Shown here: piece after piece, positions 1-64,000 of the stretch | Layout: every line of letters begins with the position of its first letter | How positions within the stretch are numbered: position 1 is the stretch's first letter | Source: Maribacter sp. MMG018 | GTDB lineage: Bacteria > Bacteroidota > Bacteroidia > Flavobacteriales > Flavobacteriaceae | Assembly (NCBI RefSeq): GCF_018100785.1 | Contig: NZ_JAGJEC010000001.1 | Location: 1,240,001-1,304,000 of the forward strand | Direction: 5' to 3' | Length of the DNA: 64,000 bases | The notes under the pieces: model-generated | Database searches by the model: none | The model's input: only the letters and a program-made list of their open reading frames with translations | Told to the model about the DNA's origin: nothing | Position numbers and translations under genes: made by a program

Positions 1-120
1 AAACGGTTTTATATGCAGAACCCCATCATTCAGTTCTTTAAGTTTATTTGGTTGAGCCTTAAAATTTTGGTGATCGTGGCCGGAGGGCATGGGGGCACCA
101 GAAACGTAAACGGACAGTGA
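1..120 (+). CDS. small hydrophobic peptide or C-terminal end of a gene
   Basis: The frame is open from the window edge to a TGA at 118-120. It could be the end of a longer gene, or a 35-residue peptide starting at the ATG at 13. The visible residues form one hydrophobic segment (FIWLSLKILVIVAGG) followed by a short polar tail GHGGTRNVNGQ. Its stop codon overlaps the ATG of the next gene as TGATG, which is a translational-coupling arrangement and the best reason to believe it is translated. Function unknown. The left boundary cannot be decided from this window. Confidence 0.4.
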   Translation, partial: KRFYMQNPIIQFFKFIWLSLKILVIVAGGHGGTRNVNGQ

Positions 121-311
121 TGGCAAAAACAATATTGATAACGATTGCCGGTACGCTGATCGGTGGGGTGGCAGGCTATCTCTATTATGCGGAAATAGGT
201 TGTTTGAGCGGTACATGCCCCATTACCTCAAAACCCCTGAACAGTACTTTGTATGGTGGGGTCGTAGGTGGTTTGTTGTTTCATACGTTTGTAAAACAAA
301 AGAAAAAGTAA
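120..311 (+). CDS. DUF6132-like small membrane protein
   Basis: A 63-residue protein with a hydrophobic N-terminal helix containing glycine repeats, a central motif CLSGTCPITSKP, and a second short hydrophobic stretch before a basic tail. The two cysteines in CxxxxC followed by PITS are typical of the DUF6132 family, small membrane proteins of Bacteroidota that often lie near rhodanese, thioredoxin or efflux genes. I chose the ATG at 120, which overlaps the preceding TGA; a GTG at 117 in the same frame is possible. A good terminator follows at 346-378, so it is probably transcribed apart from the efflux operon. The molecular function is not known. Confidence 0.75.
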   Translation: MAKTILITIAGTLIGGVAGYLYYAEIGCLSGTCPITSKPLNSTLYGGVVGGLLFHTFVKQKKK

Positions 312-345
312 ACGCTTATAGTTCCATTTTATTTAGTTGGTTTGT

Positions 346-378
346 AAAAGGCACTTCTGTGGTTGGAAGTGCCTTTTT
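346..378 (+). terminator. intrinsic terminator after the DUF6132-like gene
   Basis: An eight-base stem GGCACTTC/GAAGTGCC with an eight-base loop, extended by A/T pairs and followed by a T tract. The element TTTAGTTGGTT lies eight bases upstream at 332-342, as it also does before the terminator at 40187. Confidence 0.85.
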
Positions 379-429
379 GTTTCTTGTTTGTCTGTAACAT
401 TGGTTACTGTGTAGGCCGTTTTCAGAATC

Positions 430-437
430 TAACTTTG
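430..437 (+). promoter_or_regulatory. possible -7 element for the efflux operon
   Basis: TAACTTTG matches the Bacteroidetes -7 consensus TAnnTTTG. No TTG lies at the usual 17-23 bp upstream; the nearest is 27 bp away. If used, transcription would begin only a few bases before the tolC start, giving a nearly leaderless mRNA. Confidence 0.35.
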
Positions 438-447
438 TGGCAAATAA

Positions 448-1758
448 ATGAATGCGATGAAGTATAAGTTAATAGGTCTATTGTTTTTTATCTTTTATTC
501 GGGGTGGGCCCAGGTGGTGAAACCGATCGGTAAAGAAGAGGTGTTGGCCAAAGTGACAGAAAACAACAACACATTAAAAATTGCCCAACAAGAGGCCCTG
601 GCGGCCAAGGGCGATTACAACCAGACCAATGCGGTGCTCTTACCTAATATTAGTGTTTCCCATACGGGTATTGCCACTACCAACCCCTTAATGGCCTTTG
701 GTTCTAAATTGAACCAAGAAATTTTAACGGCGGCCGATTTTAACCCGGATCTTTTGAACGATCCCCGTCAGATCGAGGATTATGCCACCCGTGTTGAGGT
801 GCAACAACCCTTGTTGAATTTCGACGGTATTTTTCAACGTAAGGCGGCCAAGGCAAAATGGACGGCTACCGAACTACAGTCGGAACGTATGCAAGATTAC
901 TTGGTCTTGGAAGTGGAAAAAGCCTATATGCAATTGCAACTCGCCTATAAAACGGTAGAGGTGTTGGAGAAGGCCCTGGAAACGGCCCAAGAAAACAAGC
1001 GTATCGCCGATAACAGCTATGCACAGGGCTACCTGCAAAAATCGGATGTGCTGGCCGTACAAGTACGGGTTACCGAGATAGAGAACCAATTGCAATATGC
1101 CAAAAGCAATGTGCTGAACGCCAGTAACTATTTATCCGTATTAATGAACGATGATACCAACGGGGTGTTGAAGCCTACCGATTCCTTGGTTGTTTTTCAG
1201 GAAACGATACCCGAGGTAGACCTGTCGGAAAACAGAAAGGATATCAGGGCCATGAACGCCGCTACCGAAGCGTACCGGCAAATGCACAAAGCGGACCAAA
1301 TGGCTTTTCTGCCTAGGTTGAACGCCTTTGGTACCTACGAACTTCACGACGATAAGGCTTTTCAGGGCGATGCTAACGGATACCTCTTTGGTGCGGAACT
1401 GAAATGGAACCTTTTTGAGGGTAGCAAGCGTTTCGGAAAATCGCAAAAGAGCAAGGCGGAGTATAACAAGTCGAAACTGGAACTGGCCCAATACAAGTCG
1501 GAAAGCGAATTGGAGCTGAACAAGGCGAAACGGGGCTTGCAAGATGCCAAGAACAAACTGAAGCTTACCGAACTGGCCCTGCAGCAATCGCAAGAGTCGT
1601 TGCGTATTCGTACCAACAGGTTCGGGCAAGGTTTGGAAAAGACGACCGACCTGCTGATGGCCGAGACACAGTTCTCTCAAAAGCAACTGGAATATTACGC
1701 AACTATTTTTCAATACAACTACGCCTTGGCCTATGTTCAATTTTTAACGAAGGAATAA
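448..1758 (+). CDS. TolC-family outer membrane efflux protein
   Basis: 436 residues with a signal peptide ending near GWAQ, followed by the duplicated long-helix pattern of outer membrane efflux proteins (OEP repeats): heptad-rich segments around residues 150-230 and 340-420. It would form the trimeric outer membrane channel of the tripartite pump encoded by the next two genes. An ATG at 457 gives a more compact signal peptide (MKYKLIG) and is an alternative start. The length is normal for the family. The following gene starts 88 bp downstream on the same strand, with no terminator between. This operon is visibly richer in G+C than the lipoprotein genes that follow. Confidence 0.92.
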   Translation: MNAMKYKLIGLLFFIFYSGWAQVVKPIGKEEVLAKVTENNNTLKIAQQEALAAKGDYNQTNAVLLPNISVSHTGIATTNPLMAFGSKLNQEILTAADFNPDLLNDPRQIEDYATRVEVQQPLLNFDGIFQRKAAKAKWTATELQSERMQDYLVLEVEKAYMQLQLAYKTVEVLEKALETAQENKRIADNSYAQGYLQKSDVLAVQVRVTEIENQLQYAKSNVLNASNYLSVLMNDDTNGVLKPTDSLVVFQETIPEVDLSENRKDIRAMNAATEAYRQMHKADQMAFLPRLNAFGTYELHDDKAFQGDANGYLFGAELKWNLFEGSKRFGKSQKSKAEYNKSKLELAQYKSESELELNKAKRGLQDAKNKLKLTELALQQSQESLRIRTNRFGQGLEKTTDLLMAETQFSQKQLEYYATIFQYNYALAYVQFLTKE

Positions 1759-1846
1759 AAGGTTTACGGCAACAGAAAAAAGGTTCAATTATAAATAACA
1801 ATCAGCCTTACGTAGAAACGGAAGGGACAAATAAAAAACGTTACAC

Positions 1847-2929
1847 ATGAAAAACAGAAAATATATACTCGCGGCGACCATTGGGGCAACCCTGTTTTTG
1901 GCCAGTTGTGGCAGTGAAGATAAAAAACCGATGGCCGACAATTCTCCGGCGGTCGCAGTGGAGGTACAAACCGTTGCCGAAGGTAACGACAATGCCTTTT
2001 TAACGGCCAGCGGAAAGGTAGAGGCGGCCAAGAGTGCCAACATAAGTACCCGTATGATGGGGTATGTGGACAAGATTTATGTAAAAGTGGGCGATAAGGT
2101 GCGCAAAGGGCAATTGTTGCTCAGCGTGAACAACGCCGATGTTTCGGCCAAGCTGGCACAGGTAAACGCAGGTATCGCGGAAGCGGAGGCGGCCTTTGCC
2201 AATGCCGAGAAAGACTACAATCGGTTTACGGCCCTGTTTAATGAAAACAGTGCCTCGCAAAAAGAGCTGGACGATATTACGGCCAATTACAACATGGCCA
2301 AGGCACGATTGGAAAGTGCCAAGCAAATGAAGAACGAGGTAAACGCCCAAATGGGCTACGCCAATATGCGCGCTCCCTTTAACGGGGTGGTGACCAATAA
2401 ATTTATAAGTGCCGGTGATATGGCCAACCCGGGCATGCCCCTGTTGGAAGTGGAATCGCCGGGACAATACCAAGTATTGGCCATGGTACCCGAATCGGAG
2501 ATTATGCAGATCAAGCCAAATACAGAGGTAAGCGTGCAGATAAAGGCTTTGGACAGGCAAGTAAAGGGTACCGTTACAGAGGTAAGTACTTCTTCTAAGA
2601 ATACGGGAGGACAGTACTTGGTGAAAGTGGTCTTGAACAAGACCGATGCCCCCATATTGTCAGGTATGTATGCCACGGTGCAGTTTCCCGTTGCGCCACA
2701 GACCCAAAGTGCCGCGGTAATGATACCGGTAGAGGCCGTTGTGCACAATGGGCAGCTGACCGGGGTGTATACGGTAAGCCAAAACAATACGGCCCTATTG
2801 CGCTGGTTGCGTTTGGGGAGAACCATCGGTGACAAGGTAGAGGTATTGTCGGGCCTTTCCGCAGATGAACAATATATCGTCTCTGCCGAGGGGAAATTGT
2901 TCAACGGAGTAAAAATATCGAAGCAATAA
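1847..2929 (+). CDS. RND efflux periplasmic adaptor subunit (HlyD/MFP family), lipoprotein
   Basis: 360 residues. A lipobox FLAS-C puts the lipid cysteine at residue 21. A barrel-sandwich (lipoyl-like) half follows (GKVEAAKSANISTRM), then a helical hairpin around residues 100-165 containing AEAEAAFANAEKDY and the typical QKELDDITANYNMAKA. The second lipoyl half (RAPFNGVVT) and beta-barrel domains follow. It bridges the inner membrane permease and TolC in the periplasm, anchored by its lipid. It sits between the channel and permease genes of the same operon. The transported substrate cannot be told from sequence. Confidence 0.93.
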   Translation: MKNRKYILAATIGATLFLASCGSEDKKPMADNSPAVAVEVQTVAEGNDNAFLTASGKVEAAKSANISTRMMGYVDKIYVKVGDKVRKGQLLLSVNNADVSAKLAQVNAGIAEAEAAFANAEKDYNRFTALFNENSASQKELDDITANYNMAKARLESAKQMKNEVNAQMGYANMRAPFNGVVTNKFISAGDMANPGMPLLEVESPGQYQVLAMVPESEIMQIKPNTEVSVQIKALDRQVKGTVTEVSTSSKNTGGQYLVKVVLNKTDAPILSGMYATVQFPVAPQTQSAAVMIPVEAVVHNGQLTGVYTVSQNNTALLRWLRLGRTIGDKVEVLSGLSADEQYIVSAEGKLFNGVKISKQ

Positions 2930-2965
2930 ACGAGTAGCGTTAGGGATTGCAACGGATACCCCACA

Positions 2966-2996
2966 GTGTTTTTGATCGGTCTATGATCAAGAACAC
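2966..2996 (+). other. perfect stem-loop between adaptor and permease genes
   Basis: Twelve base pairs (one G-U) flank a seven-base loop: outer GTGTT pairs with AACAC and inner GATC with GATC. No T tract follows, so it is not an ordinary terminator. In an operon this may act as an mRNA processing or stability element that sets the ratio of adaptor to permease. Confidence 0.6.
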
Positions 2997-3049
2997 GAGG
3001 AGTAGGAGAGAAAAGCCCGCCCGAACGCCCAAACAAAATACTAGAAAGA

Positions 3050-6000
3050 ATGAAGGAAGGTTTAGCTGGCAAGATTGCCAAAATGTTTATAGGTAGCAAG
3101 TTAACGGTGCTGCTGATGATCGTTTTTATGGTCATTGGGGTGTACAGCTCGTTTTTGATCCCTAGGGAGGAGGAGCCCCAGATAGACGTGCCGATGGCCG
3201 ATATTTTTGTGGGCTACCCAGGTGCGAGTCCCACCGAGGTGGAATCGCGGGTAATCAAACCCTTGGAGAAACTGATATCGAACATAAAAGGGGTGGAGTA
3301 CGTGTATTCTACCTCGATGAAGGAACAGGGGATGGTGATCGTACAGTTTTACGTGGGCGAGGATATTGAACGCTCGTTCGTAAAACTCTATAACGAGATC
3401 AACAAACATATGGATATTATGCCCCAGGGCGTAACCTTTCCCTTGGTAAAAACGCGGGCCATTGACGATGTGCCCATGTTGGGACTTACCCTGTGGAGCG
3501 AAAATTACGACGGTTACCAACTTAGCCAAATGGCACAGGAACTGGAGAGCGAGATCAAGAAGGTGAACGATGTGGCCATTACCCATAAGATCGGGAACCA
3601 AGACCGACAGTTGCGGGTGGTTTTGGACAAGGACAAATTGGCCGCCAGTGGATTGGATTTTTTAACGGTCTCGGAAATGATCAAGGCGAACAACGCCCAG
3701 TTGAGCTCCGGTAGTTTTGATAAGAACGATACAGAGTTTTTGGTAAATACCGGCAATTTTTTGGCGTCGGTGGACGATGTGGAAAACTTGGTGGTGGGCG
3801 TGCAACAGAACCGCCCCATTTACCTAAAACAGATTGCCAGCATTATCGACGGCCCAGAGGTGCCACAGAGTTACGTGTCCCTCGGTTTTGGACAGGGGAG
3901 CGAAAAAGTGTCCGACTATAGGTCGGAATACCCTGCGGTAACGATTTCGGTAGCGAAAAGGAAGGGTGCCGATGCGATGAAGATCGCCGATATCGTAATC
4001 GATAAGGTAGACCATTTGCGCACTACCTTGATCCCCGATGACGTACATGTGGAAATTACCAGAAACTACGGGGAAACGGCTTCCCATAAGGTGTCGGAAC
4101 TGTTGTTGCACCTTATAGGTTCTATCATTGCCGTTACCATTGTGGTGATGCTCGCCATGGGATGGCGCGGTGGTCTGGTGGTATTTTTATCGGTTCCGAT
4201 AACCTTTGCCCTGACGCTGTTGAGCTATTACATGCTGGACTATACCTTGAACCGGATCACGCTTTTTGCCCTGGTCTTTGTTACGGGTATCGTGGTGGAC
4301 GATTCGATCATCATCGCCGAGAACATGCACCGGCATTTTAAGATGAAACGACTGCCTTTTAAACAGGCGGCATTATACGCCATTAACGAGGTGGGGAACC
4401 CTACCATTTTGGCAACGTTTACCGTAATCGCCTCGGTATTGCCCATGGCCTTCGTGTCGGGATTAATGGGACCTTATATGGCACCGATGCCCATTGGGGC
4501 CTCTATCGCCATGATCCTATCGTTGTTCGTGGCCTTGACCATTACCCCGTATTTGGGCTATGTGTTCTTACGTGAAAAGGACAAGAAGAAAGGTGCGGAG
4601 GAGAAAAAGGAGAAGCCCCTGGAAGATACGGTCATATACAGGGTGTACCAAAAATTTGAACGCCCCTTGATCGAGAGCAAGGCAAAACGTTGGTTGTTCT
4701 TAGGTTTGACCTTCTTATTGCTCATGGGATCCATGGTCTTGTTCTTTACCAAATCGGTGGCCGTAAAAATGTTGCCCTTTGATAACAAGAACGAATTTCA
4801 GGTAGTGATCGATATGCCCGAGGGTACCACCCTGGAGCGTACGGGAGTGGTGGCACGTGAGATCGGACAGTATTTGGCCACCCGCCCCGAGGTAGTGACC
4901 TACCAGAATTATATAGGTACCTCGGCACCGATAACCTTTAACGGTCTGGTACGCCATTACGACCTTCGCGGAGGTAGCAATATGGCCGATATTCAGGTAA
5001 ACCTGATCGACAAGGGCGAACGTTCGGCCCAGAGTCACGATATCGCAAAATTACTGCGCCCCGATATTCAAAAGATAGCGGCCAAGTACAATGCCAATGT
5101 AAAGTTGGTGGAAGTACCGCCCGGACCCCCAGTACTCTCTACGATCGTAGCCGAGGTCTACGGACCGGATTACGAGGAGCAGATGCAGATCGCGGACAAC
5201 GTACAGCACATATTGAAAAATACCGAAGATGTAGTGGATGTCGATTGGATGGTAGAGGCCGATCAGACCGAATACCGATTTAATATTGACAAGGAAAAGG
5301 CCATGCTCTACGGGGTGGCACCACAACAGATCGCCTATACCATGAACATGGCATTGTCGAACAGGGCCATTACCAATCTGTACGACGAGGATGCCAGCAA
5401 TCAGGTGGGTGTGGTGCTCGCCTTGGACGAAAAGGAAAAATCGACCGTTACCGATATTTCACAGTTAAAGGTCGCCTCTAAACATGGCAACATGGTGCCC
5501 ATAGCCGATTTGGTGGATATTGAGGAAACTACGAGTGCCAAGAGCATTTACCGTAAGAACCAGAAACGTGTGGTGTATGTACTGGCCGATATGGCCGGCG
5601 ATTTGGAGAGTCCTGCCTACGCCATTTTGGGAATGGAGGAAAAGTTGAAGGAAATTCCCTTGCCAGAAGGGTATACGATCAGCGAGACCTATTTGAGCCA
5701 ACCCGAATTTGAGGACGACTATACCGTGAAGTGGGACGGCGAATGGCAAATTACCCTAGAGGTGTTCCGCGATTTGGGAATCGCCTTCTTAGGGGCCATA
5801 ATCTTGATCTATATATTGATCGTAGGATGGTTCCAGAACTTTAAGGCCCCCGTGGTCATGATGGTGGCCATACCGCTGTCATTGATCGGTATTGTTTTGG
5901 GGCACTGGATCATGGGTGCTTTCTTTACCGCTACCTCTTTTATCGGTATGATCGCCTTGGCAGGTATTATGGTGCGTAACTCGGTATTGCTTATCGACTT

Positions 6001-6286
6001 TATAAACCTGCGTTTGGCGGAAGGTGTTCCTTTAAAACAAGCGGCGATAGAGGCCGGTGCCGTACGTACCACCCCTATTTTATTGACCGCCGGAACCGTG
6101 GTGATCGGCGCTTTTGTGATCTTGTTCGACCCCATTTTTCAAGGTCTGGCGATTTCGTTGATGGGCGGTACCATCGTATCTACCGTACTCACCTTGTTGG
6201 TAGTGCCCTTGGTATATTTTATGATAGAGCGCAAGAACTATCCCGAAAAGGGAAGTGAGGAAATAGCAAGTAAGATCGAAGACTAA
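3050..6286 (+). CDS. efflux RND transporter permease subunit (AcrB/HAE-like)
   Basis: 1078 residues, normal for the inner membrane proton-driven RND pump. An N-terminal transmembrane helix (VLLMIVFMVIGVYSSFLIP) is followed by the first porter domain. The TM2-TM6 block follows, with the TM4 motif GIVVDDSIIIAEN near residues 415-428, whose paired aspartates form the proton relay. A second porter domain and a C-terminal TM block with GIMVRNSVLLIDFINLR complete it. The VDD signature resembles hydrophobe/amphiphile pumps more than heavy-metal pumps. It is the third gene of the operon. The next two small genes follow at 11 and 18 bp, so they are probably made together with it. Confidence 0.95.
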   Translation: MKEGLAGKIAKMFIGSKLTVLLMIVFMVIGVYSSFLIPREEEPQIDVPMADIFVGYPGASPTEVESRVIKPLEKLISNIKGVEYVYSTSMKEQGMVIVQFYVGEDIERSFVKLYNEINKHMDIMPQGVTFPLVKTRAIDDVPMLGLTLWSENYDGYQLSQMAQELESEIKKVNDVAITHKIGNQDRQLRVVLDKDKLAASGLDFLTVSEMIKANNAQLSSGSFDKNDTEFLVNTGNFLASVDDVENLVVGVQQNRPIYLKQIASIIDGPEVPQSYVSLGFGQGSEKVSDYRSEYPAVTISVAKRKGADAMKIADIVIDKVDHLRTTLIPDDVHVEITRNYGETASHKVSELLLHLIGSIIAVTIVVMLAMGWRGGLVVFLSVPITFALTLLSYYMLDYTLNRITLFALVFVTGIVVDDSIIIAENMHRHFKMKRLPFKQAALYAINEVGNPTILATFTVIASVLPMAFVSGLMGPYMAPMPIGASIAMILSLFVALTITPYLGYVFLREKDKKKGAEEKKEKPLEDTVIYRVYQKFERPLIESKAKRWLFLGLTFLLLMGSMVLFFTKSVAVKMLPFDNKNEFQVVIDMPEGTTLERTGVVAREIGQYLATRPEVVTYQNYIGTSAPITFNGLVRHYDLRGGSNMADIQVNLIDKGERSAQSHDIAKLLRPDIQKIAAKYNANVKLVEVPPGPPVLSTIVAEVYGPDYEEQMQIADNVQHILKNTEDVVDVDWMVEADQTEYRFNIDKEKAMLYGVAPQQIAYTMNMALSNRAITNLYDEDASNQVGVVLALDEKEKSTVTDISQLKVASKHGNMVPIADLVDIEETTSAKSIYRKNQKRVVYVLADMAGDLESPAYAILGMEEKLKEIPLPEGYTISETYLSQPEFEDDYTVKWDGEWQITLEVFRDLGIAFLGAIILIYILIVGWFQNFKAPVVMMVAIPLSLIGIVLGHWIMGAFFTATSFIGMIALAGIMVRNSVLLIDFINLRLAEGVPLKQAAIEAGAVRTTPILLTAGTVVIGAFVILFDPIFQGLAISLMGGTIVSTVLTLLVVPLVYFMIERKNYPEKGSEEIASKIED

Positions 6287-6297
6287 AAAAAGAAAAA

Positions 6298-6603
6298 ATG
6301 AAACTACTGATAGTAACCGTTGTGGAGGAATACGAAAAGGAGATCCTACGCCTCTTTAAAAAGGCGAATATCGAGAGCTATAGCGGCTCTGACATAGATG
6401 GGTATAAAAATGCGGCCTCTATGCTACGTACCGCAAGCTGGTTTCCCAGTGAAAAAGGAGGTGTGGAGTCGAGCATGTTCTTCTCCTTTACCGAAGAAGA
6501 TAAGATCGATGCCCTGTTCACACTGATCAAGAAATTTAACGAAGAACTGGAAACCAACAACCCTATTAAGGCGGTGGTGGTTCCTATTGAAAAATCTATT
6601 TAA
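6298..6603 (+). CDS. PII-like ferredoxin-fold small protein of an efflux operon
   Basis: A 101-residue soluble protein with an alternating beta-alpha-beta pattern (MKLLIVTVVEEYEKEILRLF at the start, IKAVVVPIEKS at the end). This recalls PII/CutA/DUF3240-type small trimeric proteins found behind RND efflux genes. No signal peptide is present, so it is cytoplasmic. It begins 11 bp after the permease stop, behind an A-rich stretch that serves as the ribosome site. It may sense a ligand or modulate the pump; this is inferred from position only. The family assignment is by general fold pattern, not by a clear motif. Confidence 0.6.
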   Translation: MKLLIVTVVEEYEKEILRLFKKANIESYSGSDIDGYKNAASMLRTASWFPSEKGGVESSMFFSFTEEDKIDALFTLIKKFNEELETNNPIKAVVVPIEKSI

Positions 6604-6621
6604 CCATAAAAAAAGAATCAA

Positions 6622-6828
6622 ATGCTGAATACATATTTTAGAGTTATCGTAGGTACATTCATTTTATTGAGTGTGGTATTGGCCGTTTACGTAAATATCA
6701 ACTGGTTGTGGTTTACCGTTTTTATAGGGGTGAACATGATACAATCGGCCTTTACAAAGTGGTGCCTGCTAGAGGTTATACTCATGAAACTGGGCATTAA
6801 AAAAGAAGGAAAGGGTTGTTCGTTATAA
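6622..6828 (+). CDS. DUF2892 (YgaP-type transmembrane) protein
   Basis: 68 residues with two hydrophobic segments (FILLSVVLAVYV and LWFTVFIGVNMIQSAFTKWCLLEVILMKLG). This is the pattern of the DUF2892 domain found alone or fused to rhodanese in YgaP. The conserved N-M-x-Q-x-x-x-T-x-W-C portion and a C-terminal GKGCSL are visible. It is the last gene of the efflux operon, 18 bp after the PII-like gene, and is followed by a palindromic terminator. Its role with the pump is unknown; the cysteines may be functional, since relatives bind sulfur or metals through nearby thiols. Confidence 0.8.
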   Translation: MLNTYFRVIVGTFILLSVVLAVYVNINWLWFTVFIGVNMIQSAFTKWCLLEVILMKLGIKKEGKGCSL

Positions 6829-6857
6829 CCATATAGGAAAACCCGACACATTACACT

Positions 6858-6880
6858 AAGGCCTCATGCATGAGGCCTTT
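6858..6880. terminator. bidirectional terminator
   Basis: A palindromic stem AAGGCCTCA/TGAGGCCTT with a four-base TGCA loop and short A and T flanks on the two sides. It lies between the convergent efflux operon and the repeat lipoprotein gene. Confidence 0.75.
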
Positions 6881-6946
6881 GTTATTTTCTTTCAACAGTA
6901 GTCATAGGATTGTTGGGCCGGTCAGGTTTCTATGATGTTATTTAGA

Positions 6947-8569
6947 TTACTCCAGTTTTACGACCCAGTAATCCCACAGGCCTTTACCCGGGCCACTGAT
7001 ATCTCCGCCAGGACCCGAAACATAGCCCGATACGATGTACCCGTCATTTGTTTGTTGAATAGCGGTCGCATAATCGTTTTCTGGACCTCCCATACTTATT
7101 TCCCAAGACAGCTCACCCTCTGGGGTCAATTTAACGACCCAATAATCTAGAAACCCTCCGTTAGCGGAACCGCTTACATCAAAATCGGTCTCTCCCGCAC
7201 TTCCTGCAACAATATAGCCCCCGTCTGTCGTTTGTTGAATGGAACGTGCACCATCTACCGATGAACTGCCAAGGTTGACTTCCCAAGTGATCTCTCCGGT
7301 CGTATTCAATTTAACGACCCAATAATCCCTATTTCCGTAATTGTCACTTACATCAAAATCTGAGGATTCGGAATATCCGGCCACAACATATCCTTGGTCC
7401 GAGGTTTGGTGAATGTCATAGGCGTAGTCATCCAATGAGCCTCCAAGATGGGTTTCCCATGCCAAGTTTCCCGTGGCATCCAACTTTACGACCCAATAGT
7501 CCCTCTCGCCGTAATTACCTCCTACATCACCATCGGGAGATTCTGAATATCCTGCAACAATATAACCTCCGTCCGATGTTTGCCCTATCGATTTTGCAAT
7601 GTCGAACTCGCTGCCTCCAAGGGTTGTTTCCCACACCAAGGCTCCGTTACCATCCAGTTTTAATATCCAATAATCCAATCCTCCATTATTATCTTCTACA
7701 TCACCATCTGAAGAGCCCGTGAAACCGGCAACGATGTATCCGCCATCTACAGTTTGCTCAACGGCATTGGCTTCGTCACCGGATCCGCCACCGTAATTGG
7801 TTTCCCAAACCAAATTTCCAGATCCATCAAGTTTAACGATCCAAACATCGGCAGCGGAGGTGTCTCCACTAATATCCTGATCATTGGAGTCGGTCATTCC
7901 TACTACGATATATCCACCATCTGCGGTTTGTTGTATGTCATTTCCGGCCTCGTCACTGGATCCACCAAGGTTGGTTTCCCATACCAAACCTCCTGCATTG
8001 TCCAGTTTTATGATCCAAAAATCACCTCCCAGATAACCTTCTGCATCATTGTTGCCCCCTACATCGCCATCATCCGAATTGGCCGTACCGGCAATAATGT
8101 AGCCGCCATCGACCGTTAGTTGCAGGGAATTGGCGATGTCAATTTTAGACCCTCCAAACGATTTTTCCCAAGCTATGGAGACGTCCTCGGCAATCTCTTC
8201 TTCATCTTCTTCCGTTGTAAAATCAAATGTACTTTCAGTGGTGTTCCCATTACCGTCAGAAGTTGTTACCGTACCGTTATAATCGGTTTGGGCGGTTAGG
8301 TTTTCTAAAAGAAATTCGGTGGTCTCCAGATTTGCCTGAACTTCGTTGTCTCCCAGAAATACGGTATAGGTTATTTTGTCCTTGTCGGGGTCTACGGCGG
8401 CATTCCAGGTCAATACTGCGCTATTGGCGGTAATTTGAGTGACTTGCACCGTAAAATTCCCGGGCTTTTCATTTTTTGGTTCGGTACTTCTATTGTCGTC
8501 ATCATTGTTGCACCCAATAACGAGAATGCCAATAAGGGTTAAAACGGATAAAAAAAGTGTCTTTTTCAT
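6947..8569 (-). CDS. surface lipoprotein with FnIII domain and seven internal repeats
   Basis: 540 residues. The signal peptide ends at VIGC with the lipid cysteine at residue 20, followed by NNDDD, an acidic stretch like the Bacteroidota lipoprotein export signal for surface display. Residues about 36-120 resemble a fibronectin type III domain. From about residue 130 there are seven copies of a 50-58 residue unit built on GGSxxDxAxxIxQTxDGGYIVAG, an acidic (S)xDGDV turn and DYWVVKLDxxGxLVWE. The regular unit suggests a beta-propeller or similar solenoid; the acidic loops could bind calcium. There is no T9SS sorting domain at the end. Ligand unknown. Confidence 0.8.
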   Translation of the reverse strand: MKKTLFLSVLTLIGILVIGCNNDDDNRSTEPKNEKPGNFTVQVTQITANSAVLTWNAAVDPDKDKITYTVFLGDNEVQANLETTEFLLENLTAQTDYNGTVTTSDGNGNTTESTFDFTTEEDEEEIAEDVSIAWEKSFGGSKIDIANSLQLTVDGGYIIAGTANSDDGDVGGNNDAEGYLGGDFWIIKLDNAGGLVWETNLGGSSDEAGNDIQQTADGGYIVVGMTDSNDQDISGDTSAADVWIVKLDGSGNLVWETNYGGGSGDEANAVEQTVDGGYIVAGFTGSSDGDVEDNNGGLDYWILKLDGNGALVWETTLGGSEFDIAKSIGQTSDGGYIVAGYSESPDGDVGGNYGERDYWVVKLDATGNLAWETHLGGSLDDYAYDIHQTSDQGYVVAGYSESSDFDVSDNYGNRDYWVVKLNTTGEITWEVNLGSSSVDGARSIQQTTDGGYIVAGSAGETDFDVSGSANGGFLDYWVVKLTPEGELSWEISMGGPENDYATAIQQTNDGYIVSGYVSGPGGDISGPGKGLWDYWVVKLE

Positions 8570-8757
8570 AGTCGATATTTTTTACCCGCAGGTATTTGTT
8601 CGGGGTGTTATAAAAATAGAAATGGGGAATCGTTTTAGTGTCCCGAAAGTTTGGGTTTCAAAGAATCTGGACTTGCTTGGGGAGTAGAGCTTGATTTCCG
8701 GTATGGAAGGTGTCAAAATTTTTTCATAGTGAAAAATGGTCGATGCCGGGGAATAAA

Positions 8758-9423
8758 CTATTGTTGTATGAGAACATTAAGTTCAAATGCAACAGTTAGG
8801 AATTCGGTAGGATAGTGTCCTGTGAGTTTTCCTTGTTGATCCAAGTCCGCGTCAAAGGGGTAGGTAGATTCACCATCCTCGTATTCGAACGTGCCCTCCA
8901 TTTTAGTATCCAAAAGCACATAATTGCCACTAAAATAATAAGGTCCCAATAGGGTACCATCGTCCAATTCTGATTGGGTATAGCCGCTTAGGGTACGATC
9001 AATATTAAAATTTATTTCCATAGTTCTATAAAGTATATTGCTTAAAGAAGTACTTGGTTGATAAGTCCCCCTAAAGGTTCCTTGAAATGGGTTGTTGATG
9101 GTCAGCGATGCCAAATCCTTACCAGCCTCGTTGTATGCAAATAGTATTACGGTATGTACGCCAATGGGCAATGAAGGGTCCCACGATAATTGTCCGGTTT
9201 CTGAATCAATTGAAAGTCCTTGGATCTTATTTTCCAATCCAAACTTGCCCCGATCACCGTTCCATTGTACTTCTGGTAAAGGGCCTTCCCCATTGTGGAA
9301 ATAACTGGCAGTGAGATTTGGTGTGACACTAAGTACGGGCGCTTTAACAACGGCGTCATCATCATTTTTAGAACAGGCCGTTATGACCAGCACGATTACG
9401 AGAATAAAATATAGTTTTTGCAT
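8758..9423 (-). CDS. lipoprotein of unknown function
   Basis: 221 residues from the ATG at 9423. The signal peptide MQKLYFILVIVLVITAC is followed by SKNDDD, suggesting surface export. A longer frame to 9471 would need a TTG start and would add 16 residues before the signal peptide, so I reject it. The body has beta-rich segments with an Ig/cadherin-like phrase (GLSIDSETGQLSWDPSLPIG) where a putative-Ig fold would lie, then a lipocalin-like C-terminal half with alternating polar and hydrophobic strands. It shares layout and phrases with the neighbouring gene at 9458, so the two are probably paralogues. Confidence 0.7.
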   Translation of the reverse strand: MQKLYFILVIVLVITACSKNDDDAVVKAPVLSVTPNLTASYFHNGEGPLPEVQWNGDRGKFGLENKIQGLSIDSETGQLSWDPSLPIGVHTVILFAYNEAGKDLASLTINNPFQGTFRGTYQPSTSLSNILYRTMEINFNIDRTLSGYTQSELDDGTLLGPYYFSGNYVLLDTKMEGTFEYEDGESTYPFDADLDQQGKLTGHYPTEFLTVAFELNVLIQQ

Positions 9424-9457
9424 AAGAGTTCGTTTTTTTGATCCTACTATAGGATTC

Positions 9458-10213
9458 TTAATCCCATTCAAATAAAAATCTTCCTTCAGTAGCTATAATT
9501 TCTCCGGAGGCATCTTTCTCTGCACCGTAAACACCATCTATTACCGGTAGATTTGGAAGTTCGTCATAATGGTATAATTGTCCTTTCATATAGGTGGTTT
9601 CGCCATTTGAAGTGTATTCGATAGCAATATTCGGCCCTTCCAAGGTTTCCCATGTGCCCGAAGCGGAAAACGCAGGATCGGCATAGTTAATCATGCTAAC
9701 AGTATGATCTTCATGAAGCGTGAGCCCATATTCAACGGGAATAGTGGTTGGGTCTATTTCTGTAGGGTTACCAGCTTCGAATCCACCACTAAAGTACCCT
9801 TGGTCAAATCGATTGCTGAATAGTATATTGGTGTCTACGGCATCTTTACTGTTTTTGGCGGTTATGGTGAGGTCAAATTCCCCTAAAGGTAAAAGACGAC
9901 TCCAGAAAATGATGCCCGTTTCTTCTTCAAACTTAATGTTGTTGCTTTCAAGAATGGTAGTGGTAGAAGAAATTGAAAGTGTTCCCTTTTCGCCATACCA
10001 ATCAATTTCAATAGGTGCCAAACTGCCCTGTTTTTCAAAAATAGTTTCCACCAAAGAATCGGGATACCTAAGCAATATGCCCATTTCTTCATTGGCCCCA
10101 TTTTGTGAAGGACCATCATCTTTGTTACAAGATTGTATCAGGAATATACATATGAAAAGACCAAAACAAGGCCTTAAAATGCTGAGTATGGGTATTGTCT
10201 TCATTTGGGTCAT
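9458..10213 (-). CDS. lipoprotein of unknown function, paralogue of the next gene
   Basis: 251 residues. The signal sequence ends at FLIQSC followed by NKDDG, the acidic pattern seen through this gene block. The middle contains FEEETGIIFWSRLLPLGEFD, which corresponds to the SIDSETGQLSWDPSLPIGVH region of the downstream gene. The C-terminal part is likewise strand-rich, with TWETLEGPNIAIEY. An ATG at 10204 would give a slightly shorter signal peptide. The downstream gene begins 34 bp away and the upstream one ends 44 bp away, so this is an operon member. No enzyme motif is visible. Confidence 0.7.
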   Translation of the reverse strand: MTQMKTIPILSILRPCFGLFICIFLIQSCNKDDGPSQNGANEEMGILLRYPDSLVETIFEKQGSLAPIEIDWYGEKGTLSISSTTTILESNNIKFEEETGIIFWSRLLPLGEFDLTITAKNSKDAVDTNILFSNRFDQGYFSGGFEAGNPTEIDPTTIPVEYGLTLHEDHTVSMINYADPAFSASGTWETLEGPNIAIEYTSNGETTYMKGQLYHYDELPNLPVIDGVYGAEKDASGEIIATEGRFLFEWD

Positions 10214-10257
10214 ATATTTTTTTTCACTACGGCCGTTGTCTATGGCGAAGAACTTGA

Positions 10258-11061
10258 TTAGTAGTTTTCGTAACTAACGGTATAGCTAATGGTACCGACC
10301 AGAGGGTCGTCGGAAATCATTTTGAATGCGATCAGGTTTCCGTCGCCATCACGTACCTTCTCCCCATAATCGTAATAGAAGTCGATGGCCTCAAAACGGT
10401 CCAGGTCTTTTTGGTGGAAAAAATAAAGCTCATAGGGGGCCAAATAGAAAAGCAATCCATGCCATATCGCCAATGCTGGTTGTGGGTCTAGATTATGGAA
10501 AACGCCTTTTTCGTTTCCTGAAGAGGTCAATTGGAAATAATTGTTACTGATAACCATTTCCGTTAGATTACTGTCGGGGTCAAACCTCCAACCCATTGGA
10601 AAGTTAGCTAAATCCCCATCAAGTCCATAAATACGGTTATCGGGATCAAAATGGTATGTGGTGGGTTGTACGTCTCCATTTATCATGAACTCTATATCGG
10701 AAATATCATTATTTGGGTCGTAGTCAAAAGTGGTTGCAAAATTTGAATCGTTGCTTTCATTCCCTATATTTATCGTTGTGATCAAGCCTGTTTCGTTATA
10801 ACGTATTTCCATTTTCAAAATATTGTCCCCATCATCCGTTTTATATAACATGTCTATTGTTGTTAATTGAAGCGAATCATTGTAATCCATGGTATATACC
10901 ACTGTTCGACCATAACTGTAGACCAAAGAAATAATATTGGGCATGGGCGTAAGGGTTTTGCTAGTTACTTCAGGGGCCGGACTGTCTTTGTCCTTAGAAC
11001 AGGCCACTGGCAATATGGCCGCCAGCAGTATGATAATGATATATTTTGACTTCTTTTTCAT
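10258..11061 (-). CDS. lipoprotein with YD-like strand repeats
   Basis: 267 residues with a clear lipoprotein signal (LLAAILPVAC, lipid cysteine 21) followed by SKDKDSP. The mature part has repeated short strands of the type YNETGLITTI, FDYDPNNDISDI and YHFDPDNRIYGL. These resemble the YD/Rhs-like or DUF4595-type hairpins found in Bacteroidota surface lipoproteins. No catalytic motif is recognisable. It starts 11 bp after the stop of the 11073 gene, which makes cotranscription of 11705 down to 8758 likely. Confidence 0.65.
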   Translation of the reverse strand: MKKKSKYIIIILLAAILPVACSKDKDSPAPEVTSKTLTPMPNIISLVYSYGRTVVYTMDYNDSLQLTTIDMLYKTDDGDNILKMEIRYNETGLITTINIGNESNDSNFATTFDYDPNNDISDIEFMINGDVQPTTYHFDPDNRIYGLDGDLANFPMGWRFDPDSNLTEMVISNNYFQLTSSGNEKGVFHNLDPQPALAIWHGLLFYLAPYELYFFHQKDLDRFEAIDFYYDYGEKVRDGDGNLIAFKMISDDPLVGTISYTVSYENY

Positions 11062-11072
11062 ATGATTTTCCT

Positions 11073-11705
11073 TTACTGGATTTCATAGGTCACTTCCATG
11101 TCATAATAAAATTCGCCCGGTGGTCTGTCGTAGTATAGGCTCACCTCATAAGGTTTATTAAAAAGGGCGCCATTCTCTTTTAGCGCTACAATGTCTCCCA
11201 ATTTCTTTTTTGCATTTTTTGCCAGTAACGTAGCTTGTTTAAAAGATTTGTCCAGCGCCATTTGAGTAATTATTTCCACTTCTTTATCATCGATTACAAT
11301 GGCCGAACTCATATCTAAAACTTGAAAAATAGGCAGTTTAATGGCAAGGAACCGTTTCATCTCTTCTACAGATTTTGTTTCGTATAGGTACAGGGCTCCC
11401 TCTTTGTTGTACCTCATGGTTTCATAGCCAAAAGTGAAGGGGTGTTCCTTTATACTACTCCATGAAAGACCACTTTCTTCCACTTTTTTTTTAAAACGCT
11501 CCTTTAGTTCGGCAAGACTCACGTAGTCATAATCATAACTTGAGGGATTGCTTAAAGAAATGGTTGCTTTGTATGTGGGATCCGGGTCTATATAAATTAT
11601 CCTAGCGGTTACCTTGATCGTATTGGCCAATTGCTGTGCAAATAATGGCGAGCAGGCGAATAGGCAGGTACATAAAAGAAGTATTGTTATCGTTGGTGTT
11701 TTCAT
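11073..11705 (-). CDS. secreted SIMPL/DUF541-like protein
   Basis: 210 residues with a signal peptide ending near LFAQQ. The mature sequence starts with a strand (TIKVTARIIY). It has a helical ALDKSFKQATLLAKNAKKKLG segment near residues 150-175 followed by IVALKENG, and ends in a strand with MEVTYEI. This order is that of SIMPL (DUF541, Oxidative stress defence type) proteins, but the usual G-x-G start of the family is degraded, so the call is tentative. A lipobox reading (LFAC) is possible but less natural. It appears to be the first gene of the four-gene lipoprotein operon. Confidence 0.55.
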   Translation of the reverse strand: MKTPTITILLLCTCLFACSPLFAQQLANTIKVTARIIYIDPDPTYKATISLSNPSSYDYDYVSLAELKERFKKKVEESGLSWSSIKEHPFTFGYETMRYNKEGALYLYETKSVEEMKRFLAIKLPIFQVLDMSSAIVIDDKEVEIITQMALDKSFKQATLLAKNAKKKLGDIVALKENGALFNKPYEVSLYYDRPPGEFYYDMEVTYEIQ

Positions 11706-11795
11706 ATCTTTTTTTGTTTGTTCGTAACCCGTTTTGGTACGGGGTATCTAGAATCTGATTTAATGTTTTTTATTGATTAAAACTTGTGGTATTGT

Positions 11796-12851
11796 TTAGT
11801 ATTCAAAAGACCAAACATCGTTATATTCAGAGCCATTGATCACCCAAAGCTTGTTGTCAAAAAAGACCGAAGAATGTTGGGCACGTTTGGGGAATTCTTG
11901 CGAAGTTTTTACCTCGAACCAATCTATACCGTTGGTGCTTCGCCAAATATCATTTTGGCGTCCAAAGTAATTTTCATCACCATATTCGGCTAAGTGTCCT
12001 GCGGTGAGCCACATCTGCTCACCATCTGTGGTCAGCCCGTGGAATCCTCTTGTAGAGAAAGGGGCTTCATCTGTTGCCAGTATCCATTGATAACCGTTAT
12101 CGCTGTACCATACATCACTTTTATAGATGTTGTTTCCACCTCCTATGAGCCATATTTTATTGTCATAAACGATGGTGGCATGCCACTTTCGCTTTCCAAA
12201 GGGGGCATTGTCGGTAACCAGCACCCAATTATACCCATCGGAACTCCTCCAAATATCGGAGTGTGTTTCGAACGTGTCGGTTTTTGCATTATGGCCCAAA
12301 CCTCCGATCAGCCATAAAGAGCCATTGAATGCGGTAAGAGTATGGTCCGCTCTCTTGGCGAATTGCGCCATTGGCGTAACCAAATTCCATTCAATACCAT
12401 CTTCAGATGACCAAACATCGTTTTTTATACTGTTGCTAAACTCCGATCCTTTGACCAACCCACCGGAAATCCACATTTTATTTTGAAAAACGGTAGCTCC
12501 AAAAAGGCTGCGTTGCGGAAAGTTCGCTTTTTCGTTCAGGTTGTTCCATTGTGCTCCGTTGGTGCTAAAGAGTACATCATCACTTATATTGGAGGCATCT
12601 TTGATGTTTCCGCCCAGGATCCACATTTTGTCATCAAAGATCAGCGAGCTATGGTTGTATCTTGGTAATAAAATAGGGGATGGGTCGTACTTAAGGGCTT
12701 TTAAGATCTTTGTCTTTGTGGTAAAACCCATTTTTAAATCGGTAGACCCGGTGTTTTCCAAAATATCAAAATATTCTTTTTGGCAAGAGGCCAATACCAA
12801 AAGCAATACACCGAAAAAGATTGATCCTATATTATTTTTTATTGTCTTCAT
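11796..12851 (-). CDS. lipoprotein with six Kelch-like repeats (beta-propeller)
   Basis: 351 residues. The lipoprotein signal LLVLASC is followed by QKEYFD. From about residue 60 there are six units of the form (K)R-x-x-H-x-x-x-x-F-x-x-K-x-W-(I/L)-x-G-G followed by (N/S)D(V/I)W-x-S-x-(D/N)G-x-x-W. This is the Kelch/galactose-oxidase central-domain pattern. The last strand NDVWSFEY could close the first blade. Six blades fit a complete propeller. No copper or catalytic residues are evident, so binding is more likely than catalysis. A gap of 90 bp separates it from the downstream operon. Confidence 0.8.
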   Translation of the reverse strand: MKTIKNNIGSIFFGVLLLVLASCQKEYFDILENTGSTDLKMGFTTKTKILKALKYDPSPILLPRYNHSSLIFDDKMWILGGNIKDASNISDDVLFSTNGAQWNNLNEKANFPQRSLFGATVFQNKMWISGGLVKGSEFSNSIKNDVWSSEDGIEWNLVTPMAQFAKRADHTLTAFNGSLWLIGGLGHNAKTDTFETHSDIWRSSDGYNWVLVTDNAPFGKRKWHATIVYDNKIWLIGGGNNIYKSDVWYSDNGYQWILATDEAPFSTRGFHGLTTDGEQMWLTAGHLAEYGDENYFGRQNDIWRSTNGIDWFEVKTSQEFPKRAQHSSVFFDNKLWVINGSEYNDVWSFEY

Positions 12852-12985
12852 ACGTAATGATTTTATGAGTGGACCGTTTTTATTTCTTTAAGTAAAAAAA
12901 TCAAATACACCTTTCTATTGTGTTATTTGTAAGGGGTCGTTTGCTTCACTTTTTTAACTATGAAGCCTACTTTTTCGGGGTATTG

Positions 12986-13010
12986 GGCAGCCTATAAAAA
13001 ATAGGCTGCC
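12986..13010 (-). terminator. stem-loop after the collagen-like gene
   Basis: A perfect ten-base inverted repeat GGCAGCCTAT/ATAGGCTGCC with a five-base A/T loop, 19 bp past the stop codon. The T tract on the minus strand is poor, so termination may be weak. Confidence 0.5.
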
Positions 13011-13028
13011 TTTAGCTTAGTTGTTTTC

Positions 13029-13655
13029 TTATTCAGGAATGTTAAAGTGTGCCACTATTTCTTCGTAGCTCATATTTGAATAGGCCGTTGCCGATTTTAA
13101 GGTAATTCCTCCAATGCCATTACTCGCTTCAACACCACCAGGAATCAAAACATAACGATACTCAGAAAAAAGAGGTGCTCCAATATTGGAGCCATCAACT
13201 GTAGCCAACCTAATATTAATGGTCTCTAGTTTGTAATAGTAGTAGTAAGACACTCCTTGATTGCCTATAAACGGTAAAGCATATACATTATCGTTGTTCC
13301 CAACCTTCCCAAAAACAAGGACAGTCCCTTGATCAACTATTTCTTGGCTTAAGCCTGCTACATCAATATCTCCATTTGCCGTGGAGGATTCAATGTTATC
13401 ATCGGCATCAACTATTGGAGAATCCAACCATTCTGAATAAATAACATTGGCGGTACCTGTATCTCCTTTTTCTCCTTGTTCACCGTCTGCCCCATCTTCC
13501 CCGTCTGCCCCGGCTTCACCTTGAATGCCCTGTTCCCCTTGTGGTCCTTGGGGGCCTATGGCGCCATCTTCACCATCTTCTTTAGAGCAAGCAATGAGCA
13601 TACTTGATATGAACAGTAGGCTAAGTAATTGTTTTGTGAATTTAAAAGTTTTCAT
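13029..13655 (-). CDS. collagen-like lipoprotein
   Basis: 208 residues. The signal peptide ends at SMLIAC followed by SKEDGED. Residues about 29-70 are uninterrupted Gly-X-Y triplets (GPQGPQGEQGIQG, GADGEDG, GEQGEKGDTG), about 13 triplets rich in Asp, Glu and Gln, so a short collagen-like triple helix is expected. A C-terminal globular domain follows, with SEWLDSPIVDADD and a five-tyrosine run SYYYYYKLET. It resembles other Bacteroidota collagen-repeat lipoproteins whose function is not known. An exact -7 element (TAGGTTTG on the minus strand, 13682-13689) lies 27 bp before the start. Confidence 0.82.
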   Translation of the reverse strand: MKTFKFTKQLLSLLFISSMLIACSKEDGEDGAIGPQGPQGEQGIQGEAGADGEDGADGEQGEKGDTGTANVIYSEWLDSPIVDADDNIESSTANGDIDVAGLSQEIVDQGTVLVFGKVGNNDNVYALPFIGNQGVSYYYYYKLETINIRLATVDGSNIGAPLFSEYRYVLIPGGVEASNGIGGITLKSATAYSNMSYEEIVAHFNIPE

Positions 13656-13681
13656 AATTGTTTGTTTGTAAATTATTGGAA

Positions 13682-13689
13682 CAAACCTA
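13682..13689 (-). promoter_or_regulatory. -7 promoter element of the collagen-like gene
   Basis: Reads TAGGTTTG on the minus strand, an exact match to TAnnTTTG. No convincing -33 TTG lies at the normal distance, which may mean that an activator is needed. Confidence 0.45.
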
Positions 13690-13782
13690 ATGGATATGCA
13701 AAGTGCCGAAGTCCTAGATATTTTGATTTTAAAGAATTAGGACAAAGAACAGTGCGGGTTGTTTTGTTTGGTCTTATGGCAA

Positions 13783-14664
13783 TTAAGACATTGTGTATAA
13801 ACTGTTCTTGTACTGTACCGGAGTTAGCCCTGTATGTTTTTTAAAAGCGGAATAAAAGGCGGATTTGGAATTAAAGCCTGCTTCCAAACCCAATGAAACT
13901 ACGGTGTAATGCGCAAATGCACTGGAAGTGAGGTTTTGTTTCACGTCCGCAATCCTATATTCATTGATAAAATCGATAAAGCTTTTGTTTAAAAGACTAT
14001 TGATCATGCTAGATAGGTAGCAGGCAGAAATGCCCAAAACTTCTGCCACCGATGACAGGCTAAGGCAAGGGTTTCTATATAGTTTTTTAAACCGCATCAG
14101 CTCTTCCAATTTCTTAAAATACTTATGGGCGGTGCTGAACTGTGTTTTCGACTTTGTATGAAGTTCTTTGATCCGTTGGGCGCAAAGCGATGCAATAATG
14201 TTCAACAAACACAGGTGTTTTTCAGTAAAAAAGCCCGCTTCGGGATGTTCGGAGTCGATAATGCCAAAAAGATTACCGTTGATAAGAATGGGGATGCATA
14301 TTTCTGAGAGGCGTGGCTCGTCATCCACGATGTACCTTGGGTCTTTGGAAGTGTCGTTAATGATTTCCGCACATTTTGTGATGGCGACACTACCGACGAT
14401 ACCCTCGCCCAGATCCAGTTTTATTTGATTGTAAATACACTCTTTAGATGGATTTTTAGTACCATAGGCCGCATGTTGCGTGAGTTCAAATTTAACATGG
14501 TCGTAGGTGTAAATGACGCAATCGACAAAGCCTAAACGGTGGATCACATTTTTGGTGATGCCCCAAAGTACCTCGTCAATCGATTCTTTGGTACTTAATG
14601 AGGTAGAAAAAAAACTAACGGCCCTAATTTCCTCTAGGGTACTTAACGTGTTTGGATCTTGCAT
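13783..14664 (-). CDS. GAF-domain AraC-family transcriptional regulator
   Basis: 293 residues from the ATG at 14664 (a frame starting at 14670 would use TTG). Residues about 15-165 form a GAF sensor domain with typical phrases (LGEGIVGSVAITKCAEIINDTSKDPRY, FGIIDSEHPEAGFF). Residues about 195-293 form an AraC double helix-turn-helix (SLSSVAEVLGISACYLSSMIN, then GFNSKSAFYSAFKKHTGLTPVQYKNS). It probably senses a small molecule or redox signal and controls genes nearby. Its own upstream region has three TTGGTCT repeats that could be operators. It is transcribed toward the lipoprotein block. Confidence 0.88.
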   Translation of the reverse strand: MQDPNTLSTLEEIRAVSFFSTSLSTKESIDEVLWGITKNVIHRLGFVDCVIYTYDHVKFELTQHAAYGTKNPSKECIYNQIKLDLGEGIVGSVAITKCAEIINDTSKDPRYIVDDEPRLSEICIPILINGNLFGIIDSEHPEAGFFTEKHLCLLNIIASLCAQRIKELHTKSKTQFSTAHKYFKKLEELMRFKKLYRNPCLSLSSVAEVLGISACYLSSMINSLLNKSFIDFINEYRIADVKQNLTSSAFAHYTVVSLGLEAGFNSKSAFYSAFKKHTGLTPVQYKNSLYTMS

Positions 14665-15098
14665 AGCCAATAATTGTATTTACGGGTTAATAAATGAACA
14701 CTGTTAGGTAAAGTGAGTTTGGTCTATAAAATCGTTTAAGCCTTTTTTACATCCACCCTATAGTTTAGGGGTTGGTCTTCTGAAGGATGGTGATTGGACG
14801 GGAATAGCTTGTTGGTCTATAGCATATGAATGGTGTTTGCGGTTCGATTATTTTTCTCGGGTATTAAAAATAGAATCGTTGCTTTGTTCTGTATTTCTCA
14901 TTGGTGATACGCTGCGAGAAATAGTGTGTTGGCCGTGGTAATTAATGTGTATATAGAGGAATTGTCGGTTTTTTTGCTGTAAAAGCCTTCCATACAGTTA
15001 TTGTACCATCTGTACAGCCATACCTACAATCTATCATGTTGTATAGCCGATATAGGGGCAGAAGGCAATAACTTGAAGAATAAAACAGGACACAGGGC
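14665..15098. promoter_or_regulatory. divergent intergenic region with TTGGTCT repeats
   Basis: 434 bp between the AraC-type gene and the LytTR regulator. TTGGTCT occurs at 14719, 14772 and 14812; the first and third copies extend to TTGGTCTATA. They lie 55-155 bp upstream of the AraC start and may bind that regulator. Nearer the LytTR gene there is ACAGTTAT/CTGTACAG around 14993-15018, which could be LytTR-type half sites, but the fit is weak. I see no gene here. Confidence 0.4.
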
Positions 15099-15836
15099 AT
15101 GAGAACAATAATAGTCGATGACGAGCCTGCCGCTATCAAAAATTTAGCTTGGGAGCTTCAGAAATTTTCGGACGACATTAAGGTCATAGATACTTTTACC
15201 TCTGCAAACGAGGCCCTTTCGGGTATAAATTATTTAAAACCCGATTGTGTTTTTTTAGATATAGAAATGCCCGAGATGAACGGCTTCGCATTGCTGCGGC
15301 AATTACAGTACCGCGACTTTGCCGTGGTCATTACCACGGCCTACAGTCAATATGCAATACAGGCCATAAAAGAAAGTGCCTTGGACTATCTTTTAAAACC
15401 TATAGATTCGGATGAGATCGGTATGGTGGTAGATAAGCTTAAAAAGCTTAATACCCCAGAGAATCTTCAGGAGCAGTTTCTTCAAACATTGGCAGCACTG
15501 TCCAGGGCCGATTCGCCTAAAATGGTTCAGATTCCCGTAAACGGAAAAGTGCTTTTTATTAGGGTAGAGGATATCGTTTATTGTGAATCTGACGGTAATT
15601 ACTCCAAAATATTTCTTGAATCTGACAAAGAGGTCTATACCTCCAGAAAATTGAAGGACTTAGGCCTGCTGTTGCCAAAAGACTATTTTTTCCGCATTCA
15701 TAATTCCTACATCGTACATACGCTTAAAGTGGTCGAATATCTGCGAACAGAAGGGTATGTGGTGCTTTGTAATAATAAAAAGATTCCGGTGTCGAGAAAT
15801 AAAAAAGAGGAGTTCTTGATCAAAATGTCATATTGA
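15099..15836 (+). CDS. LytTR-family response regulator
   Basis: 245 residues. The N-terminal receiver domain has the acidic pair DD at 7-8, the phosphoacceptor Asp54 in FLDIEMPEMNG, a conserved Thr in VITTAYS and Lys in YLLKPID. Residues about 140-245 form a LytTR DNA-binding domain (VEDIVYCESDGNYSKIF, FFRIHNSYIVH). It pairs with the histidine kinase gene that starts only 4 bp downstream. LytTR proteins bind paired direct repeats and often control envelope or surface genes. The targets are not evident here. Confidence 0.93.
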   Translation: MRTIIVDDEPAAIKNLAWELQKFSDDIKVIDTFTSANEALSGINYLKPDCVFLDIEMPEMNGFALLRQLQYRDFAVVITTAYSQYAIQAIKESALDYLLKPIDSDEIGMVVDKLKKLNTPENLQEQFLQTLAALSRADSPKMVQIPVNGKVLFIRVEDIVYCESDGNYSKIFLESDKEVYTSRKLKDLGLLLPKDYFFRIHNSYIVHTLKVVEYLRTEGYVVLCNNKKIPVSRNKKEEFLIKMSY

Positions 15837-15840
15837 GCGG

Positions 15841-17370
15841 ATGAAGATAGCTACCATTAGGTCGTTTTTTGAGAACAGCAACCAGAACGGATTTGGTTTT
15901 TTAACGGTAGTAGTGCTGTTCTACCTCTTTATTTTCTTTTTCATTCAATTTTTTCAGCACAAAAAAAGGTATTACTTGCTGTACAGCCTTTATGCCCTTG
16001 TAAATGCGGCCAGTCTATTAAAATATATAGACGGTGTGTTTTTTTCTGATTTTTTCGATACCTCTTTGGGGGTTTGGTACCAGAGGGCCGTCCATTATCC
16101 GTCGCAATTGTTCGGCTCCCTTTTTTTTAGCTATTTTATTATAGAGATCATGCAATTGCGAAAGACCTTTCCGAAGTCGATCAAGGTAATCGATGTATTG
16201 TTCCTTGTTTCCTCTATCATTTTTTTAGTCTTATGGGGCGTGTATATGAACGATTTCTCTTCATATCTAATAGATTATTTTCATGCCTATGTGTTTTTGG
16301 TTTTAAGCTATATCACCTTCTTTTGGGCTTTTTATATGGTCGCCAAAAGCAATATGGCCATTAAATGGTACATTCTATCCGGTATGTCCATTTTGGTGGT
16401 TTCCTATTTTGCCATTTCGGTAATGTCTATGCGGGCCATGACCGCAAATAGAGAAACATTGTATATCTATTACATAGGCATATTAATAGAGAGTTTGCTT
16501 TTTGCGCTGGCCATTGGGTTGGAGCAAAAAATGGTGTATAGAGAAAAGACATTGGTACAGAAAAAGTACATTCAACAATTGGAAGAGAACCAGACTATGA
16601 AGGAGAGTATTAATAGAACGCTGTCCGAAGAACTCTTACAGACCAGAACCGAGATCGAGGATCTTTCTGCCGAGGCACAACGCGAACGCACCGAAAAACT
16701 CACCATGAAATTCGAGAACAAGTTTGCCCAATTGCGATTGAATGCCCTGCGGAGTCAAATGAGTCCACATTTTATCTTCAATGCCTTAAATTCTATCAAG
16801 TCCTATTTTATAGACAACGATCAAGAAAAGGCGATCTTTTACCTGTCCAAGTTTTCTAAACTGATCCGGTGTATATTAGAGAGTTCTAGAGAAGAGGAAA
16901 TTACCTTAAAAGAAGAGCTGGACATTTTAGAAATGTACATGGCCATAGAGAACGATCGCTTTAAGAACGATATTAAGTTTAAAATATCCACGGCAGAAGG
17001 TGTAGAACTGGAAAATATAATGATTCCGGCCCTTGTTTTACAGCCTTTTATAGAGAATGCCATTTGGCACGGCCTATCAACAAAGAAAGGCGAAAAACTA
17101 TTGGACTTGTCCGTCTCATATTCGAACATACCGAATACCATAGAAATTAGAATCGCCGACAATGGTGTGGGCAGGCAGGTTTCTGAAGATAGAAACCTCA
17201 CAAACCCGTTAAAGAAAGAGTCGTTGGGTCTAATATTGACCAGAGATAGGCTAGATCTTTTTTCCAAAAAATTTAAAAAGCATTATAGCTACAACATAGA
17301 GGATATTGTAGATGAAACCATAGGTAGTGCATTGGGGACAGTGGTGGTGGTTGAAATTCCCGCTCCATAG
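15841..17370 (+). CDS. LytS-type sensor histidine kinase with 7TM sensor region
   Basis: 509 residues. Residues about 15-230 contain seven hydrophobic helices resembling the 7TMR-DISM membrane module without its extracellular sensor domain. A coiled coil (about 235-295) follows, rich in Glu/Arg. A His_kinase domain has the phosphoacceptor motif MSPHFIFNALNSIKSYF near residue 310. The ATPase part has PFIENAIWHGL and DNGVG. It would phosphorylate the LytTR regulator encoded immediately upstream. A downstream terminator is not clear. Confidence 0.9.
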   Translation: MKIATIRSFFENSNQNGFGFLTVVVLFYLFIFFFIQFFQHKKRYYLLYSLYALVNAASLLKYIDGVFFSDFFDTSLGVWYQRAVHYPSQLFGSLFFSYFIIEIMQLRKTFPKSIKVIDVLFLVSSIIFLVLWGVYMNDFSSYLIDYFHAYVFLVLSYITFFWAFYMVAKSNMAIKWYILSGMSILVVSYFAISVMSMRAMTANRETLYIYYIGILIESLLFALAIGLEQKMVYREKTLVQKKYIQQLEENQTMKESINRTLSEELLQTRTEIEDLSAEAQRERTEKLTMKFENKFAQLRLNALRSQMSPHFIFNALNSIKSYFIDNDQEKAIFYLSKFSKLIRCILESSREEEITLKEELDILEMYMAIENDRFKNDIKFKISTAEGVELENIMIPALVLQPFIENAIWHGLSTKKGEKLLDLSVSYSNIPNTIEIRIADNGVGRQVSEDRNLTNPLKKESLGLILTRDRLDLFSKKFKKHYSYNIEDIVDETIGSALGTVVVVEIPAP

Positions 17371-17460
17371 GGCACTACGTTTGCTCTTGGGCCATACTAC
17401 TGCTTCTTAAAATAACCGATATGTGGGTAATTACCTTGTTTAGGTACCGGTATATGGTTT

Positions 17461-17679
17461 TTAAATATTCACCAAAACGAAACCTCTTCTGGTTTTTTTG
17501 TAATGCTTACCGTTCCAGAAATAATAACGTTTGCCTTTAACGGTGACAATTTTATGATTTCTAGGAGCTTTCTTAACAATGGTAACCTGGGCAGGTTCTG
17601 TTGCTACATGTGTTGCACATGATGATAGGTTGAACAAGAAAAACATCGAAATTAAAATAACAAAACGTCTCATAGTCAT
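17461..17679 (-). CDS. small lipoprotein
   Basis: 72 residues from the ATG at 17679 (or 70 from 17673). The signal peptide (FVILISMFFLFNLSSC) ends in a lipobox. The basic mature part has VTVKGKRYYFWNGKHYKK and ends in RGFVLVNI, which recalls the aromatic-glycine motif of DUF6515-type small secreted proteins. A frame extended to 17823 would add 48 residues with no signal sequence in front, so it is not used. Function unknown. Confidence 0.6.
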   Translation of the reverse strand: MTMRRFVILISMFFLFNLSSCATHVATEPAQVTIVKKAPRNHKIVTVKGKRYYFWNGKHYKKTRRGFVLVNI

Positions 17680-17967
17680 ATTATTTTGGGTTGCTATTGT
17701 TAGTAAGATTGCGGTATTCGAAAAAGGTTTAATAGTAATGATGCGGTTAGATGTGCCCTGTTTGTTTGTGGGTAGGCTCATTTTACAATTAGGGAGTTCT
17801 TGTTGTTTTAACGACGGCTTCATTTAACCAGCTCTTTGATAGTTGGTTTTATAGCACGCAATGCCCTATACATACAAAGATTGTTGCTATGAACTATATG
17901 TATTTTTTATACTATCGTTAAAGGGCAATTAAAAGAGTGATGGTTTTTACGTAGGTTTTGTGGCATC

Positions 17968-18003
17968 AAAAAAGAACCCGACCTTCAGGTGAAGGTCGGG
18001 TTC
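17968..18003 (-). terminator. intrinsic terminator of the TonB receptor operon
   Basis: A 13-bp stem GAACCCGACCTTC/GAAGGTCGGGTTC with a four-base loop, followed on the minus strand by a T tract. It is one of the strongest stems in the window and lies 34 bp past the receptor stop. Confidence 0.9.
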
Positions 18004-18014
18004 GATCAAAAATA

Positions 18015-18029
18015 AACTAACTCAAACTA
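18015..18029 (-). repeat. pre-terminator motif TAGTTTGAGTTAGTT, copy 1
   Basis: A fifteen-base sequence on the minus strand between the receptor stop codon and its terminator. It is identical to 34211-34225, which also lies immediately before a terminator stem. Role unknown. Confidence 0.5.
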
Positions 18030-18037
18030 CTTTTTCA

Positions 18038-21000
18038 CTAGAACTGAAATGCAAGTTTTGTAAATATTCTAGTACCATCTAAACCAAATTGAGTGGTTTG
18101 CCATGGGTATTTGAACCTGCCCACAAAATCAAGGTTTCTGTCGTTGGGCACGCCGCCATTTGAACTGTATGCGTCAGCAAAGGTATCGGGGTATACATTG
18201 AATAAGTTATTGGCACCTAATGTAAATTTGATCTTGTCCGTAAAGCCATAACTAAAACTTAAATCGGTCAACCATTTTCCGCCGTAAGTAGCATCATCGT
18301 CCGGGTTGCTCGGGTGTTTGTAGGTGACCTTACCATAATTTAGGAAAGTTAAATTAGTGGAAAATTTTCCTAGGGTATAGGTTCCTGTTGCTACGATTTT
18401 TTGTCGGGGCCTCCAAGTTTCCATTCTAGAAACATCCTCTCTTGAAAAGATATTATCTTCAAGTCCGTTTTGTGTTATAAACTGAGGAAAATTGGTTCCG
18501 GTTACCTCTGTTTTATTAAAGTTGGCACCGATACTACCATTTAACATACCCTTGCCAAGTTCTATATTGTCATATGTCAATACAATATCCAAACCAGTGG
18601 TCTTAGTATCAACTGCATTTAAGAAGAAACCTATTCTGCCTACGTTTGCATTTGCCAAAGTCTGGTCTACCGGATTGTTAGGGTCCCCGGTTGGGCCTAC
18701 TTGGCCCGAAAGAACAATACGGTCATCTACCTCTATTTGATACGCATCAACGGTAAGACCTAATTTTTTGTTTATACGCCAGGTAATTCCACCACCCAGA
18801 TTAAAGGAAGTCTCGGCCGTTAATCTAGGAATTCCCAAAGCCCTTAATGCAGGGTCTGCGTTATTGATGAAACCGTTTTGCTGTATACCGTCCTCGGTTA
18901 ATGTTGTAGTCAATGAAGTATAAAATACTTGATGCAAGGAAGGAGCCCTAAATCCGTTACTGACCGAAGCACGGAAAGAAAGCTTATCATTGGCCGTTTT
19001 TAACCTAGTGTTTAATTTCCAACTTACGTTATCGCCAAAATCACTATAGCTTTCGTAACGTAATGCTCCACCTATCAAGAAAGTCTTGGAGATGTCAGCG
19101 GTTACATCGGTATAGACCCCTATATTATTTCTGTAATCGTTAGAAACGTTCTCTGGTTTAAAACCTCCAAAAGATTCTGAACCCGTTCTGTCGCCAACGG
19201 CATCTGGTGACTCCCCGTCACCGTACGAAGCAAATTCCCCTTCTTCGGTCACAAAACGTTCTGTTCTGTGTTCCGCACCAAAGGCAACGGTTACGGCTTT
19301 GTCGTTATTACCTTCGAATACCCGTACAATGTCCAAATTGTTTACAACATGGCTAAACTGATGTGCGCCATTGTAAAAATCACTGGGGCTACCTCCTGCA
19401 AAAGACTGGTTAAAAGAGTTTGTTATATAATAATCTATACGGTTTTGACCCATTGTAGAACTTAAGTCAACATCCCAATTGTTATAGGTGGTCTTTAAAC
19501 CGACAGCTAATGTGTAGTCTCTAATTTGTGGCGACATTTCTGCCAAAAAGAATTCTTGATCTGGGTAAATTGCCTCAAAACCCGCTACCCAATAGGGTAC
19601 ACGTGCAAATTGTGGAGCAGAACCGTTACGGTTGGCCAAGGTACCAAAAGAATATAGCTCGGTATTGCTTTCCTCATCTAAAGTAAAGCCTGCGTTATAC
19701 GAAAAATTGGTGATGGTCATGTCAGGTAATCCTACCTGAAAACCGGCACTTGGGTTTCTCTGTAAAAACCCGGCCAGGTCATCTGTGTCATAAGCATCGG
19801 GGTTAGATGCATCGGGGGCCGGAACTCCCCAGTAACCTGCCTCGTCTTCTAAACTGGTAATTTCTCCTGCTCGCTGTGATCTTTTTTGGTCAAAATAATT
19901 GAAAGTGAAATTTGCATATCCCTTTTCCGATTGTACACCGGCACCGGCCTCTATTTGTAATTGCTCACCATCCCCTTCGGTAGTTGTGCTATAACTGGTA
20001 TTTAAAAATGGTTTGGAACTCTTTTTCATAACCAGGTTGATCACACCTGCAACGGCGTCCGAGCCATATTGTGCGGCCGCACCATCTCTTAACACTTCTA
20101 CACTGGATAGGGCAGCGGAAGGAATTGCCTTCATGTCTACACCTACCTCACCACGACCGGGCGTAACATAACTGTAAACCAGGGCGCTGGCATTTTTTCT
20201 CTTACCATTGACCAAAACCAAGGTTCTACTGGGCAATAGCCCTCGTAAATCTGCAGGACTGAAATGAGCGGCAGCATCGGAGATAGGTTGTTGGGTAGAA
20301 TTATAAGATGGTACCTTGAACATAAGCTGTTGGTCTAAAACACCTTTACCGGTAGCTGCCAATTCGGCAATTTTAAGATTGTCTACAGGTACGGGAGAGT
20401 CAAAAGATGTTCTTGGCTTTCCCCTACTACCTACTACCACTACGTCATCTAATTGCGCGGCCGCCTCTTTTAAAACGACCTCAACGGTAGTTTTTCCGTT
20501 TACGGGTACATCTGTGGTTTGAAATCCAATGTAAGATACGGTCAGTACCGCATTATCGTCCGTTACGCTAATGGTAAAGTTACCGTCAAAATCTGTGGTG
20601 GTTCCGTTGGTGGTTCCCTTTTCAAGAACACTTGCCCCACCTAGCGGATTTCCGTCCACGTCCTTTATAGTTCCTTTTATTTCTCTTTCTTGGGGTGTGT
20701 TTATTGCCGACACTCTTTTGGTCAGGACTATTTGATTTTCATTGATTCTAAAATCAAAACCAGTTTTTTTCGATAGTCGTTCCAAAACCTCCCGAATAGT
20801 TTCTCTTTGGGCCTTGAGTGACGTTTTTTGGTTGTCATCTATCTCTTTTACGCTATAGAAGAAACGATACCCTGTTTGAGATTTTATTTCCTTTAAAATT
20901 CGTTTTAGAGGAACATCGTTGTAATCAAAATCCATTTTCTTTTGTGACATAACGGAGTTTGCCGACAATTGAAACAGCATAAAAGAGGCCATAAGAAAAC

Positions 21001-21073
21001 AGATTTTCATCTTAAAATTCAATTTTTTGCCACGCTCTATTTGCAGAACGTCGCCCTCATCACATTTTTTCAT
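18038..21073 (-). CDS. TonB-dependent receptor with STN and carboxypeptidase-regulatory domains
   Basis: 1011 residues. A signal helix (MKICFLMASFMLFQLSANSVMSQ) follows a charged 21-residue leader, as is usual for FecR-controlled receptors. The STN secretin/TonB N-terminal domain (about 48-125) follows, then a carboxypeptidase-D regulatory-like domain (about 138-215). The plug has VVVGSRGKPRTSFDSPVPV and SSVEVLRDGAAAQYGSDAVAGVIN. The beta barrel ends in TKLAFQF. It imports a siderophore, cofactor or oligomer across the outer membrane using TonB energy; the substrate is not clear. The FecR anti-sigma gene lies 83 bp upstream on the same strand. The STN domain would signal to FecR. Confidence 0.93.
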   Translation of the reverse strand: MKKCDEGDVLQIERGKKLNFKMKICFLMASFMLFQLSANSVMSQKKMDFDYNDVPLKRILKEIKSQTGYRFFYSVKEIDDNQKTSLKAQRETIREVLERLSKKTGFDFRINENQIVLTKRVSAINTPQEREIKGTIKDVDGNPLGGASVLEKGTTNGTTTDFDGNFTISVTDDNAVLTVSYIGFQTTDVPVNGKTTVEVVLKEAAAQLDDVVVVGSRGKPRTSFDSPVPVDNLKIAELAATGKGVLDQQLMFKVPSYNSTQQPISDAAAHFSPADLRGLLPSRTLVLVNGKRKNASALVYSYVTPGRGEVGVDMKAIPSAALSSVEVLRDGAAAQYGSDAVAGVINLVMKKSSKPFLNTSYSTTTEGDGEQLQIEAGAGVQSEKGYANFTFNYFDQKRSQRAGEITSLEDEAGYWGVPAPDASNPDAYDTDDLAGFLQRNPSAGFQVGLPDMTITNFSYNAGFTLDEESNTELYSFGTLANRNGSAPQFARVPYWVAGFEAIYPDQEFFLAEMSPQIRDYTLAVGLKTTYNNWDVDLSSTMGQNRIDYYITNSFNQSFAGGSPSDFYNGAHQFSHVVNNLDIVRVFEGNNDKAVTVAFGAEHRTERFVTEEGEFASYGDGESPDAVGDRTGSESFGGFKPENVSNDYRNNIGVYTDVTADISKTFLIGGALRYESYSDFGDNVSWKLNTRLKTANDKLSFRASVSNGFRAPSLHQVFYTSLTTTLTEDGIQQNGFINNADPALRALGIPRLTAETSFNLGGGITWRINKKLGLTVDAYQIEVDDRIVLSGQVGPTGDPNNPVDQTLANANVGRIGFFLNAVDTKTTGLDIVLTYDNIELGKGMLNGSIGANFNKTEVTGTNFPQFITQNGLEDNIFSREDVSRMETWRPRQKIVATGTYTLGKFSTNLTFLNYGKVTYKHPSNPDDDATYGGKWLTDLSFSYGFTDKIKFTLGANNLFNVYPDTFADAYSSNGGVPNDRNLDFVGRFKYPWQTTQFGLDGTRIFTKLAFQF

Positions 21074-21122
21074 AATTTTGGGTGTCTTTGATTGTTAGTA
21101 AATAATTTATTAATGGTCGATT

Positions 21123-21153
21123 AGTAAAGGGGGAGTGCTCCAACACTTCCCTT
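21123..21153. other. stem-loop between fecR-type gene and receptor
   Basis: AAAGGGG(G)AGTG pairs with CACTTCCCTTT, one bulged base, with a T tract on the plus strand only. In the minus-strand transcript it lies just after the anti-sigma stop and could act as a partial attenuator or processing site that separates regulator from receptor levels. Confidence 0.4.
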
Positions 21154-21156
21154 TTT

Positions 21157-22326
21157 TTATTGGGTTATGGTAATTACATTTTGTTCAATTTTATATTTGA
21201 AAGGTGTACTTAGTGAAATCGTCTTTAAAATCGATTCTATGCCTTCGTTATCAAATTCGCCTTTATAAGTTTCTTCGTTTAAGCTGTCCAATTTGTTTAT
21301 GAACTTTACATGATGCCTTCGTTCGAGCTTGGCCAAGATTTCAGAAAAAGTTAAGTTATCTATCACTAGCTTGTTTTGCATCCAAGCGGTATAAATACTG
21401 GTATCTACTTTTGACTTGCTAAAGTTGTTTCCGAACTTATCGTACCTGGCCTGAAAACTAGGTGTCAATAGCATGGCGTTTTCAGGAGTCCTGGTTTCGT
21501 ATACACTTACCGAACCTTCTACTAAAGTGGTGGCGATTAAATTATCGGTCTCGTAGGATGATATATTAAACTTAGTACCAAGAACTTTAATGTCTACTTC
21601 TTGCGTGTTTACTATAAAAGGTTGTTCCTTGTTTTTGGCAACCTCAAAAAAGGCCTCTCCTTCCAGATAAACAATTCTTTCTTTATCTGAACTGATGAAC
21701 TTTTGCGGAAACCGCAGTTTGGAACCAGCATTTAACCAGACCAGGGTGCCATCCGATAACTTTAGTTTAAAAGTATGGCCATAGGGGATGTAGATCTCGT
21801 TAAAAACGGTCTCGGTCTCCGTTAGTTTTTCCGTTTCGTTAAAAACAAGGGAATTACCTCCTTGGTTGGCAATGATGTTTCCTTTCGTATCGGTAACCAC
21901 TTCGTTACTTTCAGAATTCAATATTTTGGTTGTTCCATCGGCCAGTTTAATTACAATTTCATTTCCCCTTGTCACTTTTGCGTCCTTGTCGGTAACGGTA
22001 ATCGAAGGTTCAAAAACATCGTTTATAAGCTCTTGTTTTACTAAAATGCCAATGGCCAGTAAAATGACGATAACCGCAGCATACTTGAATACCGTGCGGA
22101 AGAGGTTAGAGGGCTGCTTTTTAGATTTTATCGTATTTAAGAATTTTTGATAAGCTAAATCGGAATCAAAGCTGTGTGATATTTCACGACCCGATTCTTT
22201 GATGCGGTTTTTAAAAAGGACCATATTGGCATCATCTTCCAATACCCACTTTTTCAAAACCTCTCTCTCTTTTGAAGAAATTGTTCTATTTATAAACTTA
22301 TCTATCAGTAAATGATGTTTGATCAT
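21157..22326 (-). CDS. FecR-family anti-sigma factor
   Basis: 389 residues. A cytoplasmic N-terminal region (about 1-85) contains EREVLKKWV, and a single transmembrane helix follows near 86-103 (AAVIVILLAIGILV). The FecR domain is about 180-285 (YIPYGHTFKLKLSDGTLVWLNAGSKLRFP, LEGEAFFEVAK, GTKFNISSY). The C-terminal DUF4974 domain is about 318-389 and should contact the receptor STN domain. It holds the ECF sigma factor at the membrane until the receptor is occupied. The sigma gene is divergent, not upstream on the same strand as in the usual order. Confidence 0.93.
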   Translation of the reverse strand: MIKHHLLIDKFINRTISSKEREVLKKWVLEDDANMVLFKNRIKESGREISHSFDSDLAYQKFLNTIKSKKQPSNLFRTVFKYAAVIVILLAIGILVKQELINDVFEPSITVTDKDAKVTRGNEIVIKLADGTTKILNSESNEVVTDTKGNIIANQGGNSLVFNETEKLTETETVFNEIYIPYGHTFKLKLSDGTLVWLNAGSKLRFPQKFISSDKERIVYLEGEAFFEVAKNKEQPFIVNTQEVDIKVLGTKFNISSYETDNLIATTLVEGSVSVYETRTPENAMLLTPSFQARYDKFGNNFSKSKVDTSIYTAWMQNKLVIDNLTFSEILAKLERRHHVKFINKLDSLNEETYKGEFDNEGIESILKTISLSTPFKYKIEQNVITITQ

Positions 22327-22418
22327 TCGATATCCTTTTTAACATAAAGATGCAGTAATCTTAAAAAACCCCTATGCGTTTTTAATTTTTTTTATATTTA
22401 ACCTATATTCTGTTCAGA

Positions 22419-22952
22419 ATGAACGAACAAAAATTAATTGAGAGACTTCGAAAAGGTAATGCCAGGGCATATCAATATATATTTTCGGAATATTATGATT
22501 GGCTTTGTAACTATATCTATAACCTTTGTAATGATCGTTCTTTGTCCGAAGATATTGTACAAGATGCCTTGGTTGGTTTTTGGGAAAAACGACAACAGGT
22601 TATTATCACTACATCTTTAAAAAATTACCTTTTTAGAACTTGCCATAACCAGTTTCTACAACATATCAGAAATAAAAAGATTTTATACGATACTTTGGAT
22701 AAAATTAGATGGGATGTTATTTCGGAGGTAACTTTAGAAGATGATATCTACAACTTTAAACTGGACAAACTGAATAAACTTATAGATCAATTGCCACCAA
22801 GGTGCAAGGAAATATTTATTCAGAACAAATTGGAAAAAAAGAAGTATAAGGAAATAGCCATTGATATGGGAATATCTATTAAGACAGTGGAAAATCAAAT
22901 GTCAAAAGCACTCCACTTTTTAAGGGCCAATGCCACTTCGTTTATGTTATAG
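22419..22952 (+). CDS. ECF-type RNA polymerase sigma-70 factor
   Basis: 177 residues, typical of the Bacteroidota FecI-like family. Region 2 is about 15-85 (YQYIFSEYYDWLCNYIYNL, SEDIVQDALVGFWEKR, LKNYLFRTCHNQ). Region 4 is about 120-175 (LPPRCKEIFIQNKLEKKKYKEIAIDMGISIKTVENQMSKA). It should direct transcription of the TonB receptor set. It is divergent from the FecR gene with 92 bp between, so both can be read from one control region. The intergenic region has TATATTTA, a near match to a normal -7 element. Confidence 0.93.
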   Translation: MNEQKLIERLRKGNARAYQYIFSEYYDWLCNYIYNLCNDRSLSEDIVQDALVGFWEKRQQVIITTSLKNYLFRTCHNQFLQHIRNKKILYDTLDKIRWDVISEVTLEDDIYNFKLDKLNKLIDQLPPRCKEIFIQNKLEKKKYKEIAIDMGISIKTVENQMSKALHFLRANATSFML

Positions 22953-23101
22953 ATATTATAGAATATTTGCTTTCGCAGTTTGCTGGTTTGTCATAGTTCA
23001 AATTCGTTTGCTTGTCTATGATGAATCGGCGGAATGCCCTTTGTAGAAGACATCGTGGGAGGTGGAATAAATGATATATACGTAGAAGTTTTCCATAAAC
23101 T

Positions 23102-23131
23102 AAAAAAGCCTCCGATTTCTCGAAGGCTTCT
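23102..23131 (-). terminator. terminator of tRNA-Asp
   Basis: The minus-strand stem AGCCTTCGA/TCGGAGGCT has one G-U pair and a four-base loop and is followed by T6. It begins three bases after the tRNA 3' end. Confidence 0.85.
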
Positions 23132-23133
23132 TG

Positions 23134-23207
23134 CGGTCTGGACGGGACTCGAACCCGCGACCCCCTGCGTGACAGGCAGGTATTCTAACCAACTGAACTA
23201 CCAGACC
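23134..23207 (-). tRNA. tRNA-Asp (GUC)
   Basis: 74 nt. The acceptor stem GGTCTGG/CCAGACC is perfect, with discriminator G. The D arm contains AGTTCAGTTGGTTAGAAT, and the anticodon stem CCTGC/GCAGG encloses CTGTCAC with anticodon GTC. The T arm is GCGGG-TTCGAGT-CCCGT. CCA is not encoded. It has its own promoter and terminator. Confidence 0.97.
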
Positions 23208-23224
23208 GTGGCGTTTAGCGAGTG

Positions 23225-23255
23225 CAAATATACATCGCTTATTCAATTGCGCAAA
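23225..23255 (-). promoter_or_regulatory. promoter of tRNA-Asp
   Basis: On the minus strand TTTG (23255-23252), 19 bp, then TATATTTG (23232-23225). This is an exact Bacteroidetes sigma-A type promoter, with the -7 element 17 bp upstream of the mature 5' end. Confidence 0.85.
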
Positions 23256-23279
23256 CATTTTCTTTTAATTTTTTTTCAA

Positions 23280-24209
23280 TTATAGAAAATTGTTCCGTTC
23301 TACCAGAAAAGTATTCAATACGGTAGAAAAGTCACTTTTTACATCAATATCAATATATTTTATGCGGTATTGGGCACATTTCAGCTTTATATCATTGAAA
23401 TATTGCGTAATACGCTGCTCATAGGCCTCTTTAATATTATCCGCGTATAAATCTAGATATTCACCTGTTTCAACATCTAAAAAGCGTTTGGGCGTATTGT
23501 CAAAATTAAAATGTAGCTCGTGCTCCTTGTCCATTAAATGGAACAAGACAACCTCGTGCTTGTTATATTTTAAATGCCTAAGGGCCTCAAATAGTTCCGC
23601 ATCTTCTTTTTCTGTTTGAAACATGTCAGTAAACAAAAAGATAAGGCTTCTTCTTTTTATCTTTTCCGCTATCTGGTGTAGATAGGTATAGGTCTTGGTT
23701 TCTTTAGCGGGCTCTTTTGAGGTGCCTATTTTGCTAAGTTGTGCCAAGAGCATCTGAAAGTGGCGTTCACTGCCTTTTTCGGGCGCATAAAAATTGTAGT
23801 GGTCCGAGTAAACACTTAGGCCAACGGCATCTCGCTGTTTCTTAAGTACGTTCATTAGGGCGGCAATGGCCAAAATACCAAACCCTATTTTGTTGAGGTT
23901 GCCAATTTGTAGTTCGTTTACCTTGGGGTAGTACATGGAGGCGGAGTTGTCCAAGATCATGTGGCACCTTAAATTGGTCTCTTCTTCGTACCTCTTGGTG
24001 TAGAGCTTATCGGTCTTGGCAAAAAGCTTCCAGTCTATGTGTTTGGTGCTCTCCCCGTTATTATAGATCTTATGTTCGGCAAATTCCGCAGAAAAGCCAT
24101 GAAACGGACTCTTGTGAATGCCGCTGATAAAACCTTCTACTACCTGGTTGGCCAAAAGCTCCAGGTTGGGGAAGAGTGCTGCCTTATTTAATTCTGATTG
24201 TAGGTTCAC
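23280..24209 (-). CDS. DUF58 domain protein
   Basis: 309 residues with no signal peptide. The DUF58 signature GESTKHIDWKLFAKTDKLYTKRY lies near residues 52-74. A VWA-like fold follows, whose MIDAS-type DxSxS appears as LDNSASM. Such proteins are encoded next to MoxR ATPases and Bat proteins, but no MoxR gene is in this window. The start is GTG at 24209; no ATG lies near, and a terminator just upstream makes a longer form unlikely. Chaperone-like assembly roles are proposed for the family. Confidence 0.85.
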   Translation of the reverse strand: MNLQSELNKAALFPNLELLANQVVEGFISGIHKSPFHGFSAEFAEHKIYNNGESTKHIDWKLFAKTDKLYTKRYEEETNLRCHMILDNSASMYYPKVNELQIGNLNKIGFGILAIAALMNVLKKQRDAVGLSVYSDHYNFYAPEKGSERHFQMLLAQLSKIGTSKEPAKETKTYTYLHQIAEKIKRRSLIFLFTDMFQTEKEDAELFEALRHLKYNKHEVVLFHLMDKEHELHFNFDNTPKRFLDVETGEYLDLYADNIKEAYEQRITQYFNDIKLKCAQYRIKYIDIDVKSDFSTVLNTFLVERNNFL

Positions 24210-24224
24210 AGCAATAAAGATAAA

Positions 24225-24254
24225 ATAAAAAAGGCCTGACTTCTGCCAGACCTT
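24225..24254 (-). terminator. terminator of trxA
   Basis: The minus-strand stem AAGGTCTGGC/GTCAGGCCTT (with G-U pairs) and a four-base loop is followed by T6, 26 bp past the thioredoxin stop. Confidence 0.82.
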
Positions 24255-24279
24255 TCTAATAATATATTAAATTTTAACC

Positions 24280-24597
24280 TTATAGAAGTGCATCTATAGC
24301 GTCTGTGTACACTTTTTTAGGAGAAACACCTACTTGTCTGCTGGCTATCTCGCCATCTTTAAATACCAATACGGTAGGTATATTTCTTACACCGTACTTA
24401 GCGGCAAATTCTTGATTGGCATCTACATCGACTTTACCTACAACGGCTTTGCCTTCGTATTCGTTACTAACTTCGTCAATGATAGGGCCAACCATTCTAC
24501 AAGGTCCGCACCAAGCGGCCCAAAAATCCACTACTACAGGTTTATCACTTTTTAAAACTACTTCGTCAAAAGTAGCATCTGTTATTTCTAATGCCAT
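24280..24597 (-). CDS. trxA: thioredoxin
   Basis: 105 residues, the standard size. The active site is WCGPC in FWAAWCGPCRMVGP near residues 28-41, with the cis-proline in NIPTVLVF and a C-terminal glycine segment. It is a cytoplasmic dithiol reductant for many enzymes. A terminator follows and the multihaem cytochrome gene lies upstream on the same strand, 97 bp away. A minus-strand TAAATTTG at 24628-24621 may be its -7 element, so it probably has its own promoter. Confidence 0.96.
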   Translation of the reverse strand: MALEITDATFDEVVLKSDKPVVVDFWAAWCGPCRMVGPIIDEVSNEYEGKAVVGKVDVDANQEFAAKYGVRNIPTVLVFKDGEIASRQVGVSPKKVYTDAIDALL

Positions 24598-24694
24598 GAT
24601 TATTGCTTTTAATGATTATGCAAATTTAGTCAAATATTATACAGTTTCCTTACAGGGCAAGTATTCGTTTTCGTTATGGCCCTATTGTTTTCTT

Positions 24695-25927
24695 CTATTC
24701 CTTGTTTTTTGGGGGTTCGCTTTCTTCCTTATAAATTGCTATATAGTGTGTTCGTACGCCAACGGGTACGGTATTTTCTTCTTTGGATAGCTGTACCTGC
24801 ATGGCCTGTGAGGGTATTACGGGCATGTGACATTGTATACAGTTGTTGTTTTTTTTGCCCATATTGTTGTCAGGTATGCTGCATTCGACCGTAGTTTTGC
24901 TATGGCATTGCATGCATTTGGCATTAAAATAAGCGTGGTCGCCCCGTTGATTTTTATGTGGATCATGACAGGTGATACAATCCAACGAGGTAGACTCTGT
25001 AAAACATTTGCTGCTCGTGAGCAGGCCATATTGGTTTCCGTGAACATCTAGCTTGCTGTTGGGTCGGAGCGAATGATAATTTTTCGAGAAATTAGAAAGG
25101 GTATCTCCGGGTAAAAATTTAAAAGGGTTTTTAATCTGATTGTTTCTGAGTCCCGAATGGCAAGATGCGCAGAGATCTAACCTTTGCTGTCGAGATAGGG
25201 AAGCCATTTGTACCATAGAGGTATCGCGCAATTGTGGGTGGTTTCTTTTGTTTACAACATGTTGTTGGCCGGGCCCATGACATCTTTCGCAGTCTATACC
25301 CATGACCATTTTGGTAATGTCGTACTTGTTGGATACATCGGTGGGCCCCAAATTTTTGGCAAAGGTAACATGGCATTTAAGGCACTGGTCGTTAACGGCA
25401 CGTAAAGGATTTAACCTATTGGTGTAATTGGGGCTGTTTATCCAAGAATTGGAGGGCACGTAGTAAGAGGCCTGTAATTGATAGAGTCCGTCTGGCTGTT
25501 GACTTAAGTATGATTGCCCCTTAGACCCTGAACCTATGATGATATCCATACTCCAATCAAACTCTCTATGGTCGCCATATTTTAATTTAGCATGTTGAAA
25601 AGGAGTACCGTTCTTGATAGTCATTAGCAAATTCGCATCTAAGAGCGATAGAGTGTTTTCGCCTTCTTCAAAACTGGCCTTTACCTTATCTAAGGTAGCG
25701 TAGGCAGAGGTGTTAAAGTGTGGGGTAAGAATATGTGATTCGTATACTTGTTGATGGCATTCCATACAAGTGGTGGATCCCACATAGCCGTTACCGTTAA
25801 AGTGATAGGCGATTACTTCGGGGTCTAAATAATCTACCTCTGGTCCCGAAAAATGGCGGTACAGTTTTAAGGTCACAAAAGCCGCTATCAGTAATGCGGA
25901 TAGTACATAGATCGATTTTCTTTTCAA
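24695..25927 (-). CDS. seven-haem c-type cytochrome
   Basis: 410 residues. An N-terminal membrane anchor (IYVLSALLIAAFVTLKL) is followed by seven CxxCH haem motifs: CMECH (54-58), CLKCH, CERCH, CASCH, CITCH, CMQCH and CIQCH. Extra histidines between them could be distal ligands. The layout resembles periplasmic multihaem reductases or electron shuttles of the cytochrome c554/OTR type, but the substrate cannot be named. The start is TTG at 25927: no ATG is available between it and the in-frame stop upstream. It follows dnaE by 32 bp. Confidence 0.85.
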   Translation of the reverse strand: MKRKSIYVLSALLIAAFVTLKLYRHFSGPEVDYLDPEVIAYHFNGNGYVGSTTCMECHQQVYESHILTPHFNTSAYATLDKVKASFEEGENTLSLLDANLLMTIKNGTPFQHAKLKYGDHREFDWSMDIIIGSGSKGQSYLSQQPDGLYQLQASYYVPSNSWINSPNYTNRLNPLRAVNDQCLKCHVTFAKNLGPTDVSNKYDITKMVMGIDCERCHGPGQQHVVNKRNHPQLRDTSMVQMASLSRQQRLDLCASCHSGLRNNQIKNPFKFLPGDTLSNFSKNYHSLRPNSKLDVHGNQYGLLTSSKCFTESTSLDCITCHDPHKNQRGDHAYFNAKCMQCHSKTTVECSIPDNNMGKKNNNCIQCHMPVIPSQAMQVQLSKEENTVPVGVRTHYIAIYKEESEPPKNKE

Positions 25928-25959
25928 TTTCTGCGATTCATTTGTGACCGTAATGTTTT

Positions 25960-28900
25960 CTAGTTCAATTTATAATGAATTTGTTCTTTTTCCAATTTTT
26001 TTAGCAGTTCAGTAGAAATTTGGACTTTTTGTTTTCTGCTGGATAACCTGATTTTTATCTGTTCTTGCATTTCATACACGACAAAGTTGAGTTGATGATC
26101 GCCCTTATGGGTAACCAGCGTATCCTTTAATTGCAGCACGTCTTCTTCTTTTAATTCGTCGATGTTTAAATTTATGGTCAACTTTTTTGCGTATGTTTCC
26201 ATTACATCCTGCAGCAACATAAAACTATTGAACTGCATACGGGGATCTCCTTTTTTGCCCGTATCACGGTTTACCCATCCTTCACGAACATATAGTTTTA
26301 CGTATACAAAGGAGTTGGTCATTAAAAAATGCCTGAACTTTAGGTACTCTTCCCCAAAGATCCTAAACTCAAAAGAGTCTGTGTAGTCTTCCATGGTAAA
26401 AGCGGCCCATCCCTTTCCGTTCTTTGATATTCTATGTTGCACGTCGGTGATGACCCCTGCGAATGTTAGCTCTCTGTTTACATAACTTGGTAGGTCGTTG
26501 CAGCAAGAAAGATTGGCGTTGCAAAAGGCATCGATCTCGGTTTTAAAATCATCCAAGGGGTGTCCGGAAATATAGATACCCACAACTTCTTTCTCTCTAC
26601 GTAGCTTTTCCATGGTTCCCCATTCTTCACAGGGCGGAACGGTAGGTTCGGGGATAGTGACTTCACTGGCCTCGCCAAAAAGGCTTACCTGAGCGGAATT
26701 TTCGTTTTCTTGAAATTTGGCCCCGTACTTGATCACTTTTTCCAAAAAGGTGATTCCGTCCCCTTCATTATGAAAATATTGGGCCCTATGGGTGTCTCCC
26801 AACGAATCGAATCCGCCGGCAAGCGCTAGGTTTTCAAATGCCTTTTTATTAGCGGCCCTTAGATCGATCCTCTTGGCCATGTCAAAGACGGATTTAAAGG
26901 GGCCGTTTTCTTTTCGTTCCTCTACAATGGTGTCCACAGCACCTTTTCCAACACCTTTAATAGCGCCCATTCCAAAACGTACGGCACCGGCGTCGTTTAC
27001 CGCAAACTTATAGTACGATTCGTTCACGTCAGGTCCAAGAACGTCGAGTCCCATACGCTTACATTCTTCCATAAAGAAGGTTACCTGCTTTATGTCGTTC
27101 ATGTTGTTCGACAGAACGGCAGCCATGTATTCGGCAGGGTAGTGGGCTTTGCAATAGGCCGTTTGGTAGGCGATCCAAGCGTAGCAGGTAGAGTGCGACT
27201 TGTTAAAGGCGTAGGCGGCAAATGCCTCCCAGTCTTTCCATATCTTCTCTAGCTTGTCGACGGGGTGCCCTTTTGCGGAAGCCTGTTCAATGAACTTGGG
27301 CTTCATTTTGTCAAGTACGTGCTTTTGCTTTTTACCCATGGCCTTACGCAAGACATCGGCCTCACCCTTGGTAAAGTCTGCCAGTTTTTGCGAGAGAAGC
27401 ATCACCTGCTCTTGGTATACGGTAATACCATAGGTTTCGGCCAAGTACTCTTCACAGGCATCGAGGTCATATACAATTTCTTCGGTACCGTGCTTACGGG
27501 CGATAAAGCTGGGTATGTATTCCATTGGCCCGGGGCGGTACAGGGCGTTCATGGCGATAAGATCTGCAAAGACCGTTGGTTTTAGCGCACGCATGTGCTT
27601 TTGCATACCGGGCGATTCGTATTGGAACACCCCGATCGTCTCACCGCGTTGGAAAAGCTCGTATGTTTTTTCGTCGTCCAACGGAAAATTTTCAGGATCC
27701 AGTTCAATGCCGTGCTTCGCCTTTACGATCTTAACGGTGTCCTTGATCAGGGTCAAGGTCTTTAATCCCAAGAAATCCATTTTTAACAGGCCTGCACTTT
27801 CCACCACCGAGTTGTCGAACTGGGTACAGTACATGTCGGAATCCTTGGCCAGGGCCACGGGAACGAACTTGGTAATGTCGTCGGGGGTAATGATCACCCC
27901 ACAGGCGTGAATACCCGTATTACGCACAGAGCCCTCTAAAACATAGGCTTGGTTCAGGGTTTCCGATTCCAGGCCATCGCCCTCCGAAATGTTCAGGAGT
28001 TCGTTTATTTTTTCGAGTTCCTCGCTATTGAATTTGCTTCGCAGTGCCTTTTCGTCTACCCCGATTATCTTTTTCAGCTTTGACATGTTGGGTATGAGCT
28101 TTGCCATACGGTCGGCATCGCCCAAAGGCAGGTCAAGTACCCTTGCCGTATCCCGGATAGACGATTTGGCGGCCATGGTACCATAGGTAATGATCTGCGC
28201 TACCTGGTTGGCCCCGTACTTTTCTATTACATAGTCCATCACACGGCTACGTCCCTCGTCATCAAAATCGATATCGATATCGGGCATACTCACACGGTCC
28301 GGATTCAGGAAACGCTCAAAAAGCAGGTCGTACTTGATCGGGTCTAGATTGGTGATTCCCAAACAGTAGGCCACGGCGGATCCCGCTGCCGACCCACGGC
28401 CGGGTCCCACCGAAACATCCATGTTTCTTGCTGCCCTGATAAAATCCTCAACGATCAAGAAGTAGCCCGGGTAACCCGTTTTTTCGATAACCTTGAGCTC
28501 AAAATCGAGTCGCTCGTCTATTTCGGGCGTAATTTCCCCGTATCTCTTTTTCGCCCCTTCGTAGGTAATATGGCGCAGGTATTTGTTTTCCCCGCGTTTG
28601 CCACCATCCAATTTATCCTCTTCGAACTGGAACTCCTCGGGGATATCAAAAGCCGGTAAGAGTACGTCGCGCGCTAAGGTAAAGGTCTCTACCTTGTCTA
28701 CGATTTCCTGTATGTTGATGATGGCCTCCGGTATATCCTTGAAGAGCTCCTTCATTTCGTCGGCGGACTTAAAGTAGTACTCTTGGTTCGGAAGGCCATA
28801 ACGGTAACCGCGACCACGGCCTATGGGGGTCGATTGCTTTTCACCGTCCTTTACGCACAAAAGGATGTCGTGCGCATGGGCATTTTCTTTATTGACGTAA

Positions 28901-30396
28901 TAGGTGTTGTTGGTGGCCACCAGTTTTACATGGTGCTTTTTGGCAAATTGGATCAATACCTGGTTGACGCGGTTTTCGTCTTCTTGTCCGTGCCGCATGA
29001 TCTCTATATAGAGGTCGTCACCGAACATTTCCTTCCACCAAATAAGGGCTTCCTCGGCCTGTTTTTCACCTACGTTGAGAACTTTGCTGGGGACCTCCCC
29101 GTACAGGTTTCCGGTAAGTACAATAATGTCCTCCTTATACTGTTCAATGATTTTTTTGTCGATACGGGGCACATAGTACTTCCCTTCTACAAAGGCAATT
29201 GAAGACATCTTGGCCAGGTTCAAGTAGCCTTGCTTGTTCTTGGCAAGCATCACTATTTGGTAACCATTGTCTTTTTGTGATTTGTTGGTATGGTCTTCAC
29301 AAACGTGAAATTCACACCCTATAATAGGTGTAATCTCGGGAATGGGTTCCGGCAGTTCGTGAAGTGGTTCCTCGCCTTCTTCTAGAGTGCCGTTTTGCGT
29401 AGCCTCGTAGCGTTTTTTGTTTTCCTCGTTTTTGGCGGCCACCCCCTTGTTATGGTTGAGAACTCCGTTTACAAAGTGAAAGGCCCCCATCATATTGGCA
29501 TGGTCCGTCATGGCTACGGCGGGCATTCGCGCCTCTGCCGTTGCCTTGATCAGGTCAGGAATGCTGATGGTGGACTGTAATATGGAAAACTGGGTATGAT
29601 TGTGCAAATGGGCAAAACTGGCCGACTCCAAGGTGGCCAGGTTTTCCTGTATCTCTTCTTGCGAAACGCCACCGGTATCCTTTTCCCATAGGGCGTCCGC
29701 TATTTTTTTTGAGGCCTGTTTTAGATTGATGTGCTTAAGACCGATGAGCTCTATCTCTTGCGGATTGGCCTCCGAGAAATTCTCAAAGTAATCGGGCTGC
29801 ACATCCAATTGCTCGGCCGTGTACTGTCTTTTTCTGATCAGCTCTAAAAAACAACGGGTCGTGGCCTCAACGTCGGCCGTGGCATTGTGGGCCTCTGCAA
29901 AAGGTTCGCCGAACAGGAACTCGTGAAGCTCGGTCAGGGTAGGAAGCTTAAACTTACCGCCACGCCCACCGGGTATCTGGCACAACTGTGCCGTATGCTC
30001 TGTACAGGTATCCAAGACGGGCAGTTCCTGTAAGGGATTTTCAACGCCCATTCTATGGAATTCGGCCCCCATAATGTTCACGTCAAAACCAACATTCTGA
30101 CCCACGATAAACTTCGTTTTGGCCATGGCGGCATTAAACTTCTCCAAGACCTCTGCCAAGGGAATACCATCCTTTTCGGCCAGCTCGGTAGATATACCAT
30201 GGATCTTTTCCGCATCATAGGGAATATTGAACCCTTCGGGCTTTACCAAGTAGTCTTGGTGCTCTATTAGTCTACCCATGTCGTCGTGCAACTGCCATGC
30301 TATCTGTATACAGCGGGGCCAGTTGTCCGTATCGGTAATGGGAGCATCCCAACGTTTTGGTAATCCGGTGGTTTCAGTATCAAAAATGAGGTACAT
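25960..30396 (-). CDS. dnaE: DNA polymerase III alpha subunit with N-terminal DnaQ-type exonuclease
   Basis: 1478 residues, longer than E. coli DnaE (1160). Residues 1-200 are a DEDDh proofreading exonuclease: DTETTG at 6-11 (Asp6, Glu8), GQNVGFDVNIMG, and HNATADVEAT. A PHP domain starts near 255 (HLHNHTQFS). The polymerase palm follows with VGPGRGSAAGSAVAYCLGI and the catalytic PDIDIDF near 700-706. The finger and helix-hairpin regions and an OB fold (TFAGVITDVQ) come last. It is the replicative polymerase with proofreading built into the same chain. The ATG at 30396 starts exactly at the exonuclease core. Confidence 0.96.
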   Translation of the reverse strand: MYLIFDTETTGLPKRWDAPITDTDNWPRCIQIAWQLHDDMGRLIEHQDYLVKPEGFNIPYDAEKIHGISTELAEKDGIPLAEVLEKFNAAMAKTKFIVGQNVGFDVNIMGAEFHRMGVENPLQELPVLDTCTEHTAQLCQIPGGRGGKFKLPTLTELHEFLFGEPFAEAHNATADVEATTRCFLELIRKRQYTAEQLDVQPDYFENFSEANPQEIELIGLKHINLKQASKKIADALWEKDTGGVSQEEIQENLATLESASFAHLHNHTQFSILQSTISIPDLIKATAEARMPAVAMTDHANMMGAFHFVNGVLNHNKGVAAKNEENKKRYEATQNGTLEEGEEPLHELPEPIPEITPIIGCEFHVCEDHTNKSQKDNGYQIVMLAKNKQGYLNLAKMSSIAFVEGKYYVPRIDKKIIEQYKEDIIVLTGNLYGEVPSKVLNVGEKQAEEALIWWKEMFGDDLYIEIMRHGQEDENRVNQVLIQFAKKHHVKLVATNNTYYVNKENAHAHDILLCVKDGEKQSTPIGRGRGYRYGLPNQEYYFKSADEMKELFKDIPEAIINIQEIVDKVETFTLARDVLLPAFDIPEEFQFEEDKLDGGKRGENKYLRHITYEGAKKRYGEITPEIDERLDFELKVIEKTGYPGYFLIVEDFIRAARNMDVSVGPGRGSAAGSAVAYCLGITNLDPIKYDLLFERFLNPDRVSMPDIDIDFDDEGRSRVMDYVIEKYGANQVAQIITYGTMAAKSSIRDTARVLDLPLGDADRMAKLIPNMSKLKKIIGVDEKALRSKFNSEELEKINELLNISEGDGLESETLNQAYVLEGSVRNTGIHACGVIITPDDITKFVPVALAKDSDMYCTQFDNSVVESAGLLKMDFLGLKTLTLIKDTVKIVKAKHGIELDPENFPLDDEKTYELFQRGETIGVFQYESPGMQKHMRALKPTVFADLIAMNALYRPGPMEYIPSFIARKHGTEEIVYDLDACEEYLAETYGITVYQEQVMLLSQKLADFTKGEADVLRKAMGKKQKHVLDKMKPKFIEQASAKGHPVDKLEKIWKDWEAFAAYAFNKSHSTCYAWIAYQTAYCKAHYPAEYMAAVLSNNMNDIKQVTFFMEECKRMGLDVLGPDVNESYYKFAVNDAGAVRFGMGAIKGVGKGAVDTIVEERKENGPFKSVFDMAKRIDLRAANKKAFENLALAGGFDSLGDTHRAQYFHNEGDGITFLEKVIKYGAKFQENENSAQVSLFGEASEVTIPEPTVPPCEEWGTMEKLRREKEVVGIYISGHPLDDFKTEIDAFCNANLSCCNDLPSYVNRELTFAGVITDVQHRISKNGKGWAAFTMEDYTDSFEFRIFGEEYLKFRHFLMTNSFVYVKLYVREGWVNRDTGKKGDPRMQFNSFMLLQDVMETYAKKLTINLNIDELKEEDVLQLKDTLVTHKGDHQLNFVVYEMQEQIKIRLSSRKQKVQISTELLKKLEKEQIHYKLN

Positions 30397-30418
30397 ACTA
30401 CGTGTATTTTTTATGCTG

Positions 30419-30438
30419 TTTTCCGAAAAAACGGAAAA
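30419..30438 (-). other. stem-loop in the dnaE leader
   Basis: A seven-base inverted repeat TTTTCCG/CGGAAAA with a six-base loop, about 22 bp before the dnaE start codon. It would fold in the mRNA leader and could influence translation of dnaE. The minus strand shows no T tract after it. Confidence 0.35.
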
Positions 30439-30821
30439 TATATAATTCGGGAACTAGTTTTGTAAGGAACAGATAAAATTACAGAAAACCTATGGGTTGG
30501 TAAAACCGATTTGCTACGAGTTATTAACGGTTTTTATTTTTGGCGATAGCCTTTATGGGTCTGATTAAATTTGATTTATTTTTTATGGGCATAGATTAAA
30601 CAGATTATATAAAGGTATTATTGACAAAAGAGAAGAGAGTATTGTGTGCTATTGCAATTTTTAAAGGATAATAAAGTTTTGTTGTTGATTGTTATGAATG
30701 TTTTCAATACTCGGTTTAAACAACAAAGTTCTTTCTCCGATTTCCTGATCAGTGATCGGCGAACGTTCGTATTGCCCAGAATAGCAATGTTCAAGGTTTT
30801 TTATAAACTGTAAAAAAGATA

Positions 30822-30851
30822 TTGTGTATTCGTGAAATTCAATTATATTTG
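30822..30851 (+). promoter_or_regulatory. rpsP promoter
   Basis: TTG at 30822-30824, 19 bp spacer, TATATTTG at 30844-30851: a canonical Bacteroidetes promoter. It predicts a start site near 30857 and a 5' leader of about 90 nt. Confidence 0.85.
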
Positions 30852-30856
30852 CACCC

Positions 30857-30948
30857 GCTTTCAGCTGGGCTCAGCTCTCTGACGGCGAAAGAGTTAAAAA
30901 ACTAGAATTAATAACCGAGGGTCGGGCACCCTACATAATTAATGTGAT
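30857..30948 (+). promoter_or_regulatory. structured leader of rpsP mRNA
   Basis: The leader can form AGCTG-GGCT-CAGCT (30863-30876), a CTCT/AGAG hairpin around 30876-30892, and AGGGT-CGGGC-ACCCT (30918-30932). The last ends 16 nt before the start codon. Leaders of ribosomal operons often bind the encoded protein, so autoregulation by S16 is possible but unproven. Confidence 0.4.
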
Positions 30949-31545
30949 ATGCCAGTTAAAATTAGATTACAGAGACACGGTAAAAAAGGAAAACCATTTT
31001 ACTGGGTCGTTGCCGCAGATGCAAGAGCAAAGAGAGACGGTAAATTTTTGGAAAAATTAGGTATCTACAACCCTAATACCAACCCAGCTACTATTGAGCT
31101 AGATGTTGACAGTTCCGTAAAGTGGTTACAGAACGGGGCACAGCCAACAGATACTGCGAGAGCAATACTTTCTTACAGAGGAGTTTTATTAAAACATCAC
31201 TTATTGGGCGGTGTTGCCAAAGGAGCTTTGACAGAAGAGCAAGCAGAAGAAAAATTCAAGGCTTGGGTTGCTGAAAAAGAAGCGGCTATCGATGCTAAAA
31301 AAGGCGGATTGAACAAAGCTAAGGAAGAAGCGAAAGCACAAGCATTGGCTGCTGAAAAAGTAATAAACGAAAAGAGAGCTGCCGAAGCTGCTGCTGCTGA
31401 ACTTCCAGAAACTCCAGAAGGTGAGAGTGCCGAAGCAGAAGTAGAAGCTGTTGCCGAAGCTGCCGCTGAAGCGCCTGCTGCAGAAACTGCAGAAGAAGCA
31501 CCTGCTGCCGAAGCTAAAGAAGAAGCTCCTAAAGAAGGAGAATAA
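30949..31545 (+). CDS. rpsP: 30S ribosomal protein S16 with long acidic tail
   Basis: 198 residues; E. coli S16 has 82. The S16 core is at the start (VKIRLQRHGKKGKPFYWVVAADARAKRDG, LGIYNPNT, WLQNGAQPTDTARAIL), ending near residue 85. A lysine/glutamate helix and then an Ala/Glu-rich low-complexity tail (about 145-198) follow. Such tails are common in Bacteroidota S16. rimM follows 8 bp after the stop, so the two are co-expressed. Confidence 0.96.
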   Translation: MPVKIRLQRHGKKGKPFYWVVAADARAKRDGKFLEKLGIYNPNTNPATIELDVDSSVKWLQNGAQPTDTARAILSYRGVLLKHHLLGGVAKGALTEEQAEEKFKAWVAEKEAAIDAKKGGLNKAKEEAKAQALAAEKVINEKRAAEAAAAELPETPEGESAEAEVEAVAEAAAEAPAAETAEEAPAAEAKEEAPKEGE

Positions 31546-31553
31546 TTGTAACG

Positions 31554-32084
31554 ATGCGAAAGGAAGATTGTTTCTACCTAGGCAAAATCGTTTCAAAATA
31601 TAGTTTTAAGGGAGAAGTTCTTGTCAAACTAGATACGGACGACCCCGAGATATACGAAAATATGGAATCAGTATTTGTTTCTTTGGGAAACAATCTGGTT
31701 CCATTTTTTATTGATAAATGCCGTCTTCATAAATCGAACCTGCTTCGTATAGATTTTGAAGAGGTAAAGTCGGAGGCCGATGCGGATAGGATCATGCGTT
31801 CAGATCTATATTTGCCATTGACTATGTTGCCCAAGCTTACCGGTAACAAATTTTACTACCACGAGGTTATCGGTTTTACCGTAATGGACGATGTTCACGG
31901 TAATATCGGTACTATTCAGAGTGTGAACGATAGCACGGCGCAAGCATTGTTCGAGGTTCAAAAAGAGGACAAACAGCTTTTGATACCTATTAACGATGAG
32001 ATCATTAAAAAAGTAGATCGCCAAAACAGTACCATAGAGGTTACTACGCCCGAAGGTTTGGTGGCCCTATACTTGGACCTCTAA
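31554..32084 (+). CDS. rimM: ribosome maturation factor RimM
   Basis: 176 residues. The N-terminal beta barrel (CFYLGKIVSKYSFKGEVLVKLDTD) and C-terminal PRC-barrel (FYYHEVIGFTVMD, GNIGTIQSV, LLIPINDEIIKKVD) are in the order of the RimM family. The PRC half normally binds ribosomal protein S19 during 30S head maturation. It directly follows rpsP, the usual neighbour. Unlike many bacteria, trmD and rplS are not next. Confidence 0.96.
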   Translation: MRKEDCFYLGKIVSKYSFKGEVLVKLDTDDPEIYENMESVFVSLGNNLVPFFIDKCRLHKSNLLRIDFEEVKSEADADRIMRSDLYLPLTMLPKLTGNKFYYHEVIGFTVMDDVHGNIGTIQSVNDSTAQALFEVQKEDKQLLIPINDEIIKKVDRQNSTIEVTTPEGLVALYLDL

Positions 32085-32192
32085 AATTATACCGTTACAA
32101 TTTTAGTAATTTAGGTTTTTCCACAGAATTACTTCCTATCTTTCTTGTCCGTCCATAAAAGGTATGACCTCTATAATCACGAAATATAAATA

Positions 32193-32903
32193 ATGAAACC
32201 TTTTACTTTTAAACAGTTTAACGTAGCGCAAGACCGTTGTGCCATGAAAATAGGCACCGATGGTGTTCTCTTGGGGGCTTGGGCGCCTGTAAATAATGAG
32301 CCTGTCACTATTCTAGATATTGGTTCCGGTACCGGTGTTATAGCTTTAATGCTGGCGCAACGCAGTAATGCCGAGATTATAGATGCTATTGAGGTAGATG
32401 GGGACGCCTATGAGCAGAGCGTAGAGAATTTTGAGGCTTCTCCCTGGGGAGACCGTCTTTATTGCTATCATGCCGGTTTAGATGAGTTTGTAGACGAGAT
32501 AGAAGATCGTTATGATCTTATTGTAAGTAATCCTCCTTTTTATGTAGAAAATGTGGATAGTGGCAGTGAATCTCGTGATCTGGCAAGACAAAATAGCGCG
32601 TTGCCCTTTGATGAATTATTGGAAGGAGTGGCTAAATTGTTATCGGAAAAAGGTCGTTTTGCAACGATCATTCCCTATAAAGAAGAAGCGCAATTTATAA
32701 CTATGGCCTCTGACTTGGGGCTATACCCAAAAAGGGTTACCAGGGTGAGGGGAAATGAAGAAGCACCTATAAAAAGAAGTTTGATGGAATTTTCCAGAGA
32801 AGCGACCGAATTGTCGTACAATGAATTGACCATAGAGAAAGCCAGACATGTATATACCGATGAATATGTACATTTGACAAAGGATTTTTATTTAAAAATG
32901 TAA
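32193..32903 (+). CDS. trmN6: tRNA1(Val) (adenine(37)-N6)-methyltransferase
   Basis: 236 residues. The class I SAM fold has motif I LDIGSGTGVIALMLAQRS near residues 43-60. The N6-adenine motif NPPFYVE is near 113-119. The N-terminal FKQFNVAQDRCAMKIGTDGVLLGAWA is highly characteristic of the YfiC/TrmN6 family. It modifies A37 of tRNA-Val using S-adenosylmethionine in the cytoplasm. It follows rimM after 108 bp with no strong terminator, so it may be a late gene of the rpsP operon. Confidence 0.93.
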   Translation: MKPFTFKQFNVAQDRCAMKIGTDGVLLGAWAPVNNEPVTILDIGSGTGVIALMLAQRSNAEIIDAIEVDGDAYEQSVENFEASPWGDRLYCYHAGLDEFVDEIEDRYDLIVSNPPFYVENVDSGSESRDLARQNSALPFDELLEGVAKLLSEKGRFATIIPYKEEAQFITMASDLGLYPKRVTRVRGNEEAPIKRSLMEFSREATELSYNELTIEKARHVYTDEYVHLTKDFYLKM

Positions 32904-32959
32904 CTTTTTATCTATGTAATGTTATATTTTTACTTTGGATACATTAAATATATATTGCT

Positions 32960-34138
32960 ATGAAGCCCGATTTATTTGAAGCACCCGATTATTATCATTT
33001 AGACGATTTATTTTCAGAAGAACATTTGTTGGTAAGGGATGCCGCACGGCAATGGGTAAAGAGAGATATTTCCCCTATCATTGAAACCTATGCCCAAAAC
33101 GCGGAATTTCCGAAGCAAATAATCGGTGGGTTGGCTGAAATAGGGGCCTTTGGGCCCTATATTCCTGAAGAATACGGGGGAGCAGGCTTGGATCAGATCA
33201 GCTACGGACTCATTATGCAAGAGATAGAGAGGGGAGATAGCGGTGTGCGTTCTACGGCTTCTGTGCAGTCGTCTTTGGTGATGTATCCGATCTATACCTA
33301 CGGAACCGAAGAACAACGAAAAAAATACCTTCCAAAATTGGCAACAGGGGAGTTAATGGGGTGTTTTGGTTTAACAGAGCCGAATCATGGGTCTAATCCG
33401 AGCGGTATGGAAACAAAGTATAAGGATATGGGAGACCATTATCTTTTGAACGGAGCCAAATTATGGATTTCCAACGCTCCTTTTGCAGATATAGCCGTTG
33501 TTTGGGCCAAGAACGAAGAAGGTAGAATACATGGTTTGATCGTAGAACGGGGCATGGAAGGATTTACTACACCTGAAACGCATAACAAATGGTCGCTTAG
33601 GGCATCGGCCACCGGAGAACTGATCTTTGATAATGTAAAGGTGCCCAAAGAAAACCTGTTGCCCAAAAAGAGTGGATTGGGAGCTCCTTTGGGTTGTTTA
33701 GATTCTGCTAGATACGGTATTTCATGGGGCGCCATTGGGGCGGCCATGGATTGTTACGATACAGCATTACGCTATGCCAAAGAACGTATTCAGTTCGGTA
33801 AACCGATCGCCGCCACCCAATTGCAGCAAAAAAAATTGGCCGAAATGATTACCGAAATTACCAAGGCCCAGTTGCTCGCATTTAGATTGGGGCAACTTAA
33901 GAATGAAGGCAAGGCTACCACGGCACAAATTTCGATGGCCAAAAGGAATAATGTGGAAATGGCAATAAAAATAGCCCGAGAGGCCAGACAGGTTTTAGGA
34001 GGAATGGGTATTACGGGAGAGTATAGTATTATGCGGCATATGATGAATTTGGAAAGTGTTATTACTTATGAAGGTACCCACGATATTCACTTGCTGATTA
34101 CAGGAGCGGATATCACAGGATACCAAGCTTTCAAATAA
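32960..34138 (+). CDS. gcdH: glutaryl-CoA dehydrogenase-type acyl-CoA dehydrogenase
   Basis: 392 residues. The FAD/acyl-CoA dehydrogenase fold has GCFGLTEPNHGSNPSGMET near 133-150 and LWISNAPFADIAVVWAK. The catalytic base is Glu in YEGTHDIH near residue 374, where glutaryl-CoA dehydrogenase has its catalytic Glu in the same YEGTHDIH context. The RQFGKPIA-type FAD site appears as ERIQFGKPIAATQ. Lysine and tryptophan breakdown to crotonyl-CoA is the expected role. The N-terminal part DAARQWVKRDISP is also typical of the family. Confidence 0.88.
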   Translation: MKPDLFEAPDYYHLDDLFSEEHLLVRDAARQWVKRDISPIIETYAQNAEFPKQIIGGLAEIGAFGPYIPEEYGGAGLDQISYGLIMQEIERGDSGVRSTASVQSSLVMYPIYTYGTEEQRKKYLPKLATGELMGCFGLTEPNHGSNPSGMETKYKDMGDHYLLNGAKLWISNAPFADIAVVWAKNEEGRIHGLIVERGMEGFTTPETHNKWSLRASATGELIFDNVKVPKENLLPKKSGLGAPLGCLDSARYGISWGAIGAAMDCYDTALRYAKERIQFGKPIAATQLQQKKLAEMITEITKAQLLAFRLGQLKNEGKATTAQISMAKRNNVEMAIKIAREARQVLGGMGITGEYSIMRHMMNLESVITYEGTHDIHLLITGADITGYQAFK

Positions 34139-34157
34139 AAATAACTTATACTTAACA

Positions 34158-34185
34158 TTGTCGAAAAAAAGACATATTACCTTTG
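34158..34185 (+). promoter_or_regulatory. promoter of a candidate small RNA
   Basis: TTG at 34158-34160, 17 bp spacer, TACCTTTG at 34178-34185, an exact TAnnTTTG. It lies after the gcdH stop and points to no protein gene on the plus strand. Confidence 0.6.
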
Positions 34186-34210
34186 CAGAGCGCATTTTGT
34201 AATGCATGTT

Positions 34211-34225
34211 TAGTTTGAGTTAGTT
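34211..34225 (+). repeat. pre-terminator motif TAGTTTGAGTTAGTT, copy 2
   Basis: Identical to 18015-18029 on the other strand. Both copies lie immediately 5' of an intrinsic terminator stem in the sense direction. Confidence 0.5.
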
Positions 34226-34229
34226 AGCT

Positions 34230-34257
34230 AAAGCCGATGGGAGCATCGGCTTTTTTT
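34230..34257 (+). terminator. intrinsic terminator
   Basis: AAAGCCGAT/ATCGGCTTT, nine pairs with a six-base loop, then T7. It serves the candidate small RNA and any readthrough from gcdH. Confidence 0.9.
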
Positions 34258-34451
34258 GTGCCTTACAATCACTGAAACAACTTAGGTCTTGATCAAGAAC
34301 CTTTTGTGCCATTTACTAGAATGTTTAGCGGCACGCTTTTGTGTTTTAAAATCTATAGGTACTGGGCCAGAACTGGGTTGGCACCCTCCTGCCCACTCAA
34401 AATCTCCTTAGAGTGTATTCCTTTTTCACTTTAAGACAATTATAAGTTGTT

Positions 34452-35453
34452 TCAGGATCTTACGGCCGTACTTGTGCTTAAAAGACGTTGTACGATATTA
34501 GAGGTAATGTCCGGATAATCTACCTCTACAATTTTATCCGAATCTATCCAATGGCGTATTTTTTCCAAATGTTTTTCCTTTAGCGATTTTATAACCGGTA
34601 CGTTCATATCTTTTAGGGCAGCGGCATTGCATTGCTGTTCATACTGGCCTTTCATGGGTGTTACCATTAATTTTTTTCGCATAAACAATGTTTCGGCCGG
34701 CGTTTCAAAACCGGCTCCGCAGAAAACACCCCTACTGCTTGCCATACTTTGCACAAAAGCTTCATTGGTAATAGGGCGAATACTTAGGTTTTTTGTAACT
34801 ACCTCTTTTGTGTTGTGTTTAGAGAATACATCCCATTTAACATCGGGTAATTGTGATAAAAAATGAATTATTTTTCCATCGCTATAAGAAGGTAGGTATA
34901 CGGTAAAATGGTCACCTGAAGAAGTGGCGATATTGCGAATGTCGTTTCTTATGATAGGGGTAAATATACTTGGTTCGTAGGGTTTAAAATGTAATCCGAA
35001 TTGATGACTGCAGGGGGCATACTTTTGTAATATCCACCTACCAAAAGCATCTGTTTTTTTGGGTTTTGGTGCTTTTTTTGATAAAACCGCCGCTTGGTGG
35101 CTAAAACTAAAACAGGTTTTGTCCTGTAATTTACAGGCCCATGCAGAAATAGGTTCAAAATCGTTTATGACGAGGTCGTACTCTTGAACAGGTACACTCT
35201 TAATTTCTTTTTGTAGTCTTAGGGTGTTCGATTTTATGTAGGTTCTCCACATATCTACACCCCCCTTTTTTCCGAATATGAAACTTAGTCCCTTAAACCT
35301 ATATTTTACCGGGTACGGTATTTGAATATCTGCTTGGGTACCACTTATGAGCACATCGAGAGATACGCCTTGGTTAAGCAATGCCGGAATAACGTCCTTG
35401 GCTCTGCTTAAGTGTCCGTTTCCCGTGCCTTGGATGGCATATAGTACTTTCAT
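34452..35453 (-). CDS. MJ1255/VC2487-type glycosyltransferase
   Basis: 333 residues. The N-terminal YAIQGTGNGHLSRA is the glycine-rich loop of GT-B enzymes resembling MurG and the MJ1255/VC2487 family. The C-terminal half has FCGAGFETPAETLFMRKKLMVTPMKGQYEQQCNA, which is the nucleotide-sugar site, with Glu in the same place as in MurG-like proteins. It would transfer a sugar, possibly in envelope lipid or glycolipid synthesis. It follows the LpxH-like gene by 16 bp on the same strand, so the two are co-expressed. The acceptor is unknown. Confidence 0.8.
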   Translation of the reverse strand: MKVLYAIQGTGNGHLSRAKDVIPALLNQGVSLDVLISGTQADIQIPYPVKYRFKGLSFIFGKKGGVDMWRTYIKSNTLRLQKEIKSVPVQEYDLVINDFEPISAWACKLQDKTCFSFSHQAAVLSKKAPKPKKTDAFGRWILQKYAPCSHQFGLHFKPYEPSIFTPIIRNDIRNIATSSGDHFTVYLPSYSDGKIIHFLSQLPDVKWDVFSKHNTKEVVTKNLSIRPITNEAFVQSMASSRGVFCGAGFETPAETLFMRKKLMVTPMKGQYEQQCNAAALKDMNVPVIKSLKEKHLEKIRHWIDSDKIVEVDYPDITSNIVQRLLSTSTAVRS

Positions 35454-35469
35454 GATATAGGTGTAAAGG

Positions 35470-36330
35470 TTATTTGACTTTTAAAAGACCACTGGTCTGA
35501 AATTCGTCCATTAGGCTTTGAAACAGTTCTTCTTTTTCTAAAACCGGAAGCTCGTCATGGGTATCTTCTAATTTGTTTACGGTATTAAAATCTTCGTAGT
35601 ACTTGTATAGTTGCCACTGCCCGTTGTTATATTCCAAGGCGGTTAGGTTTTCTATCCAATCTCCGGAGTTAAGATAGGTCACCTGTCCATGGTCCGTTTT
35701 AATCTGTCTTATTTCGGGTTGGTGTATGTGGCCACAAACCACATAGTCGTATTGGTTTTCTATGGCGATGTCAGCAGCGGTGCGTTCAAAATTATTAATG
35801 AACTTGACAGCTGATTTTACACCGTTCTTTATTTTTTTTGACATGGATATGGGACCCTTACCTAGTTTTTTGCTGATAAAATTAATGGCCCTGTTCAATA
35901 GAATTAAAAGGTCGTATCCTTTGGCCCCTAATTTTGCGACCCATTTAGAATGTTGCATCGTAACATCAAAAACATCTCCATGAAAAAACCAGGCTTTTTT
36001 ACCGTTTAAGGGAAGAACTACCTTGTTTACGATATGTAATGATCCCATTTGAAAACCTGTAAATTTTCTCAGCATTTCATCATGGTTGCCCGTTACGTAA
36101 TACACTTTTACGCCCTTGGCGATCCAATCCATGAACAGTTTGATCACTTTCATGTGTGATTTTGGCCAATACCGTTTATTAAACTGCCAAATGTCGATAA
36201 TATCACCATTAAGAATTACCTGTTTAGGGGCAATACTCTTTAGGTATTTTAAAAGTTCTTTGGAATGACATCCATAGGTGCCCAAATGTATATCGGACAC
36301 AACTAGAATATCTACGGGTCGTTTTTTCAT
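35470..36330 (-). CDS. LpxH-like UDP-2,3-diacylglucosamine diphosphatase family phosphoesterase
   Basis: 286 residues. The metallophosphoesterase motifs are in order: SDIHLGTYG near 14-22, NGDIIDIWQF near 41-50, GNHDE near 80-84, FFHGDVFD near 115-122, and GHIHQPE near 204-210. The first four bind the two metal ions. The COG2908 family includes UDP-2,3-diacylglucosamine hydrolases of lipid A synthesis, but this longer form with a 35-residue C-terminal tail may act on another lipid-linked substrate. It is upstream of the glycosyltransferase and likely forms an operon with it. Confidence 0.82.
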   Translation of the reverse strand: MKKRPVDILVVSDIHLGTYGCHSKELLKYLKSIAPKQVILNGDIIDIWQFNKRYWPKSHMKVIKLFMDWIAKGVKVYYVTGNHDEMLRKFTGFQMGSLHIVNKVVLPLNGKKAWFFHGDVFDVTMQHSKWVAKLGAKGYDLLILLNRAINFISKKLGKGPISMSKKIKNGVKSAVKFINNFERTAADIAIENQYDYVVCGHIHQPEIRQIKTDHGQVTYLNSGDWIENLTALEYNNGQWQLYKYYEDFNTVNKLEDTHDELPVLEKEELFQSLMDEFQTSGLLKVK

Positions 36331-36745
36331 TATAGAAGAAGCATTATTGTTGGGTAAGTATGTAACGCAAGAGGGTAGAAAGATAGGCCTGCAATGAAAC
36401 CGGTTGTTTTTATCGAAAGGCCGTTCCGTTTAATTTTCATGTATAGAAAACCTCTGACAACAAAAGTGATCATTAAATGTAATATCGTAGTTACGGCTAA
36501 CTTATGTTTTGGTTAGCGTATCGTTAAGTTTTATACGGGAATGTTAATGGGTGTTGTGTGTAATGAAATCTATAAAAATTGGGGTTAGGTCGGGCCATTG
36601 TCATAGATCAACAACAAAAAGAAGATGTTTCACCACATTATTGCCTTGTCTTGCAACAATAAGTTCGTTCTCTCTAGATTAGAAAGTACATTTACTATGT
36701 AATAAATAAGAAAAATAATTTTTCATTTTCATATAGTGTTCTCGT

Positions 36746-36779
36746 AAAAGAGTCCGATTTTTTTAAATCGGACTCTTTT
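36746..36779. terminator. 15-bp bidirectional terminator
   Basis: AAAAGAGTCCGATTT pairs perfectly with AAATCGGACTCTTTT around a four-base T loop. A and T tracts are present on both sides. No convergent gene pair sits here, which is unusual. Confidence 0.85.
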
Positions 36780-36800
36780 TAGTTTTAATAGGTTTTGAAC

Positions 36801-36830
36801 AAAAAAAGTAAGACCTAATGTGCCTTACTT
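36801..36830 (-). terminator. terminator of the nucleotidyltransferase gene
   Basis: The minus-strand stem AAGTAAGG/TCTTACTT (one G-U) with a ten-base loop is followed by T7, about 26 bp after the stop. Confidence 0.7.
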
Positions 36831-36855
36831 CTTTATATAGGTTACTTGTTGTCTG

Positions 36856-37731
36856 CTACCACAAAGGGGTAGGGTAGAGGCCTTTTTCTGTTTTGTCTTT
36901 TAGGTTTGCCACCGCTTTTTCCTTGTCACTGGCATAGGTAACCCCGAACCATTCTCCTCCAGAGGGAATACATTTTACCTTGACTTCATTGGCCTGTAAC
37001 ATTTCTTGGATCATAAAAGGCAGATATAGCTCACTGTTGGCCACCTTGTCCTCGTCATTGATGAATACCTTTAATTCGTTGGTTATCTTATCGAAGATGC
37101 TTGGTCTGCATACCCAAAAATTCATACTTGCCTGTTCATCGCCTGTAAACTCCAACCCTGTATCCTCGTCTACGATCGTATCTCCTTTTTGTATAAGTTT
37201 CAATCTTTCGTTAACGGAAACCAAATCGTCTTGGTCTACCTTGCAAATTCCCCTTGAAACGGAGCCATGTTCAGATAGTGTGTCTTTTAACGTGTAACCC
37301 ATCAAGGCATAGGCTTCATTGTTCGATTGTATAAAATCGGCCGCTTTTTTGTAGACAGATTGTCCGTAGTAATCATCGGCGTTAATGACTACAAAAGGTC
37401 CGTTGATGACATTTCTTGCGGTCCAAACGGCATGGGCGGTTCCCCAAGGTTTTTTACGTTCCCCTTCAAAGGTGGTGCCTTCGGGAAGATCGGTAAGCTC
37501 TTGTGCAAGAACACTTAACGTTATGTTTTTTGGTAAACGTTCTTTTAGGTGCTCCTCTAGAAAAGAAACGTTTTCTTTTTTTGTGATAACAACAATTTGT
37601 TCGAAGTTGTTTTGAATGGCATCATATATGGCGAATTCCATAAGAAATTCTCCTTTAGGCCCTAAATCGTCAAATTGTTTTAGTTTTCCATATCTGCTAC
37701 CACTGCCGGCAGCCATTAATAATAATGTCAT
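36856..37731 (-). CDS. NTP-transferase (sugar-nucleotide pyrophosphorylase-like)
   Basis: 291 residues. The start LLLMAAGSGSRYGKLKQFDDLGPKGEFLMEF is the nucleotide-binding loop of the GT-A pyrophosphorylase fold. A metal-site INADDYYG is near 116-123. Such proteins couple a nucleoside triphosphate to a sugar phosphate; UTP-glucose-1-phosphate or a related substrate is possible, but no residue decides it. It is divergent from hemN. Two terminators follow. It could supply activated sugar to the nearby glycosyltransferase, which is an inference from proximity only. Confidence 0.78.
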   Translation of the reverse strand: MTLLLMAAGSGSRYGKLKQFDDLGPKGEFLMEFAIYDAIQNNFEQIVVITKKENVSFLEEHLKERLPKNITLSVLAQELTDLPEGTTFEGERKKPWGTAHAVWTARNVINGPFVVINADDYYGQSVYKKAADFIQSNNEAYALMGYTLKDTLSEHGSVSRGICKVDQDDLVSVNERLKLIQKGDTIVDEDTGLEFTGDEQASMNFWVCRPSIFDKITNELKVFINDEDKVANSELYLPFMIQEMLQANEVKVKCIPSGGEWFGVTYASDKEKAVANLKDKTEKGLYPTPLW

Positions 37732-37881
37732 TATTTTTTATTTTATGAATCAAAAATAAGGATTGTCTATAAAAGAGTGGTACTTAAAAGGATGTTAGGT
37801 AAACATATTTGGCCAAACTTAACAATTAGATGATATTCTGTGGATTATAGTTTGGTACTGTTACAAGGGATCGTTCGAAAC

Positions 37882-37924
37882 TGACAATTATCATATTTTT
37901 TGCGATCGGTTGGCATTAGGTTTG
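37882..37924 (+). promoter_or_regulatory. FNR-type promoter of hemN
   Basis: The box TGACAATTATCA (37882-37893; other strand TGATAATTGTCA) has its centre 36.5 bp before the final G of TAGGTTTG (37917-37924), an exact -7 element. That puts the box near -41.5, the class II activation position. The hemN ATG is at 37944. The geometry is the same as at ccoS, ccoI and uspA. Confidence 0.7.
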
Positions 37925-37943
37925 TTTGTGTTTAAACCATACT

Positions 37944-39305
37944 ATGTTCAGTCTAATAGACAAATATAATATTCCGGGTCCCAGGTATACCAGTTACCCG
38001 ACCGTTCCTTTTTGGGATGTCTCTTCTTTTTCTGGTAAAAAGTGGCAGGCAACTGTGAAAAAAAGCTTTTCCGAATCAAATGAAAGAGAAGGCATAAGTC
38101 TTTATATACACCTTCCCTTTTGTGAAAACATGTGTACTTTTTGTGGTTGCCATAAACGCATCACCAAAAGACATGATGTAGAGGTGCCGTACATTGAATC
38201 CGTTTTAAAAGAATGGTCTTTGTACTTGGATCTTTTTAATGAAAAGCCTATTGTAAAAGAGTTGCATTTGGGAGGGGGAACCCCCACCTTCTTTAGTCCC
38301 GAAAATCTAAAAATGCTGATCAACGGTATTTTTAGAAAAGCGGATAGGGCAGAGAACTATGAATTTAGTTTCGAAGGCCACCCCAACAACACGACCAAAG
38401 AGCATTTACAGGCTTTGTACGATGTTGGGTTTAGAAGGGTAAGTTATGGGGTGCAAGATTACAATGAAACAGTGCAAAGGGCCATCAACAGGGTTCAGCC
38501 ATTTGAAAATGTAAAGAACGTTACGGAATGGGCCAGGGAAATAGGGTATACTTCTATAGGCCACGATATAATCTTTGGGTTGCCGCACCAGACTCTGGAG
38601 CATGTACTCGAAACCATATCAAAAACAAAATCTTTAGAACCAGATCGGTTGGCGTTTTATAGTTATGCGCATGTACCTTGGTTAAAGGGTAACGGACAAA
38701 GAGGATATAAAGATGAAGATCTGCCCTCTGCGGAAGAAAAACGGTTGCAGTACGAAACAGGAAAGATAGAGCTGGGCAAGGTAGGGTACGAGGAGATAGG
38801 AATGGACCATTTTGCACTAAAAACGGATAGCCTGTATAAATCGTTGGCAGAAGGTCGGCTACATAGAAACTTTATGGGCTATACGGCCTCAAAAACTCAG
38901 TTGATGGTAGGTCTGGGAGCTTCTAGTATCAGTGATAGTTGGTATGGTTTTGCCCAGAACGTTAAGAGTTTGGAAGAATACCAGCATTTAGTGAATAACA
39001 ATATTATCCCAATTTTTAGGGGGCACATACTAAGTGAAGAAGATACAATAATCAGAAAACATATTCTTAATTTAATGTGCCAGATGGAGACCTCTTGGTT
39101 CAATGATGCCATGCAGTTCAGCGCATTGCCCATTGTAATGGAAAGGCTTAACGAAATGAAGGAAGATGGTTTGCTGGAGATGAATACGTATCAATTGCGA
39201 ATTACCGAAAAAGGAAGGCCGTTCGTTCGAAATATATGCATGGCATTTGATTTAAAATTGCATGAGAAAACACCTGAGACAAGATTGTTTTCAATGACTA
39301 TTTAA
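37944..39305 (+). CDS. hemN: oxygen-independent coproporphyrinogen III oxidase (radical SAM)
   Basis: 453 residues from the ATG at 37944 (the frame extends to a TTG at 37926). The N-terminal GPRYTSYPTVPFW is diagnostic. The radical SAM cysteines are in CENMCTFCGC near residues 57-66. The LHLGGGTPTFF and HDIIFGLPHQT motifs follow, and the C-terminal HemN domain is present. It makes protoporphyrinogen IX without oxygen, so haem can be made in microaerobic conditions. It is followed by a uspA gene 25 bp away. The FNR-type promoter fits this job. Confidence 0.96.
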   Translation: MFSLIDKYNIPGPRYTSYPTVPFWDVSSFSGKKWQATVKKSFSESNEREGISLYIHLPFCENMCTFCGCHKRITKRHDVEVPYIESVLKEWSLYLDLFNEKPIVKELHLGGGTPTFFSPENLKMLINGIFRKADRAENYEFSFEGHPNNTTKEHLQALYDVGFRRVSYGVQDYNETVQRAINRVQPFENVKNVTEWAREIGYTSIGHDIIFGLPHQTLEHVLETISKTKSLEPDRLAFYSYAHVPWLKGNGQRGYKDEDLPSAEEKRLQYETGKIELGKVGYEEIGMDHFALKTDSLYKSLAEGRLHRNFMGYTASKTQLMVGLGASSISDSWYGFAQNVKSLEEYQHLVNNNIIPIFRGHILSEEDTIIRKHILNLMCQMETSWFNDAMQFSALPIVMERLNEMKEDGLLEMNTYQLRITEKGRPFVRNICMAFDLKLHEKTPETRLFSMTI

Positions 39306-39330
39306 TTGTTTAACCTAAATCTAATTTACT

Positions 39331-40152
39331 ATGAAGAATATTATTGTTCCTATAGATTTTTCTAACACATCTGCATATGCATTAGAGGTTGCGGCCTCTA
39401 TCGCCAAAGAGAAAAGTGCGACACTGTATGTATTACATATGTTAGAGTTGAACAGGGCTATGCTGACCTCTACGGAGGGTTTTCACCCAGAACAGACCGT
39501 TTTTCTGATAAAACTTGCGGAAAAGCATTTGAACGAGTTTTTAGACAAGCCTTATTTGAAGGATGTAAAGGTGGTTCCAATTATTAAACATTATAAGGTA
39601 TTTGCTGAAATAGCCAATGTTGCCAAAGAGAAAGATGCCGATTTGATCGTGATGGGCAGTGAGGGCGCGGATGGTCTAAAAGAGATGTTCGTAGGGTCCA
39701 ATACCGAAAAAGTGGTACGCAATTCAGATATTCCCGTATTGGTGATAAAATCTAGAATTTCTGATTTTAGTCCGAGGGAGATTGTTTTCGCCTGTGATCT
39801 TAAAAACGAAAATATACATGCCTTTCAGAGGGCAAAGGCCATAGCGGATGCTTTTTCTGCCGAACTTAAATTAGTGTATGTAAATACTCCCGGGGATGAC
39901 TTTTTGAGTACTGCCGAGATTCAGGAAAAAATAAGGTCTTTTAGTGAGTTGGTGGGCTTTGATTTGCTCATTGCCATTTACAACGATTATAACGTAGAAA
40001 GGGGTGTTTTAAATTTTGGTATAGAAACAGGTGCCGACATGATCGGTGTTCCTACACATGGCCGAAAAGGACTTTCCCATTTCTTCATGGGTAGTATAGG
40101 GGAAGATATAGCCAACCATGCTTCTAAGCCGGTGGTGACCTTTAAGATTTAG
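39331..40152 (+). CDS. tandem universal stress protein (UspA family)
   Basis: 273 residues with two Usp domains. The first (1-140) is complete, with PIDFSNTSAYALEVAASIA and the ATP-type loop GSEGADGLKEMFVGSNTEKVVRNSDIPVL. The second (about 145-273) has the ending GVPTHGRKGLSHFFMGSIGEDIANHASKPVV. It is cytoplasmic. It follows hemN with 25 bp between and shares its oxygen-responsive promoter. Such proteins aid survival under growth arrest or low oxygen in many bacteria. Confidence 0.9.
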   Translation: MKNIIVPIDFSNTSAYALEVAASIAKEKSATLYVLHMLELNRAMLTSTEGFHPEQTVFLIKLAEKHLNEFLDKPYLKDVKVVPIIKHYKVFAEIANVAKEKDADLIVMGSEGADGLKEMFVGSNTEKVVRNSDIPVLVIKSRISDFSPREIVFACDLKNENIHAFQRAKAIADAFSAELKLVYVNTPGDDFLSTAEIQEKIRSFSELVGFDLLIAIYNDYNVERGVLNFGIETGADMIGVPTHGRKGLSHFFMGSIGEDIANHASKPVVTFKI

Positions 40153-40186
40153 TTTGGAGTAAATTTCCAGATTTTTTTAGTTGGTT

Positions 40187-40213
40187 AAAGAGGGTGTAAA
40201 ACACCCTCTTTTT
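40187..40213 (+). terminator. terminator of hemN-uspA
   Basis: AAAGAGGGTGT/ACACCCTCTTT with a three-base loop, then a T tract. It also lies at the end of the converging oxidoreductase gene. TTTAGTTGGTT occurs at 40176-40186, directly before the stem. Confidence 0.88.
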
Positions 40214-40217
40214 ATGT

Positions 40218-41609
40218 TTAGACCAATTTCATTTTAGTGGGGTCCCAATCTACAGGTTGCTTTTTAAAGTAACTGTCATTGGCCAAAAGTGCAGCGCCCG
40301 CGGCCCTTAGACCAAAGGTTGGGTCTTGCACAACGTTTCCGTTCTCCCTAATGGCTGTAAAAAAGTTGTTGAAATGGTCGTAATGCCCGCCTTTATAATC
40401 TCTAGGAGCTTCCCAAGTGGTTTTTCCAGTGTTTAAGGAAGATGCTCTGGTCTCTAAGTTCTTTTCGGCATAACCGGCCCTGATCTTTTCTTGCATGGCC
40501 TCTGTAAACGAAACCATGGAATACCCTTGGGGGATCATGCTTAATTTGGATCTGGTAAGTGTTACGGAGTTTTGTCCTATTTCCATTTCCCCTTCTGTTC
40601 CGATGAGTTTAAAACCACCCCCACCGCCACTTCCGGCAATGAAATTAATACGAAACGCGGCGTTGAATGCCGTATGTGTCTCGGTTTGCGGATAATCGTA
40701 AAGAGTGATGGAAACATCGGGTACATCACGGCCATCTTTCCAATAACGTAATCCGCCGGTGGCCAAGGCCCTATTTGGACCGTGAGAACTGATTACATGG
40801 TTTAGGGTAGAGAAGGCGTGTACAAAAAGGTCGCCCGCTACGCCGGTACCATAGTCCTGATAATTTCTCCATCTAAAAAAACGTTTCGGCTCAAAGGATA
40901 CTTTGGGGGCTTTGCCCAAAAAGGTGTCAAAGTCGACTGTTTTTGGATCCGCATCAGGTGGTATTGGGTATTGCCAAGCGCCTTCGGCGGAGTACCTGTC
41001 ATTATACATGTCTAACATAACAATGTCTCCGATCGCACCCTCTTCATAAAGTTGCTTTGCCTTTTCGTTACCAAGGGACGACATTCCCTGGCTACCTATC
41101 TGGCAAATTTTTCCTGTTTCTTTTTGCGCTTTTATAATGGCCTGGCCCTCTTCGTATTTTTGAACCATTGGTTTTTCGCAATAAACGTGTTTTCCTGCTT
41201 TTAGGGCGTCTATGGTAATCTTTTGGTGCCAATGGTCGGGGGTGGCAATAATTACGGCGTCAACGTCTTTTCTTTCGAGTATTTTACGGTAATCGCGCGT
41301 AGTAAAAATAGAGGCACCCCATAGTTCTTTGGCGCGATCAAGGCGCCCAGTATATAGGTCACAGGCGGCCACTAATTTTACACCATCTACCTTTAAGGCC
41401 GATTGGGTGTCATAAATACCTTGTATGCCCGTGCCTATAAGTGCTAAGTTTATTTGATCGTTTGCACTAAAATTGGTTGTCGCGTACGCTCTGGATAGAA
41501 GTAACTTCTCTTCGAAGCCCGAAGCTAGTATAAACGGAGATGAAGTTACGGCAGCTGAGGTCAAGGTCGCTTTTTTTAAAAACGACCTTCTTGAGTTTTT
41601 TTTGTTCAT
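40218..41609 (-). CDS. Tat-exported Gfo/Idh/MocA family oxidoreductase
   Basis: 463 residues. A twin-arginine signal (SRRSFLKKATLTSAAVTSSPFILA) is followed by a Rossmann fold: LALIGTGIQGIYDTQSALK near 52-70, then EKPMV, which carries the usual EKP lysine near 145-149. The C-terminal substrate domain is typical of secreted Bacteroidota members that act on sugar derivatives, with NAD(P) carried through the Tat system in the folded state. It stands between two low-oxygen genes without an FNR box. The substrate is unknown. Confidence 0.88.
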   Translation of the reverse strand: MNKKNSRRSFLKKATLTSAAVTSSPFILASGFEEKLLLSRAYATTNFSANDQINLALIGTGIQGIYDTQSALKVDGVKLVAACDLYTGRLDRAKELWGASIFTTRDYRKILERKDVDAVIIATPDHWHQKITIDALKAGKHVYCEKPMVQKYEEGQAIIKAQKETGKICQIGSQGMSSLGNEKAKQLYEEGAIGDIVMLDMYNDRYSAEGAWQYPIPPDADPKTVDFDTFLGKAPKVSFEPKRFFRWRNYQDYGTGVAGDLFVHAFSTLNHVISSHGPNRALATGGLRYWKDGRDVPDVSITLYDYPQTETHTAFNAAFRINFIAGSGGGGGFKLIGTEGEMEIGQNSVTLTRSKLSMIPQGYSMVSFTEAMQEKIRAGYAEKNLETRASSLNTGKTTWEAPRDYKGGHYDHFNNFFTAIRENGNVVQDPTFGLRAAGAALLANDSYFKKQPVDWDPTKMKLV

Positions 41610-41663
41610 GAAGAAATTAAGTTGGTTTTGGTATTCTTTCTAAGCTACTAAAAATATGAAAAT

Positions 41664-42059
41664 TTACTTAGATGCCCTGTGTTCGTATATTTTCATGTAC
41701 AGCATGGTATTCATTTTTCGAGCCCTATTTTTTGCTATCCATGCGGTATCGCCGGTAAAAAGCTCGTCTATAGTGGCAAACCAATGGTTAAGCCAAATAC
41801 CAAAATGCTCCATGGTAATGGTATTGTTCATGATATCATCTGTTTTTTGATGGGCTTTTATAGGGTCGCCCGTATATTTTCTTTGTAAGAACAATTGGGT
41901 TTCCCAAAAATCTGTCAAGAGTTCTAGGTGGGTTTCCCAGTCTGTTACTATTTTATTGAAAATAGGGCCTAGGGTAGCATCTTTTCTGATTTTGGCATAA
42001 AATGAACGTACCAATAAAGATACGTCTTCTCTGTTTTCTATGGTTTGTCGGTTTTCCAT
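41664..42059 (-). CDS. group III truncated haemoglobin
   Basis: 131 residues, the usual size. A two-over-two globin core has FYAKIRKDATLGPIF (B helix with the phenylalanine and tyrosine of the distal pocket) and DFWETQLFLQRKYTGDP. The proximal histidine lies within AHQKTDDIMNNTITMEHFGIWLNHWF. Group III haemoglobins are linked with low-oxygen metabolism, and this gene is at the end of the cco operon, 29 bp after the membrane protein gene. It may bind O2 or NO. Confidence 0.9.
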   Translation of the reverse strand: MENRQTIENREDVSLLVRSFYAKIRKDATLGPIFNKIVTDWETHLELLTDFWETQLFLQRKYTGDPIKAHQKTDDIMNNTITMEHFGIWLNHWFATIDELFTGDTAWIAKNRARKMNTMLYMKIYEHRASK

Positions 42060-42088
42060 GATTATAGCAAGTAAAGTGTTTTGGGCGT

Positions 42089-42586
42089 TTATTTATCCTT
42101 GGAGAGGATTTCCATCATAAAACCATATAGTTCGCTTATTTGTGGTTTTCCTTTTTTCTTTCCTATTCTACCAAAAATATATAAGGAAACCCAAACGATG
42201 ACCAATAAAATCATGAATCCGATTTGCAGTCCATATGGTTTGTTCAAAGAGCTGTTTACATAGGCCCAGATACCAAAAATAATGAATAGGGTGGCTACTA
42301 TTAAGTGCAAGAACATAAATAGGGTCCATAGCGTGGGGTTTGGACCAAAAAAGCCATAAATTTTTACGCTGTCGGTGCCCGTTTCGTCAATTTCTAGATG
42401 CAATTGTGGAGACCAAAAGTGTGTTTTTTCTTTTTTGAATTTGATGAACACATGATCGTCCAGACAGTTTATGATAAAAGGTTCTTTGGTAGTAGTGGAG
42501 AACCTTTGCAATAATATTGTTTTCTTCTCCAAGATTTCTAGTTGAAACCTTGGTCTAAGAACAATATCATTGGGTAGTGTTTTCAT
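42089..42586 (-). CDS. membrane protein of unknown function in the cco operon
   Basis: 165 residues. The first ~90 residues are soluble and strand-rich (FIINCLDDHVFIKFKKEKTHFWSP, LHLEIDETGTDSVKIYGFFGP), followed by two transmembrane helices (LFMFLHLIVATLFIIFGIWAYV and IGFMILLVIVWVSLYIFG) and a charged tail. I do not recognise the family. It starts 7 bp after the stop of the SafE gene, so it belongs to the oxidase operon. An assembly or stability role is a reasonable guess. Confidence 0.75.
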   Translation of the reverse strand: MKTLPNDIVLRPRFQLEILEKKTILLQRFSTTTKEPFIINCLDDHVFIKFKKEKTHFWSPQLHLEIDETGTDSVKIYGFFGPNPTLWTLFMFLHLIVATLFIIFGIWAYVNSSLNKPYGLQIGFMILLVIVWVSLYIFGRIGKKKGKPQISELYGFMMEILSKDK

Positions 42587-42593
42587 TATTGTT

Positions 42594-43298
42594 TCATGGG
42601 TGGCATTCTATTTCGGAAGAAACGACTTCTGTAACCGGTCGTGGCGATACGTACGGTATTCCGAGGCCAAGCCCCCTTAAAATAAACAAAAAACCCATAA
42701 GAAACACGAAAACAGGGATCAAACGTTGTATTCGCTGTTTTATGTTCGCCTTTAACAGTCCACTGAAATATACGGCGGAGGTCATTAAAGGAATGGTTCC
42801 CAGTCCGAATAGAACCATATAAAGACTGCCTTGTGCTACGTTGCCCATGGCAATGGCCCCGAACAGTGCCATATATACCAGACCACATGGAAGAAAACCA
42901 TTAAGAAAACCAATGGTTAAAAAAGTATCCGCCGATTTTTTTTTGAATTCCTTACCAAGTCTGGTCTTTACTTTTGAAATTAGTTTATATACCGGTTTGG
43001 AAATATGATACTTGTTTAGGGTCTTTGCAGGAATCAATACCAGAATAATCATGATGGCCCCAATAGCGATGGACAATTTTTGTTGCATGCCAAAAACATA
43101 CAGGCCTTTACCCAATAAGCCGAAAACAAGGCCAATGAGGCCATACGCGAGTAATCGCCCTACATGGTAGAGGGTTATCTGTCCAAATTTTTTGAAGTTG
43201 TTCTCTCTGTCTACCGGAAGCATAAAGGCAATGGGGCCACACATGCCAATGCAGTGAAGGCTACCCATAAGGCCTAATATGAGGGCGGAGAGAACCAT
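42594..43298 (-). CDS. sulfite exporter TauE/SafE-family membrane protein
   Basis: 234 residues with about six transmembrane helices. The opening LILGLMGSLHCIGMCGPIAFMLP with cysteines in HCIGMCGP, and the middle motif FLNGFLPCGLVYMAL, are hallmarks of the SafE/CcoS-associated copper-related family that accompanies cbb3 oxidase genes. It may help deliver copper to the oxidase. It follows ccoH by 3 bp. Confidence 0.88.
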   Translation of the reverse strand: MVLSALILGLMGSLHCIGMCGPIAFMLPVDRENNFKKFGQITLYHVGRLLAYGLIGLVFGLLGKGLYVFGMQQKLSIAIGAIMIILVLIPAKTLNKYHISKPVYKLISKVKTRLGKEFKKKSADTFLTIGFLNGFLPCGLVYMALFGAIAMGNVAQGSLYMVLFGLGTIPLMTSAVYFSGLLKANIKQRIQRLIPVFVFLMGFLFILRGLGLGIPYVSPRPVTEVVSSEIECHP

Positions 43299-43301
43299 AG
43301 T

Positions 43302-43748
43302 CTAATAGGTAATGTTTTCTTTGTGTAAATATTCTTTGTCTTGGTAGGTCCAAGCTACTTTAATGTCCCAGCGACCATCCAACAAGCGTTTGTCAGGTAT
43401 GAGCAAATGGTTATCGGACAAACTTATAGGTAAGTTAAAATCCAACTGCTTATTAGATGGTCTGTATAGGGACACTGTGCCTTTTATTTTTTCGGGAGAC
43501 AGGTTTTCTGGAAATTCGATTCGTAGTCCGTCCGATTGTTTTTTTACCTGTAATTGGGCAACATCCTTTGTAGAATTGTTTTGGGCGTCTATCTCTTTTT
43601 GATATTCAAGTTCTGCCTTGTAGTAGTCTTCAGTGACCAAATCGTGGTTTGCACGATTGTCGGTACTCATTCTTACTATAAAGAAAAGAATAAACCCTAT
43701 AAATCCTATAAAGGCCAATACGATTGCTGTTCCCCAATTTATTTTCAT
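43302..43748 (-). CDS. ccoH: FixH/CcoH-family cbb3 oxidase assembly protein
   Basis: 148 residues. One N-terminal transmembrane helix (IVLAFIGFIGFILFFIVRM) is followed by a periplasmic beta domain with LVTEDYYKAELEYQKEIDAQNNS, the conserved CcoH segment. CcoH binds CcoI and stabilises newly made oxidase. It follows ccoG by 15 bp, the order known from other cco clusters. Confidence 0.87.
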   Translation of the reverse strand: MKINWGTAIVLAFIGFIGFILFFIVRMSTDNRANHDLVTEDYYKAELEYQKEIDAQNNSTKDVAQLQVKKQSDGLRIEFPENLSPEKIKGTVSLYRPSNKQLDFNLPISLSDNHLLIPDKRLLDGRWDIKVAWTYQDKEYLHKENITY

Positions 43749-43763
43749 AATAATGATTTTTAA

Positions 43764-45182
43764 CTATTTATAGCTTCTAGGAGCCATGAAAGAGCATGTG
43801 GTGGTTTCTATCAGTTCATCTCCACTATAAACGCCTACTTTCAGTTTTTCCTTATCGCTCTTAACCGCTGCATTGTTGATCTCTATGAACAAGGTGCCTT
43901 CTGCAAGATCTTGGGCAGGAACTACAAAATTTTCGTTCCTTACCAGTTTTACACTGCCTTTGTGCGATAGTAGTTTAAAGTGTACGTCTGGCACATCTTT
44001 GGTCGTTTTGTTGACCAACTTATAGGTATAGACATTGCTGATGATATTGTTGTCTTTGTGTTCGTACAGCTGTCCTGGCAATCTTAAAATATTGGCTTCA
44101 AGTTCATTACGTAAAAATAACATACCCACCAATACCCCTATAAGAATAACAAGTACCGCGGTATAGCCTTTTAGACGTGGTGTAAATTTGAATTTTTCCT
44201 TTTTCGTAATCTCGTCCTCACTGGCATATCTGATCAAGCCTTTGGGAAGGTTTACTTTTTCCATAATGGTATCGCATTCATCGATACAGGCGGTACAGTT
44301 TACACACTCTAACTGAGTTCCGTTTCTTATGTCGATACCTGTGGGGCATACGTTTACACACTGTTTACAGTCGATACAGTCGCCATAGCCCAATTCTTTT
44401 CTGTCTTCGTTCTTACGCCATTTTTTTCTTCCTTTTTCACCCTCGCCTCGTTTATGGTCATAGGCAACAACAATAGACTTGTTATCGAGCAATACCCCTT
44501 GCATTCTACCGTAAGGGCATGCGATGATACATACTTGTTCGCGAAACCAGGCGAAAATAAAGTAGAAGACCGCCGTGAACACCAAAAGCGAGATCAGGGT
44601 GCTTATATGCTCGCCCGGGCCATCGGTTATGTAACGTATGAGCCTATCGCTTCCTATAAGGTAGGCCAAAAATATATTCGCTATCAAAAACGAAATGATA
44701 AAAAAGATGCTCCATTTAAGACCTCTTTTTCTTATTTTTTCGGCATTCCATGGTTGTCTGTCCAGTTTTATCTGAGCTCCACGATCGCCATCTATCCAGT
44801 ACTCTATCCTACGGAAAACCATTTCCATGAATATCGTCTGTGGACACATCCACCCGCAAAAAATACGTCCGAAGGCAACAGTGAAGAGTGCTATAAAAAT
44901 AACACCGATAATCATTGAAATAACGAACAAATGAAAATCTTGGGGCCAAAATGGAAATCCGAAGATATTGAACCTGCGTTCAAGTACATTGAACATTAAG
45001 AACTGGTTGCCATTAATTTTGACAAACGGGGCAGCAAAAAGAAAAGTAAGTAGCAGATAACTTACGTATTTACGATACTTATAGTATTTTCCACTCGGTT
45101 TTTTAGGAAAGACCCATGCACGTTTGCCTTCCTCGTTAATTGTTCCTATGGAATCCCTAAAATTTTCTTGGTCCTGTGACAT
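43764..45182 (-). CDS. ccoG: cytochrome c oxidase accessory protein CcoG
   Basis: 472 residues. Several transmembrane helices are followed by iron-sulfur motifs. CGWMCPQ is in the membrane part near residues 110-116. CIACPYGRMQ follows, then two 4Fe-4S clusters in CIDCKQCVNVCPTGIDIR and CVNCTACIDECD. The C-terminal part is an Ig-like periplasmic domain. CcoG reduces copper for the oxidase active site. It is 69 bp after ccoP in the operon. A plus-strand frame inside it is not a gene. Confidence 0.95.
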   Translation of the reverse strand: MSQDQENFRDSIGTINEEGKRAWVFPKKPSGKYYKYRKYVSYLLLTFLFAAPFVKINGNQFLMFNVLERRFNIFGFPFWPQDFHLFVISMIIGVIFIALFTVAFGRIFCGWMCPQTIFMEMVFRRIEYWIDGDRGAQIKLDRQPWNAEKIRKRGLKWSIFFIISFLIANIFLAYLIGSDRLIRYITDGPGEHISTLISLLVFTAVFYFIFAWFREQVCIIACPYGRMQGVLLDNKSIVVAYDHKRGEGEKGRKKWRKNEDRKELGYGDCIDCKQCVNVCPTGIDIRNGTQLECVNCTACIDECDTIMEKVNLPKGLIRYASEDEITKKEKFKFTPRLKGYTAVLVILIGVLVGMLFLRNELEANILRLPGQLYEHKDNNIISNVYTYKLVNKTTKDVPDVHFKLLSHKGSVKLVRNENFVVPAQDLAEGTLFIEINNAAVKSDKEKLKVGVYSGDELIETTTCSFMAPRSYK

Positions 45183-45251
45183 TACTTTTTCTTTTTGCTG
45201 GTGTCGACCATTTGTTCGGCAATCAGTTTACTTATTTTTTAATTGTTTGTC

Positions 45252-46211
45252 TTAATTAATAGCGACTTCGTCTTCTGCTACCGTAACGGTAGAATCTATT
45301 ACTTGTTCTACTTTTTCTTCCGATTGGGGAGCATCTGGATCTACCCAAACGTCACCTTCTGGATCTTTTGGATTGGCCGGTGTGCTTCCATTGATCTCTG
45401 TAAGTATATAACTGGCCACTTGGGCTATTTGAGCCGGTTTTAAGGTAGACTTCCATGAAATCATACCTTTACCATCTCTACCACCTTCAGATATGGTGTT
45501 GAAAACATTTTTAATGCCGCCACCGAGAATCCAATATTGATCGGTCAGGTTCGGGCCAATACCACCGCCACCGTCGGCCATATGACAGGCCACACAATTG
45601 GACTCGAAAATTGTTTTACCTGCAGAAATATCGGAAGCTTCCGTTAACAGGGTAACACTATTGGCATCTACCAAATCTTTGGCCGTTTTTTTATAGGCCT
45701 CTATTTCTATTTGAGCCTGGGCAACCTCTTGTTCGTATTCCAATTCTTGGTCGTAAGCATGAAAAACGTGAAAACGAACCAAATAGATAACACAGAAAAG
45801 AATAGTGGCATAGAACATATATACCCACCATGGCGGTAGCTTGTTGTCCAGCTCACGAATACCATCGTAATTGTGGTCCAGTATAATTTCTTCCTCGGCT
45901 TCTATAGGTTTTGATCCAAGGAGTTTTTTGTACATCTTTTTGCCCCAGCTCCATTCAAATCCTTTGTTTTTAGAAGCGATGTAACGTTCTTTTGCTTCTT
46001 CTGATAGTGTTTGGAACATTACATTTTCAATAGCCGCTAAGATCAGCTCTATACCTATAAGCAATAACAGTATAAAAACTAAAAACATTAACGCCATTGG
46101 ATATGCTATGAATGCAGGCTGATCACCGGAGTCTATGAAATACTCCATCAGGCCAAAAGTCGTAAAAAAGAGTAGTGGCAGTCTAATCCACCAAGGTCCT
46201 AAGTTTTTCAT
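45252..46211 (-). CDS. ccoP: cbb3 oxidase subunit III (CcoP), single haem
   Basis: 319 residues. Two transmembrane helices at the N-terminus precede the typical LDHNYDGIRELDNKLPPWWVYMF. One cytochrome c domain has CVACH near residues 203-207 and the axial methionine probably in GMISWK. Proteobacterial CcoP carries two haems; a single-haem CcoP is the Bacteroidota form. The acidic tail after residue 290 is unstructured. The ATG overlaps the ccoQ stop by four bases (46208-46211), giving translational coupling. Confidence 0.95.
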   Translation of the reverse strand: MKNLGPWWIRLPLLFFTTFGLMEYFIDSGDQPAFIAYPMALMFLVFILLLLIGIELILAAIENVMFQTLSEEAKERYIASKNKGFEWSWGKKMYKKLLGSKPIEAEEEIILDHNYDGIRELDNKLPPWWVYMFYATILFCVIYLVRFHVFHAYDQELEYEQEVAQAQIEIEAYKKTAKDLVDANSVTLLTEASDISAGKTIFESNCVACHMADGGGGIGPNLTDQYWILGGGIKNVFNTISEGGRDGKGMISWKSTLKPAQIAQVASYILTEINGSTPANPKDPEGDVWVDPDAPQSEEKVEQVIDSTVTVAEDEVAIN

Positions 46212-46399
46212 AATTCATTATTTTGTTGGTTAGTGTTTTCTAAAGGAATCTCGCTAACCTCTTTGATGTATGATTTTGATGCGGTGAATACCCACCAAAA
46301 CAATACGACGAAGAAGACGAAGAAGATTAATAGTGATATCATTGGATAGGTGGCTACACCCTCAATGTTTTCCATATATCCTTTTACGAATTTTAACAT
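46208..46399 (-). CDS. ccoQ: small cbb3 oxidase subunit (CcoQ-like)
   Basis: 63 residues, with one transmembrane helix (MISLLIFFVFFVVLFWWVFTA) and a polar C-terminal tail. Its place between ccoNO and ccoP, its size, and the ATGA overlap with ccoP support CcoQ, which stabilises the oxidase. Similarity to E. coli-type CcoQ is too weak for identity alone to prove it. Confidence 0.85.
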   Translation of the reverse strand: MLKFVKGYMENIEGVATYPMISLLIFFVFFVVLFWWVFTASKSYIKEVSEIPLENTNQQNNEL

Positions 46400-46405
46400 G
46401 GCTTC

Positions 46406-48604
46406 TTAGTTTTTAGAGGTTGTTACGTTTGTTTCCTTTATTTTGATATCTGTTCCTAGACGTTGCAAATAGGCTATCAATGCTACGATTTCCCTGTCGC
46501 GCATTTCTACGAATTCTTCTCCGTTTTCGGCCGCATATTTTTTATCGGCCTCGTATGTGGAGGCAAAATCAGGATCACTGTACAGATTCTTTTCAATTTT
46601 TATGGCTTGTTCCGTCATACGGGCTTCGGCATTCTCGATGTCCTCTTCGGTATATGGAACCCCTAACTTGGCCAAGCCCCTCATTTTAGCTTTTATATCG
46701 CTGCGATCATGCTTGTTTCTTATTAGCCAAGAGTACGAAGGCATTATAGATCCAGATGAAGTGGTTTGCGGATCGTACATGTGGTTTAAGTGCCAGTTAT
46801 CGGTGTATTTTCCACCTACCCTTAACAAATCTGGTCCTGTTCTTTTACTTCCCCATAAGAATGGACGGTCATAAACGAACTCTCCAGCTTTGGCATATTC
46901 GCCATATCGTTCTACCTCACTTCTAAATGGTCGTACCATTTGAGAGTGGCAACCAACACAACCTTCTCGTATATACAGGTCTCTACCTTCCAATTCTAGC
47001 GGAGTGTAAGGCGTAACGCTCGTAATGGTAGGTATGTTCGATTTAACCAATAGGGTAGGTATGATCTGTACCATACCACCAATAAGAATGGCAATGGTGG
47101 CCAAAATGGTCAATTGTATAGGTTTACGCTCTAACCAAGTGTGGAACGTTTCTCCAGAGGTTCTGCTTTTTGATACCCTTGTTAATGCCGGTGCCTCTGC
47201 CAATTCATCTTTAACGGCCTGTCCGGACCTGATCGTTACGATTACATTGTACACCATTGTAAGCGCACCGATAATATATAAACTACCACCTATGGCACGC
47301 ATCCAGTACATGGGCATTATCTCGTGTACGGTTTCTAAAAAGTTACCGTATACCAAGGTGCCGTCCGGGTTAAAATCTTTCCACATAAGGGCTTGTGTAA
47401 ACCCGGCAACATACATTGGCAGTGTATAAAGTATAATTCCTAAGGTTCCTATCCAGAAATGGAAATTGGCCAAACCTACGGAAGCTAATCTGGTTTTGAA
47501 CATTTTTGGCACCAACCAATAGATCATACCAAAGGTCAAGAACCCGTTCCATGCAAGTGCGCCTACGTGAACGTGGGCAATGATCCAGTCGCTAAAGTGC
47601 GCAATGGCATTTACGTTTTTCAGTGATAGCATAGGGCCTTCAAACGTTGCCATACCATAACCTGTAATGGCCACTACCATAAATTTTAAGGTTGGGTCGG
47701 TACGTACTTTGTCCCAAGCGCCCCTTAAAGTCAATAATCCATTGATCATACCACCCCAAGACGGAGCTATCAACATTACAGAAAAGGCAACACCCAAATT
47801 CTGTGCCCAATCAGGTAAGGCTGAATATAATAAGTGGTGAGGACCTGCCCAGATGTATATAAATATCAATGACCAGAAGTGAACTATGGAAAGTTTGTAG
47901 GAGTACACAGGTCTGTTGGCCGCTTTAGGTACAAAATAGTACATAAGGCCCAAGAACGGAGTGGTCAAGAAAAAAGCCACCGCGTTATGGCCGTACCACC
48001 ATTGTACCAAGGCATCTTGTACACCGGCATATACAGAATAACTCTTCATTGCCGTAACTGGCAATGCCAAACTATTGAATATATGAAGTACCGCAACCGT
48101 TACGAACGTGGCCAAATAAAACCAAATGGCAACATATAAATGTCGTTGTCTTCTTTTTATCATGGTGCCGATAAGGTTGGCGCCAAAGGCTACCCAAACA
48201 ATGGCGATGCCTATATCTATGGGCCACTCCAACTCCGCATATTCTTTAGAAGTACTAAAACCTAAAGGGAGCGAAATTGCTGCGGCGACAATAACCAATT
48301 GCCAGCCCCAAAAATTAATGTTGCTTAAAATGTCGCTGAACATTCTGGCCTTTAAAAGGCGTTGGGTAGAATAATAGACCCCCGCGAAAATGGCATTACC
48401 GACAAAGGCAAAGATTACCGCATTGGTGTGTAAAGGCCTAAGACGACCAAAACTTAACCAGGATATACCATCCGTTAGGTTAGGGAACATAAACATATAA
48501 GCGAGCAAAAGACCAACTGACATGCCTACTATACCCCAGAACATTGTAGCGTAGATAAACTTTTTTACGATTTTATTATCGTAATAGAACTGCTGTACTT
48601 CCAT
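46406..48604 (-). CDS. ccoNO: fused cbb3 oxidase subunits I and II (CcoN-CcoO)
   Basis: 732 residues. Residues about 1-480 are CcoN: twelve transmembrane helices with haem ligands in RPLHTNAVIFAFVG, the copper/active-site segment WYGHNAVAFFL, and AHVHVGALAWNG. After a linker and one more helix, the CcoO part begins near 530 with the haem c motif CVGCHSQMVRPF near 548-559, RTGPDLLRVGGKY and the C-terminal LVAYLQRLGTD-like end (IVALIAYLQRLGTD). Fusion is common in Bacteroidota. It is the terminal reductase subunit of the high-affinity oxidase. It follows ccoS with 6 bp between. Confidence 0.96.
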   Translation of the reverse strand: MEVQQFYYDNKIVKKFIYATMFWGIVGMSVGLLLAYMFMFPNLTDGISWLSFGRLRPLHTNAVIFAFVGNAIFAGVYYSTQRLLKARMFSDILSNINFWGWQLVIVAAAISLPLGFSTSKEYAELEWPIDIGIAIVWVAFGANLIGTMIKRRQRHLYVAIWFYLATFVTVAVLHIFNSLALPVTAMKSYSVYAGVQDALVQWWYGHNAVAFFLTTPFLGLMYYFVPKAANRPVYSYKLSIVHFWSLIFIYIWAGPHHLLYSALPDWAQNLGVAFSVMLIAPSWGGMINGLLTLRGAWDKVRTDPTLKFMVVAITGYGMATFEGPMLSLKNVNAIAHFSDWIIAHVHVGALAWNGFLTFGMIYWLVPKMFKTRLASVGLANFHFWIGTLGIILYTLPMYVAGFTQALMWKDFNPDGTLVYGNFLETVHEIMPMYWMRAIGGSLYIIGALTMVYNVIVTIRSGQAVKDELAEAPALTRVSKSRTSGETFHTWLERKPIQLTILATIAILIGGMVQIIPTLLVKSNIPTITSVTPYTPLELEGRDLYIREGCVGCHSQMVRPFRSEVERYGEYAKAGEFVYDRPFLWGSKRTGPDLLRVGGKYTDNWHLNHMYDPQTTSSGSIMPSYSWLIRNKHDRSDIKAKMRGLAKLGVPYTEEDIENAEARMTEQAIKIEKNLYSDPDFASTYEADKKYAAENGEEFVEMRDREIVALIAYLQRLGTDIKIKETNVTTSKN

Positions 48605-48610
48605 AGTTGA

Positions 48611-48814
48611 TTAGTTATTGATTTCTATTGATGTATCTATTTTGGTTTTCTTTGAATTCTTTTTTTTTTTGACAAGTTCGTCTTCAAAAAGTATCCTTAC
48701 CGATGGAGTGTAGGAATCATCGTATTGTCCATTTTTTACCGATATGATAAAGGCGACAAAAAAAATGATGGCAACAGTTATACTGATAGCCAATAGAATA
48801 TAAATAACACTCAT
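48611..48814 (-). CDS. ccoS: cbb3 oxidase assembly protein CcoS
   Basis: 67 residues. One transmembrane helix (VIYILLAISITVAIIFFVAFIISV) is followed by KNGQYDDSYTPSVRILFEDE, the CcoS signature with the aspartates. CcoS is needed for haem and copper insertion into the oxidase. It is the first gene after the promoter at 48834-48876. Confidence 0.9.
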   Translation of the reverse strand: MSVIYILLAISITVAIIFFVAFIISVKNGQYDDSYTPSVRILFEDELVKKKKNSKKTKIDTSIEINN

Positions 48815-48833
48815 ACCTTTTTGAATTATTGGG

Positions 48834-48876
48834 TAAAATTACCGTTGACGATTAGTTTTAAATATGATATTTATCA
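48834..48876 (-). promoter_or_regulatory. FNR-type promoter of ccoS-ccoNOQP-GH operon
   Basis: The box TGATATTTATCA is at 48865-48876. On the minus strand its centre is 36.5 bp upstream of the final base of TAATTTTA (48841-48834), a one-mismatch -7 element. The twelve-base box is identical to the one at 51804, upstream of ccoI. Expected start site is near 48829, with ccoS beginning at 48814. Confidence 0.68.
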
Positions 48877-48919
48877 GGTTTTTTTTATAATCGGTTCGTA
48901 TCTATTAAAATGATTATGG

Positions 48920-49351
48920 CTATTGCTCTTTTATTAAATCGGGTTCTTTTAAAATAACGAACAGAGCGGAGGCCAATACCAAATTCTTTACTATATATTG
49001 TCCTAATAATGTCAGTACCATGGGGCTGTCATTAAAAGATTGGTCGTAAAACAGAAACAAGGGCGTAAAAGTGCAGGCGATATGGCATAGAGCAACCAGT
49101 ACTACTTGTTTTTTGAATAAATTAAAGACTAAAAAAAGACCAATGGCCAGTTCCATCGATGCCAATAACAAGATTGCAAATTGGTCGCCGAGTATACCAA
49201 AAGTAAGTTTGTTTATGGTGTCGATGGCCAGTTGTTCCGCTGGACTATAGTTAGGGAAGAGTTTTAGACTGCCAAACCACAGATATACTATGCCCAAGGC
49301 AATTCTCATTAAACACAACGGGGTTAATTTTAATTGTAGTTTTTTAATCAT
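48920..49351 (-). CDS. DoxX-family membrane protein
   Basis: 143 residues with four hydrophobic helices (LMRIALGIVYLWFGSLKLFP at the start, LLLASMELAIGLFLVFNLF in the middle). The G-x-x-x-L-W-x-G-x-x-K-x-F pattern is typical of DoxX proteins. It begins one base after the ccoI stop, so it is co-expressed with ccoI, ahead of the separate ccoS promoter. DoxX relatives act in respiration or membrane redox; the function here is unknown. Confidence 0.8.
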   Translation of the reverse strand: MIKKLQLKLTPLCLMRIALGIVYLWFGSLKLFPNYSPAEQLAIDTINKLTFGILGDQFAILLLASMELAIGLFLVFNLFKKQVVLVALCHIACTFTPLFLFYDQSFNDSPMVLTLLGQYIVKNLVLASALFVILKEPDLIKEQ

Positions 49352-51748
49352 TTAGTTCAGTTTTCTTCCTACAAGGTTAGTCATAATTGTTGTAAACCCT
49401 ACTACACTAATAGAGCTCAATGGCATTAATATGGCGGCGATTACCGGTTCTAATTGTCCTGTAACGGCAAAATAGAGCCCTATCACATTATATAACAATG
49501 ATAACATAAAACTTAATTTTATGATCCTCATGGCTTTTTTGGAAGCCATGATGTAGTTGTAGAGTTGTTTAAGCTTGGAAGCATCCATGATGCCATCGCA
49601 TGCAGGGGAAAAAACATTGATGTTCTCCGAGACCGCGATACCTACCTCTGCCTGTGCCAAAGCTCCTGCGTCGTTGAGGCCGTCACCTACCATTAATACT
49701 TTTTTATGCTGATTTTGAAGAGATTTTATGAACTCTAACTTGTCTTCCGGTTTTTGGTTAAAAAACAAGGGGGTGAGTTTAGGCAACAATTTTTCTAAAT
49801 TGGCTTTTTCTCCTTCGTTGTCACCCGACAAAATAGCTAGTTGAAAGGTTTCTGACATATTTTTGAAAAGATCTGAGACCCCTTCTCTATACTGGTTATG
49901 AAAAACATATTTGCCTTTGTAATGATCGTTGCTTGCAATATGCACAGCGGTATTTGCACTGTCACCGGCCTGGTGGTTTCCCACAAAATTAGAGGATCCT
50001 ATCTTAATGTGTTCATTGTCTTTACTGCCTTCCACTCCTTTTCCCAAATGTTCTTCATAATCATCTAGGGTCACAATGTTCTGCTCTTCCAAAAGATCGT
50101 ACAAGGCCCTGCTAAGTGGGTGGTTGGAGGCTCGTAACGTATTTTTTAAAAGTGATTCCTCTTTCGGGGTCAACGGCATACCTTCATAGGTGGCGGTACT
50201 TTTCTGAGTCGTGGTAATAGTTCCTGTTTTGTCAAATATGGCAGTGTCTACTTGGGCTAATTGTTCAATGGTCGTTGTATCTCTCAAGTAGAATTTTTTC
50301 TGTCCAAAGATCCGTAACATGTTACCCAAGGTAAAAGGCGATGCCAAGGCAATGGCACATGGGCATGCTATGATCAAGACCGCCGTAAATACGTTGATGG
50401 CCTTGCTCGGGTCGTAGTAGAGCCAGAAAGCGGTGGCCAAAAAAGCGATGGAGAGTACGCCAATGGTGAATCTTTTGCCGATACTGTCTGTAAGTGTTTG
50501 AAACCTTGTGGATTTATCGGTCTTAAATACCGAGTTGCTCCATAATTGGGTAAGGTAACTTTGAGAAACGGATTTTAACGCCTCCATTTCGATCGGGCCG
50601 TTAAGCTGTCTGCCTCCTGCAAACACTTTGTCTCCATATTCCCTTTCTACGGGTACTGATTCACCGGTGACAAAACTGTAATCTATTTTTGCCTTTCCCT
50701 TTAATAAAATACCGTCTACGGGAATCAATTCTTCGTTTCTTATCAGTAACCTGTCCCCTTGTTTTATTTCGTGCACCTGGGTGCTTTCTTCTTTGCCGTT
50801 TTCAAAAATCTTGGTTACCGCAATAGGGAAATAAGATTTGTAATCGCGTTCGAAAGACAAAAACGAATATGTTTTTTGTTGAAAGAACTTGCCCAGCAAC
50901 AAAAAGAAAACCAAGCCTGTAAGCGAGTCAAAAAAACCACTTCCCCAATCAAATATAATTTCAAGGGTACTTCGTAAGAACAATACCAAAATACCTAAGG
51001 ATATAGGTACATCTATGTTCAATATTTTACTGCGCAGTCCTTTGTAAGCGGATATAAAATAATCTGCTCCGGCATAAAAGACCACGGGCAACGAAAATGC
51101 GAACATCAACCATCTGAACACATCTTCATATTGGTTCAGCCAATACTCCCCACCGGATGCCTCGCTGGTACTAAGGTCAAAATATTCGGGGAACGATAAG
51201 AACATGACATTGCCAAAGGCAAAGCCGGCAACCCCTAACTTATAGATAAGACTTCTATCGGCACTTTTTTTCTTGTTGTCAAAATCATCTAAAGAGATAT
51301 ATGGCTCGTATCCTATTTTTGTTAATAATACGACCAGTTGCTTCAATGATATTCCTTTACTATTGTAGGTGATCCGGACCGTTTTTTTCGGAAAATCTAC
51401 TTGAGATTGGGTGATGAACGGATTTAACTTGTTCATATTCTCCAGTACCCAAATACAAGAACTGCAATGTATAAGGGGAATGTACAGGTTTACTATTTGT
51501 AGACTACCATCATTGAATTCGGTTAACCGGTCGATAATGGTGTCGTTCTCCAAAAAATCGTACTTGCCTTCTATGGCCGTTGGAGTGCTACCCGTACCGG
51601 ACTGAAGATCATAATAATAGGAGAGGTCATTTTCTGAAAAGATTTCATAAACGGTTTTGCATCCATTGCAACAGAAATGCTTTTCATCATATACGATGGC
51701 GCCAGAACCACACTCGTCACCACAGTGATAACACTTTTGTTTGTCCAT
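49352..51748 (-). CDS. ccoI: copper-translocating P-type ATPase CcoI
   Basis: 798 residues from the ATG at 51748; a 33-residue extension to 51847 would cross the promoter and FNR box and is rejected. Residues 5-45 contain CYHCGDECGSG and CCNGCKTVY. A heavy-metal domain has CSSCIWVL near 93-100. The CPCA motif for copper passage lies within ACPCAIALASP, the phosphorylation site is DKTGTITTT, and GDGLNDAGALA is the hinge. It exports copper for insertion into CcoN. Divergent from fnr. Confidence 0.95.
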   Translation of the reverse strand: MDKQKCYHCGDECGSGAIVYDEKHFCCNGCKTVYEIFSENDLSYYYDLQSGTGSTPTAIEGKYDFLENDTIIDRLTEFNDGSLQIVNLYIPLIHCSSCIWVLENMNKLNPFITQSQVDFPKKTVRITYNSKGISLKQLVVLLTKIGYEPYISLDDFDNKKKSADRSLIYKLGVAGFAFGNVMFLSFPEYFDLSTSEASGGEYWLNQYEDVFRWLMFAFSLPVVFYAGADYFISAYKGLRSKILNIDVPISLGILVLFLRSTLEIIFDWGSGFFDSLTGLVFFLLLGKFFQQKTYSFLSFERDYKSYFPIAVTKIFENGKEESTQVHEIKQGDRLLIRNEELIPVDGILLKGKAKIDYSFVTGESVPVEREYGDKVFAGGRQLNGPIEMEALKSVSQSYLTQLWSNSVFKTDKSTRFQTLTDSIGKRFTIGVLSIAFLATAFWLYYDPSKAINVFTAVLIIACPCAIALASPFTLGNMLRIFGQKKFYLRDTTTIEQLAQVDTAIFDKTGTITTTQKSTATYEGMPLTPKEESLLKNTLRASNHPLSRALYDLLEEQNIVTLDDYEEHLGKGVEGSKDNEHIKIGSSNFVGNHQAGDSANTAVHIASNDHYKGKYVFHNQYREGVSDLFKNMSETFQLAILSGDNEGEKANLEKLLPKLTPLFFNQKPEDKLEFIKSLQNQHKKVLMVGDGLNDAGALAQAEVGIAVSENINVFSPACDGIMDASKLKQLYNYIMASKKAMRIIKLSFMLSLLYNVIGLYFAVTGQLEPVIAAILMPLSSISVVGFTTIMTNLVGRKLN

Positions 51749-51772
51749 AATCCGTTTACTTATACCCTTTTG

Positions 51773-51815
51773 CAAAGATGCTGTTTGAAAGTACCAAAAA
51801 ACATGATATTTATCA
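51773..51815 (-). promoter_or_regulatory. FNR-type promoter of ccoI
   Basis: The box TGATATTTATCA (51804-51815) has its centre 36.5 bp upstream of the final G of CATCTTTG (51780-51773, minus strand), a one-mismatch -7 element. The start site should be near 51768, 20 bp before the ATG. Confidence 0.68.
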
Positions 51816-51846
51816 ATTTTTAATTTTCTTGGAATGGTTATTTTCA
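51804..51846 (+). promoter_or_regulatory. possible FNR autoregulatory promoter
   Basis: The same box read toward fnr has TATTTTCA (51839-51846) at the same 36.5-bp distance. It matches TAnnTTTG only at TA and two T's, so this is a weak promoter or none. Confidence 0.35.
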
Positions 51847-51867
51847 CCGCTTATAATTTTTTTTCAA

Positions 51868-52557
51868 ATGGAAAGCAGGTGTGAAAGTTGCATAATTCGA
51901 CAGTTTAATTCTTTACGTGCCATGAGTAAGGAAGAGTTAAAAAAAGTGTCCGATTCGAAAGTTACCAAAAGCATAAAAAAAGGGGAGCCGATCTTCGAGG
52001 AAGGTGAAAAGCTCGATGGTGTCTATTGTATAAGAAACGGTATCTCCAAACTTTCAAAATTAAGTGCAAACGGTAAAGATCAGATCGTTAAATTGGCGAG
52101 CAAGGGAGACGTTATAGGGCAACGATCTGTAGTTGCGGAGGAAAACGTAAACCTAAGTGCCGTGGCCGTTAGCGATATGGAGGTATGTTTTATACCAAAA
52201 GAACACATTGTTTCTACCTTACAGACCAATCCTAATTTTACGCTGGAGGTTTTACGCCATATGGCCCATGATTTAAAGGAGGCGGACGATGTAGTGGTGA
52301 ACATGAGCCAAAAAAATGTCAAACAACGGGTTGCAGAGGCTTTCCTTTATCTAAAAAGCAACTATGGGGAAGACGAGGATGGTTTTTTGACCCTTACGCT
52401 CTCTAGGGAAGATATTTCCAACGTTGTAGGTACTGCCGTTGAATCGTGTATTAGAATTATATCCGAATTTAAAAAGAAAGGTTTTCTTAAGACTTCCGGT
52501 AAGAAAATAGGCATCATCGATGAACGTGCGCTAAAAGAATTGGCCGAAGGGTTTTGA
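51868..52557 (+). CDS. FNR/CRP-family oxygen-responsive regulator with altered cysteine set
   Basis: 229 residues from the ATG at 51868. A longer frame from 51778 would start inside the control region and add a hydrophobic stretch, so I reject it. Cysteines are at 5, 8, 54 and 107. The spacing of 5, 8 and 107 equals that of E. coli FNR 20, 23 and 122. The Cys29 equivalent is Asn14, and Cys54 is extra. The cyclic-nucleotide fold is about 30-140. The helix-turn-helix is about 170-205 (LSREDISNVVGTAVESCIRII), with the E and R of the recognition helix conserved. It probably activates the low-oxygen promoters listed here. Confidence 0.87.
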   Translation: MESRCESCIIRQFNSLRAMSKEELKKVSDSKVTKSIKKGEPIFEEGEKLDGVYCIRNGISKLSKLSANGKDQIVKLASKGDVIGQRSVVAEENVNLSAVAVSDMEVCFIPKEHIVSTLQTNPNFTLEVLRHMAHDLKEADDVVVNMSQKNVKQRVAEAFLYLKSNYGEDEDGFLTLTLSREDISNVVGTAVESCIRIISEFKKKGFLKTSGKKIGIIDERALKELAEGF

Positions 52558-52603
52558 TAAAAAAGAACTGGATAGGTTAAGGGGCGGAGCTCTTATTAAA
52601 ACC

Positions 52604-52646
52604 TGATGGATGTCATAGTTTTACTTTTTTTGAAGAGATATTTTTA
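52604..52646 (+). promoter_or_regulatory. FNR-type promoter of uspA
   Basis: The box TGATGGATGTCA (52604-52615) is 36.5 bp upstream of the final base of TATTTTTA (52639-52646), one mismatch from TAnnTTTG. The GTCA half equals that in the hemN box read on the other strand. The start codon is at 52675. Confidence 0.6.
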
Positions 52647-52674
52647 ACCCATATTTATTAGTAATAAGGTATTT

Positions 52675-53577
52675 ATGAGGCATGTATTGATTCCTACCGA
52701 TTTTTCTGAATGTGCATGGAACGCCGTAAAGTATGCTTTGGCGATGTTCCGTAACCAAGAGTGTACTTTTTATTTGTTGAATACGTACACACCTGCAATA
52801 TCTAGCAGTAGGTTTATGGCCACATCGGTAGAAGGAAGCCGTTTGACCAATAGTGCCGAAGAGTATTCAAAAAAAGGTCTTGATAAGATCTTGGACAAAA
52901 TTGAAAAAGAACACAGTAATAAAAAACATCAATTTAAAACAATATCATCTTTTAGCCTGTTAGTGGATGAAATTGTCGAGACCGTAGCCTTGTATAAAAT
53001 AGAAATGGTGATTATGGGTACCAAGGGTGCCAGTAGTTTAGAGGATGTGTTTATGGGAAGCAATACGGTTCGTGTCATTAAAACCATAAAAGACTGTCCG
53101 GTACTGGCCATTCCGTACAACCACGATTTTAAAAAACCTTCGGAAATAGCATTTGCTACTGATTTTACAAGATTTTATACGAAATCGGAGTTAAGGCCAT
53201 TGATAGAGTTGGCCAATTATTTTAAGGCCACCATAAGGGTTGTGCATGTGCAATACGAAATTAAAAACCTAACGGAGCTACAACAGTTTAACCTAGAGAT
53301 GTTACGTAAATATTTGGGTGATGTTGAGCACTACATACATACAATTTCAGAGTTGAATTCCGTTTCAAAGACACTTGAGGTCTTTTCTAAGGAAATGGGT
53401 ATTCATTTATTGGCCATGTTAAACTATCAGCATAGTTATATGGAACAGTTGACTAGGGAGCCGATAGTAAAAAGAGTTGCCTTTCATACCCAGATACCAT
53501 TGTTCGTTATACCCGAACTTGGTATGACCTCGAACTCAAGGGCCAAAAACCATGATGAGATGTCTCTTTCTAGTTAA
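52675..53577 (+). CDS. tandem universal stress protein (UspA family)
   Basis: 300 residues. Two Usp domains: the first (1-145) begins RHVLIPTDFSECAWNAVKYAL and has the ATP-type loop GTKGASSLEDVFMGSNTVRVIKTIKDCPVL. The second (about 155-300) is degenerate, with no G-x-x-G loop near its end. It is a paralogue of the protein at 39331. It follows fnr on the same strand with its own FNR box. It overlaps the convergent small gene by eight bases. Confidence 0.88.
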   Translation: MRHVLIPTDFSECAWNAVKYALAMFRNQECTFYLLNTYTPAISSSRFMATSVEGSRLTNSAEEYSKKGLDKILDKIEKEHSNKKHQFKTISSFSLLVDEIVETVALYKIEMVIMGTKGASSLEDVFMGSNTVRVIKTIKDCPVLAIPYNHDFKKPSEIAFATDFTRFYTKSELRPLIELANYFKATIRVVHVQYEIKNLTELQQFNLEMLRKYLGDVEHYIHTISELNSVSKTLEVFSKEMGIHLLAMLNYQHSYMEQLTREPIVKRVAFHTQIPLFVIPELGMTSNSRAKNHDEMSLSS

Positions 53578-53797
53578 TTCTATCACCGATAGGGGCATCC
53601 TCATAGAAATCATCAAAAACTTTATGGGTACTATATTTTTCCTTGAGTACCTTGTACACCATTAATATAACCAATGTCTGCCCTAAGACGGTGCAATAAA
53701 AAATCCAATTGAACGAAAAGTCCATGACGGACATAATAGTGACCGTGATCAAGGCCATTGTGGTAATTAGTACCCACACATGTGAAGAAGCTTTCAT
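53570..53797 (-). CDS. small two-helix membrane protein
   Basis: 75 residues. Two transmembrane helices (WVLITTMALITVTIMSVMDF and IFYCTVLGQTLVILMVYKVL) are followed by a polar C-terminal tail (YSTHKVFDDFYEDAPIGDRIN). I do not recognise the family. It converges on uspA with an eight-base overlap at the ends. Its promoter is not obvious. Confidence 0.65.
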   Translation of the reverse strand: MKASSHVWVLITTMALITVTIMSVMDFSFNWIFYCTVLGQTLVILMVYKVLKEKYSTHKVFDDFYEDAPIGDRIN

Positions 53798-53962
53798 TTT
53801 TTATTATAAGTTAGGTTTTATCTCGCGAAAAGTGAGTTAAATTTTTTCTAATTTTTTTTTAAATGTATTGGTAGTCAGTAGGGTGTGTTATGGTCTGTAG
53901 AGTCAATACACTTAAAGAAGTGTCTTTAAAAAGGTGTTTATAACATGTATATTTTACAACTA

Positions 53963-53995
53963 TTTGCCAAAAGTTGAAAACCTTTGTTATCTTTG
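53963..53995 (+). promoter_or_regulatory. promoter of candidate small RNA
   Basis: TTTG (53963-53966), 21 bp spacer, TATCTTTG (53988-53995), an exact -7 element. It points toward a short non-coding stretch flanked by genes of the opposite strand. Confidence 0.65.
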
Positions 53996-54001
53996 TCTTG
54001 T

Positions 54002-54101
54002 TGTGTTGTGCCTCAAACAACATTTGAGGCAATTATGGTTATCGATTTTATAAATCGGTAGTAACCAATGAAAGGCTTTCCATTACAGGGAGGCTTTTTT
54101 T
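54002..54101 (+). ncRNA. candidate small RNA of about 100 nt
   Basis: Promoter at 53963-53995, terminator at 54071-54101, both neighbouring genes on the minus strand, so this transcript belongs to neither. Predicted fold: hairpin GCCTCAAA-5 nt-TTTGAGGC (54010-54030); a second with outer GGTTA/TAACC and inner CGATTT/AAATCG (54037-54066); then the terminator stem. There is no coding frame of useful length. The family is unknown to me. Confidence 0.55.
54071..54101 (+). terminator. terminator of candidate small RNA
   Basis: AAAGGCTTTCC pairs with GGGAGGCTTTT (seven core pairs, two G-U) around a six-base loop, then a T tract on the plus strand. The minus strand lacks a T tract, so it does not end the hut operon transcript. 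Confidence 0.75.
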
Positions 54102-54121
54102 GTTTAAGAGGGTCGGTTTTT

Positions 54122-55075
54122 CTAATGGGCATGGATAATACCATGTATCAATGAAGCGGCGAGTCTTGCCGTTTGATTGTCTACGTCATAAATGGGGTTC
54201 ATTTCCGCTATATCAACGGCCGCCAACTTGCCCGAGTGCGTAATGGTCTTTAAGCTTTCCAAGACCACATCGGGGGTAAAACCCATAGGTGACGGTGCAC
54301 TTACCCCAGGTGCATAGGCCGACGAAAAACCGTCTAGATCTATAGTAACATAAACTAGATCCACATTTTTGATAAAGGCATTTATCCAAGCGTTGATCTC
54401 GTTGTGGAACTCTATTCTAAAAGTATCTCGCTGTATGTATATTACCTCCAGATTCTTGGCGGTCTGGAATAGGGAAGAGTCGTTCGCATCCTGTCTTATG
54501 CCCATGCATAGGTAGTGAAATGGAAGATTGTTTGCTTTGCAATCTTCGGCTATTTGATAGAAAGGAGTGCCAGAGTTGGAGCCATTTATATTGGAACGTA
54601 AATCGAAATGGGCATCAAAATTAATAATTCCGATAGTGGCACCATCTTTGGCCATTTTTATTCCGTTATACGTACCATATGCCATATCATGTCCGCCACC
54701 CAAAACGATAGGAAAAACACCGGCTTTTAATAGCTCGCTTACTTTTTCGGAAAGCAAGGCTTGGGTGTCGCCAAGTTTGCCCTTTCCGTGTCTTACGTTA
54801 CCAGCATCATAAAAATGTGTTTTTGTGGTAAGGTGATTGGGCAGCTTTGCCAGTTGTTTTCTAATGGCATCGGGCCCGTTTACGGCTCCTGGTCGACCTA
54901 GGTTCAATTTTACACCTTCATCACATTCATATCCCAAAAGTGCTATAGACTTGGTATCGGTGTTGGTGCTCAGATCGGAAATATTGGCACATGAGATCTT
55001 TTCATGTAAATACAATTCTTGGTCAGAAGCCCTTCCCGAATATATATTAGCTTTAGTAGGCTTGTATTTTGGCAT
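54122..55075 (-). CDS. hutG: formimidoylglutamase (arginase family)
   Basis: 317 residues. The ureohydrolase metal-site motifs are in order: GGGHDMAYG near 125-133, NFDAHFDLR near 150-158, and DLDGFSSAYAPG near 240-251. The opening segments contain GYECDEGVKLNLGRPGAVNGPDAIR, characteristic of the HutG branch. It converts N-formimidoyl-glutamate to glutamate and formamide, the last step of histidine breakdown. It is the final gene of the operon, 11 bp after hutU. Confidence 0.93.
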   Translation of the reverse strand: MPKYKPTKANIYSGRASDQELYLHEKISCANISDLSTNTDTKSIALLGYECDEGVKLNLGRPGAVNGPDAIRKQLAKLPNHLTTKTHFYDAGNVRHGKGKLGDTQALLSEKVSELLKAGVFPIVLGGGHDMAYGTYNGIKMAKDGATIGIINFDAHFDLRSNINGSNSGTPFYQIAEDCKANNLPFHYLCMGIRQDANDSSLFQTAKNLEVIYIQRDTFRIEFHNEINAWINAFIKNVDLVYVTIDLDGFSSAYAPGVSAPSPMGFTPDVVLESLKTITHSGKLAAVDIAEMNPIYDVDNQTARLAASLIHGIIHAH

Positions 55076-55086
55076 AAATTATTCGT

Positions 55087-57093
55087 TTAAAACAAATCTT
55101 GTAATAGATGATCGTCGACTAAGTTAGGTAAAGTTACCTTTAGTTCGGGTGTGCGATCCATTTCTCTTTTTATGGCAAATATGGCTTCTTTGTTCCGTGC
55201 CCAGCTTCTGCGTGAAATTCCGTTGTTCACATCATAAAAGAGCATGTTTTTTAGTTTTTTTGAAGCTTCTTTAGACCCGTCCAAGACCATTCCAAAACCT
55301 CCGTTGACGACTTCTCCCCATCCAACGCCGCCACCGTTATGGATAGAGACCCATGTGGCGCCCCTAAAACTATCGCCAATAACGTTATGGATCGCCATGT
55401 CCGCCGTAAATTTACTGCCATCATAAATATTACTGGTCTCTCTATACGGAGAATCTGTTCCGCTAACATCGTGATGGTCTCTACCTAAAACTATGGGTGC
55501 TGAAATTTCTCCTGAGTCAACGGCATTGTTAAAGGCCTCTGCAATTTTGGCCCTTCCTTCGGCATCGGTGTATAAAATACGGGCCTGTGAGCCTACGACC
55601 AACTGATTTTTTTCTGCTTCGGCTATCCATTTTATATTGTCTTGCATCTGCTGCTGGATCTCTTTTGGGGCGTTTAATTTTATCTGCTCCATTATGTTCT
55701 GTGCTATGGCGTCGGTGGTCTTTAAATCTTTGGGGTCGCCAGAGGTACATACCCAACGAAAAGGGCCAAAGCCATAATCGAAACACATAGGCCCCAAAAT
55801 ATCTTGAACGTAAGAGGGGTATTTAAAATCAATATTGTTTTCTGCCATTACATCGGCACCTGCCCGTGAGGCTTCTAACAAAAAGGCGTTTCCGTAGTCG
55901 AAAAAATAAGTGCCTTTTTTGGTGTGTTCGTTAATGGCGGCAGCGTGTCTTCGTAAAGATGCTCTTACTTTTTCCTGAAATAGCGAAGGGTCTGAACTCA
56001 TAAGCAGATTGGCTTCTTCAAAGCTTAGGTCTACGGGGTAATATCCTCCTGCCCAGGGGTTGTGTAATGATGTCTGGTCCGATCCCAGATGCACAAATAT
56101 TTTTTCTTTGTAAAAACGCTCCCAAACAATAACGACGTTTCCTATAAAGGCAAGGGACACTGTCTCTTTGTTCACAATGGCCTTTTTGGTTCTATCCACC
56201 AAAATATCTATATCCTCTATTAATTCATCTACCCAACCTTGTCTATGTCTTTTTTTAGCAGCTTCGGGATTGACCTCGGCACAAACAGTAATGCATTCCG
56301 CAATATTACCGGCTTTTGGCTGCGCTCCGCTCATACCACCGAGTCCGGCCGTTAAAAACACCTTTCCTTTCGTGCTTTCGTTGGGTTTTAAAACTTTTCT
56401 AAAGGCATTCATAATGGTAATGGTAGTGCCGTGTACAATGCCTTGGGGGCCTATGTACATATAAGACCCAGCTGTCATTTGACCATATTGCGTTACGCCA
56501 AGGGCATTGTATTTTTCCCAATCGTCGGGACTGGAATAGTTAGGAATCATCATACCATTGGTGACGATTACTCTTGGTGCATTTTTAGAGGAAGGAAAAA
56601 GTCCCATGGGATGCCCAGAGTAGATATGTAGTGTTTGTTCATCTGTCATTGTCGCCAAATACTGCATGGTCAATAGGTATTGGGCCCAGTTTTGAAACAC
56701 GGCTCCGTTGCCGCCATAGGTAATCAACTCTTCGGGGTGCTGTGCAACGGCAGGATTCAAATTGTTCTGTACCATTAACATTATGGCCGCAGCATGGCTT
56801 GTTTTCGAAGGGTATTCTGAAATGGGCCTGGCGTACATTTCATAATCGGGCATAAAACGATACATGTAAATGCGCCCATAATTTTTTAGTTCTTGGGCAA
56901 ATTCTTTGGAAAGTTCCCCATGCCACTCTTCCGGAAAATAACGCAGGGCGTTTCTGATCGCCAGTTTTTTTTCTTCAACAGAAAGTATATCCTTTCTTGC
57001 AGGGGCATGACTGACCTTGTTCGAACGATGTTTTTTTGGAGGCAATTCAGAAGGAATTCCCTGTAGTATTTGAGATTTAAAATCCATGATCAA
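55087..57093 (-). CDS. hutU: urocanate hydratase
   Basis: 668 residues, longer than the 550-560 residues of most HutU. The Rossmann segment GLGGMSGAQPKAG is near 245-257. The NAD-binding region and the active-site region are typical (TSGDP-KDLKTTDAIA, RDHHDVSGTDSPYRET, NGGGVGWGEVVNGGFG). It hydrates urocanate to imidazolonepropionate with tightly bound NAD. Its start overlaps the hutI stop by four bases, so the two are translationally coupled. Confidence 0.96.
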   Translation of the reverse strand: MIMDFKSQILQGIPSELPPKKHRSNKVSHAPARKDILSVEEKKLAIRNALRYFPEEWHGELSKEFAQELKNYGRIYMYRFMPDYEMYARPISEYPSKTSHAAAIMLMVQNNLNPAVAQHPEELITYGGNGAVFQNWAQYLLTMQYLATMTDEQTLHIYSGHPMGLFPSSKNAPRVIVTNGMMIPNYSSPDDWEKYNALGVTQYGQMTAGSYMYIGPQGIVHGTTITIMNAFRKVLKPNESTKGKVFLTAGLGGMSGAQPKAGNIAECITVCAEVNPEAAKKRHRQGWVDELIEDIDILVDRTKKAIVNKETVSLAFIGNVVIVWERFYKEKIFVHLGSDQTSLHNPWAGGYYPVDLSFEEANLLMSSDPSLFQEKVRASLRRHAAAINEHTKKGTYFFDYGNAFLLEASRAGADVMAENNIDFKYPSYVQDILGPMCFDYGFGPFRWVCTSGDPKDLKTTDAIAQNIMEQIKLNAPKEIQQQMQDNIKWIAEAEKNQLVVGSQARILYTDAEGRAKIAEAFNNAVDSGEISAPIVLGRDHHDVSGTDSPYRETSNIYDGSKFTADMAIHNVIGDSFRGATWVSIHNGGGVGWGEVVNGGFGMVLDGSKEASKKLKNMLFYDVNNGISRRSWARNKEAIFAIKREMDRTPELKVTLPNLVDDHLLQDLF

Positions 57094-58340
57094 GCTTTGT
57101 GTTTATTAAAGACCAATTCACCTTTTTTCCATACCATACAAGGTTTTAGGTTGCCTTGGTTGTATAATATTTCTTGGTAATTATCGGTATGAAATAAATT
57201 AAAGTCGGCTAACTGGCCTTGGGTCAATTTTCCTCTGTCGTTAAGGTTAAGGGCGGCGGCGGCACGAACGGTTATACCTGCCAATACCTCGGCATTCGTC
57301 AATTTTTCAAAAGTGCCCAAAATAGTAGCTTGGGTAAGTAGGTCGCCCATTGGTGCAGAACCGGGGTTGTGGTCACTGGCAATGGCAAGGGTGGCACCGG
57401 CATCTAAAAGTTTACGGGCGGGAGTAAAATTGCATCCCAGACCAATAGATGCCCCCGGTAATGCCGTGGCTATGGTGTTACTCTTTGCCAAGAGCTCAAT
57501 TTCCTTTTCGGTACTGGCCTCTAGATGATCGGCACTGATCGCGTTAAAATCTACGGCCACTTGGCTTCCCCCGGTCGTAAATTGATCGGCGTGTACGGTA
57601 ATATCAAAACCCATTTCTTTCGCTTTTGAGAAATATGGGGTTATCTGTGCTACGGAGAATGCGCTTTCTTCTACAAAAGCATCTATTCTGTTGGTTAATT
57701 GTTGCTCTTTTAACTTAGGGAACAACAAAGTGCTTATTTCCTCTAAATAGGCCGTTTCGTTGCCGTCATAATCTTTGGGGAGCATATGGGCCGCAAGGCA
57801 TGTTGGTATCAAATCTGTTTTAAGGGATGAATTGGCATCTTGTATGGCCTGTAGCATTTTTAGTTCTTCGGCAACGGTTAATCCATAACCACTTTTAACC
57901 TCTAAAGTGGTCGTTCCGTTTTTAAGATGGCGATTGGCCAACTTTAGGGTGCTCTTTGTTAGGTGCTCTTTAGAGGCCAATCTGGTTTGGGTAACCGTAT
58001 CCCAGATGCCACCTCCGGCTTTTGCGATCTCCAAATAGCTTTTGCCAGAATTCCGCAAAGCGTAATCGTTGGCTCTAGAACCTCCAAAACATATATGTGT
58101 ATGGGCATCTATAAAACCGGGAAGGCAGACATGATCGCCCTTTAATTCGAACATTTCTGCTTTGGGATGGTCTTTTTTTAAAGATTCGTACAGACCGGTA
58201 GCTACAATCTTTTCTTCGGAAACCAGTAGCCCCCCGTTTTCTATGATATGTAATTGACTATCCGATAGAGCGCCTTTTAAGGGCAACACGTTCATTGTCA
58301 ACAGTTGCTTAAAAGGGCCGATTAGTTTTTGTTTGTTCAT
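57090..58340 (-). CDS. hutI: imidazolonepropionase
   Basis: 416 residues. The amidohydrolase fold has the metal pair DAHTHICFGG near 80-90, EVKSGYGL, HADQF, and SDHNPGSAPMGDL. It opens the imidazolone ring to N-formimidoyl-glutamate. It follows hutH by 9 bp and overlaps hutU by four bases. The order H-I-U-G matches other Bacteroidota histidine operons. Confidence 0.95.
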   Translation of the reverse strand: MNKQKLIGPFKQLLTMNVLPLKGALSDSQLHIIENGGLLVSEEKIVATGLYESLKKDHPKAEMFELKGDHVCLPGFIDAHTHICFGGSRANDYALRNSGKSYLEIAKAGGGIWDTVTQTRLASKEHLTKSTLKLANRHLKNGTTTLEVKSGYGLTVAEELKMLQAIQDANSSLKTDLIPTCLAAHMLPKDYDGNETAYLEEISTLLFPKLKEQQLTNRIDAFVEESAFSVAQITPYFSKAKEMGFDITVHADQFTTGGSQVAVDFNAISADHLEASTEKEIELLAKSNTIATALPGASIGLGCNFTPARKLLDAGATLAIASDHNPGSAPMGDLLTQATILGTFEKLTNAEVLAGITVRAAAALNLNDRGKLTQGQLADFNLFHTDNYQEILYNQGNLKPCMVWKKGELVFNKHKA

Positions 58341-58349
58341 GAAGCTATT

Positions 58350-59924
58350 TTAATAGTTTTCAAATTCTTCCGAATACTTGGTTTTTAATGAGATGCCTTT
58401 TTCTTCTTCTATAATTCCGATGAGGGATATAATGGTCTTGTCCTGTATCATTTTGATTCCTTTTTCAATGTCATTGGCAAAAACGCGATCCTTGTCAGCA
58501 AAAGGCACCTGTTTTCTGACCGCCTTATGTATTTCCTCTAAAAAGATACCGGATTTTAAAGGTTTTCTGTATTCAAATGCTTGTGCGGCCGTCAATAATT
58601 CTATGGCCAATATTTTTTCTACATTTTCAATGACCTGCAAAGCCTTTCGCCCTCCAATAGACCCCATGCTTACATGGTCTTCTTGTCCTAAAGATGTGGG
58701 TATGCTATCTGCACTGGACGGAAAACACAATCCTTTGTTTTCGCTCGCCAAAGCGGCAGAGGTATATTGTAGGATCATGTAGCCAGAATTGATACCAGTG
58801 TCTTTCATCAATAATTTAGGTACCCCTGGGCTATTGCCTTCCAATGCCAAATAAATGCGACGGTCGGAGATGTTTCCGATTTCCGAAGCGGCCAAACAGG
58901 CGTAGTCGAGTGCCATGGCCAAGGGTTGCCCGTGAAAGTTGCCTCCGCTAATGGTAAGGTCTTCATTAATAATGACAGGGTTGTCGGTAACCGAATTCAA
59001 TTCTACCTCTAACAGTTCTTTTAAATGAAGCCATGCATTTCGAGATGCCCCATGTACTTGGGGAATACAACGAAGGGAGTATGGATCTTGAACGCGGTCA
59101 CAATCTATATGGTCCTCCATAATTTCAGAACCTTTGAGCAAACGTTTTACCCTTCTGGCCACATGAATGTTTCCTTTAAAGGGGCGTAGGTCATGTAGTT
59201 CTTTATAAAAAGGTTTTACCGAACCTTGTAGGCCTTCTATCATCATGGCCCCAATAATATCTGCCTGAGACAGAACCGCATGTAGCCTATCTACCACTTT
59301 TACGGCATGGGCGGCTATAAATTGAGTTCCGTTTATAAGGGCCAAACCTTCTTTGGGCCCTAGGTCCAATGGTTTTAATCCTGTTTTATTGAATAAATCA
59401 GATGTGGAAATTTCATGTCCTTCATAATGTACTTTGCCCAAACCTATTAAGGGTAGAAATAAGTGGGATAGCGGAGCAAGATCACCCGATGCCCCTACCG
59501 AACCTTGCGAGGGTACTACGGGTATGGCGTTGTTTTCTATGTGCCATATAATACGTTCTAACGTATCGATGGATATGCCAGAATAGCCTTTTGCCAAAGA
59601 ATGGACTTTTAAAACGAGCATTGTCTTGGCAATTTCACTTACAATGGGCTTACCAACACCAACACTATGGCTCTTTAAGATGTTGGTTTGTAATATATCG
59701 GTTTCTGTCTTCGATATTTTAGTGGTACACAAGGGGCCGAACCCTGTATTTATACCATAAACTGGATGTCCTTTTTCTACTATTTTCTGGACAATGCCCC
59801 AGCTCTTTTCAATCTTTTTTCGAGTTGCTTTAGATAATACAATAAAGGTGGTTCCCTCGCAGATGCTTAATGCGATCCCTGCAGTTAGCCAGTCTTCGCC
59901 GAGTTTAAAGGTTTTTGGTGCCAC
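58350..59924 (-). CDS. hutH: histidine ammonia-lyase
   Basis: 524 residues. The MIO prosthetic group forms from Ala-Ser-Gly in GSVGASGDLAPLSH near 142-155. GNFHGQPLAMALD and EQEDHVSM-like SLGQEDHVSMGSIGGRKAL are also present. It removes ammonia from histidine to give urocanate. The start codon is GTG at 59924; no ATG lies near in the frame. It is the first gene of the operon and divergent from the LysR gene with 83 bp between. Confidence 0.95.
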   Translation of the reverse strand: MAPKTFKLGEDWLTAGIALSICEGTTFIVLSKATRKKIEKSWGIVQKIVEKGHPVYGINTGFGPLCTTKISKTETDILQTNILKSHSVGVGKPIVSEIAKTMLVLKVHSLAKGYSGISIDTLERIIWHIENNAIPVVPSQGSVGASGDLAPLSHLFLPLIGLGKVHYEGHEISTSDLFNKTGLKPLDLGPKEGLALINGTQFIAAHAVKVVDRLHAVLSQADIIGAMMIEGLQGSVKPFYKELHDLRPFKGNIHVARRVKRLLKGSEIMEDHIDCDRVQDPYSLRCIPQVHGASRNAWLHLKELLEVELNSVTDNPVIINEDLTISGGNFHGQPLAMALDYACLAASEIGNISDRRIYLALEGNSPGVPKLLMKDTGINSGYMILQYTSAALASENKGLCFPSSADSIPTSLGQEDHVSMGSIGGRKALQVIENVEKILAIELLTAAQAFEYRKPLKSGIFLEEIHKAVRKQVPFADKDRVFANDIEKGIKMIQDKTIISLIGIIEEEKGISLKTKYSEEFENY

Positions 59925-59966
59925 TGTGTTACTTTTTATTTTTCCACATAAATATATTTGTTAAGT

Positions 59967-59980
59967 TTGATAATTACCAA
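59967..59980. promoter_or_regulatory. candidate LysR operator between hutH and the LysR gene
   Basis: TTGATAATTACCAA is an imperfect inverted repeat (TTGnTAATTAnCAA) and contains the T-N11-A pattern (59967 to 59979) usual for LysR proteins. It lies between the two divergent starts. TATATTTG at 59953-59960 may be the -7 element for the LysR gene. Confidence 0.5.
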
Positions 59981-60007
59981 TACTATTTTAGTGAACAATC
60001 AATAACT

Positions 60008-60892
60008 ATGGGTTCTCAAATTGAATTAAGGCATCTTACTTATTTTTTGGCCGTGGCAGAAGAGTTGCACTTTAGAAAAGCTGCGGAAAAACTCTTTATT
60101 TCGCAACCTGGCCTTAGTCGGCAGATCAAACAGATGGAAACCATTTTACAGGCGAAACTTTTTGAGAGAAACAAGAAAAAGGTGTCGCTTACCCCTGCAG
60201 GACATTATTTAAAAGAACAGGCCGAAGACATTTTTAAACAATTAAAGGAAACCCGTAGGCAATTACAACTGATCGGGGAAGGGGATACAGGTGAGGTGCG
60301 AATCGGCTTTTTGGGTTCTGCCATGCAAAATGTAATACCTGAACTTTTGGTGAGGCTAAGGGATAAGTTTCCGAAGATCAAGACTTCGTTAGAGGAACGT
60401 TCGAACCTTGAACAAGTAGATGCAGTATTGAAAGATGAATTGGATTTGGGGTTTGTAAGATTGTCCAGGGTACCTGCGGAACTACATATGCAAACGGTAT
60501 TTAAGGATACGTTCTCTTTGGTACTGCCGGAAAGTTACCCTATGTTGACACGGGAGTATAACGGAATGGAGCGGTTTGCCAACGATAATTTTATCCTCTT
60601 CGGGCAAGAGGACAGTCCTTTCTATTATGAAACGATCATGAGTATTTGTTCAGATGCCGGTTTTATACCCAAGGTGTCACATAAATCGGTGCACGCGCAG
60701 ACCATTTTTAAATTGGTAGAGAACAATTTAGGTATAGCCATAGTGCCTACTGCTTTGCAAAACGGTTTTCAAATGGGGATTAAATTTATAGAGTTGAAGA
60801 ATGTGAGGCAAAGGGCCTTGCTATCCGTTATATGGAAAAAAGAAAATAGTAATCCGGTATTAAAAAACTGTATAGATCTTTTGTTGAAATAA
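60008..60892 (+). CDS. LysR-family regulator, probably of hut genes
   Basis: 294 residues from the ATG at 60008; a frame extended to 59915 would overlap hutH and is rejected. The N-terminal winged helix is typical (LRHLTYFLAVAEELHFRKAAEKLFISQPGLSRQIKQMET). The periplasmic-binding-like effector domain is about 90-294. It lies divergent to hutH, so it is the likely histidine or urocanate-responsive regulator. HutC (GntR) is the usual regulator in proteobacteria, so a LysR type here differs from that model. Confidence 0.88.
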   Translation: MGSQIELRHLTYFLAVAEELHFRKAAEKLFISQPGLSRQIKQMETILQAKLFERNKKKVSLTPAGHYLKEQAEDIFKQLKETRRQLQLIGEGDTGEVRIGFLGSAMQNVIPELLVRLRDKFPKIKTSLEERSNLEQVDAVLKDELDLGFVRLSRVPAELHMQTVFKDTFSLVLPESYPMLTREYNGMERFANDNFILFGQEDSPFYYETIMSICSDAGFIPKVSHKSVHAQTIFKLVENNLGIAIVPTALQNGFQMGIKFIELKNVRQRALLSVIWKKENSNPVLKNCIDLLLK

Positions 60893-60980
60893 GGCAGAAC
60901 GGTTTAAGACTTAAAATTATGTTAGATAAATTTTTCTAAAAAGACTTTCTGCTATTTTTACGTTAATTAAAAAGTGAGAT

Positions 60981-61535
60981 ATGATTTTTGATTTGATACA
61001 AAAAAGACGTTCGATTTTTCCTGCACAGTACAACACTGATCCTATAGATAAGCAGGATATAGAAAAGATTTTGGAAGCTGCCAATTGGGCGCCTAGCCAC
61101 AAGAAGACAGAGCCTTGGCGGTTTAAGGTGGTACAAGGGGCGTCTAAAGAACGTTTGGGAGAATTTCTTTCTGCCAAGTATCAAGAGTTGGATACGAACC
61201 CTAAACAGGTAAAAATCAAAAAACTGTTGGAAAACCCGAAAAAGTCGGGTGCCGTTATTGCGATTTGTATGCAACGTGATCCCAATGAAAGTGTGCCGGA
61301 GTGGGAAGAGGTCGCGGCAGTGGCTATGGCCGTTCAAAATATGTGGCTGTGCTGTACCGAAATGGGTATAGGGGCCTATTGGAGCTCTCCGGGCCTTATA
61401 AAGCACATGGCTGAGTTCTTTGAGATGGCCGAAGGTGAAAAATGCCTTGGTTTCTTCTATATGGGACATTTTGATGGAGAGTGGCCAGAGCAACCCCGTG
61501 GGCCTATATCCGAGAAAACCGTTTGGTTGGATTAA
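60981..61535 (+). CDS. nitroreductase family protein
   Basis: 184 residues. The opening segment RRSIFPAQYNTDPIDKQDIEKILEAANWAPSHKKTEPWRF is the FMN-binding nitroreductase signature, with the Arg and Ser contacts. The second FMN/NAD(P)H part is ICMQRDP...AVAMAVQNMWLCCTEMGIGAYWSSPG. It reduces nitro compounds or quinones with NAD(P)H. Its stop overlaps the convergent DUF456 stop (TTAA shared). Confidence 0.9.
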   Translation: MIFDLIQKRRSIFPAQYNTDPIDKQDIEKILEAANWAPSHKKTEPWRFKVVQGASKERLGEFLSAKYQELDTNPKQVKIKKLLENPKKSGAVIAICMQRDPNESVPEWEEVAAVAMAVQNMWLCCTEMGIGAYWSSPGLIKHMAEFFEMAEGEKCLGFFYMGHFDGEWPEQPRGPISEKTVWLD

Positions 61536-62047
61536 TCAAAATAAGGGAAAAGTGCCGACTTGTATTCCCATGCCGTAGCTATAAACAATCCTAGGTAGAT
61601 AATAGAAACCATAAACTTTAAAAAGGTTCCTGTTAAAAATCCAAGAAAAGAACCAAAAGCAGCCTTTGTGGCTGTTTTTTTATCGGCTTTATTTAGTAGT
61701 TCCCCGACCAAGGCACCTACAAATGGCCATACAATAATACCGAAAGGTCCTAGAACCGGAAAAACCAGGGCTACAAGTAAGCCAATGGTGGTTCCTATGA
61801 CCCCTGCTTTTGTGCCGCCGAACTTTTTAGTGCCCATGGCGGGTATTACATAGTCCAATGCAAAAACGATCAATGCTATGGCAAAGGTAACACCTAATAC
61901 CCACCAGTTGTTCGGAATAGCTTTGGTAAGATATAATAGAAGCAAACCAAGCCAACTGATCGGAGGGCCGGGCAATACCGGTAGGAAACTGCCCAATATC
62001 CCTATTAACATACAAATAAAACCCAGAAGTAATAATACAATATCCAT
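61532..62047 (-). CDS. DUF456 membrane protein
   Basis: 171 residues from the ATG at 62047; an extension to 62065 is possible. Five or so transmembrane helices are rich in glycine (FLPVLPGPPISWLGLLLLYL, DYVIPAMGTKKFGGTKAGVIGTTIGLLVALVFP, GAFVG-like PFVGALVGELLN). The P-G-P-x-x-x-W-x-G start and the KFGGTKAG motif are characteristic of DUF456. Function unknown. Confidence 0.85.
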   Translation of the reverse strand: MDIVLLLLGFICMLIGILGSFLPVLPGPPISWLGLLLLYLTKAIPNNWWVLGVTFAIALIVFALDYVIPAMGTKKFGGTKAGVIGTTIGLLVALVFPVLGPFGIIVWPFVGALVGELLNKADKKTATKAAFGSFLGFLTGTFLKFMVSIIYLGLFIATAWEYKSALFPYFD

Positions 62048-62090
62048 AGTACAAATGTTAGACAAAAATAAATCGGATTTGTTACAATCG

Positions 62091-62123
62091 TTGAAAAAAA
62101 TGTACAGTTTCTATTTATTTTTG
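62091..62123 (+). promoter_or_regulatory. promoter of the 62164 receptor gene
   Basis: TTG (62091-62093), 22 bp spacer, TATTTTTG (62116-62123), an exact -7 element. The start codon lies 40 bp downstream. Confidence 0.6.
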
Positions 62124-62163
62124 CGAATCGTAAAAAAAATAAACAATTAAAATTTAGCAATTT

Positions 62164-64000
62164 ATGAAAAGGGCATTGTTTGCTTTTAGTTTACTATTGT
62201 CAATAACCGCACAAGGCCAAAATTTAGAAGGTGTTATAAGCGATAGCGAAGGCAATGCTTTGCAAGATGTTGGCGTTTTTAATAAGAATAGCGGACAGCA
62301 CAGCCATTCTGATGTTTCGGGTAATTTTTTATTGCCGAATACCAGCGTTAACGATTCTATTTATTTCTCAAGTTTAGGGTATGCGACCAAATTGTGGGTG
62401 GTAAAAAAAGAAGATATGGCGAAGCCTATTTCCATTGTTATGGAAAGTGCTTCCATTTCTTTGGATCAGGTGGTGTTGACATCAAAGGTAGATGTGTTGA
62501 GCCAGTTGGTAGATATAGACGTTGAGGCGAGTCCGGTGAAGTCTTCCCAAGAAATTTTAAGAAAGGTGCCGGGCCTTATTATCGGTCAGCATGCGGGCGG
62601 AGGAAAAGCGGAGCAAATTTTCTTGCGCGGTTTCGATATTGATCATGGTACCGATATTTCAATTAGTGTCGATGGTTTGCCGGTAAATATGGTTTCCCAT
62701 GCGCACGGGCAAGGCTATGCGGATCTACATTTTGTAATACCGGAGACCATTGAGAACATCAATTTTGGTAAGGGCCCTTTTTATGCGGAACAAGGAAATT
62801 TTAACACGGCCGGTTATGTAGATCTACACCTCCGAAAAAGTATCGATAACAATATGGCCTCTGTAGAGATCGGACAGTTCAATACCCAAAGATTTCTGGG
62901 TATGTTCAATGTAATGGATACAGGTAATAGCGATGCCTATATAGCTTCTGAACTTTATTTGACGGATGGCCCGGTAGAATCGCCACAAAATTTTAACCGA
63001 ATAAACATTATGGGTAGGTACAGGTATAAGCTGCCTGGGCATCAAGAATTATTGTTGACGGCGTCTCACTTTACAAGCAAGTGGGATGCAAGCGGACAAA
63101 TACCACAGCGTGCCGTGGATCAGGGATTGATCAGTAGATTTGGGTCTATAGATGATACCGAAGGGGGAGAGACCTCCAGAACCAATATTTTGTTAAATCA
63201 CCATAAGACATTACAGGATGGAGGGGCTATTCGTTCAAAGGCCTACGTTTCTCAGTATGATTTTGAACTGTATTCGAACTTTACTTTCTTTTTGGACGAT
63301 CCCATTAACGGAGATCAGATAAAACAAAAGGAGAATAGGGTGACCGTAGGTGCCGAAACCATTTATGAAAATTACAAGAAGAACTGGGGAAGTGAAGGTT
63401 TGGCCTATAGGGGAGGAATCGGTTTTAGATACGATAATAGTGATGACAACGAATTGTCACATACCTTGAACAGGCAAACGGTACTGAACAGCATCTCTTA
63501 TGGCGATATTGATGAGGTGAACACCTATGGTTTTTTAGATGCCGAATTAAAATGGGGCGATTTTACGTTTAATCCATCGGTACGATTAGATTATTTCAAG
63601 TTCGATTATGTGAACAAATTAAGTGAGCTTTATGATAATCAAAGTCAAGATAAACTAGCGTTCAGTCCTAAATTCAATACCACCTTTACCCCTAGTTTAA
63701 ACACCCAGTTTTTTCTAAAGGCGGGTATGGGGTTCCATTCCAACGACACTAGGGTGGTGGTCGCAAACAATGGGGAAGACGTATTGCCGGCCGCTTATGG
63801 AATAGATTTGGGAACTATTGTTAAACCTGCGGACAAGTTGGTGCTCAATGCCACTTTATGGAGCTTGTTTATGGACCAGGAATTTGTGTATGTTGGCGAT
63901 GCAGGTATTGTAGAGCCAAGTGGAAAAACAAGAAGATTGGGATTGGAAGTAGGGGCTAGGTACCAGGCAGCGGATTGGTTATACCTTTATGTAGATGGTA
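62164..64000 (+). CDS. TonB-dependent receptor, cut by the window edge
   Basis: At least 612 residues are visible and the frame is still open at 64000. The signal peptide MKRALFAFSLLLSITAQGQ is followed by a carboxypeptidase-regulatory-like domain (LEGVISDSEGNALQDVGV to about residue 100). The plug begins near VLTSKVDVL, with IFLRGFDIDHGTDISISVDGLPV and GKGPFYAEQGNFNTAG. The start of the barrel follows. Histidines cluster in HSHSD (about 43-47) and SHAHGQGY (about 178-186); these occur in this receptor branch and may suit a metal or metal-complex ligand. No STN domain, so it is not of the FecR-signalling type. Confidence 0.9.
   Translation, partial: MKRALFAFSLLLSITAQGQNLEGVISDSEGNALQDVGVFNKNSGQHSHSDVSGNFLLPNTSVNDSIYFSSLGYATKLWVVKKEDMAKPISIVMESASISLDQVVLTSKVDVLSQLVDIDVEASPVKSSQEILRKVPGLIIGQHAGGGKAEQIFLRGFDIDHGTDISISVDGLPVNMVSHAHGQGYADLHFVIPETIENINFGKGPFYAEQGNFNTAGYVDLHLRKSIDNNMASVEIGQFNTQRFLGMFNVMDTGNSDAYIASELYLTDGPVESPQNFNRINIMGRYRYKLPGHQELLLTASHFTSKWDASGQIPQRAVDQGLISRFGSIDDTEGGETSRTNILLNHHKTLQDGGAIRSKAYVSQYDFELYSNFTFFLDDPINGDQIKQKENRVTVGAETIYENYKKNWGSEGLAYRGGIGFRYDNSDDNELSHTLNRQTVLNSISYGDIDEVNTYGFLDAELKWGDFTFNPSVRLDYFKFDYVNKLSELYDNQSQDKLAFSPKFNTTFTPSLNTQFFLKAGMGFHSNDTRVVVANNGEDVLPAAYGIDLGTIVKPADKLVLNATLWSLFMDQEFVYVGDAGIVEPSGKTRRLGLEVGARYQAADWLYLYVDG

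Follow-up and report, generated by a model that had tools for sequence, protein, structure and literature searches.

The window, a stretch of 64,000 nucleotides from Maribacter sp. MMG018, includes hemN, ccoS, ccoI, a gene for an Fnr-like regulator (fnr) and uspA. The hemN gene (37944 to 39305, + strand) encodes an oxygen-independent coproporphyrinogen III oxidase (TIGR00538, 429.2 bits, cut-off 324.95). Its ATG at 37944 agrees with the promoter described below; an upstream TTG at 37926 would come before the predicted start site, and matches in relatives usually have query residue 4 to 10 as their first aligned residue. On the - strand, ccoS (48611 to 48814) encodes a cbb3 oxidase assembly protein (TIGR00847, 43.8 bits, cut-off 28.35; PF03597) and has the ccoNO gene immediately downstream. 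Also on the - strand, ccoI (49352 to 51748) encodes a heavy-metal P-type ATPase (TIGR01525, 347.1 bits, cut-off 346.25; PF12156). It starts at the ATG at 51748; a longer frame from the GTG at 51847 would overlap the box upstream. The divergent fnr gene (51868 to 52557, +) encodes a Crp/Fnr regulator of 229 amino acids with a cNMP-binding fold and a Crp-type helix-turn-helix (PF00027, PF13545, PF00325), and uspA (52675 to 53577, +) encodes a universal stress protein (PF00582).

A pattern search of the window located, on both strands, the four boxes that a first-pass annotation had placed upstream of hemN, ccoS, ccoI and uspA. The hemN box (TGACAATTATCA, 37882 to 37893, +) is centred at 37887.5, a predicted -41.5, and is followed by the -7 element TAGGTTTG (37917 to 37924, +), with a start site predicted at 37929 by analogy with Flavobacterium psychrophilum. 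The ccoS box (TGATAAATATCA, 48865 to 48876, -) is paired with TAATTTTA (48834 to 48841, -; predicted start site 48829), and the uspA box (TGATGGATGTCA, 52604 to 52615, +) with TATTTTTA (52639 to 52646, +; predicted start site 52651). Between the divergent ccoI and fnr genes lies a common palindromic box, TGATATTTATCA (51804 to 51815), which can be read on either strand and is TGATAAATATCA on the - strand; the ccoI -7 element is CATCTTTG (51773 to 51780, -; predicted start site 51768). A fifth promoter, overlooked in the first-pass annotation, uses this same box: fnr has a weak -7 element, TATTTTCA (51839 to 51846, +; predicted start site 51851), and the box is 23 bp from both the ccoI and the fnr element.

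As had been claimed, all four promoters have 36.5 bp between the box centre and the final base of the -7 octamer, and exactly 23 nt lie between the end of the box and the octamer in each of them. The boxes and their common spacing are confirmed. The rule that had been drawn from them needed correction. From TGAYnnnnRTCA to the -7 element there are 23 bp and not "30 bp". TGAT is too strict, since the hemN box has TGAC, and the pattern should read TGAYnnnnRTCA. A TAnnTTT[G/A] element had been described at all four promoters, which fails for ccoI, whose CATCTTTG does not match. Written with TGAT and TAnnTTTG, the rule misses ccoI, ccoS and uspA, and also hemN; taken literally (gap 28-32, TGATnnnnATCA, TAnnTTTG), it hit two sites elsewhere and missed all four promoters.

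The number of boxes in the window is by itself only marginally non-random (7 against 3.31 expected, sd 1.80; 7 or more in 4 of 100 shuffles). Counted over the 14 orientations of the boxes, NANNTTTR has four occurrences at gap 23 and no more than one at each of the other gaps between 0 and 60 (P ~2e-5 after a 31-fold correction for choosing the gap). For the boxes at 18738, 27744 and 53740, no NANNTTTR octamer lies 23 nt away on either side. Genome-wide, 16 of the 37 pairs of a box with TAnnTTTR found over 31 gaps are at gap 23 (binomial P 9e-15), and NAnnTTTR gives 22 gap-23 sites versus 0 for the reversed pattern. With TAnnTTTR the reversed pattern yields 19 matches when all gaps are summed, and much of what is found away from gap 23 (21 pairs) is therefore background. 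A T directly follows the box in 20 of the 22 gap-23 sites, and the flanks are A/T-rich. The two sites without this T, C1:90103 (ArsR-type gene) and C10:336138 (metallo-beta-lactamase/rhodanese-like gene), both carry CCTTATGTGAC....GTCACA and are attributed to what is probably another Crp-family protein; both remain included in the totals of 37 pairs and 22 sites. Further gap-23 targets include a cytochrome c gene followed by nosZ, Usp proteins and a ferritin-like protein, and one box serves both directions of a divergent Rrf2/cytochrome c pair. An Rfam search near three of the sites found no RNA family.

We scanned the genome and its relatives, a check proposed in the first-pass annotation, and the gap-23 pattern recurs upstream of cco, hemN and uspA genes. 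Counted over loci of close relatives (L001 to L080), and thus not independently for any gene, ccoI has NAnnTTTR at gap 23 in 78/78 relatives, with C, G or A and never T as the first base, ccoS has gap 23 in 73/73 (TAnnTTTA in 70), and uspA in 77/78 (TAnnTTTA in 76 of the 77). For fnr, a -7-like octamer is at gap 23 in 58 of 80 relatives (TAnnTTTG in 53, TAnnTTTA in 4, TAnnTTCA in 1). In 70 of the 80 loci, fnr has a box no more than 220 nt upstream; the other ten indicate that autoregulation is not universal. The hemN loci were collected separately, as the best-scoring 30 of 42 matching genomes among 60 with the Maribacter genome included, and 28 of these 30 show gap 23, including one TACTTTCG. 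L145 and L154, the two hemN loci that lack a box, are both from genomes without a close Fnr orthologue (threshold E <= 1e-45).

The spacer from -29 to -13 carries 0.26-0.40 bits per position versus 1.83-1.98 at the fixed octamer positions, a comparison that takes in all loci with a box for ccoI, ccoS and uspA, and fnr rows preselected for a gap-23 octamer, whose octamer conservation is partly by construction. Such a spacing, kept across related genera while the spacer letters drift, suggests a docking place for an activator beside the transcription machinery. In seven fully listed relatives, 70 of 138 pairs are at gap 23 (the partly listed G011, and G039 with one row at gap 33, stand outside this histogram), and sixty genomes of the family hold 701 gap-23 sites versus 13 reversed. 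For other orders of the class, among the matches listed (at least 150 rows from 14 genomes, with G212 contributing 22 of the 56 gap-23 rows), the peak is again at 23 and is spread over 22-25. The rule had been offered as a tool for the whole of Bacteroidota; it is sharp within the family and looser in other orders, among the matches listed. Further boxes common to two divergent promoters were found in G259 and G276.

Promoters mapped in F. psychrophilum have TAnnTTTG at -12 to -5 and a median 5' UTR of 24 nt (PMC9723704). Together with this published position, a gap of 23 bp predicts a box centre at -41.5, and the predicted starts imply 5' UTRs of 15-24 nt for the window genes. For the class II placement proposed in the first-pass annotation, the geometry is strongly supported by the dominant gap genome-wide and at orthologous promoters and by the 5' UTRs, while the start sites and the low-oxygen induction are parts that we infer. 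The absence of a -33 TTG, also proposed there, holds at all sites of the genome (TTG in 0/22, spacer 17-23). A TTG at spacer 17-23 occurs in 2 of 55 box promoters versus 21 of 97 other promoter-like sites (P 0.002); with spacers of 17-20 only, which are not blocked by the box, P is 0.05. The missing TTG is thus weaker evidence than it appears, because the box fills some of the TTG positions. The computation establishes the 23-bp gap, its conservation, the depletion of the -33 TTG and conserved, often off-consensus -7 elements, and the first-pass interpretation as a whole is partly supported.

We consider it highly probable that these are class II activator-dependent promoters with the box at -41.5, most likely read by the Fnr-like protein of the window. 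A dimer of the Crp/Fnr family would bind TGAYnnnnRTCA centred at -41.5, and the binder is most likely the product of 51868-52557, with an iron-sulfur cluster that would be intact at low oxygen. The bound dimer would replace the missing -33 contact and keep RNA polymerase on the -7 element that begins 23 bp downstream. We infer activation rather than repression: binding would switch on hemN, ccoS, ccoI and uspA and, through the box of ccoI, the divergent fnr.

Position alone does not give the sign of regulation, and fnr could be repressed by its own product, so that the boxes might instead be repressor sites or upstream roadblocks. This is improbable: -41.5 is the activating position in the Crp/Fnr superfamily, and the absent -33 TTG and several off-consensus -7 elements are as in activator-dependent promoters. 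In F. psychrophilum, the cbb3 oxidase and heme enzymes also go up at oxygen limitation (PMC9723704). A fixed distance between two elements would likewise result if an alternative sigma factor recognised the box as its upstream element, with no need for a separate activator. We regard this as very improbable: 12-bp dyads such as this box are typical of Crp/Fnr dimers, TAnnTTTG is the housekeeping form of the -7 element, and a single box works both ways at ccoI/fnr and Rrf2/cytochrome c. Coincidence combined with common ancestry of the compared promoters could draw on the close relationship and non-independent counts of L001-L080, but the gap is common to 16 different promoters of one genome (P 9e-15), and the spacer has drifted in sequence at constant length; this is barely credible. 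The chance and sigma-factor readings were rejected on the dyad, the housekeeping -7, the bidirectional boxes and the gap statistics.

The cluster ligands of E. coli FNR are C20, C23, C29 and C122. Three of the four are kept in the Fnr-like protein as C5, C8 and C107, and the place of C29 is taken by Asn14 in 81/81 Fnr-like sequences. Cys54 is an additional cysteine, where FNR has Ala, in YAIRSG; C5, C8, C54 and C107 are invariant in 81/81. Among class-wide rows, 31/31 CxxC-bearing proteins have Cys54 and Cys107 and 0/6 non-CxxC proteins have Cys54; outside these rows, L161 of G278 has CxxC and a third nearby Cys without Cys54. The protein scores 112.4 bits with the Fnr model NF008365, below the cut-off of 228. 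Aliivibrio fischeri FNR is among the best fold and sequence matches, though with TM-scores of only 0.36-0.49 for a structure model of pLDDT 73.5 and pTM 0.48, in which Cys54 is predicted in strand 51-56 and Cys107 in strand 104-110. The Glu and Arg by which the recognition helix of FNR reads TGA are present as E192 and R196, invariant in 81/81, and Ile195 takes the place of FNR Ser212.

Fnr as the binder of the boxes is less settled, and the reader is not necessarily, or not only, Fnr. Among 22 genomes of the family that lack a close Fnr orthologue, 11 have 6-33 gap-23 sites, and Fnr is thus not the sole reader of the box. Fnr-bearing genomes have a median of 11 sites versus 5 without, a modest difference (P 0.016), and G268 has Fnr and zero gap-23 sites. 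It is a real possibility, which we put somewhat below even chances, that the class II geometry is kept and that a second regulator, a receiver-cNMP-HTH_Crp protein with a PAS histidine kinase, is the main reader of the box or one of two; the signal would then not be the iron-sulfur cluster alone. The Maribacter genome has the kinase (L100:504-1688), the receiver-CRP gene (L100:1685-2734) and then a uspA gene with a gap-23 box, and a Pfam scan found PF00072, PF00027 and PF13545 in one chain of this receiver-CRP, beside the histidine kinase. We chose 13 of the 22 genomes by site count, ten with at least 7 sites and three with few; the inspection of Crp/Fnr loci covered those other than L176-L185. 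A receiver-CRP gene adjoins a kinase frame in nine of the ten many-site genomes, and a Usp-like gene with a gap-23 box comes next in eight of these nine (G249, G269, G273, G278, G282, G295, G296, G298), all these genes being named by resemblance to the Maribacter proteins. Neither regulator was found in the few-site genomes G252 (0), G281 (0) and G265 (1) (Fnr query, E <= 1e-6). Against this, neither regulator turned up in G290, a genome with 26 sites that is only 82% complete; in G284 another gene, not Usp-like, follows the receiver-CRP; G278 encodes, in addition, an Fnr-like protein of 35% identity (L161) and is thus not strictly Fnr-less; and the window cluster embeds fnr, not the receiver-CRP. 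Two sensors may thus act on one box. Tentatively, one box and one geometry would run the low-oxygen and nitrous-oxide regulon of Flavobacteriaceae. A moved-ligand Fnr (N-terminal loop to beta strand; C5, C8, C54, C107) and an unrelated PAS kinase/receiver-CRP would share it or replace each other, each directly upstream of a uspA gene with a -41.5 box, and gene-specific weak -7 elements, conserved among the relatives compared, would set the activator dependence.

In the literature searched, which covered few subscription journals, we recognised no description of FNR promoter geometry in Bacteroidota or of the contact between an FNR-type activator and the RNA polymerase of this phylum, whose promoter is quite unlike that of E. 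coli. With the 23-bp rule, start sites and a low-oxygen regulon of cbb3 oxidase, heme synthesis, nosZ and stress proteins can be predicted from the genome sequence in an important group of marine bacteria, and the rule makes a direct test possible, by a one-base change of the gap. If the moved Cys is a ligand, it would show that the FNR oxygen sensor can be rebuilt, and the receiver-CRP cassette suggests that sensors can be exchanged with the promoters untouched.

Class II FNR and CRP promoters of E. coli have TGAT-N4-ATCA at -41.5 and no -35 hexamer, and the distance from TGAT..ATCA to the -10 hexamer is likewise 23 bp. The Maribacter promoters resemble them in the box centre at -41.5, here predicted, in the 23-bp gap and in the lack of an upstream hexamer. 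They differ in having the Bacteroidota -7 TAnnTTTG instead of the -10 TATAAT, and a strongly preferred T after the box (20/22 sites) with A/T-rich flanks instead of TTGATnnnnATCAA. With the Bacteroidota sigma-A promoter (PMC9723704), they share the -7 element and short 5' UTRs; unlike it, they lack the -33 TTG (0/22 sites), and they depart from its consensus in C/G/AAnnTTTG at ccoI and mostly TAnnTTTA at ccoS and uspA. In a structure search, the Fnr-like protein aligned over nearly the whole chain with A. fischeri and E. coli FNR (PDB 5e44 and mutants) at 28-30% identity. It retains the C-x2-C and the VCxIP-strand Cys, whereas the third N-terminal Cys of FNR (C-x2-C-x5-C) is Asn and Cys54 is new. 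The rhizobial FixL-FixJ-FixK oxygen cascade, tied to cbb3 genes, likewise consists of a kinase, a receiver and a Crp/Fnr DNA-binding part; in Flavobacteriaceae, the receiver and Crp/Fnr parts are fused in one protein of 349-357 aa beside the PAS kinase. Finally, El-Robh and Busby reportedly found in 2002 that CRP at one site activates divergent E. coli promoters. The arrangement of one dimer between two promoters is the same here, whereas the promoters are natural ones (ccoI/fnr in most of 80 loci, Rrf2/cytochrome c, and those in G259 and G276).

The window holds seven boxes of the form TGAYnnnnRTCA, four of which, at 37882 (hemN, plus strand), 48865 (ccoS, minus), 51804 (ccoI, minus) and 52604 (uspA, plus), lie at the places and on the strands given by the first-pass annotation. 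In 4/4, a distance of 36.5 bp separates the box centre from the last base of a -7-like octamer. The 30 bp that the annotation placed between box and octamer was an arithmetic slip, the actual gap being 23 nt; taken as gaps of 28-32, its rule matched two other sites and 0/4 of the named boxes. NANNTTTR occurs four times at gap 23 over the 14 box orientations of the window and at most once at every other gap from 0 to 60, and the remaining three of the seven boxes have no -7-like octamer 23 nt away on either side. The 51804 box is also located 23 nt 5' of TATTTTCA, which precedes the divergent fnr gene, giving a fifth promoter. Since this box is 23 nt from both the ccoI and the fnr octamers, a single palindrome occupies the class II position of both promoters in this divergent pair. 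The original observation is correct and larger than first claimed.

A scan of the complete genome and of its relatives, as the annotation had proposed, found gap 23 to be dominant. Box/TANNTTTR pairs with gaps of 8-38 were searched in the 4.13 Mb genome, and 16 of the 37 pairs fall at gap 23 (binomial P 9e-15); the reversed pattern gave 19 matches, all gaps combined. When any first base was allowed in the octamer, 22 gap-23 sites were obtained versus 0 for the reversed pattern. Seven fully listed relative genomes have gap 23 in 70/138 pairs. We also examined 80 loci of close relatives (Maribacter, Flagellimonas, Allomuricauda, Zobellia and others), retrieved by a search with the Fnr protein, which contain 219 such pairs at gap 23, present in 80/80 loci, versus a mean of 1.25 pairs at the other 60 gaps (maximum 30, at gap 0); a reversed box with an octamer at gap 23 was found in none of them. 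Among 60 genomes of the Flavobacteriaceae, the box followed by a T, at gap 23, gave 701 matches versus 13 for the reversed control, with at least one match in 54 genomes. A phylum sample of 118 genomes was searched at fixed gap 23 with TANNTTTG; the match sums were checked, and the control sums added by hand. Matches versus controls were 88 and 2 in the family (11 genomes), 16 and 0 in the order (2 genomes), 51 and 3 in the class (16 genomes), and 35 and 3 in the other 89 genomes. Among the matches listed for a class sample, gap 23 accounts for 56/150, gap 24 for 25, gap 22 for 16, gap 25 for 15, and each remaining gap from 17 to 29 for 3-7, so that the spacing is looser outside the family. 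In two genomes from another family of the same order (G028 and G133), 9/16 gap-23 sites continue as TCATAAA, not as TCATATTT or TCATTTT, possibly a lineage variant.

In the section of PMC9723704 used here, TAnnTTTG lies at -12 to -5 of the mapped Flavobacterium psychrophilum promoters, with a median 5' UTR of 24 nt. Transferred to the window promoters, this octamer position predicts a box centre at -41.5. The class II arrangement of these promoters, already proposed in the annotation, is well supported computationally. The same transfer predicts UTRs of 15 nt for hemN (ATG 37944), 15 for ccoS, 20 for ccoI, 17 for fnr and 24 for uspA. The geometry also favors start codons other than the longest-frame ones (hemN TTG 37926, ccoI GTG 51847, fnr ATG 51778). 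The absence of TTG at the -33 distance also held, with 0/22 own-genome sites carrying it, and 2/55 box promoters versus 21/97 others.

Among the 80 loci, a -7-like octamer at gap 23 is found for ccoI in 78/78, ccoS in 73/73, uspA in 77/78 and fnr in 58/80. For hemN, the best 30 of 42 matching genomes, own genome included, yielded a box in 28 loci. Of these, 27 carry TANNTTTR at gap 23 and the other has TACTTTCG; the remaining gaps between 10 and 40 contained no TANNTTTR in the 30 loci. The two box-less loci (G295, G296) are from genomes that lack a close Fnr orthologue, and the hemN box is retained in other such genomes. Information content is 0.26-0.40 bits in the spacer (-29 to -13) and 1.83-1.98 bits at the fixed octamer positions; thus, the length of the spacer is constrained and its sequence hardly so. 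The octamer form is gene-specific and conserved. It is almost always TAnnTTTG for hemN, and TAnnTTTA in 70/73 (ccoS) and 76/77 (uspA) relatives. On the fnr side, the 80 loci comprise 53 with TAnnTTTG, 4 with TAnnTTTA and one with TAnnTTCA. The ccoI octamer departs from the consensus, its first base being C in 62, G in 10 and A in 6 of the 78 relatives, and T in none. These forms may reflect a tuned weakness of the promoters.

The annotation assigned the boxes to FNR, which is a likely but incomplete answer. At E <= 1e-45, 38/60 family genomes have an Fnr orthologue, and the median number of gap-23 sites is 11 with it versus 5 without it (P 0.016). However, 11 of the 22 family genomes without it keep 6-33 sites each. 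Thirteen of these 22 were examined, three of them poor in sites and ten with at least 7. Of the latter, nine encode a 349-357 aa receiver-CRP protein with an adjoining histidine-kinase frame (named by resemblance). In eight of these nine loci (L163, L164, L167, L168, L169, L172, L174, L175), a Usp-like gene behind a gap-23 box comes next, and in G284 (L165) a different gene. Genome G290 (82% complete) has 26 sites, yet neither Fnr nor receiver-CRP was found in it, and neither was found at E <= 1e-6 in G252, G281 and G265 (0, 0 and 1 sites). The own genome contains both proteins. Its cassette (L100:504-3684, C12:184003-187183) comprises a PAS histidine kinase and a receiver-CRP fusion, with domains by Pfam, and a uspA gene with its own gap-23 box. 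In all, three Usp-like genes stand downstream of the two regulatory genes, each behind such a box, and one is confirmed by Pfam. Thus, the box is probably read by two regulators. Comparable cassettes were seen in several genera of the Flavobacteriaceae that lack a close Fnr orthologue.

A second promoter pair of the own genome (C1:507819-507892) has one box with gap 23 to both sides. It separates the gene of an Rrf2-type regulator from that of a cytochrome c, the latter followed by nosZ (L093:1843-4962, C1:507342-510461). It suggests joint low-oxygen and nitrous-oxide control. Further shared boxes are among the matches listed for family genomes G259 and G276. Two gap-23 sites of the own genome, before an ArsR-type gene (C1:90103) and a metallo-beta-lactamase/rhodanese-like gene (C10:336138), read CCTTATGTGAC....GTCACA with no T after the box, and probably belong to another Crp-family regulator; one gene of this kind (L090) is located some 1.3 kb away from the C10 site. 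Behind two other gap-23 sites, short ATG frames of 37 aa (L095:3597-3710) and 42 aa (L094:2533-2661), in both of which a hydrophobic stretch is visible by eye, may encode small membrane proteins that belong to the regulon and have escaped annotation.

The Fnr-like protein of the window (51868-52557) has Crp/Fnr domains and scores 112 bits against the Fnr model, below the cut-off of 228. Cys5, Cys8, Cys54 and Cys107 are invariant in 81/81 window-type proteins. In a class-wide comparison of the 37 nearest homologues, Cys54 and Cys107 are present in 31/31 rows with CxxC, none of which has a Cys at the C29 place, and Cys54 in 0/6 rows without CxxC. An additional, fifth Cys at positions 15-18 occurs in 17/31 CxxC rows (L102-L130) and is absent at the aligned column in the 81 window-type proteins. 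In the predicted structure, Cys54 is in strand 51-56 and Cys107 in strand 104-110, strands that we presume to be neighbors from the jelly-roll fold. A more distant Fnr-like protein (L161, G278:C19:16268-16906, 35% identity) lacks Cys54 but has CxxC and, five residues further along, a third Cys, a single case that would fit an either-or between the C29 place and Cys54. Its gene adjoins, by eye, one for a molybdopterin-type protein.

The window protein shares with A. fischeri FNR both C-x2-C and the later Cys of VCxIP, whereas Asn replaces the third N-terminal Cys and Cys54 an FNR Ala. No account of this box/-7 geometry was found in the literature searched. In the portion of a 2005 comparative study of nitrogen-oxide regulators considered here (PMC1274295), Bacteroides HcpR2 is given the motif GTAACnnnnGTTAC, which differs from our box. 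The part of an anammox reactor study drawn on here (PMC8510549) places a CRP/FNR homologue of Flavobacteriales close to MalR. For the organisms that it discusses, it reports no evidence that the CRP/FNR family regulates denitrification; our cytochrome c-nosZ site points the other way.
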